Shown here: positions 1-31,498 of the stretch, in pieces | Layout: each line of letters opens with the position of its first letter | Numbering within the stretch: the stretch's first letter is position 1 | Virus record (IMG/VR): IMGVR_UViG_3300017697_000060 | Location: 1-31,498 of that record | Origin: a virus | Strand: one strand, 5' to 3' | DNA: 31,498 nt | Position numbers and translations under genes: made by a program | The notes under the pieces: model-generated | The model's database searches: none | What the model was told of the DNA's origin: nothing | The model's input: only the letters and a program-made list of their open reading frames with translations

Positions 1-2449
1 GATTAACGAAAGACTTATAGATACAGAGGTTGCAGCAGCAGGAAACGGTGGAGCAGGAACTGGAAACCAAGAAGAAGGTTTAATCCTACATCTAGATGCT
101 AATGACGTTGATTCTTATGATGGCGATGGTTCTGTTTGGTACGATATAACTAACTACGAATATAAACCTGCTATAAATGTAAGTGAGCATTTTAATACAG
201 TACTATATAACGGTACAGGAAGTTCGGTTACAGTTGATGCAGGTTTTGCTCCTGATTTAGTATGGTTAAAAAGAAGAGATAGCGGTAATGATAACTACAC
301 TTTAGTCGATACTGTTAGAGGTGCTAACTCTAGGATTTTTAGTACTATAACTGATGGTGAACTTACTAATGGTAATTTTTCATTTAATTCAGATGGAACG
401 TTTAACACTAACGCAGTATCTTCGCAATCAAAATTAGGTGCTAATCACGTTGCTTGGTGTTTTAAAGCAGGTGGTGCAGCAGTATCTAATACAGATGGTG
501 CTACAACATCGCAAGTGAGCGCAAATCAAGATTTAGGGTTTAGTATTGTAAAACATACGGGAACATCTTCTACCACATCAATAGGACACGGCTTAGGTAT
601 TGCGCCCGAACTTATTATTACAAAAAACACAACTGATAGTTCTAATTGGAGTGTTAGCGGTAGCGTAGGCAATTTAGTCTATGGAACTAATAAGATACAA
701 TTGAACACAACTGCTGCTGCTACTAATGACTATAATGAAGTATTATCAGCTAATGGCACAACTTTTACGGCTGGTGGAAGTGGGGAAACTAACGGTAGTG
801 GGGACTCTATTATACACTACTGCTTTGCTTCTAAAAGAGGTGTAAGTAAAGTAGGGAGTTATGAAGGTTCAGGTGCAGCAGGGAATAAAGTCTATACAGG
901 TTTTGAACCTGCTTTTGTGATGGTTAAGGCTACTAATTTTACGGAAAATTGGATAATTTACGACAACAAAAGAAGCACGGATAACCCTAGAAATGAAATA
1001 CTATTGCCTAATTCTGATTTAGCGGAATTAAGTTCAACTAATTATAACATAGATTTTGACGGTGATGGATTTACGATAAATTCATTACAAAATTTTGTAA
1101 ATAGAAATGGCATAAATTACATCTACTACGCAGTAGCTAAAAACACTAACGAAACAAGCTTAATACCAGATACTAATTTAGAACTACATTTAGATGCAGG
1201 AACTTACAGTGGTTCTGGAAACTGGTTAGACTCTAGCGGTAACGGAAACAATGGTACTATAACAGGTGCTACTTGGGAGCAGGAGTTAGGTAATTCTTTT
1301 GATTTTGATGGTAGTAATGATATTATTAAAAATAGCTCTTTAGCTACTGCATTTAGAAGTCAAACTACACTTTCTATCGAGGCTTGGTTTAAAACTTCAG
1401 CAGGTACTGCAAGGCTAACCATTGCTTCCTTTTCTGCTACTGGAGACGCTACTACTGACTTATGGCTTGGTTTTTATGCCAGTACAAATACGTTGGCTTT
1501 TAGAAACACCAACGATGGTGCTAATGTTTTTGATTGTCGTGATATCGGCGGTTCAAATTTAAGAGATGGAAACTGGCATCACGTTGTTTTTACTGCTGAT
1601 TCAGGAGGCACGCATATATATGTAGATGGAGACGAAATTACAGGTTATTCTTTTAATTATGGTTCTGCTTCTACAAATATAGTAATGCCAACAGACTTAA
1701 ATCAATTTAGTATTGGTGGTAATACAGATAGCGGTGGAGACCAATGGTTTATGAATGGTCAAATAGGTCAAGTAAGAGTTTACGATGCAGCCCTAACAGC
1801 AGCACAGGTAAGACAAAACTTTAACTTTACTAAGAATAACTATTCTAATGGGTATAATGGGACTATAAACGGTGCTACTTGGAATTCTGCAGGATATTTT
1901 CAGTTTGATGGTAGTAACGATGAAATAGACTTAACAGCAGTACAACCTTATAGCAGCCAATCAAACCAAACGAACAGTATTAAGTCAATTACAGGATGGG
2001 TTAAGTTAGACACAGGAACTAGAGCTATGCTTTATACAATATCTTCAATTAATAGCTCAAACGATTATTTTAGTTGTCAAATTAGAAATGATAGTAATGG
2101 AGTTTATATGCAAGGTAGAGATGGAGGTTCAACAAATCAATTTACAGACAAAGCAACAAACTCAGCTCCAGATTCTAATTGGCATCACTATGTATTTCAA
2201 ATAGACGGAGATGAGAGAGAGATATATATTGACGGAGTAAAAAGAACCCTAACAAAAGATAATAGAGGTACAGCAACAGATAGTAGTTGGATTTCTTACC
2301 CTAGTTATTTATCATCTGTAAAACATAGAGTCCAAAAAGGTAGAGAGAGTTCAGCTTATTATGGTACTGGTAAAATTAGTAAAGTCAAACATTACACTAG
2401 ACCGTTAACACAAGCAGAAATAACAGCTCTATATAACGAAGGAGAATAA
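1..2449 (+). CDS. Tail fibre with repeated glycine-rich units and two LamG-like domains (5' end just outside window)
   Basis: The frame is open from base 2, and the paralogous gene at 31190 shows that only ATGGC is missing upstream, so 815 of about 817 residues are visible. The N-terminal part has three repeats of the type GTGss..v..GFxPDLVWlK (about bases 215-300, 545-640 and 850-960), typical of phage fibre shafts. Two concanavalin/LamG-like jelly-roll domains follow (about bases 1150-1850 and 1850-2449), each opening with FDGSND and an NGTI.GATW turn, and each containing an NWHH strand and a Y.DG or YIDG strand. The inferred role is carbohydrate binding on the host surface at the tail tip. 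The next gene overlaps by one base (TAATG). The fold assignment is by pattern recognition; the receptor is unknown. Confidence 0.8.
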   Translation, partial: INERLIDTEVAAAGNGGAGTGNQEEGLILHLDANDVDSYDGDGSVWYDITNYEYKPAINVSEHFNTVLYNGTGSSVTVDAGFAPDLVWLKRRDSGNDNYTLVDTVRGANSRIFSTITDGELTNGNFSFNSDGTFNTNAVSSQSKLGANHVAWCFKAGGAAVSNTDGATTSQVSANQDLGFSIVKHTGTSSTTSIGHGLGIAPELIITKNTTDSSNWSVSGSVGNLVYGTNKIQLNTTAAATNDYNEVLSANGTTFTAGGSGETNGSGDSIIHYCFASKRGVSKVGSYEGSGAAGNKVYTGFEPAFVMVKATNFTENWIIYDNKRSTDNPRNEILLPNSDLAELSSTNYNIDFDGDGFTINSLQNFVNRNGINYIYYAVAKNTNETSLIPDTNLELHLDAGTYSGSGNWLDSSGNGNNGTITGATWEQELGNSFDFDGSNDIIKNSSLATAFRSQTTLSIEAWFKTSAGTARLTIASFSATGDATTDLWLGFYASTNTLAFRNTNDGANVFDCRDIGGSNLRDGNWHHVVFTADSGGTHIYVDGDEITGYSFNYGSASTNIVMPTDLNQFSIGGNTDSGGDQWFMNGQIGQVRVYDAALTAAQVRQNFNFTKNNYSNGYNGTINGATWNSAGYFQFDGSNDEIDLTAVQPYSSQSNQTNSIKSITGWVKLDTGTRAMLYTISSINSSNDYFSCQIRNDSNGVYMQGRDGGSTNQFTDKATNSAPDSNWHHYVFQIDGDEREIYIDGVKRTLTKDNRGTATDSSWISYPSYLSSVKHRVQKGRESSAYYGTGKISKVKHYTRPLTQAEITALYNEGE

Positions 2450-2595
2450 TGATACAAGATTTAAAAATATATGCATTGAGTTTATTTAGCCTTTTAACAG
2501 GGTTTAGTGATATTAATCCTGCACTACAATTTATTGTATTAGTGCTAACGATAATATATACATCAATTAACATACATAAAACTAATAAAAAGTGA
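2449..2595 (+). CDS. Small two-helix membrane protein, possible holin component
   Basis: This 48-residue protein starts at the ATG of a TAATG overlap with the fibre gene. It has two hydrophobic stretches, roughly residues 5-20 and 26-42, and a basic tail ending NIHKTNKK. Small size, two membrane helices, a charged C-terminus and a place immediately upstream of the endolysin are what is expected of a holin or spanin-type lysis factor, but no family is recognised. The next gene overlaps its stop (GTGA). Confidence 0.5.
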   Translation: MIQDLKIYALSLFSLLTGFSDINPALQFIVLVLTIIYTSINIHKTNKK

Positions 2596-2960
2596 AGAAG
2601 AGAGATTTAATTCATTACTGTGGAGCAGCGGGTATTTTTATAATGGTAGTATTATTATTGTTATATTTAGCTAATAATTCAATTCCTGCCGAGAATAAAG
2701 ATATATTTGTATCTATTACAGGAATGATAGTTGGTAGTTTATCTGTAGTTATATATGCTATTATAGGGCGTAATCCAGATGAAGTAGCACAATTACAATC
2801 TAAAGTAGAGTCTCAGCAAAAGCATATAGATATGCTAGTAGAACAGAAAGATGCCTACGAAAAGCAAATGATAACTTTGCAATCTGACATTATAGATAAA
2901 TTATCTTTAGCAGGTACAGTAGCTTTTGATTCTATATTTGATTTAAAAAACAAAAAATAA
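2592..2960 (+). CDS. Membrane protein with two TM helices and C-terminal coiled coil, lysis module
   Basis: 122 residues from a GTG start overlapping the previous stop. Two hydrophobic segments (about residues 11-28 and 40-60) are followed by a cytoplasmic-looking coiled coil (about 65-100, rich in Q, K and E). It sits one base before the endolysin gene, so a role in lysis (holin, antiholin or anchor) is inferred. No specific family is recognised. No ATG start lies close by in frame, and the GTG is strongly favoured by the GTGA overlap. Confidence 0.6.
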   Translation: MKKRDLIHYCGAAGIFIMVVLLLLYLANNSIPAENKDIFVSITGMIVGSLSVVIYAIIGRNPDEVAQLQSKVESQQKHIDMLVEQKDAYEKQMITLQSDIIDKLSLAGTVAFDSIFDLKNKK

Positions 2961-2961
2961 A

Positions 2962-3315
2962 ATGAAATATTTTGATATATCCGAATTTGATTCCCCAGAT
3001 GAAGTTGGTAGTGGTTCTCGTATGCAGCCTTCTACTTTACAAATGCTCGACAATGCACGTGAAATTGCAGGGATTCCCTTTAAAATCAACTCGGGATTCA
3101 GAACAAAGTCTCATAATGCGTATATCGGAGGAGCTAAATTATCATCACACTTGTATGGATATGCGGTTGACATCCATTGTACCGATTCAAGAAGAAGAGC
3201 AATCATACTTAATGCACTCCGTGAGGTCGGATTTACAAGATTCGGAGTTGCAGACACCTTCATACATACAGATAACGACCCCGATAAAGACCAGAATGTT
3301 TTGTGGCTCTATTAG
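2962..3315 (+). CDS. Endolysin, zinc peptidase M15 family (D-Ala-D-Ala carboxypeptidase type)
   Basis: 117 residues. It carries the M15 signature SSHLYGYAVDI, with likely zinc ligands His63 and Asp70, and a third ligand His102 in FIHTD. The SGFRT motif (residues 44-48) is typical of the substrate side of the family. Known M15_3-type phage proteins cut peptide cross-links in peptidoglycan and are about this length, so the gene looks complete. There is no signal peptide, so export would need a holin; membrane-protein genes flank it on both sides. A second open frame at 2972-3349 lies inside it and looks like a shadow. Confidence 0.88.
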   Translation: MKYFDISEFDSPDEVGSGSRMQPSTLQMLDNAREIAGIPFKINSGFRTKSHNAYIGGAKLSSHLYGYAVDIHCTDSRRRAIILNALREVGFTRFGVADTFIHTDNDPDKDQNVLWLY

Positions 3316-3341
3316 TTGTACTGCGGGTAACACTTTAGAAT

Positions 3342-3758
3342 ATGAGTAAAAAGAAGTTTAAAGATACTAAGGTAGGTCAATTTCTTCTTGAAAAGATTCC
3401 AGATGTTGTTGGGTCTTTAGCAGGAGATACACCAGTAGGAAACGTTATAAGAACTTTAATAGGTGGTTCTGAATTAAGTGAAGCAGATAAACAAATAGCA
3501 CTTAAAAAACTAGAACAAGAAATACACGAGTTTGACGGAATAACTAAAAGATGGGTTGCAGATTCATCTTCAAATAGTTGGTTAGCGCAAAATGTAAGAC
3601 CACTTACTCTAGTATTTTTAACAATAGCTTTTGTGACAGGATGGGCATATCAATTAGAAGAGTTGCAAGTAGTAAAAGAATTATTAACAATAGTCTTTAT
3701 AGGGTACTTTGGTTCACGAGGTGCTGAAAAGATTATGGGTAACAATAAACACAAATGA
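3342..3758 (+). CDS. Holin-like protein of the 3TM gene-transfer-agent holin family
   Basis: 138 residues. The N-terminal half is amphipathic and charged. The motif RWVADSSSNSWLAQNVRPLT (residues 69-88) is typical of the GTA_holin_3TM family, where it directly precedes the membrane segments. Two hydrophobic segments follow, about residues 87-103 and 111-125. The gene lies just downstream of the endolysin, which supports a lysis role. The family name is from recognition of the motif; the holin function is established for few members. Confidence 0.75.
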   Translation: MSKKKFKDTKVGQFLLEKIPDVVGSLAGDTPVGNVIRTLIGGSELSEADKQIALKKLEQEIHEFDGITKRWVADSSSNSWLAQNVRPLTLVFLTIAFVTGWAYQLEELQVVKELLTIVFIGYFGSRGAEKIMGNNKHK

Positions 3759-3881
3759 CAAAAAGATACTTCAAAAGGTACTTTGTAAGACCGATTCGTT
3801 AATAAATTAAATATTTATTTTATTGATTTTGTCAAAAAAAAAGTCGAAATTTACGGAAAGGTTTATGAATATAAAAACAAT

Positions 3882-4118
3882 ATGAAAGAAGATATAAAGG
3901 AAACGGCAAGAAGAATAGCTACTGATTTTGCTAAAAGTATTAAAGAAAGAACAGATGAACTTTTAAAATTAGATTGTAATCTTTATACAAATCTAGGTTC
4001 AGATTCAACAGAAGAAGAAAAAAAAGAAGTAAAAAAAAATTCTAAATTTATTTACCAATCAATAAAAGGAATTGATGAAACAACAGGAAAACTTTTACTT
4101 GTTGCATTAGATAAATAA
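3882..4118 (+). CDS. Small acidic/lysine-rich hypothetical protein
   Basis: 78 residues, highly charged and mostly helical in appearance, with a run of E and K around residues 44-53. No domain is recognised. It follows a 79-base AT-rich spacer in which I found no convincing terminator or promoter, and it ends three bases before the NinG-like gene, so it probably shares its transcript. Confidence 0.6.
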   Translation: MKEDIKETARRIATDFAKSIKERTDELLKLDCNLYTNLGSDSTEEEKKEVKKNSKFIYQSIKGIDETTGKLLLVALDK

Positions 4119-4121
4119 AAA

Positions 4122-4517
4122 ATGGGTAAATCTAAAAAGCCTACTAGAAGTAAACTTATTAAAAAACTTGATGTAGTATTTAGTCAATGGGTACGTTTAA
4201 GTAATTCAGATAGTAAAGGAAACTGTACTTGTGTTACTTGTGGTAAAGTAGGACATTGGAAAACAGGAGGTATTCAAGCAGGGCATTTTATGAGTAGAAA
4301 ACATTACTCTACTAGATGGGATGAAAGAAATGTAAAACCTCAATGTGTAGGTTGTAATATGTTTAAAGCAGGAGAACAATATAAATACAGTTTATATCTT
4401 GGTAATAACTTATCAGAAGAACTACATTTAAAAAGTCAAGAAATATGTAAATTTACATCAGTTGAATTAGAAGAAATGATTCTTCATTATAGCTCTTTAG
4501 TAAAGAAACTTTCTTAA
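4122..4517 (+). CDS. ninG: NinG/Rap-like recombination protein
   Basis: 131 residues. It matches the lambda NinG (Rap, recombination adept with plasmid) family: a CTCVTCG cysteine cluster (Cys35, 37, 40), the core motif AGHFMSRKHYSTRWDERNV (residues 53-71), then CVGCN (Cys75, 78), giving an HNH-like zinc-bound nuclease fold. In lambda, Rap resolves branched recombination intermediates such as Holliday junctions and D-loops. Here it lies just upstream of the ERF annealing gene but is separated from it by a terminator and a promoter. It is shorter than lambda NinG, as is common in Bacteroidetes phages. Confidence 0.85.
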   Translation: MGKSKKPTRSKLIKKLDVVFSQWVRLSNSDSKGNCTCVTCGKVGHWKTGGIQAGHFMSRKHYSTRWDERNVKPQCVGCNMFKAGEQYKYSLYLGNNLSEELHLKSQEICKFTSVELEEMILHYSSLVKKLS

Positions 4518-4546
4518 TTCTCTTATCATAATTGTTTGTTCATAAG

Positions 4547-4576
4547 AAGGGTTACATTAATTTGTAGCCCTTTTTT
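4547..4576 (+). terminator. Intrinsic terminator after ninG
   Basis: The arms AAGGGTTACA (4547-4556) and TGTAGCCCTT (4563-4572) form a 10-base-pair stem with one G-U pair and a 6-base loop, followed by a T tract to 4576. Confidence 0.85.
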
Positions 4577-4606
4577 GATTATATTCAAAATTATTTTATA
4601 TATTTG
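4575..4606 (+). promoter_or_regulatory. Bacteroidetes-type housekeeping promoter for the ERF/replication genes
   Basis: TTG at 4575-4577, a 21-base spacer, and TATATTTG at 4599-4606 match the known Bacteroidetes -33/-7 consensus (TTG and TAnnTTTG). It begins in the T tract of the preceding terminator and lies 24 bases before the ATG at 4630. This would be an early promoter read by the host sigma factor. Confidence 0.7.
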
Positions 4607-4629
4607 CGTATAACTTTTAAACAAATGAT

Positions 4630-5151
4630 ATGAGTAAACAAATTTCAATTAACGAAAAGCTGTTTAATTTACAGCAAGAAATCGGAACTATTAGCAAAGA
4701 TGCTAAGAACCCTTTTTACAAGTCGAAGTATTTCGACATTAATTCACTAATTAACCAACTTCAGCCCCTCTTAAAGAAACATAGGCTACTGTTATTACAA
4801 CCTATAGAGGACGATTTAGTTTATTCTAAATTAATATGTATTGACGGAACAGGAGGGGTTTTAAGTGGTTTAAAGTTACCAGAGTTAAATGACCCACAGA
4901 AACTAGGTAGTGCTATAACTTATTACAGACGCTATACACTAGCAAGTTTATTAGGACTACAAGCTGTTGATGACGATGCAAACCTTAGTAGTGGTAAAGT
5001 AGATTCAGAAGTAGAAAAGAAGTGGTTAAACACTAACACACCAGAGTACACTAAAGCAATAGAGTATTTACAAGGTGGTGGTAGCTTAGATGCTATTAAG
5101 ACAAAATACAAGGTATCTAAAAAAATTGCAGATGAACTTGCAAAACTGTAA
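4630..5151 (+). CDS. erf: ERF-family single-strand annealing protein
   Basis: 173 residues. The N-terminal and central part (about 5-118) fits the ERF superfamily: NPFYKSKYFDINSL near residues 27-40 and GSAITYYRRYTLASLLGLQA at 93-112, followed by DDDAN. ERF proteins anneal complementary single strands during recombination and phage DNA circularisation or repair. The C-terminal 40 residues form a small helical domain. Partners in this window are the RecE-like exonuclease at 9080 and the SSB-like protein directly downstream. Confidence 0.88.
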   Translation: MSKQISINEKLFNLQQEIGTISKDAKNPFYKSKYFDINSLINQLQPLLKKHRLLLLQPIEDDLVYSKLICIDGTGGVLSGLKLPELNDPQKLGSAITYYRRYTLASLLGLQAVDDDANLSSGKVDSEVEKKWLNTNTPEYTKAIEYLQGGGSLDAIKTKYKVSKKIADELAKL

Positions 5152-5204
5152 AATAAAAAGAGTATATTTAATAACTAATTATAAACAATTTAAAGTAAAA
5201 ATTT

Positions 5205-5513
5205 ATGGCAAACACAACAGCAATTTTATCGGGTTCAATAGACTTGGAATCGATAGACAAAAGTAAACTAGCAAAAGGTAAGTACTTAAACTTTGATATT
5301 CTTTTAAGTGACGAAAGTAAGTACGGAAACAATGGATGGATTGTACAGTCTCAAACAAAAGAAGAAAGGGAAGCAAAGACTCCTAAGACATCTTTAGGTA
5401 ATGGAGGTGTAAGATGGATAAACCCAGACTCAACTATTGTAGTAGCTGAAAAAGATACCGAAGTAACAAACAAGGTACAAAACGAGGCAAGAGAAGTAGA
5501 CTTGCCATTTTAA
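5205..5513 (+). CDS. Putative single-stranded-DNA-binding protein with SSB-like C-terminal tip
   Basis: 102 residues. It ends in REVDLPF, an acidic-hydrophobic tip like the DDDIPF peptide by which bacterial SSB recruits partner proteins. The body (about residues 20-85) is beta-rich and alternates charged and aromatic residues, compatible with an OB fold, though no canonical SSB motif is seen. It lies between the ERF gene and the replication ATPase and is closed by a strong terminator. The SSB role is inferred from tail and context. Confidence 0.6.
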   Translation: MANTTAILSGSIDLESIDKSKLAKGKYLNFDILLSDESKYGNNGWIVQSQTKEEREAKTPKTSLGNGGVRWINPDSTIVVAEKDTEVTNKVQNEAREVDLPF

Positions 5514-5519
5514 TTCAAT

Positions 5520-5544
5520 AGGGGGCTAACAACCCCCTTTTTTT
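5520..5544 (+). terminator. Intrinsic terminator after SSB-like gene
   Basis: GGGGG (5521-5525), a 7-base loop, CCCCC (5533-5537), then seven T residues (5538-5544). The stem is short but all G-C and stands out in AT-rich DNA. Genes downstream start at 5557, so read-through or partial termination is likely. Confidence 0.8.
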
Positions 5545-5556
5545 ATACAAACATAT

Positions 5557-5706
5557 ATGAGACCATTAAAATTAAGTAAAAATGATGAGATGCCAGCTGA
5601 CTTTTGGAACTATAAAGTAAATCCAATAGTAGGTTTTTATTTAGAACCACAACACAAAAACAGCGAAAAGAAGTATGGTTTAACACCAATTACAGTAGAA
5701 CAATGA
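5557..5706 (+). CDS. Small hypothetical protein preceding the replication ATPase
   Basis: 49 residues, beginning MRPLKLSKND and ending ITVEQ, with an aromatic central part (DFWNYKVNPIVGFYLEP). The stop overlaps the ATG of the ATPase gene (ATGA), which supports translation. No family is recognised. Confidence 0.6.
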   Translation: MRPLKLSKNDEMPADFWNYKVNPIVGFYLEPQHKNSEKKYGLTPITVEQ

Positions 5707-6620
5707 TAGCAAGAGCAAGTGATATTGAAAAGAGAATACTAGACGTAAAATACGGAAGAGTAAAGGAAGGGCTTAAAATGGATATACCCGAAATTGACGA
5801 GTATATAAGATTTAAGCATTCTTCTTTTAATTTATTAATAGGACACGCAAACGTAGGTAAGACGACTGTTATGAGCTATTTATTTACTGTATGGGCTATA
5901 AAACACAAGTTAAAGTTTTTAATATGGAGTAGTGAAAATACACCACAAAGTATTGTAAGAAAAATAATAGAGTTTAAAATGGGTAAGGCTATTCAAATAG
6001 CTACTGATACAGAAATAAATAAAGCAGTTAAATGGTGCGACATACATTTTAAAGTAATTGACGTAGAAGATTTGATTACATATAAAGAACTTTTAAAACA
6101 GGCGTCAGAAATTAAAGATGCTTGGGATTATGATTGTTTCTTAGTTGACCCGTATAACTCACTTAAAAAAGATGCACAACTATTAAGACAGGTTGGAGGG
6201 CACGAATATGATTACCAGGTAGCTTCCGAATTTAGATTGTTTGCTAAAAAAAGAGAAATAGCATTATATTTAAATTGTCACGGAGTAACAGATGCTTTAA
6301 GAAGAACCCATCCAAGTGGACACGAATACGAATTTTTACCACAACCTTTAGGATTAGCAGGAGTTGAAGGAGGCGGTAAATGGGGAAACCGAGCCGACGA
6401 TGTGTATTCTATTATGCGTTACACTTCTCATCCTAGTGAATGGATGTTTTCACACCTACACGTTTTGAAGGTTAAAGAAACAGAAACTGGAGGTAGATGC
6501 ACACCGTTTGAGCAACCTGTTAAATTAAGAATGACTAAAAATAATGTAGGTTTTGAATTTTTAGGAAAAGATATAATTCATAGTAAAAAAAGCGATATAA
6601 ACGAAATACTTAAATTTTAA
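5703..6620 (+). CDS. RecA/DnaB-fold replication ATPase (AAA_25-like, probable helicase)
   Basis: 305 residues. Walker A is GHANVGKT (residues 47-54) and Walker B is FLVDP (146-150), with the ENTP segment at 79-82 and a later YLNCHGV strand (189-195) that suits a sensor motif. A Gly-rich stretch with GGKWGNRADDV (224-233) resembles the DNA-binding loop of DnaB/KaiC-type ATPases. There is no primase or zinc domain, so it is a minimal RepA/DnaB-like hexameric helicase or a loader. It is translationally coupled to the small gene upstream. Confidence 0.78.
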   Translation: MIARASDIEKRILDVKYGRVKEGLKMDIPEIDEYIRFKHSSFNLLIGHANVGKTTVMSYLFTVWAIKHKLKFLIWSSENTPQSIVRKIIEFKMGKAIQIATDTEINKAVKWCDIHFKVIDVEDLITYKELLKQASEIKDAWDYDCFLVDPYNSLKKDAQLLRQVGGHEYDYQVASEFRLFAKKREIALYLNCHGVTDALRRTHPSGHEYEFLPQPLGLAGVEGGGKWGNRADDVYSIMRYTSHPSEWMFSHLHVLKVKETETGGRCTPFEQPVKLRMTKNNVGFEFLGKDIIHSKKSDINEILKF

Positions 6621-6623
6621 AAT

Positions 6624-6845
6624 ATGGTAACAACAATAGTATTATTAATAGCATTAGCATTAGTTTTTTTCCTTATAGGTCAGTTAATTGATGCTGAGAT
6701 AGTAATTTCTCCTTTCATTGGTCTTGTTTTCGGTGCTTTGTATTCTGTACAGAATTATGAAGAAATAGGAGAAAACTATAAAGAACATACCTTACAATGC
6801 TGTATAGGTTTTATTAGTCTTACTGTTGTATGGTTAGAGGAGTAG
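6624..6845 (+). CDS. Small membrane protein
   Basis: 73 residues with two hydrophobic segments at about residues 3-20 and 26-42, and a further weakly hydrophobic C-terminus. Its 3' end overlaps the start of the sigma-factor gene by 16 bases. The function is unknown, and placement among replication genes offers no clear clue. Confidence 0.6.
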   Translation: MVTTIVLLIALALVFFLIGQLIDAEIVISPFIGLVFGALYSVQNYEEIGENYKEHTLQCCIGFISLTVVWLEE

Positions 6846-7378
6846 ACTGGTTAAATATAGTTGCTGCACAACACAAAGACTGGATTAAAATAGTAGAGGG
6901 TTTTGGGGAACGTAATTATCAAGAAGATATTGTACAAGAAGCATATATTAATTTAGTAAAGTATGCAGAACCTTACAGAATTATCAAAGATGGCAAAATA
7001 GTAAGAGGGTATATGTATTTTACTTTAAGAAATATTTGGTTGCAGTATCTTAGGTCAAAAAAGAAGATTACTAAAATTAGTATAGATGATGAAGAAAATT
7101 TATATCAATTACCACAAGTAGACAACTTAGAAGAACAAGAAGCGTTCTATAAAATTTGTAAAGCTATTGATGATATTTCAGACGATTGGGATTGGTACGA
7201 CAGAAAGTTATTTAAACTATATAGAGATACAGATTTAAGTATTAGGAAAATAGCTAAAGAAACTAATATAAGTTGGGTATCTATATTTAACACGTTAAAG
7301 AATTGTAAGAACGAAATAAAAGAAAAGTTAAACGAAGATTACGAAGATTATAAAAACGAGGACTATGACAGAATTTAA
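6830..7378 (+). CDS. Phage-encoded sigma-70-family RNA polymerase sigma factor
   Basis: 182 residues with the two-domain layout of ECF-size sigma factors. Region 2 (about residues 27-80) contains EDIVQEAYINLVKY and the helix YMYFTLRNIWLQYLR, which would hold the -10 recognition surface. Region 4 (about 120-167) ends in a helix-turn-helix, SIRKIAKETNISWVSIFNTL. The tail is very acidic with DYEDY repeats. Its likely role is to redirect host RNA polymerase to phage late promoters; the five matching sites at 12932, 15476, 23612, 24916 and 27168 are candidates. It overlaps both neighbouring genes. A transposase or repressor HTH is less likely because both conserved sigma regions are present in order. 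Confidence 0.78.
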   Translation: MVRGVDWLNIVAAQHKDWIKIVEGFGERNYQEDIVQEAYINLVKYAEPYRIIKDGKIVRGYMYFTLRNIWLQYLRSKKKITKISIDDEENLYQLPQVDNLEEQEAFYKICKAIDDISDDWDWYDRKLFKLYRDTDLSIRKIAKETNISWVSIFNTLKNCKNEIKEKLNEDYEDYKNEDYDRI

Positions 7379-7775
7379 AGGAGACAAAAGAAGCAAAGCC
7401 TATAAGGAATGGAAAAAGAACCACGAGAAAGCAAGTAGTGGTTTAGGAGATACTGTAGAGAAAATAACTAAAGCTACAGGAATTAAGAAGGCAGTAAAGT
7501 TTTTAGCAGGAGAAGATTGTGGATGTGATGCAAGACAAGAGAAATTAAATTCTTTGTTTTCATATCAAAAACCAAACTGTTTAACTGAATATGAGTTTAA
7601 TTATTTACAGCCATTAATAGGAAAACTTAATACAGTAAACCCTACACAACAAAAAGAGTTGTTAGATATCTACAATAGAGTATTTAATGACAATAGAACT
7701 TTAACTGGTTGCAGTACCTGTTTTTTAAATGGAGTATGGAAAAAGTTAGAAGCGGTTTTTAACGAATATAAATAA
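7365..7775 (+). CDS. Conserved flavophage-type protein with cysteine pairs
   Basis: 136 residues. A basic N-terminus is followed by GLGDTVEKITKATGIKKAVK (residues 26-45), then GEDCGCDARQEKLN with CxC, and later GCSTCF with CxxC. The pattern recurs, as I remember it, in many Bacteroidetes phage proteins, but I know no function. Two cysteine pairs about 60 residues apart could bind zinc. The first 14 bases overlap the sigma gene. Confidence 0.65.
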   Translation: MTEFKGDKRSKAYKEWKKNHEKASSGLGDTVEKITKATGIKKAVKFLAGEDCGCDARQEKLNSLFSYQKPNCLTEYEFNYLQPLIGKLNTVNPTQQKELLDIYNRVFNDNRTLTGCSTCFLNGVWKKLEAVFNEYK

Positions 7776-8156
7776 TTGAAGGAATTAGATTTATTTAAGT
7801 ATTTAGAAGATTGCTGCTATAATGATTTGGTTAAGGCAAAAAATCAGTTAAGTCGCTGGGATTGTTATTCTCAAAAAAGTAAACATAGAATAGAATTAAA
7901 ATGTAGAAGCAAACATTACGACACTCTTCTTATAGAAAAAAAGAAGTTTGATGCTATGATTAATGAATGTAAGGATAGGGAGGATATTCCTATTTATATT
8001 AATTCTACTCCACAGGGTATATTCAGATTTAATTTATATATTGTAAAACCAAAATGGGAAATACAATATCACAACAGAACAACACAATTTAATTCAACAG
8101 GTAAAATACCTAAAGAGATAGCAATGTTATCAGTTAAAGACGCAGAAATATTATGA
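7776..8156 (+). CDS. Putative PD-(D/E)XK nuclease
   Basis: 126 residues from a TTG start immediately after the preceding stop; the next in-frame ATG would cut off the first 50 residues. The segment WDCYSQKSKHRIELKCR (residues 28-44) has the spacing of a PD-(D/E)XK core (Asp29, Glu40-x-Lys42), followed by a YDTLLIEKKKFD helix and a beta hairpin YINSTPQGIFRFNL. Holliday-junction-resolvase or VRR-like nucleases use this fold. The first catalytic acid is uncertain, so the nuclease call is moderate. Its stop overlaps the next start (ATGA). Confidence 0.55.
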   Translation: MKELDLFKYLEDCCYNDLVKAKNQLSRWDCYSQKSKHRIELKCRSKHYDTLLIEKKKFDAMINECKDREDIPIYINSTPQGIFRFNLYIVKPKWEIQYHNRTTQFNSTGKIPKEIAMLSVKDAEIL

Positions 8157-8485
8157 CATCAAGAGAATCAATGTACAGAAAGTTTGAGGTTCTGGAGGAC
8201 ATAGAACTATCAAGTAATCTTTTAACAATACAGTCAAACGTGTTGGAATGGTGCAAAGCAAAACCCGACAACGATAAGTTAAATGAGGTTAGGGATGCAA
8301 TAGTAAAGGTTAGCCTTATTGTAAATAAGATGCAATTAGAAAAAGGTAACTACCATTTAGCACTTGAACAGTACAGGCACGATGCAATAAGAGCAGTAGA
8401 ACGTGCAAGGAAAGCAGAATCTGAGATTGAAGAAATGAAAAAGCAATTAGATATTTATAGACGTAAAGAAGATTTAGGATTATGA
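8153..8485 (+). CDS. Coiled-coil hypothetical protein
   Basis: 110 residues, almost entirely helical, with a heptad-like C-terminal half (about 60-108, rich in E, K, R and A). The start and stop both overlap neighbours by four bases. No enzymatic motif is seen; it is probably a structural or adaptor protein of the early region. Confidence 0.6.
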   Translation: MTSRESMYRKFEVLEDIELSSNLLTIQSNVLEWCKAKPDNDKLNEVRDAIVKVSLIVNKMQLEKGNYHLALEQYRHDAIRAVERARKAESEIEEMKKQLDIYRRKEDLGL

Positions 8486-8733
8486 GTGATTCAGTAACAA
8501 AGTATTTTGAAAGGTATACAACAAATCACACAATGGAAGTAAAGACTGATAGGATAGTAGAAGACGTTGTAAAGAGTTTTAAGCAACGAAGTCAAGTAGG
8601 AATAGATAAATACAACACAACGTTAGAAGATTCATCAGAAGGGTTCTTATCGTTCTTAAATCATCTACAGGAGGAGTTAATGGATGCAACCTTATATATT
8701 GAGAAACTAAAACAAATAAATAAAAAACAATGA
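8482..8733 (+). CDS. MazG-like all-alpha phage protein
   Basis: 83 residues. The segment RSQVGIDKYNTTLED (residues 36-50) followed by FLNHLQEELMDATLYIEKLK (58-77) resembles the small phage family related to all-alpha NTP pyrophosphatases (GxxKYgxTL...EExxDaxxY), where the EExxD acids bind magnesium. The EELMD motif is present, but the full MazG set of acids is not obvious, so catalytic activity is uncertain. Both ends overlap neighbouring genes. Confidence 0.6.
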   Translation: MSDSVTKYFERYTTNHTMEVKTDRIVEDVVKSFKQRSQVGIDKYNTTLEDSSEGFLSFLNHLQEELMDATLYIEKLKQINKKQ

Positions 8734-8864
8734 AAGAAACGACACTAATAAAAATGCGTAATGATGTTAGAATTTTACAACAAGCAGTAGTAGTTTGTTT
8801 AAAGAAAATAGAAGCATTAGAAGAGAAATCAAAAAAGAAAACAAAAAAAAATGTTAATAAATAG
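8730..8864 (+). CDS. Small basic coiled-coil peptide
   Basis: 44 residues, starting at an ATGA overlap with the upstream stop. A single amphipathic helix (RNDVRILQQAVVVCLKKIEALE) is followed by a lysine-rich tail. It could bind nucleic acid or a partner protein; no family is recognised. Confidence 0.5.
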   Translation: MKETTLIKMRNDVRILQQAVVVCLKKIEALEEKSKKKTKKNVNK

Positions 8865-8918
8865 TTCATATGTAAAAAGTATTTTGTAGATTAGCATTAT
8901 AATTAAAAACAAACAATT

Positions 8919-9083
8919 ATGAGCTATACAGATTTTATTTATTCGCAGTACACAATGCAGGAACTTTTAGACATTGTGGCAAAAAACAAATATTACGGAG
9001 ATTATTTAGATTCACACGCTAAACGATGTAGATTAGAAATAATTAAAAGACACCACGAAGAACAAGAAATAATACAATTATGA
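8919..9083 (+). CDS. Small hypothetical protein upstream of the exonuclease
   Basis: 54 residues, beginning MSYTDFIYSQYTMQELLD and ending HHEEQEIIQL, predicted helical. Its stop overlaps the start of the RecE-like nuclease gene (ATGA), so it is likely translated. A 54-base AT-rich gap precedes it, in which I saw no clear promoter. Confidence 0.55.
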   Translation: MSYTDFIYSQYTMQELLDIVAKNKYYGDYLDSHAKRCRLEIIKRHHEEQEIIQL

Positions 9084-9847
9084 TAACACTATTAAACGGA
9101 GAACATTGGAACGAGTCTGAGATTCTCACACAAATGTACGATGATAATTTCTATTACGGACACTTAGGTAAACACGCTTTAAGTAGTAGTAGTTTAAAAA
9201 TGATTCTTAAAAGTCCAAAGACGTATAAGTATGTGACAAAGTACGGAGACCCTAACTCAGATAGTCCTGCACTAGCAATGGGCAAACTAATTCATTGGAT
9301 GATATTAGAACCACATAAAATAGACAAACTTAAATTTATTGAATCGTCTACAAAAGGTACTAAGGTTTATAAAGAAGCTAAAGCAATGCACGGAGAAGTA
9401 TTCCTTAATAAAGAACGTAGTGCAGCAGAAAGGGTAACGGATGCAGTTCTAAGAAATGAACAAGCGTTAAGATTCCTAAACAAAGCAGAGTTTGAAGTAC
9501 CAGCTGTAGAAATGATAGAAGGACTACCTTTTAGAGCAAAGGCAGATATTATACAGGGTAATACTGTTATTGACATTAAAACCACAGCAGACCTAAATTC
9601 ATTTAAATATAGTGCAGACAAGTACGGTTACGACCTACAAGCATACCTATACACTAAGATGTTTAAAGCAGATGACTTTAAATTTTTAGTAGTAGACAAG
9701 GGAAGTTTAGACATTGGTATATTTGAAACAACAGAAGATTTCTTAGCAAAAGGAAAAGCAAAGTTTGACTTAGCAGTAGAAACATATAAATACTTTTTTG
9801 AAGAGGACAACGATTTGGACCAGTATGTAATGAGAGCAATATTATAA
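9080..9847 (+). CDS. RecE/exonuclease VIII-like PD-(D/E)XK nuclease
   Basis: 255 residues. It shows the conserved order of the phage ExoVIII/DUF3799-type family: LSSSSLKMIL near residue 34, GKLIHWMILEP (69-79, His72), FRAKADI (151-157, Asp156), VIDIKTT (163-169, Asp165 and Lys167) and QAYLY (187-191). These form the metal-dependent nuclease core. Such enzymes degrade one strand from double-strand ends so that an annealing protein can act, here presumably the ERF protein at 4630. The two are not adjacent, which is unusual but not rare. Confidence 0.87.
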   Translation: MITLLNGEHWNESEILTQMYDDNFYYGHLGKHALSSSSLKMILKSPKTYKYVTKYGDPNSDSPALAMGKLIHWMILEPHKIDKLKFIESSTKGTKVYKEAKAMHGEVFLNKERSAAERVTDAVLRNEQALRFLNKAEFEVPAVEMIEGLPFRAKADIIQGNTVIDIKTTADLNSFKYSADKYGYDLQAYLYTKMFKADDFKFLVVDKGSLDIGIFETTEDFLAKGKAKFDLAVETYKYFFEEDNDLDQYVMRAIL

Positions 9848-9859
9848 ACGATAACTATT

Positions 9860-10078
9860 ATGAGATTATTTGAGGACGATTGGGGTGTAGATGAAAGCCC
9901 AGTAGACAATACAGAAATAACAACGACAATATTATATTTTAGTACTGATGAGTTAAAGGAATTTAAAAAACTTTCAAAGGTTGGTATTAAAAAGGAATTT
10001 GGTCAGGAGTTTCAACAAAAGGGAAACCTTTCAGATTTTTTATTAAAAATATTAAGAGAACGCTATGAAAATTATTAG
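9860..10078 (+). CDS. Small conserved hypothetical protein
   Basis: 72 residues with an acidic N-terminus and a helical second half (LYFSTDELKEFKKLSKVGIK, then GNLSDFLLKILRERY). Similar sequences are common, as I recall, beside recombination genes of flavophages, without assigned function. Its last 14 bases overlap the oxygenase gene, linking the recombination block to the DNA-modification cassette. Confidence 0.6.
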   Translation: MRLFEDDWGVDESPVDNTEITTTILYFSTDELKEFKKLSKVGIKKEFGQEFQQKGNLSDFLLKILRERYENY

Positions 10079-10943
10079 AATAAAAAGAAAGCTTAATGAA
10101 AAAAAAGCGGCTAAATTAAAAAGTAAATTTCTTACAGAAAAAAATTACGATACAGTAATAACAGAAAGCTGTGATGGATTTGACGCTAACACTGGTGAGC
10201 TTTTATTTAGGTTTAGAAAAAAGGCTATACCTATGGATGTTTTAAAGAGTGGTTACAATGCCTTTAAGGATTCAATATCCTTAAATGCTGGACGTGGTAT
10301 TGCTGCGGGTGGTTATCATAAACAAATAAGAAAGGATGGAACAGTAGGTAAGTTTGATGTTTCCCCAAAGGTTGAGAGTGGTAACGTAGGCTTTATGGAT
10401 GCAAGACCTGGTAGCGGAACGGTTGCGGTTTGTAGGAAGACAGCATTCGCAAAAGAACATTTTGACAAGTATCAGGCAGGTATTCCATTTGTTAAATATA
10501 TAGATAAGATGTATAGTGAGCTATGTCCTGAGCATTACAACAGACAAAAGGCAATAGCACTTGGTACAAATAAAAACTATGTTATAGGAGATACTAGCTT
10601 CACAACTGTAACAGTAAATAAAAATTTCAGAACTGCCGTTCATCAGGACTCAGGAGACTTTAAAGATGGTTTTGGAAATTTAATAACATACCGAGAGGGT
10701 AAATATGATGGGGGGTATTTTGTTCTTCCTGAATATGGGGTTGCTATTGATATGCAAAACCAAGACATCTTATTTGTGGATGTACATAAATGGCACGGTA
10801 ATACAGAATATGTAAATTGTAGTGAGGACTGGTTAAGAATTTCTTTCGTTCTTTATTACAGAGAATATATGTATAAATGCAAATCCCCTTCAGAAGAATT
10901 AGAACGTATTAAAATGGACCAAACAGGCTACCTTAAACTTTAA
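10065..10943 (+). CDS. TET/JBP-family 2-oxoglutarate/Fe(II) dioxygenase acting on DNA bases
   Basis: 292 residues. The double-stranded beta-helix signature is clear: HQDSGD gives the iron ligands His193 and Asp195, HKWHGNTE gives the distal His244, and Arg258 in WLRISFV suits the 2-oxoglutarate carboxylate. The upstream block GFMDARPGSGTVAVCRKTAF (109-128) and the segment GGYFVLPEYGVAIDM (216-230) are those of the TET/JBP group rather than of AlkB. Family members hydroxylate 5-methylcytosine or thymine in DNA. The adjoining glycosyltransferase suggests that the hydroxymethyl product is then glycosylated. It overlaps the preceding gene by 14 bases. The substrate base cannot be told from sequence alone. 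Confidence 0.85.
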   Translation: MKIIRIKRKLNEKKAAKLKSKFLTEKNYDTVITESCDGFDANTGELLFRFRKKAIPMDVLKSGYNAFKDSISLNAGRGIAAGGYHKQIRKDGTVGKFDVSPKVESGNVGFMDARPGSGTVAVCRKTAFAKEHFDKYQAGIPFVKYIDKMYSELCPEHYNRQKAIALGTNKNYVIGDTSFTTVTVNKNFRTAVHQDSGDFKDGFGNLITYREGKYDGGYFVLPEYGVAIDMQNQDILFVDVHKWHGNTEYVNCSEDWLRISFVLYYREYMYKCKSPSEELERIKMDQTGYLKL

Positions 10944-10946
10944 GAT

Positions 10947-11717
10947 ATGGATTATATAATAGCTATACCGAGTTATAAAAGACCGGAGACAATTAAAACT
11001 AAAACACTTTCCCTTTTAAATGCTCACAATATACCAAAGGATAAGATAACTATATTTGTTGCCGATAAAGATGAGTATAATCAATATGAGAAATCCCTAA
11101 ACAAAGAATACAGGATGGTTGTAGGAGTACCCACAATAGGTGAGCAAAGAAACTTCATTGAGTCTTACTATGATGAAGGCACAAGGCTTGTTATGTTAGA
11201 TGATGATTTGGAAGGTATATATATAAAGAATGAAAACTCACTAACACCAATATCTGACCTTGAAAATGATTTTATTGTAAAGGGATTTAAAGCCTGTGAA
11301 GAAACTGGGGCTAAATGTTTTGGTCTTTATGCAGCATCAAATCCCTACTTTATGCTACACAGGACATATACAAAGCTATCCTATATAATTGGTTGTGCGT
11401 TTGGAGTAATAGTTCAGCACGATGATTTTTTAAAAAGGATAACAAATCACGGGGAGGATTACGAGTACAGTATAAGACAATATATAAAAAACAAAAAGCT
11501 TGTTAGGTTTGATGATATTACCTGTAAAAGTAAATTCTTTACTGAGGAGGGCGGTTTACAAACCATACGAACAAAAGAGTACATATATGATTCAATAAAA
11601 TGGATACAGGATAAGTTTCCAGATTACTGTACAATGTATATAAGGAAAACAACTGGAAATGCAGAGTTAAGATTAAAGGATAAAATAAAAAACAGAAATC
11701 AGGCAAAGTTATTTTAA
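10947..11717 (+). CDS. GT-A glycosyltransferase, TET/JBP-associated type (TAGT-like)
   Basis: 256 residues. The N-terminus MDYIIAIPSYKRPETIKTKT and the strand ITIFVAD mark a GT-A nucleotide-sugar-binding fold. MLDDDLEGI (residues 83-91) supplies the DxD metal site, and HGEDYEYSIR (168-177) is the later acidic motif expected near the catalytic centre. Its place three bases after the TET/JBP gene matches the phage arrangement in which an associated glycosyltransferase adds sugar to hydroxymethylated bases in DNA. It has no membrane segment, so it is presumably cytoplasmic. Sugar donor and target base are unknown. Confidence 0.8.
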   Translation: MDYIIAIPSYKRPETIKTKTLSLLNAHNIPKDKITIFVADKDEYNQYEKSLNKEYRMVVGVPTIGEQRNFIESYYDEGTRLVMLDDDLEGIYIKNENSLTPISDLENDFIVKGFKACEETGAKCFGLYAASNPYFMLHRTYTKLSYIIGCAFGVIVQHDDFLKRITNHGEDYEYSIRQYIKNKKLVRFDDITCKSKFFTEEGGLQTIRTKEYIYDSIKWIQDKFPDYCTMYIRKTTGNAELRLKDKIKNRNQAKLF

Positions 11718-11744
11718 TTTAATATATTTACAAAAAACAAACAA

Positions 11745-12227
11745 ATGGAGAATTTTAATAAACAACAGTACGAGTTATTTTTTGGGGGTTCAGTATCTAA
11801 ATATTTTAACGGACATTTAGACCTTTACATAGGAGATAAAGACTTTATATTTGCGGATAAGGGAACTGACCTTATTCCAGGAGTAAATATGACAGCCGAA
11901 ATTAAAACAGTTGGAATTAAGGGGTTTGACGGTAAAAAGCTGACATTAAATCAGGCTCGTGAATATTCATCTACAGTAGGATTGATAGATAACCTTGGTA
12001 GAACAATGGTAAGCTACCTTTTCGAGTATCACAAGGAGGTTAAAAAACCCTATGTTATAGTAACACCTTTTATCAGGGATAATGGAACTCAAAAAAGGGC
12101 TGTTGATTATTTGGATTTAAATAGGTCAATTATGCTTTATGTAGATATTAATGACCAGTTTTGCAAATGGATTAGCGGAGATAGATACGTAGGAGTCAAA
12201 CCCAAAAACCCATTAGTAACAGTTTAA
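11745..12227 (+). CDS. Unrecognised protein of the modification cassette with a nuclease-like ExK motif
   Basis: 160 residues. A segment with Asp42, then AEIKT (Glu52-x-Lys54), then NQAREYS (Gln70) has the order of a PD-(D/E)XK core, but the rest is not recognised. A C-terminal half with PYVIVTPFI and LNRSIMLYVDI is compatible with core beta strands. It follows the glycosyltransferase after 27 AT-rich bases. It may be a modification-dependent or modification-sensitive nuclease or an accessory factor of the cassette; that is inference from position and one motif. Confidence 0.55.
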   Translation: MENFNKQQYELFFGGSVSKYFNGHLDLYIGDKDFIFADKGTDLIPGVNMTAEIKTVGIKGFDGKKLTLNQAREYSSTVGLIDNLGRTMVSYLFEYHKEVKKPYVIVTPFIRDNGTQKRAVDYLDLNRSIMLYVDINDQFCKWISGDRYVGVKPKNPLVTV

Positions 12228-12389
12228 ATGTACGAGGAATTAATTGAAAGGTATTATAGAATAAGTATAATAGACTACAATGATGGTGTCACTATAGATG
12301 AACTAAGGGGAGCAATACAATTATTTGAGGATTTAGAAGAATACGAAGCCTGTGCAGGAATATTAAAAGCAATAAAAGAATTAGAATAA
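12228..12389 (+). CDS. Small acidic hypothetical protein
   Basis: 53 residues, starting directly after the preceding stop (TAAATG). It is acidic and helical, beginning MYEELIERYYRISIID and ending GILKAIKELE. It is flanked closely on both sides by genes in the same direction. No family is recognised. Confidence 0.6.
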   Translation: MYEELIERYYRISIIDYNDGVTIDELRGAIQLFEDLEEYEACAGILKAIKELE

Positions 12390-12392
12390 ACA

Positions 12393-12824
12393 ATGTTAGA
12401 AAAGATAAAAAAATTAGTTGAATTAGAAACAAAGATAGAAGATATCTCAACAAAATCAAGAAAACCAGACAATGTAAATGCTAGGGTAATTTACTTTTAT
12501 TTAGCAAGAACCCACACCTCAAAATCATTTGAGCAAATTGCTAGATTAGTAAACAGAGACCATTCAACAGGAGTTCACTCAATGAAAATATACGATGCCT
12601 GGAGAGACCTACCTAAATATTATACAGCGGAATTGTCAAAGTTACACGAGATAGAAAACCTTTTAGCAGATACAAAAAAGGAGGATATAAAACCATTGGA
12701 TTTGCACGATATGTTTAAGGTAAGAAATACTATACTGGAAAAAGAAATAACTGAACTAAGATTAGAAATAAAAAACCTTGAAGGAAGATTAAAACATTTA
12801 AAAAGATTCGAACCAATTTTATAG
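12393..12824 (+). CDS. DnaA domain IV-like DNA-binding protein with coiled-coil tail
   Basis: 143 residues. Residues 29-68 match the C-terminal DNA-binding domain of DnaA: ARVIYFYLARTHTSKSFEQI, then NRDHSTGVHSMKIY, where RDHST is the DnaA-box-contacting signature. The ATPase domain of DnaA is absent. Residues 108-137 form a coiled coil, which would allow dimerisation. A likely role is binding DnaA-box-like sites in phage or host DNA to steer replication initiation or repress transcription. Confidence 0.75.
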   Translation: MLEKIKKLVELETKIEDISTKSRKPDNVNARVIYFYLARTHTSKSFEQIARLVNRDHSTGVHSMKIYDAWRDLPKYYTAELSKLHEIENLLADTKKEDIKPLDLHDMFKVRNTILEKEITELRLEIKNLEGRLKHLKRFEPIL

Positions 12825-12827
12825 ATT

Positions 12828-12935
12828 ATGATGGGAAGTATATTATTATTATTTTTATTAGGATGGGCAATTACTATTGCAGCAGTTTGGGTTTGGTTTG
12901 AAGATTACAACAATAGGAAGGACCAAGACCTTTAA
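12828..12935 (+). CDS. Single-pass small membrane protein
   Basis: 35 residues. One strong hydrophobic helix (about residues 4-24, SILLLFLLGWAITIAAVWVW) is followed by a charged tail EDYNNRKDQDL. It ends inside the first element of the putative late promoter at 12932. It could be a membrane-targeted host-takeover peptide; its function is unknown. Confidence 0.5.
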   Translation: MMGSILLLFLLGWAITIAAVWVWFEDYNNRKDQDL

Positions 12936-12962
12936 CATATTGAGTAAAAATTCATTGTATAA
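12932..12962 (+). promoter_or_regulatory. Putative late promoter 1 (before terminase)
   Basis: TTAAC (12932-12936), 17 bases, then ATTGTATAA (12954-12962). It has the same two elements and spacing as the sites at 15476, 23612, 24916 and 27168. By analogy with those, transcription would start near 12965, giving a leader of about 25 bases before the ATG at 12990. Confidence 0.55.
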
Positions 12963-12989
12963 GTAAATCATTAATGAAATTATTTGATT

Positions 12990-13229
12990 ATGGATAAAAG
13001 AAAATTTAACGGTGGAAATAAGAACGCAGGAAGAAAACCTAAATCAGAAGAGGTTGCACTTATTGAAAAACTAACACCACTTGAGCCATTGGCATTTTCT
13101 GCCTTAATGAAGGGTTTAGAAAATGGAGACTTCAAATATGTACAGTTGTTTTATAACTACTATGCAGGTAAACCTAGAGAAACCAAAGACATTACAATAA
13201 ACGAGGACCTACCATTGTTTATAGATTAG
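12990..13229 (+). CDS. Putative terminase small subunit
   Basis: 79 residues from the ATG at 12990; an in-frame TTG at 12984 would add only two residues and is less likely. A basic start with NGGNKNAGRKPK precedes helical stretches around LTPLEPLAFSALMKGLENG and the segment FYNYYAGKPRETKD. This GGxxxNAGRKPK plus YYxGKPxE pattern is seen in small DNA-binding proteins directly before terminase large subunits in flavophages. The next gene begins two bases later. It is short for a complete small terminase, so a minimal DNA-recognition subunit is inferred. Confidence 0.65.
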   Translation: MDKRKFNGGNKNAGRKPKSEEVALIEKLTPLEPLAFSALMKGLENGDFKYVQLFYNYYAGKPRETKDITINEDLPLFID

Positions 13230-13230
13230 T

Positions 13231-14400
13231 ATGCAGGTAAAGAAAACCGAAGCATTAACTAAGTTAAGGAAACTTAATAGTAGAACTAAAATAATACGAG
13301 GAGGAACGAGTGCAGGTAAAACTATCTGCATTCTCCTTGTGTTAATAGATTACGCTATAAGAAATGAGGGTAAAGAAATAAGTGTAGTATCTGAATCAAT
13401 ACCCCATCTGCGTAGAGGTGCTTTTAAAGACTTCTGTGGTATCTTAAAGGGAATGAATAGATATAGGGATAGTCAACTAAATAAGTCTACCTTAAAATAC
13501 ACGTTTACTAATGGTAGTTATATAGAGTTTTTCAGTACAGACCAACCTGATAAACTGCGTGGAGCAAGAAGGACAGACTTATATATTAACGAGTGTAACA
13601 ATATTCCTTTTGATGCCTATCAGCAATTAGTAGTTAGAACGTCTGGGAATATATGGCTAGACTACAATCCATCTGCTTTGTTTTGGGTGGATAGAGAATT
13701 AATAGGAAAAGAAGATACAGATTTTATAACACTTACCTACAAAGATAATGATTCACTTCCCAAAAGTATTGTAACTGAAATAGAGAAAGCTAAAGAGAAA
13801 GCAAAGACCTCAACGTACTGGGCTAATTGGTGGAGAGTCTATGGACTTGGAGAAGTAGGAAGTTTAGAGGGTGCTTGTATTCCTGATTGGAAAGAGATTG
13901 ATACAGTACCAACAGAAGCAAGATTATTAGGTTACGGAATGGACTTTGGTTATAGTGTTGACCCGACAACGTTAATAGCATTATATAAGTGGAACGATTC
14001 TTATATATATGATGAGGTGCTTTATAAGAAGGGAATGCTTAACAGAGATATTAGCAGATTTTTAGAAGAAAACGATATAAGGGAAAGTATAACCGCTGAC
14101 TCAGCAGAACCTAAATCGATAGCAGAATTACAAGGTTACGGACATAATATACACGGGGTAAGTAAAGGAAGGGATTCAGTAGTATATGGAATCAACTTAA
14201 TGAATCAAAACGAGATATATGTTACAAGCCGTTCTAAGAACCTTAAAAGAGAATTAGGTGGTTATATATGGGCAACTGATAAAGAGGGTAACAAAACACA
14301 AAAACCAAGTGGTCTACATCCCGATTGCATTGATGCTGCTAGGTATGTTTTAACAGACCAATTACAGAACCCGAATAAAGGTAAATATTTTATTTATTAA
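13231..14400 (+). CDS. Terminase large subunit
   Basis: 389 residues, close to the normal length of PBSX-type large terminases. The ATPase domain has Walker A GGTSAGKT (residues 24-31), Walker B LYINE (117-121) and DKLRGARRTD (107-116) just before it. The RNase-H-like nuclease domain has acidic residues in MDFGYSVDPT (Asp238), ADSAE (Asp290) and HPDCIDAARY (Asp365, Asp368). The protein cuts concatemeric phage DNA and pumps it into the prohead through the portal (27542). The gene looks intact. Confidence 0.93.
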   Translation: MQVKKTEALTKLRKLNSRTKIIRGGTSAGKTICILLVLIDYAIRNEGKEISVVSESIPHLRRGAFKDFCGILKGMNRYRDSQLNKSTLKYTFTNGSYIEFFSTDQPDKLRGARRTDLYINECNNIPFDAYQQLVVRTSGNIWLDYNPSALFWVDRELIGKEDTDFITLTYKDNDSLPKSIVTEIEKAKEKAKTSTYWANWWRVYGLGEVGSLEGACIPDWKEIDTVPTEARLLGYGMDFGYSVDPTTLIALYKWNDSYIYDEVLYKKGMLNRDISRFLEENDIRESITADSAEPKSIAELQGYGHNIHGVSKGRDSVVYGINLMNQNEIYVTSRSKNLKRELGGYIWATDKEGNKTQKPSGLHPDCIDAARYVLTDQLQNPNKGKYFIY

Positions 14401-14418
14401 TTTTTTGTTAATAAATTG

Positions 14419-14448
14419 TTGGTATATCAAAAATAAGTTTTATATTTG
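14419..14448 (+). promoter_or_regulatory. Bacteroidetes-type housekeeping promoter for the small accessory genes
   Basis: TTG (14419-14421), a 19-base spacer, and a perfect TATATTTG (14441-14448), 19 bases before the ATG at 14468. It would give the small genes at 14468-15408 early, host-driven expression in the middle of otherwise late genes. Confidence 0.7.
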
Positions 14449-14467
14449 AATCAACAAACAAATTATT

Positions 14468-14647
14468 ATGAAGCGTTACAAACAAAATTTAAGAGTAGAA
14501 TCAAATAAGGTTTACAGTTACAATACTCACGTTGCAACTATAAATGGAGTTAACCTTAATCAGTTAGGTTGGTGGAGTGTAACAACTCAAAAACATATTA
14601 ACTATGTAGCAAGTGAACTTGGGTTAAACCTTATAAAAAACAAATAA
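14468..14647 (+). CDS. Small phage protein, DUF8033-like
   Basis: 59 residues. The pattern SYNTHVATINGVNLNQLGWW, followed by SVTTQKHINYVASELG, resembles a small phage family (I believe DUF8033) that often occurs in early regions; function unknown. It is the first gene after the promoter at 14419. Confidence 0.6.
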   Translation: MKRYKQNLRVESNKVYSYNTHVATINGVNLNQLGWWSVTTQKHINYVASELGLNLIKNK

Positions 14648-14648
14648 T

Positions 14649-14870
14649 ATGAGAACTATATTTAAAAACGAGGGTTATTTTCTAGAGTATATGGTTGAAG
14701 GTAATTTTATTGGTAGCACCCGTATAGACGAACCAGACAGGGAAGAGGTAGGCTATTACGGTAGAATAGATGCCATTGCAAACGAGGATATAAAATTAGG
14801 TAAAAAAACAATTAAAAAGGGAACTAAATACTACACTAGAATGTATCCCCTTTGCGGAAAAAAAATTTAA
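14649..14870 (+). CDS. Small hypothetical protein
   Basis: 73 residues, beta-rich in appearance, with a central segment GYYGRIDAIANEDIKLGKK and a C-terminal YTRMYPLCGKKI. It lies one base after the preceding stop and is in the same small operon. No family is recognised. Confidence 0.6.
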   Translation: MRTIFKNEGYFLEYMVEGNFIGSTRIDEPDREEVGYYGRIDAIANEDIKLGKKTIKKGTKYYTRMYPLCGKKI

Positions 14871-14871
14871 T

Positions 14872-15006
14872 ATGAGTTACATAGAAAGAGAATACGATGA
14901 ATATTTAGAAAGACAAGATTTAATTAACGAATGTGCTTTTTGTCTTAAAAGTTGCAAGGAGGAATTTTGCAATCAAGAATGTGAGTTAAATTATGCAATC
15001 AATTAA
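14872..15006 (+). CDS. Small cysteine-rich protein, possible zinc binder
   Basis: 44 residues. An acidic first half (MSYIEREYDEYLERQDLINE) is followed by a cysteine cluster CAFCLKSCKEEFCNQEC with five cysteines, a size and spacing compatible with one zinc site. The start lies one base after the previous stop. It could be a small host-interaction protein; that is speculation. Confidence 0.5.
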   Translation: MSYIEREYDEYLERQDLINECAFCLKSCKEEFCNQECELNYAIN

Positions 15007-15016
15007 AACAATTATT

Positions 15017-15187
15017 ATGAGTGATATTAGAGAAAGTTACGAGTACAAATTAGTAAAGCAATTAACAGCAAAAGAAAACAGAATAAAGGTTAGAAATACT
15101 ATACTTCAGGGTCTTTTATTCTCATTAGTATGCTGTATTTCATTTAATATATTTTTAAAAGTATTTTTATGGGTGTTGACATATTAG
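15017..15187 (+). CDS. Small protein with one C-terminal membrane helix
   Basis: 56 residues from the ATG at 15017. An in-frame ATG at 14993 would overlap the previous gene, whereas the context CAATTATTATG at 15017 is like that of neighbouring starts. The N-terminal half is charged and helical; residues about 34-55 form a strong membrane segment (LLFSLVCCISFNIFLKVFLW). It overlaps the next gene by 19 bases. Confidence 0.5.
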   Translation: MSDIRESYEYKLVKQLTAKENRIKVRNTILQGLLFSLVCCISFNIFLKVFLWVLTY

Positions 15188-15408
15188 AAACTTGGCAGAT
15201 ATATAAGGCTTGTTGGAATAAGAAGTTCTATGTAATACAAAAACCTATGGGGGTTGGAATCAAAAAAGGTGGGTACGATGTACAATTAATAATGGATATG
15301 CAAGGGCAATTAGTATTAGGTAAAGATTCTTACAAACAGAATAGCCAAGAGTTAGAAGATAAGATTACAGAGATGTACACTTATATGTACAAAAGATTTA
15401 TAGAGTAA
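15169..15408 (+). CDS. Small hypothetical protein
   Basis: 79 residues starting MGVDILETWQIYKACWNKKF, with a Gly-rich central turn GVGIKKGGYDVQLIMDMQG and a helical C-terminus. It is the last gene of the small operon before a terminator. No family is recognised. Confidence 0.55.
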   Translation: MGVDILETWQIYKACWNKKFYVIQKPMGVGIKKGGYDVQLIMDMQGQLVLGKDSYKQNSQELEDKITEMYTYMYKRFIE

Positions 15409-15428
15409 GTTTAGATTAAGTTTAGATT
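15407..15428 (+). repeat. Two tandem copies of an 11-base repeat
   Basis: AAGTTTAGATT occurs twice in a row (15407-15417 and 15418-15428), starting in the stop codon of the preceding gene and lying just before a terminator. It may be a protein-binding site or simple slippage. Confidence 0.6.
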
Positions 15429-15442
15429 AATTTTGTTTTTGA

Positions 15443-15472
15443 AAGGGTTGCAGAGATGTAGCCCTTTTTTTG
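15443..15472 (+). terminator. Intrinsic terminator before the tail operon
   Basis: AAGGGTTGCA (15443-15452), a GAGA loop, TGTAGCCCTT (15457-15466) and a T tract to 15471. The 10-base-pair stem has two G-U pairs and a GNRA tetraloop. The right arm is identical to that of the terminator at 4547. Confidence 0.87.
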
Positions 15473-15475
15473 TAT

Positions 15476-15508
15476 TATACAATTAACTGTTTTATTCATT
15501 GTATATAT
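15476..15508 (+). promoter_or_regulatory. Putative late promoter 2 (tail operon), leaderless
   Basis: TATAC (15476-15480), 17 bases, ATTGTATATAT (15498-15508), then the ATG at 15509. The downstream element and the 11-base distance to ATG equal those at 23612, 24916 and 27168; the upstream element is the weakest of the five. It directly follows the terminator at 15443. Confidence 0.55.
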
Positions 15509-16165
15509 ATGAAGATTGAAATAAGCGTACCATCAAAACTTAGTGAAATAACACTAGAGAAATATCAGAAGTTTGCTAAACTAAATACAGAGCAAAACGA
15601 AGATAGCAGTTTTATGATGCACAAGACGGTAGAGATATTTTGTGGTCTTGAATTAAAAGACATAGCAAAGATAAAATACAAATACGTTAAAGACATTTTA
15701 AGCGACTTAGATAAACTATTTTCAGTTAAACACAACCTAATACCAACGTTTAAATTGAATGGCTTAGAATACGGATTTATACCAGTTCTTGACGATATGA
15801 GTTTAGGAGAGTATATTGACTTAGACGAAAACTTTTCAGATTGGGATAAGATGCACAAAGCAATGAGTGTATTATACAGACCAATAACGTTAAAAAAAGA
15901 TAATAGGTATCAGATAGAAGAATACAAGGGATTAAATGAAGACCTAAAGAAAATGCCTTTAAATGTTGTAATGGGTTCTATGGTTTTTTTTTGGAATTTA
16001 AACAACGAATTAATGACAACTACCCTGAATTATTTGAAGCGGGAAGCGAACAACAGTCTGACTATTCAGCAAGTGCAGGATTTGGGAAAAAGTGGGGTTT
16101 CTATCAGTCAGTCTATGGAATTGCTAAAGGAGATGTTACCAAGTTTAACACCGTTACAAAACTAA
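15509..16165 (+). CDS. Tail assembly chaperone (gpG-like), zero-frame product
   Basis: 218 residues from ATG at 15509; upstream in-frame TTG codons lie in the terminator/promoter region and are unlikely starts. The protein begins MKIEISVPSKLSEITLEKYQ and contains MSLGEYIDLDENFSDWDKM and ALYRPI-like segments, similar to tail-chaperone-like proteins of Bacteroidetes siphophages. Codons 159-161 run through a nine-T tract, where a -1 shift would produce the longer protein ending at 16245. In lambda-like phages the pair gpG/gpGT recruits the tube protein to the tape measure. After the slip site the zero frame continues for 57 protein-like residues. Confidence 0.7.
   Translation: MKIEISVPSKLSEITLEKYQKFAKLNTEQNEDSSFMMHKTVEIFCGLELKDIAKIKYKYVKDILSDLDKLFSVKHNLIPTFKLNGLEYGFIPVLDDMSLGEYIDLDENFSDWDKMHKAMSVLYRPITLKKDNRYQIEEYKGLNEDLKKMPLNVVMGSMVFFWNLNNELMTTTLNYLKREANNSLTIQQVQDLGKSGVSISQSMELLKEMLPSLTPLQN
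15985..15992 (+). promoter_or_regulatory. Predicted -1 programmed frameshift site
   Basis: Nine T residues occupy 15984-15992. In the zero frame the codons are GTT TTT TTT TGG, so the heptamer T TTT TTT (15985-15991) lets both tRNAs slip back one base and re-pair perfectly. The -1 frame is then open as TTG GAA TTT AAA to 16245. I did not verify a downstream stimulatory structure. Confidence 0.7.
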
Positions 16166-16245
16166 ACGTTCACGAGTGCTTATTGTTTTTAGCATTTGAA
16201 AAAGAAAAAAACCAAATAGAAGCAAAACTAATAAAACAAAGATGA
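15991..16245 (+). CDS. -1 frame extension of the tail chaperone (gpT-like part of gpGT)
   Basis: 84 codons reached by -1 frameshifting; fused to the first 161 residues they give a predicted protein of 245. The extension contains FGKKWGFYQSVYGIAKGDVT, then LNVHECLLFLAFEKEKNQIE, a pattern typical of the T-domain of Bacteroidetes tail chaperones (aromatic WGxY motif, then a helix ending FLAFEKE). It has no ATG of its own near its beginning, which supports expression as a fusion. It shares 175 bases with the zero frame. Its stop overlaps the next ATG (ATGA). Confidence 0.72.
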   Translation: MEFKQRINDNYPELFEAGSEQQSDYSASAGFGKKWGFYQSVYGIAKGDVTKFNTVTKLNVHECLLFLAFEKEKNQIEAKLIKQR

Positions 16246-16697
16246 CAGGATTTTACAATTTAACAGACAAAATAAAAGACACTTTAAATGCAGAGCCTTT
16301 TGTCAATACAGTTTCTTACGGTAGTCTTGATGATGTAGATTTAAACAAACAAACTATATTTCCTTTATCTCATATCATTGTAAATAACTGCAATGTTTCT
16401 AATAACGTAATGACTTTTAACATTAGTGTGTTAGCTATGGATATTGTAGATGAAAGTAAAGAAGAGGTTACAGATGTTTTTGTAGGAAACGATAATGAAC
16501 AAGATGTTTTAAATACACAACTAGAGGTTATCAATAGACTGGTAAACCTTTTAAAGCGTGGAGACCTATATACAGATAAGTTTCAAGTAGATGGAGAAGT
16601 AGGATGTGAACCATTTGTAGATAGATTCGAAAACAAGTTAGCAGGATGGGCAGCTACGTTTGATGTAACAGTACAAAACGATATGACTGTATGCTAA
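16242..16697 (+). CDS. Putative tail terminator/completion protein
   Basis: 151 residues. It is mixed alpha/beta and ends ENKLAGWAATFDVTVQNDMT, a C-terminal strand pattern (GWxxxFxVxV) that I associate with tail terminator or minor tail proteins of flavophages. It overlaps the upstream frameshift extension by four bases and the next gene by seven. It most likely sits at the head-proximal end of the tail; the precise role is inferred. Confidence 0.5.
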   Translation: MTGFYNLTDKIKDTLNAEPFVNTVSYGSLDDVDLNKQTIFPLSHIIVNNCNVSNNVMTFNISVLAMDIVDESKEEVTDVFVGNDNEQDVLNTQLEVINRLVNLLKRGDLYTDKFQVDGEVGCEPFVDRFENKLAGWAATFDVTVQNDMTVC

Positions 16698-17209
16698 CAA
16701 AGGGCAAAACATATGAAGCCTTAAATGTATTTAAGAAGTTTGTAATACAACAATCAAGAAGCAGACTTACTAAAAGCAAAAAGAACTATTCAAAGAGTCT
16801 ATACGATTCTATACAGGGTAATATTGATGTAGGTGCTAATTCTTTTAGTTTAACATTTTTAATGGAGGACTATGGAAAGTTCCAAGACCAAGGAGTTAGT
16901 GGAACAGAAAAGAAATATAAAACACCATTCTCTTATAGGACAAAAATGCCACCTATTAAACCACTAGCAGAATGGGCAAAGTCAAAAGGTATAAGATTAA
17001 GAGATGACAAAGGAAAGTTTAAAAAAGGTAACTACAACACTATAGGTTTTTTAATATCAAGAAGCATATTCAGAAAAGGTATTAAACCATCTTTGTTTTT
17101 TACTAAACCATTTGAACAAGGATTTAAGAAACTACCAGATGAATTAATAAAAGCATACGGATTAGATGTTGAAGAATTTTTAAAATATACAATTAAACAA
17201 CAAAGATAA
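16691..17209 (+). CDS. HK97 gp10-like tail completion/neck protein
   Basis: 172 residues, strongly basic. The motif MEDYGKFQDQGVSGTEKKY (residues 58-76) resembles the YgxfxExGtxg motif of HK97-gp10-like head-tail joining proteins, followed by a basic loop and a C-terminal helix. It lies between the putative tail terminator and the tail structural genes, which fits a neck or tail-completion role. The last base is shared with the next start. Confidence 0.55.
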   Translation: MLTKGKTYEALNVFKKFVIQQSRSRLTKSKKNYSKSLYDSIQGNIDVGANSFSLTFLMEDYGKFQDQGVSGTEKKYKTPFSYRTKMPPIKPLAEWAKSKGIRLRDDKGKFKKGNYNTIGFLISRSIFRKGIKPSLFFTKPFEQGFKKLPDELIKAYGLDVEEFLKYTIKQQR

Positions 17210-18702
17210 TGAGTACAAAAATAAATGTAAGAAGTCCTTTTTATTTAAACCTTACAGAACCAGTTCAAACGCTAGGATTGTTTACCTGTTCTACAGCAGG
17301 ATTATCTAACTTTTCTGTAAATAGTTCTGGTTTAATAACAAACCCTTTACTATTAAAAGGTAATATAATAGGTCAAACAGAAACTCAATTTTCTGCAAAT
17401 ACAAGTGGTAGTCCAATATCAAGAAGTGTTACCTATACAATATCTATTCCTGCAGGATATACTAATACAAATGAATCTACAATAGATTGTGTTCAAACAT
17501 TTGAACAACCTACACAAACACCACAAGAAGACCCAGCGTCTAATGATAACTGTCCTACCTTTTCGGGTACGATTCCAGACTCTACTGGTTCTAGTGCAAC
17601 TGTAACACTATCTACTTATTTTACTTCGGGAGCAGATGCAGATATAAGTTCTTATGAGATTTTACATACACCAGTAGGTACATCAATACAAACTGTCTTG
17701 TCAGGTACAGCACCTAACCAAACTTTAACTATTTCTAGTAGTACAGATTGTGATACAGTTGATTTAGTTGTAAGAGCGTTTAACGGTTCTGATTCTTGTA
17801 CTGCAATATCAAACACTTTTAGCCATTCAACAGGTAATTGTGTAGCTTATGATTGTAACGATGCAAATGTAACAGGTGGTAATATAGAACAAGATGGAAC
17901 TGTACACAAAGGCACTTGGACACTAGGAACTTTAAATGCAGTAATATATAACGCAACTGATATAACAACCTCTTTAAATGTAGGTGCAAATAATACAGGG
18001 TCAGCCGTAAATAAAACAATTACATATAGATTTAATATTCCTAACGGTTACAGCAATACAGGTACTTTTGATTGTGATGTAGTTTATTCACAACCTGCTG
18101 CTATTGTAGTTCCAACATTTTCTTGTTCAGATATACAGCCAAGTGGAGGGTTTATTTCAGAATCTGGAAACATAGCACCACCAACATTAGGTTCAGGTAC
18201 ATTAGTAAGCTGGACACCACAACAATTTGCACAAGTATCTGTTAATACTCCAAGGTCAATTTATTTAACGGTAACACCACCTGCATCTGGTTATACTAAT
18301 TCGGGTGGGGCTGACATAACAAATTGCGAATATATTTTAACACAACCTGCAACGTTTTTAGATTGTGGTAACACTTCATTTTACTTTGCAAATACAGGAT
18401 TTGATAGACCAGAGGATTTTTGTAAAAATGGAATTACCACAAGTTACGGTTCTATATTACAGGCTTTAAGTAACGTATCCTCTTTTGAAGACTTAAAAAC
18501 TACAGTAGGTAATACTTTTTGTTATAGACTATCTGGTTTTAATGGACGTAATAAATATTATGTTTTTTCCGAAACACCTGCCTTTGTGAGTAATCAAAAT
18601 AATTTCTATTTATTAAAGATAGATGACTACGGTACTGTACAAGAAGTTGTTTTGTGGAATTGTTCGGGAGGTGCAGATGGTTCTGGAGGTAGAGTAGCAT
18701 AA
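17209..18702 (+). CDS. Large Ig-like repeat virion protein
   Basis: 497 residues, rich in Ser, Thr, Asn and Gly and almost devoid of charged helices. Three related units (about residues 24-100, 214-296 and 303-388) share a Cys near the start, a G.ITNP/GNIEQ-type turn, an IP.GYTNT or IPNGYSNT hairpin and a closing DC....Y.QPA. Between units 1 and 2 lies a different beta domain (about 108-212). The C-terminal 110 residues form a separate Cys-containing domain. Such proteins decorate tails or build tail-tip appendages; exact location is unknown. Confidence 0.6.
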   Translation: MSTKINVRSPFYLNLTEPVQTLGLFTCSTAGLSNFSVNSSGLITNPLLLKGNIIGQTETQFSANTSGSPISRSVTYTISIPAGYTNTNESTIDCVQTFEQPTQTPQEDPASNDNCPTFSGTIPDSTGSSATVTLSTYFTSGADADISSYEILHTPVGTSIQTVLSGTAPNQTLTISSSTDCDTVDLVVRAFNGSDSCTAISNTFSHSTGNCVAYDCNDANVTGGNIEQDGTVHKGTWTLGTLNAVIYNATDITTSLNVGANNTGSAVNKTITYRFNIPNGYSNTGTFDCDVVYSQPAAIVVPTFSCSDIQPSGGFISESGNIAPPTLGSGTLVSWTPQQFAQVSVNTPRSIYLTVTPPASGYTNSGGADITNCEYILTQPATFLDCGNTSFYFANTGFDRPEDFCKNGITTSYGSILQALSNVSSFEDLKTTVGNTFCYRLSGFNGRNKYYVFSETPAFVSNQNNFYLLKIDDYGTVQEVVLWNCSGGADGSGGRVA

Positions 18703-18717
18703 TAAAAAAAATAAAAA

Positions 18718-19707
18718 ATGGCACTAAAAAAAATAGGTTTAAAGTTATATGTATATAATGGAATTGTAGGTTCTTATACTTCTTCTGATTTAAAATATCA
18801 AATTGAAAAGGATAGGATTTCAAGTCAAGATAATATAGTAGTTGAGATTTCTCAATTAATAAAAGACTATATAGTAAATGATTTTAACAATGATTATTCC
18901 TGTAATGCTAAATGGGTTTCAGTAGTTGTAGATTATTACGATGAAGATACAGGTGCAATATATGAAAGCAATGGAACGCAAATATTTAATTATTTATCGT
19001 TTGATGGCTATGGACATTTTGAAGAAGAAATAAATCCACAGTTAAGTACTAACTTACTACAAACTTCTGATAATATATATTTACCCGAAGATGTTACAGG
19101 TAAACTACCAATATTCGCAGAGGGAGTTGGGAAAGTAACAATAGACTCAACAGATACACAAATAACAGATAACGGTAATAGTAATCAAAAAATTCAATAT
19201 ATATCTATTCCTGCTAATAGTGATACTATCACGGTTTATGATACAGATGACACTACTTTACTAAGAACTGTTAAAGTAAATAATATATGTGAGCCTAAAT
19301 TTACTCCGTATAAAGTTACCTTTGTAAATAAACTTGGAGCATATCAAGATATATATTTCTTTAAGAAAACTACCGAAAGTTTTGACGTAACAGATAAGAC
19401 CTACAAAAGAAATAACATACAGACCTCAACAGTTACCTATTCAACAAACAGCGGTCAAAGACAACGTTATAACATAAACGGTAAAACTAAAATTACTTTA
19501 AATACTGGTTATGTAAAAGAAGATTTCAATAGTGCATTAGAAGAACTATTCCTATCAGAAAACGCTTGGATTAGATGGGAGGGTAAAACATTACCTGTTA
19601 TCATTACGAGTAAAAATATGACACTTAAAACGGTTTTAAATGATAAGTTGATAGATTATACAATAGGTTTTGAATTTGCTTTTAACAAGATAAACAATGT
19701 ACGTTAA
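18718..19707 (+). CDS. Virion structural protein, probable tail-tip/baseplate component
   Basis: 329 residues, beta-rich. The central segment KFTPYKVTFVNKLGAYQDIY (about residues 197-216) followed by FFKK recurs, as I recall, in tail proteins of Bacteroidetes siphophages, where it precedes a protein like the one at 19707. No enzyme motif is seen. One base overlaps the next gene. It is possibly the distal tail protein; that is inference from order. Confidence 0.5.
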   Translation: MALKKIGLKLYVYNGIVGSYTSSDLKYQIEKDRISSQDNIVVEISQLIKDYIVNDFNNDYSCNAKWVSVVVDYYDEDTGAIYESNGTQIFNYLSFDGYGHFEEEINPQLSTNLLQTSDNIYLPEDVTGKLPIFAEGVGKVTIDSTDTQITDNGNSNQKIQYISIPANSDTITVYDTDDTTLLRTVKVNNICEPKFTPYKVTFVNKLGAYQDIYFFKKTTESFDVTDKTYKRNNIQTSTVTYSTNSGQRQRYNINGKTKITLNTGYVKEDFNSALEELFLSENAWIRWEGKTLPVIITSKNMTLKTVLNDKLIDYTIGFEFAFNKINNVR

Positions 19708-21893
19708 TGATTGCATTACAATTATATATAGAGGGTCAAGAAGTAGAGTTACACGATAACGAAAGCGTTGTACTTAAACAAAGCATACAAGATGTTAAAA
19801 GTTTGGATAAGGTATTTACAGACTTTACTAGAACATTTAACGTACCTGCTTCAACTGTAAACAACAAACTGTTTAAACATTTCTATAATTTTAATATAAA
19901 AGGGTTTGATGCAAGACATAAACAAGATGCTACACTAACGATAAACTACAAACCATTTAAAACTGGTAAGATAAAGTTAGAAGGAGTACAGATGCAGGAT
20001 AACAGACCTGTAAATTATAGAATAACATTCTACGGTAGCTTAGTATCATTAAAAGATATATTTGGAACTGATAAAATTAGCTCATTAAATCCATTAAGTT
20101 TAAGTATTGACTATTCAGCAATAAACATTTCTAACTTATTACAAAACGGACAAGACTATAGTGTAAATGGAGAAAACATTTTAGATGCCTTTATAGTGCC
20201 TTTAATTACTCACACCGATAGATTATATTACAATAGTTCTGAAGATGTAGCAGGGACGTTTAATTTAAGCCCTACAAGTACATCAAAAGGAGTTGTATAT
20301 AACCAATTAAAACCAGCTGTAAAAGTTTACGCTATTATAAGAGCTATCGAGTTTAAATATGGTATTAAGTTTAGCAATGACTTTTTTAGTTTAGATAACG
20401 ATGCAATTAAGGATTTATATCTTTGGTTACACAAAAAGAAAGGTGGGATATTTGATGAAGAAGCAAGAAACACAATACAGGTAAATAACTGGACTAATAT
20501 CATAAGAACTAACGGAGGTTTAGATACAGGTTCTTTTACTAACGATAGTTTTAAAAATACTTCTATTCCTTTTGATGCAAATAGATATTTATCACTTGAA
20601 GTAGCTACTACTGATTCAGATGCAGAATACGAGGTGGTTATTTATTATGATGATGAAATAATACATAGTTCTGAACATACAGGACAAGATTATATTTTAA
20701 GGTGGAGTGATGGATTTAAACTACAAACACCGAATAGGAATCAAGAATCTACAAGCATATCTTCTGACAAGGTAAGTGTAAAATTATTAAGTTCTTCTTC
20801 TTCTACATTCACAGTCAAAATGAGTGTAAAAGATTCTTATGCAGATGGTAATTATAGAATGATTGAAGCGTTTGCAGAAAATGTAAATACTTCAACTCCC
20901 AAAGTAATTGCAACTAATGAGATGCCAGACATAACTGTTATGAATTTCTTAATGGGTTTATTTAAGATGTTTAATCTTACTGCATATTTTGAAGAAGGAG
21001 TTATTAAGGTTCTTCCATTAGATGACTTTTACAGTAGTAGTACATCTACTTACGATATTACAGAATATTTAGATAAATCTGATTCAGAAGTAAATTCAGC
21101 CTTACCATTTAGTTCAATAAATTTTAGTTACAATGAAGCAAAAAGTTTCTTTGCAGCAAATCATAAACAACAATTTAATCAAGAATGGGGTTCTTTAAAA
21201 TACACTAATTTAGGTTCTGCACAGGGTTCTACTTATGATGTAAAATTACCGTTTGAGAATCAAAAATTTGAAAGAATAAAAGATAGTGGTTCTAATTTAT
21301 TTACTACTGTACAATGGGGTTATAGTGTAGATATTAAACAGGACCCGTATATAGGTAAACCATTATTATTTTACGCAATGCGTGAAGATGATAGTGTAGG
21401 AGTTTTAAATCCAATATCTTTTTTAGATGGAGTTGGTGGAAATCAATCTACATTAAACGCTTATTATATACCAAGTAATTCAGCAGACCCTTTAACGGAC
21501 AGTAAAACCTTAAATTTTGGTTCTGAAAAGAATGAGTATTTAAGAACTAATGCAGATAAATCTTTATTTGATACCTACTATAAAAATTACATAGTAGATA
21601 CTTTTTCAGAAAACAGAAGGATTAGTAAGTTTAAAGCATACCTACCTTTAAAAGTGATTTCAAATTTAAAGCTACAAGATAGGATTATTGTATTTAATAA
21701 TTTATATAAAATAAATACTATAAGTACAAACTTTGAAAATGGACTTTCTTCTTTAGAATTAATTAATGAGGTTAGTGAGTTTACAGTTTCTGCAGTAGCA
21801 AACCAAAAAGATGAAGCACGAACTATTGATAATTCAACTGTTACTGCTGACACTACCGAAGTAAGGGCAGATAACGGATTACAAAGAATATAA
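19707..21893 (+). CDS. Large tail-tip/baseplate structural protein
   Basis: 728 residues. The N-terminus has VFTDFTRTFNVPASTVNNKL (residues 37-56), then FYNFNIKGFDARHKQDATL and a lysine-rich GKIKLEGV segment, which I recognise from large flavophage tail proteins. The middle is beta-rich with Ser-rich loops; the C-terminus ends in a Thr/Asp-rich stretch. It is probably the Tal-like tail-tip protein. Its location before, rather than after, the tape measure differs from the usual siphovirus order. Confidence 0.5.
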   Translation: MIALQLYIEGQEVELHDNESVVLKQSIQDVKSLDKVFTDFTRTFNVPASTVNNKLFKHFYNFNIKGFDARHKQDATLTINYKPFKTGKIKLEGVQMQDNRPVNYRITFYGSLVSLKDIFGTDKISSLNPLSLSIDYSAINISNLLQNGQDYSVNGENILDAFIVPLITHTDRLYYNSSEDVAGTFNLSPTSTSKGVVYNQLKPAVKVYAIIRAIEFKYGIKFSNDFFSLDNDAIKDLYLWLHKKKGGIFDEEARNTIQVNNWTNIIRTNGGLDTGSFTNDSFKNTSIPFDANRYLSLEVATTDSDAEYEVVIYYDDEIIHSSEHTGQDYILRWSDGFKLQTPNRNQESTSISSDKVSVKLLSSSSSTFTVKMSVKDSYADGNYRMIEAFAENVNTSTPKVIATNEMPDITVMNFLMGLFKMFNLTAYFEEGVIKVLPLDDFYSSSTSTYDITEYLDKSDSEVNSALPFSSINFSYNEAKSFFAANHKQQFNQEWGSLKYTNLGSAQGSTYDVKLPFENQKFERIKDSGSNLFTTVQWGYSVDIKQDPYIGKPLLFYAMREDDSVGVLNPISFLDGVGGNQSTLNAYYIPSNSADPLTDSKTLNFGSEKNEYLRTNADKSLFDTYYKNYIVDTFSENRRISKFKAYLPLKVISNLKLQDRIIVFNNLYKINTISTNFENGLSSLELINEVSEFTVSAVANQKDEARTIDNSTVTADTTEVRADNGLQRI

Positions 21894-21899
21894 AAACGT

Positions 21900-22049
21900 A
21901 TGATTGAAAATATAATACAAATGTTAGAGATAGCAAAAAGAGAAAAAGAGATAGGAGAACTTACTCATATAGCATTAGGTAAAAACAAACTACCTGAAAC
22001 ATTTAAAGAGGGTTATAAAATATTAAAACTAGAATTATGCCGATTATAA
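21900..22049 (+). CDS. Small helical protein overlapping the tape-measure start
   Basis: 49 residues: an N-terminal amphipathic helix (MIENIIQMLEIAKREKEIGE), then a Leu/Lys-rich C-terminus. Its last 13 bases overlap the tape-measure gene, suggesting translational coupling. No family is recognised. Confidence 0.55.
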   Translation: MIENIIQMLEIAKREKEIGELTHIALGKNKLPETFKEGYKILKLELCRL

Positions 22050-23611
22050 AAGAAGTTGTTGTAGAAGTAAATGCAAACGCTGCAAAGAAAGACTTAGAAT
22101 CACTAGACAAGGGTTTACAAAATGTAGATGAAGGAGTTAAAGATATTGGGGAAACGTCAAAAGAAACTAAAAAAGAGATTAGTGCATTTGGCGGTGCAAT
22201 GGATAAACTAACTGGTGGTGGTTATACAGGTTTAATGAATATGGTTAAGGCTATTAAAACTGGTAATATCAGTTTGAAAGCTATGAAAACTGCATTAATT
22301 GCTACTGGTATTGGTGCTTTCGTTGTTGCTGTAGGAACTTTAGCCGCAAACTTTAATAATAGTGAAGAAGGAGCAAATAAATTAAATAAAATACTTTCTC
22401 AAATTGGAGTTGTTGCTGGGAATGTTACTGATATAATTTACAGTTTAAGTCAAAGTGTATTTTCTTTATTAACTGGTAATCTTGAAGATGCAGCTAAATC
22501 TTTTGAAGAAGCTACAAACCGAATGAAAAACTTCGGAGAAGAAACCAAAAAAGAAATAGCACTACAAGGAGAACTAGCTGACAAACAAGCTGAGTTAACT
22601 AAAATAGAAAGACAGTTAACTGTAGAAAGAGCAGAAGCAAATAGAAAAAGAGCTGACCTTTTGGAAAAGGCTGCAGATAGAGAAACATATACAGCTACAC
22701 AACGAATAGAATTTTTAAAAGAAGCAGGAAGATTAGAAGAAGAAATAACAGACAAAGAAATTGAAGCTGCAAAACTAAGACTCGAAATAAAAGAACAATC
22801 AAACACGTTAAGTGAAAGTTCATCAGAGGACCTGGCAGAAGAAGCAAATTTAAAAGCAGAGTTAATTAACCTAGACACTCAAAGACTAACGAAACAAAAA
22901 GAAGTAACAAGTCAAATAATTGGTGCTATAAATGAAGAAAAGGCTGCAAGTAAAGCATTAGCAGACCAAAGAAAAGCAGAAATTAATGAGTTTCAATCAC
23001 AAAGGGAGTCTTTAGATAAAATATTAAGCAATAGTTTAGGTAAACAAGAACAAGCTACTATAAAGACTATTGATGTAACATCTGCTTTAAAAACCGAACA
23101 GGCTAAAAAAGAAATAAAAACAGACAAATTAACTTCAGACCAAAAGTTAGATTTAGCTTCTAGTACTTTAGGAAGTATCTCTGGGCTTCTTGGAGAAAGT
23201 AGTGATGCAGGTAAAGCAGCAGCTGTAGCACAGGCAACAATAGAAACCTACAAAGGTGCTCAATCTGCGTTTAGTTCATTGGCTGGTATTCCGATTGTTG
23301 GTCCTGCATTAGGTGCTATAGCAGCAGCCTCAGCAATTAGCTCTGGTATTGCAACAGTAAAACAAATTACGTCTACTAAAACACCAGGCGGAAAAGGTGG
23401 AGGTGGTTCTAGTATTTCTGCACCAAGTAGAGTAGTATCTTCGCCTGTACCACCGTCTTTTAATGTTGTTGGAGCATCTGAAACAAACCAATTAGCACAA
23501 TCTATAGGACAAGAAGAAAAACAACCTGTAAAAGCCTTTGTAGTAACAAACGAAGTAAGCAATGCACAAGCATTAGAAAGAAATATAGTGGAATCGGCTT
23601 CTATAGGATAA
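22037..23611 (+). CDS. Tail tape-measure protein
   Basis: 524 residues. The order is an N-terminal helical part, a hydrophobic segment LIATGIGAFVVAVGTLAANF (about residues 87-106), a long coiled coil (about 165-335, rich in E, K, A and Q), and an Ala/Gly-rich hydrophobic stretch GIPIVGPALGAIAAASAISS (about 417-436) followed by a GGKGGGGS linker. This is the usual architecture of Bacteroidetes tape measures. At the known rule of roughly 1.5 Angstrom per residue it would set a tail near 80 nm. The chaperone pair at 15509 is its expected partner. Confidence 0.82.
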   Translation: MPIIKEVVVEVNANAAKKDLESLDKGLQNVDEGVKDIGETSKETKKEISAFGGAMDKLTGGGYTGLMNMVKAIKTGNISLKAMKTALIATGIGAFVVAVGTLAANFNNSEEGANKLNKILSQIGVVAGNVTDIIYSLSQSVFSLLTGNLEDAAKSFEEATNRMKNFGEETKKEIALQGELADKQAELTKIERQLTVERAEANRKRADLLEKAADRETYTATQRIEFLKEAGRLEEEITDKEIEAAKLRLEIKEQSNTLSESSSEDLAEEANLKAELINLDTQRLTKQKEVTSQIIGAINEEKAASKALADQRKAEINEFQSQRESLDKILSNSLGKQEQATIKTIDVTSALKTEQAKKEIKTDKLTSDQKLDLASSTLGSISGLLGESSDAGKAAAVAQATIETYKGAQSAFSSLAGIPIVGPALGAIAAASAISSGIATVKQITSTKTPGGKGGGGSSISAPSRVVSSPVPPSFNVVGASETNQLAQSIGQEEKQPVKAFVVTNEVSNAQALERNIVESASIG

Positions 23612-23644
23612 TTAACAAAAACACTAAAAAAGTATTGTATTAAT
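23612..23644 (+). promoter_or_regulatory. Putative late promoter 3 (head operon), leaderless
   Basis: TTAAC (23612-23616) begins on the base after the tape-measure stop; after 17 bases comes ATTGTATTAAT (23634-23644), then the ATG at 23645. Spacing from the A of ATTG to ATG is 11 bases, as at three other sites. Confidence 0.58.
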
Positions 23645-24562
23645 ATGGATATAATAGAATTATTTATAGATGAAAACGATGACGTTTCTGGAATAGAAGC
23701 AGTATCGATAGTAGAAAATCCAGCAATCGAAGAAGACTTTGTTGCATTAAAAACTGAACAAGTTAAATTTGCAGAAGTGAACAAAGAAAAGCGTATTCTT
23801 ATGGGTGCTGCTCTAGTTCCTAATAAACCTATTTACAGACGTAATGAAGATAAAGAATATTATATCTATTTCTCAAAAGATACTGTAAGGAAAGCATCTG
23901 AATTATTTTTTATACGTGGTAATCAAAACAACTCAACATTAGAACACAATGTACCTTTAACTGGTTTAAGTGCAGTTGAAAGTTGGATAGTAGAGGACAA
24001 AGAAAATGACAAGTCTAATTTTTACGGTTTAGATTTACCTGTAGGAACTTGGATGTTATCAATGAAAGTTTTAAATGACGATGTTTGGAACGATTACGTT
24101 AAAACAGGAAAAGTAAAAGGATTTAGTATTGAAGGCTACTTTGCAGATAAATTAGAAAGACCTAATGAGTCTAACGAATTATCTAAAATAGAAGAAGAAG
24201 AAGGACAGTACATAACACAGCAACTTACAGCAATTTTAAACGGAGAAGATTACGATTTAGAAAGTTATTCAGATTATCCAGACTCAGTTAAAAACAATGC
24301 TAAACGTGGTATTGAATTAAATGAAAAAGTAGACAATAAATGTGCTACACAAGTTGGAAAAATAAGAGCACAACAATTAGCAAAAGGAAAACCAATAACA
24401 GTAGAAACCATTAAAAGAATGTTTAGCTATTTAAGTAGAGCAGAGGTTTATTACGAAAAAGGAGATACTGAAAGTTGTGGATATATATCTTATTTACTAT
24501 GGGGTGGTAAAAGTGCTAAATCTTGGGCTGAATCAAAACTAAAAAGTTTAGAGAATGAGTAA
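23645..24562 (+). CDS. XkdF-like prohead protease with extra C-terminal domain
   Basis: 305 residues. The N-terminal 175 residues fit the XkdF-like putative serine protease family: NSTLEHNVPLTG (His101) and VKGFSIEGYF (Ser161) supply the likely catalytic pair. A second domain (about 207-305) contains YPDSVKNNAKRGIELNE, a CATQVGKIRAQQLAKG segment and SYLSRAEVYYEKGDTESCGY, a module I have seen attached to several phage head proteins, without known function. The protease would cleave scaffold and capsid during maturation. It overlaps the next gene by eight bases. Confidence 0.75.
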   Translation: MDIIELFIDENDDVSGIEAVSIVENPAIEEDFVALKTEQVKFAEVNKEKRILMGAALVPNKPIYRRNEDKEYYIYFSKDTVRKASELFFIRGNQNNSTLEHNVPLTGLSAVESWIVEDKENDKSNFYGLDLPVGTWMLSMKVLNDDVWNDYVKTGKVKGFSIEGYFADKLERPNESNELSKIEEEEGQYITQQLTAILNGEDYDLESYSDYPDSVKNNAKRGIELNEKVDNKCATQVGKIRAQQLAKGKPITVETIKRMFSYLSRAEVYYEKGDTESCGYISYLLWGGKSAKSWAESKLKSLENE

Positions 24563-24911
24563 AATACCAAGCCCACAAAATAACAAACGTGCCTGTTTAT
24601 GTAAAAATGGAAAGTATTCACGGAAATGTTGTGATGGTAGCTTTCAAGCACAAGGAATAGGAAGTATTACAAAAGAGATTTTAACTGGAGTTTGGTATGG
24701 ATATAACGTTACAGCTTGTTCTAACCAACATACACATCACGTTCATATACACGACACCCAATTAACTGTAGGTAAAACGTATTATTTAAGATTAGAAAAT
24801 AATCACAACGAGTGTTATACTATTGATAGTACTTCACACGCAGAAGGAATACACGTTAATAGTGCATCAGTACAATACGATGACTGTGCAGATTGTGAAT
24901 CAGCAAACTAA
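24555..24911 (+). CDS. Cysteine/histidine-rich virion-associated protein
   Basis: 118 residues. The N-terminus has CLCKNGKYSRKCCDGSFQAQ (residues 14-33), a cysteine pattern seen, as I recall, in proteins beside capsid genes of Bacteroidetes phages. The centre has HTHHVHIHDTQ, which could bind metal, and the C-terminus DDCADCES has two more cysteines. The rest is beta-rich. It may be a capsid decoration or metal-stabilised spike protein; inference only. Confidence 0.55.
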   Translation: MSKIPSPQNNKRACLCKNGKYSRKCCDGSFQAQGIGSITKEILTGVWYGYNVTACSNQHTHHVHIHDTQLTVGKTYYLRLENNHNECYTIDSTSHAEGIHVNSASVQYDDCADCESAN

Positions 24912-24915
24912 AAAT

Positions 24916-24948
24916 GTAACAAAACTATAAATAATTAATTATATATAT
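24916..24948 (+). promoter_or_regulatory. Putative late promoter 4 (scaffold/capsid), leaderless
   Basis: GTAAC (24916-24920), 17 bases, ATTATATATAT (24938-24948), then the ATG at 24949. It precedes the scaffold and major capsid genes, which need the highest late expression. Confidence 0.58.
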
Positions 24949-25533
24949 ATGAAAGCGACAGAAATTTTAAACAAAGCAAAAGAACTACTTTCGATTGAAT
25001 CGGAAGAGGTTCAATTAGCACAGGCTACTTTAGAGAATGGAACTGTTATCGAGGCGGACGAGTTTGCTGAAGGTAAAGAAGTATTTATTGTAACTGAAGA
25101 TGAGCGTGTAGCACTACCAGTAGGAGACTATAAATTAGAAGATGGTCAAGTACTTGTTGTAGAAGAAGAAGGAATCATTGCATCTATTGGAGCAGAAGAA
25201 GAAGCACCAGCAGAAGAAGCATCTGTAGAGGAAGAAGTAGAAGCAGCCGAAGAAGAAAAAGAAGAAATGGCTTACGCTACTAAAGAAGACCTTGCAGAGG
25301 TTAAATCTATGATTGATGAAATCAAAGCAATGATTGACAAGAAAGATGAATTATCAGTTGAAGAAACTGTGGAAAATATTGTTGAGGAGGTAAAGGAAGA
25401 ACTTTCAGAAGTTGAAAAAGTAAACCACAACCCCGAAGCGGAAGCGAATAAAGAACTAAATCTTTACGCTCAAAAAAGAAGTGCAACTACATTAGATAGA
25501 GTACTAGCAAAAATGAATAAATTTAATAAATAA
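24949..25533 (+). CDS. Acidic scaffolding protein
   Basis: 194 residues. An N-terminal helix (about 1-25) is followed by a small beta domain with LENGTVIEADEFAEGKEVFI and LPVGDYKLEDGQVLVV, then a Glu/Ala-rich region (about 83-106) and a coiled coil (about 108-158). It ends in a basic helix RVLAKMNKFNK, the usual capsid-binding tail of scaffolds. Position directly before the major capsid gene supports the call. It is probably removed by the protease at 23645. Confidence 0.72.
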   Translation: MKATEILNKAKELLSIESEEVQLAQATLENGTVIEADEFAEGKEVFIVTEDERVALPVGDYKLEDGQVLVVEEEGIIASIGAEEEAPAEEASVEEEVEAAEEEKEEMAYATKEDLAEVKSMIDEIKAMIDKKDELSVEETVENIVEEVKEELSEVEKVNHNPEAEANKELNLYAQKRSATTLDRVLAKMNKFNK

Positions 25534-25538
25534 TAAAA

Positions 25539-26489
25539 ATGGCAACAACTACAAGTATAACTACGACTTACGCTGGAGAATCAGCAGGTCAAATCATTTC
25601 AGCTGCTTTATTAAGCGGTAACACTATTGAAAATGGTGGGATTACAGTAAAACCAAATGTAAAATTTAAAGAAGTAATTAAGAAATTATCTACTGATGCA
25701 ATCGTTAAAGATGCAGGATGTGATTTCGACCCGACTTCTACAATTACTTTGGTAGAGCGTATTCTTGAGCCAGAATTTCAACAAGTAAACTTACAACTTT
25801 GTAAGAAAGACTTTGTTTCTGACTGGGAGGCAATGACTATGGGATTATCTGCTCATCACGATTTACCACCAGCACTAGCTGATTACTTAATTGCACACGT
25901 ATCTGCAAAAGTAGCACAAAAAACAGAGCAATCTATTTGGGGTGGAGATACTGCAACTAACGGACAATTTAACGGTTTAACAACTTTACTAGCTTTAGAT
26001 GCAGGTTTACCAGCAGCACAAGAAATTGCAGGAGCAACTGTAACAGCTTCTAACGTAATTGCTGAACTAGGAAAAATCGTTGATGCTATTCCTTCTACAC
26101 TTTACGGAAGCGAAGATTTACATATTTATGTATCTCAAAACATCTACCGTGCTTATTCAAGAGCATTAGGAGGATTCGGAGCATCTGGTTTAGGAGCTAA
26201 CGGTTACGATGGAAAAGGAACTAACCAAGATATTTCTCCAGTTTACTTTGATGGAGTAAAATTATTTATGGCTAACGGACTTGCAGACAATACTGCAGTA
26301 GCGGCTGAAAAATCTAACATCTTCTTTGGAACAGGTTTATTATCTGACCAAAACGAAGTAAAGGTTTTAGATATGGCTGACCTTGATGGTTCTGACAATG
26401 TACGTATCGTAATGAGATTCTCTGCAGGAGTACAGTACGGAGTTGTAGAAGATATCGTAACTTACGGTATTACTAACTCTGCAAACTAA
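25539..26489 (+). CDS. Major capsid protein, HK97 fold
   Basis: 316 residues. The N-arm is Thr/Ser-rich, followed by VKPNVKFKEVIKKLSTDAIV, a CDFDPTSTITLVERILEPEF strand pair and the segment TEQSIWGGDTATNGQFNGL (about 129-147), a pattern common to HK97-like capsid proteins of flavophages. The A-domain includes LHIYVSQNIYRAYSRAL. Codon use looks more uniform (frequent GCA, GGA, TCT), consistent with high expression, although I did not compute this. A strong terminator follows. Confidence 0.8.
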   Translation: MATTTSITTTYAGESAGQIISAALLSGNTIENGGITVKPNVKFKEVIKKLSTDAIVKDAGCDFDPTSTITLVERILEPEFQQVNLQLCKKDFVSDWEAMTMGLSAHHDLPPALADYLIAHVSAKVAQKTEQSIWGGDTATNGQFNGLTTLLALDAGLPAAQEIAGATVTASNVIAELGKIVDAIPSTLYGSEDLHIYVSQNIYRAYSRALGGFGASGLGANGYDGKGTNQDISPVYFDGVKLFMANGLADNTAVAAEKSNIFFGTGLLSDQNEVKVLDMADLDGSDNVRIVMRFSAGVQYGVVEDIVTYGITNSAN

Positions 26490-26507
26490 GAATAATAATT
26501 AATCTTA

Positions 26508-26546
26508 AAGGGGTGGGTAAGCCAATGTGCCTATCCACCCTTTTTT
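26508..26546 (+). terminator. Intrinsic terminator after the major capsid gene
   Basis: AAGGGGTGGGTAAG (from 26508) pairs with CTATCCACCCTT (26531-26542), with G-U pairs and a bulge, ending in six T residues (26541-26546). No promoter-like element is visible between it and the next gene, so partial read-through is expected. Confidence 0.75.
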
Positions 26547-26560
26547 AATACAAAAAAACT

Positions 26561-27109
26561 ATGGCTTGTGATTTAACTAGAGGTAGAAAAGAACCTTGCA
26601 AAGATGTAGTTGGTGGTTTAAAAGCGGTTTATTTTACAGACTTTGGAGACTTAGGAACTGTAACCAAAACGGACGACCAAATTACAGACCTTTCAGGAAC
26701 TTTTACTGCTTATAAATATGAATTAAAAGGTGGTTCTTCATTTGAACAATCTATAACAAGTTCTCGTGAAAACGGAACTACTTACTTTGAGCAAACTTTA
26801 AATTTAACTTTAAAGAAACTATCAAAAGAAGATAACAAAGAAATTAAGTTATTAGCTTATGGCAGACCGCACATTGCAGTTGAGGACTATAACGGAAACG
26901 TTTTCGTAATGGGACTAGAACACGGTGCAGAAGTAACTGGTGGAACTATTGTTACAGGTGGAGCAATGGCTGACCTATCTGGATATACATTGACATTTAG
27001 TGCTTCTGAATTGCAACCTGCAAACTTTGTAGATGCACCAACAGCAGCTGACCCTTACGCTGGTATGGGTAGTGCTACTGTAACAGTAACAGAAGGTTCT
27101 AATTCTTAA
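26561..27109 (+). CDS. Probable major tail (tube) protein
   Basis: 182 residues. The start MACDLTRGRKEPCKDVVGGL and the later LKGGSSFEQSITSSRENGTT, with a C-terminal SGYTLTFSASELQPANF, are familiar to me from flavophage major tail proteins. Alternating strands suit the tube-protein beta-sandwich. It lies between two terminators directly after the capsid gene, which allows separate dosage control. A capsid decoration role is the alternative. Confidence 0.6.
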   Translation: MACDLTRGRKEPCKDVVGGLKAVYFTDFGDLGTVTKTDDQITDLSGTFTAYKYELKGGSSFEQSITSSRENGTTYFEQTLNLTLKKLSKEDNKEIKLLAYGRPHIAVEDYNGNVFVMGLEHGAEVTGGTIVTGGAMADLSGYTLTFSASELQPANFVDAPTAADPYAGMGSATVTVTEGSNS

Positions 27110-27130
27110 TAGAAATATTACTTTATAATT

Positions 27131-27156
27131 AAGGGGGCTTTATTGCCCCTTTTTTT
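27131..27156 (+). terminator. Intrinsic terminator after the tube-like gene
   Basis: AAGGGGGC (27131-27138), a 6-base loop, GCCCCTTT (27145-27152) and T residues to 27156. It is followed 11 bases later by putative late promoter 5. Confidence 0.88.
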
Positions 27157-27167
27157 ATGCTTTGTAT

Positions 27168-27200
27168 TTAACAAAACAAAAGTTTTTTTATTGTATATAT
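27168..27200 (+). promoter_or_regulatory. Putative late promoter 5 (portal operon), leaderless
   Basis: TTAAC (27168-27172), 17 bases, ATTGTATATAT (27190-27200), then the ATG at 27201. The 14-base block ATTGTATATATATG is identical to that at 15498-15511. Confidence 0.6.
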
Positions 27201-27542
27201 ATGATTATACTACAAAAAATAGATAGCAATCAAACTTTTAGTTTTATACCACGTTCTTATATAAACGGAACTACATATACGGTTATAATTAAAAACGAAA
27301 CAACAAACAAGGAAGTGTATAATGATACTACTACTTCTTTTGCAGAGGTAGATTATTATTATCAATATACAGACACGTTTACACTACTAGAAGATACAAC
27401 TTACAACCTTGAAATTAAAGAGGGAAATAATGTTATTTTTAAAGATAAAATATTTTGTACTAATCAAACGGTTTCTGCTTATAGCGTAAATAATACGGAA
27501 TATACAGAGCATAACCAAGACAATGAATTTATAGTATTATAA
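27201..27542 (+). CDS. Small beta-rich virion protein before the portal
   Basis: 113 residues from ATG at 27201; an in-frame upstream TTG at 27162 lies before the promoter and is rejected. The sequence is beta-rich with many Thr, Asn and Tyr (for example YTVIIKNETTNKEVYND), like an Ig-like or carbohydrate-binding sandwich. Its stop overlaps the portal start by one base. The function is unknown; a neck or decoration protein is plausible. Confidence 0.6.
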   Translation: MIILQKIDSNQTFSFIPRSYINGTTYTVIIKNETTNKEVYNDTTTSFAEVDYYYQYTDTFTLLEDTTYNLEIKEGNNVIFKDKIFCTNQTVSAYSVNNTEYTEHNQDNEFIVL

Positions 27543-29287
27543 TGGCAAGAAACAATAATAATAAACAAGGCGGTTTGCATATAGTAAATTTATCTACTTA
27601 CAATAGACCTAGAGTCTCAGAAGATAAACGTAAAGAGTGGGTAAACTATGGAGACGATAATAACTATTACAACTACTTAATAGACCTTTATACAAACTCT
27701 ACTACAAACAACGCAATTATAAACGGAATCAGTAATATGATTTACGGAAAAGGTTTAGATGCTTTAGATAGTAGTTCTAAAACTGATGAATATGCTGCTT
27801 TACGTTCTATGTTTAAAAACGATTGTTTAAAGAAAGTTTCTTTAGATTTAAAATTACTTGGAGAAGCATCATTTCAAGTATTATACAAAGACGGTAAAGT
27901 AGTAAGAAGTGAACACTTTCCAAGACAAACTTTAAGAGCTGAAAAATGCAATGAAGAAGGAGATATTGAAGCATATTATTATTTTCACGATTGGGCAAAT
28001 ATAAAGCCTAACGATAAACCTAAAAGAATTGCTTCATTTGGTTTTGGTAACGGAAAAGAACCCGAAATAAAAATCATTAAAAAATACGTTTCTGGTTTTG
28101 ACTACTACTGTCCTGTAGATTATCAAGGTGCATTAGCTTATGCAGAATTAGAAAGTGAAGTATCTGACTATCTAATAAACGATGTACAAAACGGATTTAG
28201 TGGTACTAAAGTAGTAAACTTCAATAACGGTATTCCAGATTCAGAACAACAGTTAAGCATTAAGAACGATGTAATGCACAAACTAACTGGTGCAAGAGGG
28301 GAAAAAGTAATTATAGCTTTTAACAACAATGCTGAAAGTAAAACTACAATAGATGATGTTCCTTTAAACGATGCACCTGCGCACTACGAATATTTGTCTA
28401 CTGAATGTGCAAATAAGTTGATGGTATCACATCGAGTTACATCTCCTTTACTTTTAGGAATAAGAACAGGAAATAGTGGATTAGGAAATAATGCAGATGA
28501 AATTAGAACAGCTTCTTTATTATTTCAAAACATTACTATAAGACCTTACCAAGATTTAATCATTGACTCTATTGACCAAATACTAGCAGTAAATGGTATT
28601 AGTTTAAAACTGTATTTTAAGACCCTACAGCCGCTTGAATTTATAGAAACTGATAATGCCATTACAGATGAAGCTAGGGAGGAAGAAACAGGTGTTAAAT
28701 TGGCTAAGGAAGAGTCTTTTGATGACAAAGAGATGTTTGATTTACTAAATGAGTTTGGAGAAGAAGAAAATCTTGACGAATGGGAATTAGTTGACGAACG
28801 AGAAGTAGACTACGACCAAGAAGAAGCACTTGACAAAATGATAGGTTTAGCTTCAACAGGTTCAGCTTTACCGAACACAAAATCTAAACAAGATAAAAAA
28901 GTAAACGGAGTACAATTTAAAGTAAGATACAAATATAGTCCTAGTTCAACTTCTGCTAATAGTAGAGAATTTTGCAAGTTAATGGTAAAAGCAAATAAAC
29001 TTTACAGAAAAGAAGATATTATAAAAATGAGCGAAAGACCTGTAAATAAAGGATGGGGATTAGCAGGTGCTGACACTTATTCTATTTGGTTATATAAAGG
29101 CGGAGGTGGATGTCATCATAAATGGCTGAGACAAACCTTTCGTGGTAAAACAGAGGGAGATTTAAAAAACCAAGACCCTAATATATCGACTGGTAAAGCA
29201 AGAAAAGAAGGATTCAATCCTGTAAATGAAAAAGAGGTTTCAATGAAGCCAAAGGATATGCCTAATCAAGGATTCGTAAATAAATAA
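27542..29287 (+). CDS. Portal protein with extra C-terminal domain
   Basis: 581 residues. The portal part (about 1-400) has WVNYGDDNNYYNYLIDLYTN (33-52), NGISNMIYGKGLDAL, SLDLKLLGEASFQVLY and later HRVTSPLLLGIRTGNSGLGN, matching portals of flavophages. After an acidic linker (about 375-435) a distinct domain (about 446-581) contains SREFCKLMVKANKLYRKEDI and TYSIWLYKGGGGCHHKWLRQ, a module also found on other phage head proteins. The portal is the DNA-entry ring and docks the terminase. The following gene starts three bases later. Confidence 0.82.
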   Translation: MARNNNNKQGGLHIVNLSTYNRPRVSEDKRKEWVNYGDDNNYYNYLIDLYTNSTTNNAIINGISNMIYGKGLDALDSSSKTDEYAALRSMFKNDCLKKVSLDLKLLGEASFQVLYKDGKVVRSEHFPRQTLRAEKCNEEGDIEAYYYFHDWANIKPNDKPKRIASFGFGNGKEPEIKIIKKYVSGFDYYCPVDYQGALAYAELESEVSDYLINDVQNGFSGTKVVNFNNGIPDSEQQLSIKNDVMHKLTGARGEKVIIAFNNNAESKTTIDDVPLNDAPAHYEYLSTECANKLMVSHRVTSPLLLGIRTGNSGLGNNADEIRTASLLFQNITIRPYQDLIIDSIDQILAVNGISLKLYFKTLQPLEFIETDNAITDEAREEETGVKLAKEESFDDKEMFDLLNEFGEEENLDEWELVDEREVDYDQEEALDKMIGLASTGSALPNTKSKQDKKVNGVQFKVRYKYSPSSTSANSREFCKLMVKANKLYRKEDIIKMSERPVNKGWGLAGADTYSIWLYKGGGGCHHKWLRQTFRGKTEGDLKNQDPNISTGKARKEGFNPVNEKEVSMKPKDMPNQGFVNK

Positions 29288-29290
29288 GAA

Positions 29291-29791
29291 ATGGCAGAAG
29301 CACTATTAATAACAGGAAAAGATGTAGTTAAGTTTACTGCTATGAACGGAAATGTTGATACAGATAAATTTATTCAGTACGTTAAAATAGCACAAGATAA
29401 ACACATTCAAAACTATTTAGGTACAGATTTATTTAGAGCAATACAGTCTAAAATAATAGGAAACACTTTAACAGGAGACTATTTAACATTAGTAAACGAT
29501 AAAATAAAACCTGCATTAATTCATTGGGCTATGGTGGAGTTTTTACCATTTGCAGCATATAATATAGCAAACAAAGGTGTATTTAAACAAAGTTCCGAAA
29601 ACTCAGAAAATGCTTCTAAAGAAGAAGTAGATTACTTGTTGGAAAAAGAAAGAGATACAGCACAATATTATACTGATAGATTAATAGACCATTTAAGTTT
29701 TAATAATTCTTTATATCCAGAGTACAATTCAAATACAAACGATGATGTACATCCAGATAGAGATTCTAATTTTAGTGGATGGGTACTATAA
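29291..29791 (+). CDS. Head-tail connector/adaptor (DUF6712-like)
   Basis: 166 residues, mainly helical. The segment DTDKFIQYVKIAQDKHIQNY (23-42), then LGTDLFRAIQSKI, and ALIHWAMVEFLPFAAYNI (75-92) fits the gp6-type connector family often labelled DUF6712 in Bacteroidetes phages. The place after the portal is canonical. The ring would sit under the portal. Its last 13 bases overlap a small basic gene. Confidence 0.68.
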   Translation: MAEALLITGKDVVKFTAMNGNVDTDKFIQYVKIAQDKHIQNYLGTDLFRAIQSKIIGNTLTGDYLTLVNDKIKPALIHWAMVEFLPFAAYNIANKGVFKQSSENSENASKEEVDYLLEKERDTAQYYTDRLIDHLSFNNSLYPEYNSNTNDDVHPDRDSNFSGWVL

Positions 29792-29883
29792 AAAACAAAT
29801 ACAAACCAAAAAAAGATAATGTAGTTAAATTGACTAAATATCTTGAAAAAATAAATAAATCATTATATAAGTATGTCAAATAG
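29779..29883 (+). CDS. Small basic protein overlapping both neighbours
   Basis: 34 residues, beginning MGTIKNKYKPKKDNVVKLTK and ending KSLYKYVK, with ten or more lysines. It overlaps the connector gene by 13 bases and the next gene by 11. The coding-like composition and overlap fit a real gene; the function is unknown. Confidence 0.5.
   Translation: MGTIKNKYKPKKDNVVKLTKYLEKINKSLYKYVK
29862..29872 (+). promoter_or_regulatory. Isolated late-promoter downstream element (weak)
   Basis: ATTATATAAGT ends just before the ATG at 29873, at the same 11-base distance as the four leaderless sites, but no TTAAC-like element lies 17 bases upstream (ATCTT at 29840-29844), and the site falls inside a small overlapping gene. 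Confidence 0.2.
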
Positions 29884-30088
29884 CATAGGTTGGGGTCAAA
29901 TATATTGTTTTACAGAATTTGGAGATGAGGACAATACAATAGCAGAATCAATACCTGCTTTAACTTCTCCTTTATGTTTTTTAGGTTCAATAGTAGCGGG
30001 TCAAATAGAAACATTAGCATTAACAGTAGATAGTTTAATATATAAATCAGATAGTCTTACATTAACAGCAGACTTTTCATTAGTTTAA
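29873..30088 (+). CDS. Small virion-associated hypothetical protein
   Basis: 71 residues. The start SNSIGWGQIYCFTEFGDEDN, with an aromatic GWGxIYCxTxFGD motif, recurs in my memory in small proteins located between connector and fibre genes of flavophages. The C-terminus is beta-rich. No function is known. Confidence 0.55.
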   Translation: MSNSIGWGQIYCFTEFGDEDNTIAESIPALTSPLCFLGSIVAGQIETLALTVDSLIYKSDSLTLTADFSLV

Positions 30089-30092
30089 AAAT

Positions 30093-30671
30093 ATGGCAAA
30101 ACAAACAGTAAATATAGGTGGTGTAGCAAACGATGGTACAGGAGACCCGTTAAGAACTGCCTTTGACAAATTAAATAATAACTTCGATGAGGTTTACGGT
30201 AATAATTTTGTTACAACAAACCAAATAGCAGATGATGCAGTAACAACTGAAAAATTAGCTGATTCAATTAATACAGAAATCACAGCAAATACTGCAAAAA
30301 TAACAAACGCAACCCATACAGGAGACGTAACAGGTTCTACTGCTTTAACTATAGCAAACGATGTAATCACAAACGCAAAGTTAGGAAGTGAATTTACTAC
30401 TAGCGCATCTATTTCAGCTTCTGATGTAGATTTTAGTTCAGCATCAGTATTTACTAAAACACTTTCAGCAAACACTACATTAACGTTTTCTAACGTGGAA
30501 ACAGGAATGGTTAAAACTTTAGTTATAAGTGGAGATTTTTCTCTTACTTTTCCTAGTGGAGTTAAGACATTAAACGGAACTTATTCGGGTACAGCAACTA
30601 ATGTAATTCAATTAATATCAACTAACGGTAGTACTGAAATTTTTGCTACTATCTCAAATTACACAGCATAA
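30093..30671 (+). CDS. Tail fibre/appendage protein
   Basis: 192 residues. It opens with the attachment motif NIGGVANDGTGDPLRTAFDK then LNNNFDEVY, widely found at the N-terminus of phage fibre and appendage proteins. The middle has repeated TNQIADDAVTTEKLADSI and DVITNAKLGSEF units typical of trimeric beta-helical shafts, and the end is a compact beta domain. Its stop overlaps the next start (TAATG). Confidence 0.7.
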   Translation: MAKQTVNIGGVANDGTGDPLRTAFDKLNNNFDEVYGNNFVTTNQIADDAVTTEKLADSINTEITANTAKITNATHTGDVTGSTALTIANDVITNAKLGSEFTTSASISASDVDFSSASVFTKTLSANTTLTFSNVETGMVKTLVISGDFSLTFPSGVKTLNGTYSGTATNVIQLISTNGSTEIFATISNYTA

Positions 30672-31180
30672 TGAAAGCAAGATTAGAAGCAGGTAAAATA
30701 GTAAAATACTCACAAATACCAGACACGTTATTTGAGTCAGGTAGAACAATTACGAACGCAAAGAGATTAACAGCAGATGAACTAGAATCTCTAGATTTCT
30801 TTGATGTAATAGAACCAAGTTACGACCCTGTAACAGAAGTTCTCTATAACCTACACTTTGATAACGCTTATTCCTATACTGATATTGATGGAAACGAAGC
30901 TACAAAAGAAGTATTTACCTACGATAAGAAAACGAAGGTAATTTCTGAAACAGTATCGGAACTTAAAACAAAGCGTATAGAGGAGCTTAAAAAAGTTGCC
31001 TATGATAAACTATCCTCTACTGACTGGTATGCTATTAGAAAGGCTGAAAAAGGTACTGATATACCTTCTGACGTAGTAACAGAACGTGATGGTATAAGAA
31101 CAAGTGTAACAACTAAAGAAGGCGAAATAAACGCACTTACTACAAAGGCTTCTATTTTGAAGTACGATATTAACTTTTAA
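30671..31180 (+). CDS. Fibre-associated protein, possible tail-fibre assembly factor
   Basis: 169 residues. A segment ELESLDFFDVIEPSYDPVTE (about 37-56), then a YNLHFDNAYSYTDIDG strand pair and a long C-terminal helix (about 95-165), resembles the DUF4376/fibre-assembly-like proteins next to fibre genes. The helix would suit a chaperone or an intervening trimeric stalk. It lies between an appendage gene and the second LamG fibre gene. Confidence 0.5.
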   Translation: MKARLEAGKIVKYSQIPDTLFESGRTITNAKRLTADELESLDFFDVIEPSYDPVTEVLYNLHFDNAYSYTDIDGNEATKEVFTYDKKTKVISETVSELKTKRIEELKKVAYDKLSSTDWYAIRKAEKGTDIPSDVVTERDGIRTSVTTKEGEINALTTKASILKYDINF

Positions 31181-31189
31181 ATCCCTTAT

Positions 31190-31498
31190 ATGGCGATTAA
31201 CGAAAGACTTATAGATACAGAGGTTGCAGCAGCAGGAAACGGTGGAGCAGGAACTGGGAATCAAGAAGAAGGATTAATACTTCATTTAGATGCTAATGAT
31301 GTAGATAGCTACGATGGAGACGGTTCAGAGTGGATTGACATAACTAACCACGAATATACACCTGCTACAAACGTTTCAGAACATTTTAATACTGTTTTAT
31401 ATACTGGTAACGGAACATCAAACTCCTCAGAACAAAATGTTACAGGAGTAGGATTTCAACCAGATTTAGTTTGGATAAAAAATAGAGGAGAAACCAGA
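31190..31498 (+). CDS. Second tail fibre, paralogue of the fibre at the window start (3' end outside window)
   Basis: 103 codons are visible from ATG at 31190. The first 63 bases that can be compared (from 31195) are identical to bases 1-63, then the two genes diverge, mostly at third positions, while the proteins stay very similar: INERLIDTEVAAAGNGGAGT in both, then DANDVDSYDGDGS, then EHFNTVLY. After about residue 70 the two differ by insertions. It is therefore a separate paralogous fibre and not the same sequence read twice. Confidence 0.75.
   Translation, partial: MAINERLIDTEVAAAGNGGAGTGNQEEGLILHLDANDVDSYDGDGSEWIDITNHEYTPATNVSEHFNTVLYTGNGTSNSSEQNVTGVGFQPDLVWIKNRGETR

Follow-up and report, generated by a model that had tools for sequence, protein, structure and literature searches.

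Genes of the cassette and their setting

The DNA analysed here (the window) is a virus record of 31,498 nucleotides, a 31.5-kb contig with 32% GC, whose genes include a terminase, an ERF recombinase, a sigma-like factor, NinG and an M15 peptidase; its host probably belongs to the marine Flavobacteria. Its two ends fall within one type of tail gene and have 60 identical bases in common, so little of the genome seems to be missing; the contig appears nearly complete and may lack a little. Positions 1-220 and 31194-31414 hold two diverged copies of the start of this DUF7483/LamG tail gene, identical over the 60 bases and divergent thereafter, which represent either a tandem arrangement of tail genes or variation between strains where the contig ends. 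The nearest named phage is Nonlabens (Persicivirga) phage P12024L (NC_018272; complete, 35.7 kb). No relatives of the window's TET were found in the prokaryote genome collection, which therefore pointed to no prophage copy.

Two genes, three bases apart, form the core of the cassette (Table 1). The first encodes 292 amino acids and matched the Pfam family Tet_JBP (E 4.8e-28; 97.9 bits against a cut-off of 34.9), with phrog_24024 as its best PHROG (5.7e-93). Its assignment by profile to the TET/JBP dioxygenases is beyond doubt, and its putative activity is the oxidation of a 5-methylpyrimidine in DNA. The AlphaFold model (pLDDT 91.7) predicts the TET-type double-stranded beta-helix fold: it aligned with TET2 at Z 21.3 (3.3 Å over 255 residues), with CMD1 at Z 19.7 and with NgTET1 at Z 18.1, CcTET also being among the top matches (Z 17-21), whereas other 2-oxoglutarate enzymes scored 14.4 or below. 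Tet_JBP was the sole Pfam match over cut-off, with neither the J-DNA-binding domain of JBP1 nor the SNF2 domain of JBP2 found. The PHROG name of its second match, phrog_6059 (queuine tRNA-ribosyltransferase), was dropped, as the member of that group from Mycobacterium phage BrownCNA matches Tet_JBP, its only Pfam match, albeit below the curated cut-off. The BrownCNA protein itself is annotated as a queuine tRNA-ribosyltransferase, and both the BrownCNA kinase and the 5hmdU kinase of phage M6 are annotated as terminase small subunits.

The second gene encodes a protein of 256 amino acids that by profile belongs beyond doubt to the TET-associated glycosyltransferases (TAGT, PF20691; E 5e-15, 56.4 bits, cut-off 27.5; phrog_842, 5.9e-17) and would putatively transfer a sugar to hydroxymethyl-pyrimidines in DNA. 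Its model (pLDDT 87.8) has a GT-A fold; the best Foldseek match was TarS (1.8e-8), followed by other GT-A enzymes including POMGnT and GnT-I. Across an alignment of 26 TAGTs, with 15-91% identity to that of the window, just ten columns never vary, including D86 and D87 of the DDD site and Q252 and F256 at the C-terminus. PDB sequence searches with the TET, the TAGT or their alignments returned nothing significant.

Table 1. Positions of the cassette's genes and sites in the window.
Feature	Position	Strand	Basis or remark
Conserved 72-aa protein	9860..10078	+	Shares 14 bases with the start of TET
TET/JBP-family Fe(II)/2-oxoglutarate dioxygenase	10065..10943	+	PF12851, AlphaFold model
HxD iron ligands H193 and D195	10641..10649	+	Sequence; invariant in 12 diverse phage TETs
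Distal iron ligand H244	10794..10796	+	Sequence; invariant in 12 diverse phage TETs
2-oxoglutarate-binding R258	10836..10838	+	Sequence; invariant in 12 diverse phage TETs
TET-associated glycosyltransferase (TAGT), GT-A fold	10947..11717	+	PF20691, structure model
DDD (residues 85-87), candidate metal/nucleotide-sugar site	11199..11207	+	Alignment of 26 TAGTs
C-terminal QAKLF (residues 252-256), candidate clamp-binding tag	11700..11714	+	Alignment, tag statistics
160-aa protein with invariant D..D..ExK signature	11745..12227	+	Cluster of 14

An earlier, sequence-only reading of this DNA had proposed a TET/JBP dioxygenase followed by a glycosyltransferase, and its account of the two genes holds. 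Both ORFs and their spacing are as described, the four 2OG-Fe(II) residues of the oxygenase are all in place, and the IPSYKRP and DDD motifs that it reported lie in the glycosyltransferase, the former at residues 7-13. Both families scored above their profile cut-offs in agreement with a confident structure model, and no profile pointed to a non-DNA dioxygenase. The extent given for the cassette (10065-11717) was too short: the 72-aa gene upstream belongs to it, and homologues of the 160-aa gene downstream follow TAGT elsewhere.

These neighbours were examined in clade A, a fully supported branch of the TET tree that comprises 80 viral loci with TETs 59-92% identical, P12024L and the window. 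Of the 82 loci, 81 have the 72-aa gene as the immediate upstream neighbour of TET; the other begins inside TET. The protein matched nothing in Pfam or PHROG; its conserved sequence (TEITTTILYFS..ELKEFK..KGNLSDFLL) and strict linkage to the clade-A TET are accompanied by what looks like a small ribbon-helix-helix-like organization, making it a candidate DNA-binding protein. Homologues of the 160-aa protein, which likewise matched nothing in Pfam or PHROG, follow TAGT at 13 further loci, and D31, D33, D38 and E52-I53-K54 are invariant in the eight that were aligned. A second small TET neighbour of about 153 amino acids (a cluster of 44, for example L036:9327-9800) has an invariant EIK preceded by acidic residues. 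These signatures suggest that both proteins are candidate PD-(D/E)XK-like nucleases, which might cut unmodified DNA. The two (clusters 11 and 3) are not detectably related: despite the ExK in both, hhalign lent no support to a common origin (probability 0.5%).

An exchangeable slot downstream of TET

Sixty-four clade-A loci extend far enough to show what follows TET. The slot is occupied by a TAGT in 52, by an amino acid:DNA transferase (AADT) plus a kinase in nine and by the kinase alone in two; TAGT never occurs together with AADT or kinase in one slot (0/64). In the remaining locus (L076:10861-12739) a radical-SAM/SPASM protein and a 309-aa protein, both ending in QxxLF, stand in TAGT's place, a pair that possibly carries out a further base decoration. 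The slot is thus exchangeable and exclusive. Decorator switches, of which the tree requires at least 10, are frequent and recent: the TETs of L059 and L061 are identical at 287 of 288 residues, yet the former is followed by AADT and kinase and the latter by TAGT. A limited literature search found no earlier report of such a swap among near-identical TETs.

The 363-aa decorator was identified through phrog_3271 (E 5e-76), which includes a Kuttervirus protein scoring 197.6 bits against PF18724 (Amino acid:DNA transferase), the family to which M6 gp51 also belongs. The 183-aa kinase matched phrog_800 weakly (5e-5 to 1e-4), a group in which M6 gp54, a match to PF18748 (5-hmdU DNA kinase), is a strong member. 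Among the clade-A relatives the kinase occurs in 15 and AADT in 11; both are absent from the vicinity of the window's TET.

A C-terminal motif shared by unrelated decorators

The window's TAGT ends in QAKLF, within a tail predicted to be disordered (pLDDT under 50). Across clade A, a strict C-terminal Qxx[LIM]F was present in 59 of 62 TAGTs and all 15 kinases, in 4/8 N4/N6 methyltransferases, 2/7 C5-methyltransferases (C5-MTases) and 1/9 AADTs, but in none of the 82 TETs and in only 23 of 1429 other ORFs. Twenty of these 23 are the 153-aa protein beside TET, two are the radical-SAM pair of L076, and the last (in L072) sits just upstream of TET. The motif is therefore common to unrelated folds (GT-A, P-loop kinase, N4/N6 and C5 methyltransferases, radical SAM and the 153-aa ExK protein). 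Its codons differ from gene to gene, which indicates that conservation acts on the peptide. A slightly looser pattern found it in none of the TAGTs (0/34) or kinases (0/50) of other TET clades.

In flavobacterial polymerases of the UmuC type, QINLF, QIDLF or QLDLF occurs close to the C-terminus, and flavobacterial DinB-type proteins end in QLxFxF; because these tails resemble QxxLF, the tag has the look of a peptide that binds the host clamp. One clade-A TAGT (L067) ends in QINLF, the very motif of the Nonlabens UmuC-type polymerase. The window's TAGT carries its short motif, which resembles the consensus of clamp motifs, in a predicted disordered tail, as sliding-clamp clients do. We propose that the tag is a docking signal for the host sliding clamp, DnaN, which it would bind; no clamp gene was identified among the scanned ORFs of the window, and a limited literature search found no earlier report of the tag. 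There is a precedent in the T4 alpha-glucosyltransferase, which binds T4's own clamp, gp45 (PMC13216743), whereas the window's tag resembles the bacterial clamp motif.

Thymine or 5-methylcytosine

Searches with PF00145 and PF00303 found neither a C5-MTase nor a thymidylate synthase (the dUMP hydroxymethylase type) in the window, as the sequence-only reading had noted, and the latter was also missing from 18 related records. C5-MTase is likewise missing from P12024L, HTVC112P, BrownCNA, Cr30, DLP_6, C48C1 and S-CBWM1; of the eight complete isolates with a TET that were checked, seven, from four TET clades, have no PF00145 match at all. Within clade A, 64 of 72 records lack a C5-MTase match and eight have one; on the tree, each of the five rows that carry the gene acquired it separately, and in a few relatives (L058, L037) it lies inside the operon. 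In the Melnitz clade, by comparison, a C5-MTase lies within 5 kb of TET in 66/72 loci (20/20 of those with full flanks), as opposed to 7/151 loci in the four other TET clades (window, HTVC112P, T4-like and Cooper), a contrast that counts as one phylogenetic difference, so that its Fisher p makes the loci look more independent than they are; with so few TET clades, the locus counts are not independent. AADT shows the reverse distribution (21/151 non-Melnitz loci versus 0/72 Melnitz loci). Judging from gene content, phage-made 5-methylcytosine (5mC) would be an unlikely substrate.

The decorators point in the same direction. Phages ViI and M6 are believed to use enzymes of the AADT and kinase type to turn 5hmdU into hypermodified thymidine (PMC6449724). 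Because C5-MTase is absent, and because a near-identical TET is paired with thymidine-hypermodification enzymes, the evidence favours thymine as the simplest answer for the substrate of the window's TET; the earlier inference from the missing methyltransferase thus stands and is strengthened. The P-loop kinase was dropped as a marker of thymine: a kinase of the same family also occurs in 25 of the 72 loci of the C5-MTase-coupled Melnitz clade (L135-L205; for example L166 and L149), hinting at a 5hmC DNA kinase pathway there. Nor does the predicted pocket point to thymine, because its residues D198 and R266, kept in 82/82 clade-A TETs, have equivalents in enzymes that act on 5mC. There, N4 of 5mC is touched by the residue matching D198 (in NgTet1 and CMD1) and O2 by the one matching R266 (in CMD1 and CcTet) (PMC7854593, PMC11040006).

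Comparison with known systems

The closest counterpart is P12024L, in which gp25-gp27 are the 72-aa gene, TET and TAGT in the window's order. Its TET is 65% identical over the full length, it too has no C5-MTase, and its TAGT ends in QLEIF; this TAGT, however, is only 17% identical to the window's, and is followed by an N6/N4 DNA methyltransferase where the window has the D..ExK protein. Burke et al. (2021) reportedly described 5mC hypermodification by phage C5-MTase, TET and TAGT. Melnitz-type loci resemble the window in having TET and, in some, a TAGT-like glycosyltransferase, but the Melnitz TET is only about 25% identical to the window's, and its clade has the C5-MTase beside TET in 66/72 loci, as loci of the window's clade mostly do not. 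In their own right, the window's two genes are an ordinary member of the known phage TET/TAGT kind; what stands out more is that a methylase is lacking, that decorators are exchanged behind near-identical TETs and that they share a tag at the C-terminus.

Hydroxymethyl-pyrimidines generated by TET were reportedly predicted as starting points for such modifications by Iyer et al. (2013). Trypanosomes make base J with JBP1/JBP2 and the J glucosyltransferase, a pathway with which the window shares the Tet_JBP domain and the predicted logic of T -> 5hmU -> glycosylated 5hmU. Unlike in JBP1 and JBP2, no other domain was found in the window's TET; its glycosyltransferase is a TAGT, and its product is a prediction. 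M6-type thymidine hypermodification uses AADT and kinase of the families found in the window's relatives; M6, however, encodes a homologue of thymidylate synthase (gp58), which is believed to supply 5hmdU as a nucleotide, whereas the window's TET would act in DNA. In BrownCNA (a Coopervirus) and Rhodococcus phage Tonitrus, TET is coupled to AADT and kinase as in the window's relatives, and BrownCNA, with ParB, TET, AADT and kinase in a row, shares with the window the lack of C5-MTase and thymidylate-synthase homologues. Operons of this type differ in their very divergent TET (20% identity), a ParB-like gene upstream and the lack of the QxxLF tag. The ParB-like gene is directly upstream of TET in both BrownCNA and HTVC112P (L091 1-3465; L002 6973-8507). 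The Tonitrus set has been proposed as a thymidine-hypermodification system (PMC11955845).

A proposed pathway and its alternatives

From these observations we infer, as a moderately probable reading, that the cassette makes a glycosylated 5-hydroxymethyl-pyrimidine in phage DNA, most likely from thymine (T -> 5hmU -> glycosyl-5hmU), with QAKLF as the putative clamp-docking tag. TET, its family fixed by profile and fold, would hydroxylate the 5-methyl group of thymine in DNA, yielding 5-hydroxymethyluracil. TAGT would then move a sugar from a nucleotide sugar onto the new hydroxyl, giving a counterpart of base J, and docking of its QAKLF on the host sliding clamp would direct the sugar to freshly replicated DNA. 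The modified product would probably block host nucleases; the modification, its base and the shielding of the DNA are all predictions from the genes. In relatives, the same TET would feed other decorating enzymes encoded in the same operon slot.

The main competing substrate is 5mC laid down by a host C5-methyltransferase, the other option left by the sequence-only reading: TET would produce 5hmC at host-methylated sites and TAGT would glycosylate it, a version of the characterised phage TET pathway in which the host supplies the methylase. The match of D198 and R266 to 5mC-reading positions agrees with this, as do the five clade-A contigs longer than 10 kb with a C5-MTase of their own and the action of characterised TAGTs on cytosine-derived bases (PMC13216743, PMC13390438). 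PF00145 was found over cut-off in 43 of 100 sampled Flavobacteriaceae genomes, Nonlabens tegetincola included; the same figure weakens this option, since more than half of the genomes sampled lack PF00145 and the route would fail in many hosts. The distribution of C5-MTase, missing from most complete isolates in four clades and kept adjacent to TET in a fifth, also argues against it, as does the pairing of the same TET with AADT, so far tied to 5hmdU. We consider host 5mC the weaker of the two options and rather unlikely. Far less probable still is that TET works alone, in anti-restriction or in erasing marks on host-methylated DNA, while TAGT acts on other acceptors such as surface glycans or protein. 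GT-A enzymes mostly glycosylate non-DNA acceptors, and in structure TAGT resembles glycan and teichoic-acid transferases; against this, TAGT is the usual occupant of the slot, a DNA-base-type kinase with or without AADT replaces it in 11 of the 12 other loci, and the shared tag ties it to DNA enzymes.

As for the tag alone, QxxLF could be a common docking signal of another kind, one that addresses TET, say, or a replication protein of the phage, a reading that we regard as possible but less likely than not. That TET is never tagged would suit a handle by which it recruits decorators, and the untagged TAGTs and kinases of other TET clades are compatible with this. The identity of some tags with host clamp-type motifs, as in L067, speaks for the clamp instead, as does the tagging of radical-SAM, N4/N6- and C5-methyltransferase proteins of the cassettes.

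Implications for phage DNA modification

Beyond the predicted glycosylation of thymine in the window, a broader reading is one that we hold tentatively, as somewhat short of an even prospect: in a family of small phages, TET would oxidise thymine in DNA and a decorator from a single slot would finish the base by adding a sugar, by adding an amino acid through kinase and AADT, or by radical-SAM chemistry, most decorators being clamp-tagged, which would let modification keep pace with the host replisome, and the window representing the base-J-like version. If true, these phages would obtain hypermodified thymine without changes to the nucleotide pool, TET writing 5hmU into DNA already made, for an interchangeable module to decorate. 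Near-identical TETs with different decorators would offer a natural experiment on what drives the diversity of DNA modification. Should QxxLF bind the host clamp, this would explain how modification is coupled to replication in small phages without a clamp of their own, and new DNA-modifying enzymes could be sought simply by their tag sequence.

Follow-up and report, generated by a model that had tools for sequence, protein, structure and literature searches.

Organisation of the window

The window, by which we mean the whole stretch of 31,498 nucleotides of IMG/VR record IMGVR_UViG_3300017697_000060, derives from a phage of Bacteroidota, probably marine ones. A preliminary description had drawn attention to five copies of a two-part, late-promoter-like motif, in which TTAAC, GTAAC or TATAC is followed after exactly 17 bases by ATTRTAT. 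All five copies are present exactly where they were claimed to be, at 12932, 15476, 23612, 24916 and 27168. The features that bear on their interpretation are as follows.

4575..4606, plus strand: host-type promoter-like site TTG-N21-TATATTTG (consensus match only), 5′ of the early/middle block with the sigma gene
6830..7378, plus strand: two-domain ECF-like sigma factor of 182 aa, probable reader of the motif
12932..12960, plus strand: putative late promoter 1, TTAAC-N17-ATTGTAT, 5′ of the small-terminase-like gene and large terminase
14419..14448, plus strand: host-type promoter-like site TTG-N19-TATATTTG (consensus match only)
15441..15468, plus strand: terminator-like hairpin immediately 5′ of promoter 2
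15476..15504, plus strand: putative late promoter 2, TATAC variant-N17-ATTGTAT, 5′ of the tail block
23612..23640, plus strand: putative late promoter 3, TTAAC-N17-ATTGTAT, 5′ of the head maturation protease gene, ATG 4 nt on
24916..24944, plus strand: putative late promoter 4, GTAAC-N17-ATTATAT, 5′ of the scaffold-like gene and probable major capsid gene, ATG 4 nt on
27131..27152, plus strand: terminator-like hairpin immediately 5′ of promoter 5
27168..27196, plus strand: putative late promoter 5, TTAAC-N17-ATTGTAT, 5′ of the 27201 gene and portal, ATG 4 nt on
29841..29868, plus strand: probable degenerate sixth site, TCTT-N17-ATTATAT, 5′ of the 29873 gene

Within the window the full pattern matches five times on the plus strand, against a mean of 0.107 and a maximum of 2 in 1000 dinucleotide shuffles of one strand, and with any other spacer of 5 to 30 bases there is one match or none. 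The strict form DTAAC-N17-ATTRTAT gives four matches where 0.2 are expected, a number reached in 0 of 100 shuffles. When the window was scored with a matrix trained on relatives only, the window itself being left out, four copies proved to be the four top sites on both strands, at 30.1 (27168), 28.1 (23612), 22.3 (24916) and 13.8 bits (12932), with the next site at 7.3. The remaining copy at 15476, which begins with TATAC, was missed by this TAAC-trained matrix; its position is conserved and orthologous, and ATAC or a similar sequence is found there in other clades too. No matrix match of at least 12 bits lies in positions 1–12900, the region in which no copy had been seen by eye. The copy at 15476 is an inverted repeat (TATACAAT..ATTGTATA), and the sole minus-strand match, at 15505, is therefore the same site read in reverse.

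The two terminator-like hairpins at 15441–15468 and 27131–27152 accord with the claim that two copies directly follow intrinsic terminators. An ATG follows 4 nt after the end of the −10 element in four of the five copies (at 15509 for promoter 2), whilst promoter 1 would have a leader of about 29 nt. The sites at 4575 and 14419, which had been described as host promoters distinct from the motif, are both present, and neither half of the motif matches them. The late motif does not have the arrangement of Bacteroidota primary-sigma promoters (TTG, then TAnnTTTG), and a TAnnTTTG box on the coding strand is absent from the −10 region of all five copies, although the two kinds of site would presumably be served by the same core RNA polymerase.

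Conservation and placement in related phages

For comparison, IMG/VR was searched for relatives, the portal protein yielding 80 loci and the sigma protein 27; the DNA of relatives compared came to 1.07 Mb. Across this DNA there are 110 copies of the core [ATG]TAAC-N17-ATTRTAT on the coding strand and 0 on the opposite strand. With the spacer length n varied from 8 to 26, TAAC-N(n)-ATTRTAT is found on the plus strand 112 times at n = 17 and no more than five times at each of the other lengths. The preliminary description had proposed a motif scan of this genome and its relatives, and had held that equal frequency inside coding regions and on the minus strand would speak against its reading; the scan gave over-representation in the window and complete strand bias in the relatives. 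The 73 distinct sites yield the consensus WTAACAAA-N14-ATTGTATAwATATG.

In the ten clade-A contigs (the window and nine others) all matrix matches of at least 12 bits are on the coding strand, and nearly all of them precede the small-terminase-like, tail, protease, scaffold, portal operon or 29873 orthologues, with a few left unassigned. The placement first noted in the window, before terminase, tail, protease, scaffold/capsid and portal genes, is thus repeated before the same orthologues in relatives. Of the nine clade-A relatives, seven have an orthologous copy at the site of promoter 1, and the 29873 gene, whose upstream copy is degenerate in the window, is preceded by an intact one in many relatives.

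The least biased test was confined to loci fetched by portal protein only, in which AAC/TAC-N17-ATTRT was sought in the 45 bases before each gene. The motif was present in all 42 distinct upstream regions of the portal operon, in 20 of 21 for the protease and in 33 of 38 for the scaffold gene, as well as in 8 of 17 upstreams of the 29873 gene. In the same loci it was absent before the capsid (0/33), 26561 (0/45) and 29291 (0/44) genes and nearly so before the 30093 gene (2/39). IMG/VR was also scanned blind for the long motif followed by ATG. Among the matches listed, the newly fetched loci contained 115 sites, of which 113 precede homologues of the late genes of the window, 112 of these exactly at residue 1. 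Restriction to packaging and structural operons, in coding orientation, is what is expected of phage late promoters, and together with the fixed spacing and the strand bias it argues for the late-promoter-like reading. Since many of the compared sites are related by descent, the counts in relatives partly reflect shared ancestry; independent support comes mainly from the recurrence of one and the same spacing before different genes and in different clades.

These data also bear on whether the motif is simply a product of chance, or of a post hoc choice of pattern in AT-rich DNA. The pattern was indeed picked by eye, and a loose search allowing three mismatches, which is uninformative, returned 357 matches against 359 expected. 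The shuffles, the 110 to 0 strand bias, the spacing specificity in relatives and the presence of the motif at orthologous genes in loci chosen without regard to it already contradict a chance origin, the probability of which we consider negligible. It could also be argued that the motif is an operator, bound by a phage repressor or activator that acts on host-sigma promoters, given that copy 2 is an inverted repeat, as in many operators, and that bipartite motifs can be dimer sites. However, the consensus of the relatives and the other copies is not symmetric, unlike copy 2, the orientation is always that of the coding strand, the distance to the start codon is near-constant and none of the copies contains a TAnnTTTG box, which makes an operator very unlikely.

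Within the window's clade the ATG lies exactly 4 nt past the −10 element in 130 of 197 distinct sites, whilst the remaining clade-A sites, and those of a clade with ATTWATAAA as its −10, have about 10–30 nt between the −10 and the ATG. A translation-initiation signal, such as a Kozak-like context of Bacteroidota genes, which are without Shine-Dalgarno sites, would accord with a 3′ half that is usually 4 nt from the ATG. The first half, however, is some 30 nt upstream across an invariant spacer, and the motif is wholly absent from genes inside operons. Because many sites are about 10–30 nt from the ATG, the motif is better regarded as a transcription signal, and a role in translation initiation appears highly improbable. 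Considered as a promoter, a −10 element that ends 4 nt before the ATG should place the transcription start on that codon or only a few bases away, and the prediction for many late mRNAs is therefore that they have no leader, or almost none. In F. psychrophilum, one host of this phylum that has been studied, leaderless mRNAs account for only 5.5% (PMC9723704).

The phage sigma factor and diverged versions of the motif

The promoter reading of the preliminary description has stood up well, but that account overlooked the ECF-like sigma gene, the near-leaderless geometry and the diverged versions of the motif with the same spacing. Judged by its sequence, the ORF at 6830–7378 is a sigma factor. 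Its product matches phrog_1740 (E 2.5e-10), Pfam PF04542 (Sigma70_r2; 25.5 bits against a cut-off of 24) and NCBIfam TIGR02937 (sigma70-ECF; 49.0 against 42.9 bits), the last being a general model of the sigma-70 superfamily (PMC9429907). Pfam Sigma70_r4_2 remained below its cut-off (11.4 vs 25.7 bits) and the Bacteroidota subfamily TIGR02985 was not reached (42.8 vs 126.4 bits). A sequence search against PDB chains gave no significant match, so a fold comparison was needed. The predicted structure consists of helical blocks at residues 6–78 and 100–175 with a low-confidence linker at 78–98, and with its moderate confidence (pLDDT 74.6, pTM 0.43) the model is informative only for the single domains. 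The top Foldseek matches are ECF sigmas; region 4 superimposes on 2h27_D, E. coli sigma-E region 4 on −35 DNA (Z 9.3, rmsd 2.1 Å, 69 residues), and region 2 on 4lup_A, a region 2 on −10 DNA (Z 8.8, rmsd 3.3 Å, 79 residues). The model therefore predicts both a sigma-70 region 2 and a region 4 helix-turn-helix, and with regions 2 and 4 only, no regions 1.1 or 3 and 182 aa, below the limit of about 200, the protein has the small two-domain build of the ECF (group IV) sigmas such as E. coli sigma-E and B. subtilis SigW.

Every related clade-A contig that covers the sigma locus, seven in all, carries the gene, between the helicase and exonuclease genes; the contigs of G009 and G010, in which no sigma was seen, do not extend over this locus. 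No anti-sigma gene was recognised beside the gene in the window. ECF promoters have an AAC −35, a spacer of about 16–17 bases and a CGT-type −10. The window motif is alike in its AAC and its fixed spacer, but its −10 (ATTGTATA) departs from the classical CGTC, and the window sigma differs from other ECF systems in being phage-encoded and apparently dedicated to late genes.

More diverged contigs, with portal and sigma proteins about 50–58% and 44–55% identical to those of the window, hold AAC-N17 in the same orthologous gaps but with a changed −10: ATTWATAAA or ATTATTAAA in G017–G019 and G023–G025, GTTATTATA in G021/G022 and GTTAT(A/T) in G020. The first of these groups has 16 distinct plus-strand sites at the 17-base spacing against at most four at other spacings; clades C and D comprise three genomes with few sites. 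Unguided two-block EM on the upstream regions of the other clades yielded noise in AT-rich DNA, with the exception of AACAAA-N14-CGTTAATA in P12024S, and orthologous gaps and fixed-spacing counts were used in its place. The signal disappeared when the clade-A −35 was relaxed to A[AT]AC and combined with ATTGTA only.

The isolates Nonlabens phage P12024S and P12024L (Inhavirus) have homologous portal, capsid, protease and sigma proteins, with a portal 37% identical to that of the window. A tblastn search of isolate phages with the window sigma gave no match, whilst profile comparison identified P12024S gp33 as its homologue (E 1.2e-9); its record assigns gp33 a Sigma-70 region 2. Neither isolate's record has annotated promoters. 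Each has seven AAAC-N17-CGTTA sites (one with N16), which in P12024S lie 4–5 nt before the annotated starts of gp01, gp05, gp08, gp35, gp41, gp44 and gp45. The layout of AAC, N17 and −10 before late genes, 4–5 nt from the ATG, is thus shared with the window, but the −10 is CGTTAATA, with an ECF-like CGTT in P12024S, and the protease and scaffold form one fused gene with one promoter. In P12024S, an AAAC-N17-CGTTAGT at 35522 is not followed by a gene start and was taken as a chance match. In Flavobacterium phage Fpv5, the records of which carry no sigma annotation, the short AAAC-N17-CGTTA occurs twice and the clade-A core is absent. By sequence comparison, then, an AAC-type −35 and a 17-base spacer persist across clades, and the −10 varies (ATTGTATA, ATTWATAAA, GTTATTATA, CGTTAATA).

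The variation of the −10 is pertinent to the suggestion that a host alternative (ECF) sigma reads the late promoters, the phage sigma serving some other purpose. Flavobacteria have several ECF sigmas, and the CGTTA of P12024S resembles a known ECF-type promoter class of F. psychrophilum with a CGT −10 box (PMC9723704). The −10 of the window, on the other hand, has no CGT box, the sigma gene is conserved together with the motif, and phage clades with different sigmas also have different −10 elements. A search of prokaryote genomes (257 Gb) for the long motif followed by ATG gave eight matches, all scattered outside Bacteroidota and taken as background; this is weak evidence, as a host promoter could equally well lie at some other distance from the start codon. 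We consider a host sigma unlikely on these grounds. The phage sigma is the probable reader of the motif; this is the weakest link in our explanation, and rests on the co-occurrence of gene and motif and on the ECF-like AAC −35.

A proposed switch to late transcription

Late promoters of phage T4 have only a −10-type element, TATAAATA, and require a clamp and a co-activator. The motif described here is not of that kind, as it has a clear −35, separated from the −10 by a constant 17 bases. Phages that encode sigmas of their own for middle and late genes have been described, T4 (gp55) and SPO1 (gp28/gp34) among them (PMC9429907). The window sigma resembles these proteins, which redirect host RNA polymerase, in its proposed role.

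In conclusion, it is probable from the comparisons made here that the five copies are phage late promoters, read by the host polymerase with a phage-encoded ECF-like sigma and giving near-leaderless starts. Each promoter would have TAAC, or in extended form TAACAAA, as its −35 element and ATTGTATA as its −10, across the fixed spacer. Host-type promoters, such as the TTG-N21-TATATTTG site at 4575–4606 that lies 5′ of the block holding the sigma gene, would drive the early/middle genes, and the phage sigma so produced would then redirect the host core RNA polymerase to the terminase, tail, protease, scaffold/capsid and portal operons, with transcripts starting at or near the ATG. What the comparisons establish is the sequence and spacing of the motif, its strand bias and orthologous placement, and the existence and fold class of the sigma; activity as promoters, the point at which transcripts start, their late timing and the pairing of sigma with promoter are inferred. 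The combination of an ECF-type phage sigma with a two-part late promoter of mostly leaderless geometry in Bacteroidota phages appears to be new: neither an ECF-type phage late sigma nor a Bacteroidota phage late promoter was found in the literature searched, which covers few subscription journals, and earlier work may exist. A broader proposition is that an extensive lineage of Bacteroidota phages, for the most part uncultured, runs its late programme through an ECF-type sigma of its own, from promoters abutting the start codons so that most virion operons begin as leaderless mRNAs, and that sigma and −10 have diverged together between clades whilst the −35 and spacing stayed fixed; for this we judge the balance to be even.

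The sigma and its promoter code offer a concrete, testable late-gene switch for widespread and mostly uncultured Bacteroidota phages, and the motif allows operons and late genes to be called from sequence across many genomes. If the leaderless geometry is true, most virion operons would begin with a kind of mRNA that is rare in F. psychrophilum (PMC9723704), and late transcription would be linked to translation. The naturally diverged pairs of sigma and promoter may open the way to studying how −10 specificity evolves in ECF-type sigma factors.

Probable genes for lysis, recombination and DNA modification

Domain matches were assigned as follows (window coordinates).
1-514: LamG/DUF7483 tail-fibre-like gene, partial; the contig begins inside it
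2962-3315: peptidase M15 domain gene (PF08291, 62.4 bits), probably the endolysin
4122-4517: NinG-like recombination protein gene (PF05766, 46.9 bits)
10065-11717: adjoining TET/JBP oxygenase (PF12851, 97.9 bits) and TET-associated glycosyltransferase (PF20691, 56.4 bits)
31190-31498: second LamG/DUF7483 tail-fibre-like gene, partial; the contig stops inside it

The two end genes are very similar to each other; they are probably paralogues arranged in tandem, where the assembly was interrupted. With this oxygenase and glycosyltransferase pair, it is probable that the cytosines of the phage DNA are hypermodified. In the related Nonlabens phage P12024L the same pair, together with a methyltransferase, makes up gp26-gp28, and different genes occupy this place in P12024S.

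Possible gain or loss around the predicted late promoters

The protease and scaffold genes (23645-25533) are separate in the window, each preceded by its own predicted late promoter; in P12024S (L111) they are fused as the single gene gp01 (179-1228), with a single predicted promoter, and phrog_24921 covers both. Either the gene was split and a promoter gained, or the reverse took place. Upstream of the gene starting at 29873, the window (29841-29868) retains a -10-like ATTATAT without a -35 element, and an intact predicted late promoter stands at this position in a number of relatives. In the related contigs L128 (G022) and L129 (G021), the match to the ECF-like sigma factor contains one TAA, which probably lies just upstream of the gene, since the ATG taken as the start is downstream of it.

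The predicted tail promoter

Copy 2 of the motif (15476-15505), ahead of the tail block, forms an inverted repeat (TATACAAT..ATTGTATA). Other clades retain a TAC variant of the -35 element at this place. Together, these sequence features suggest that the predicted tail promoter is tuned, or that its timing differs.
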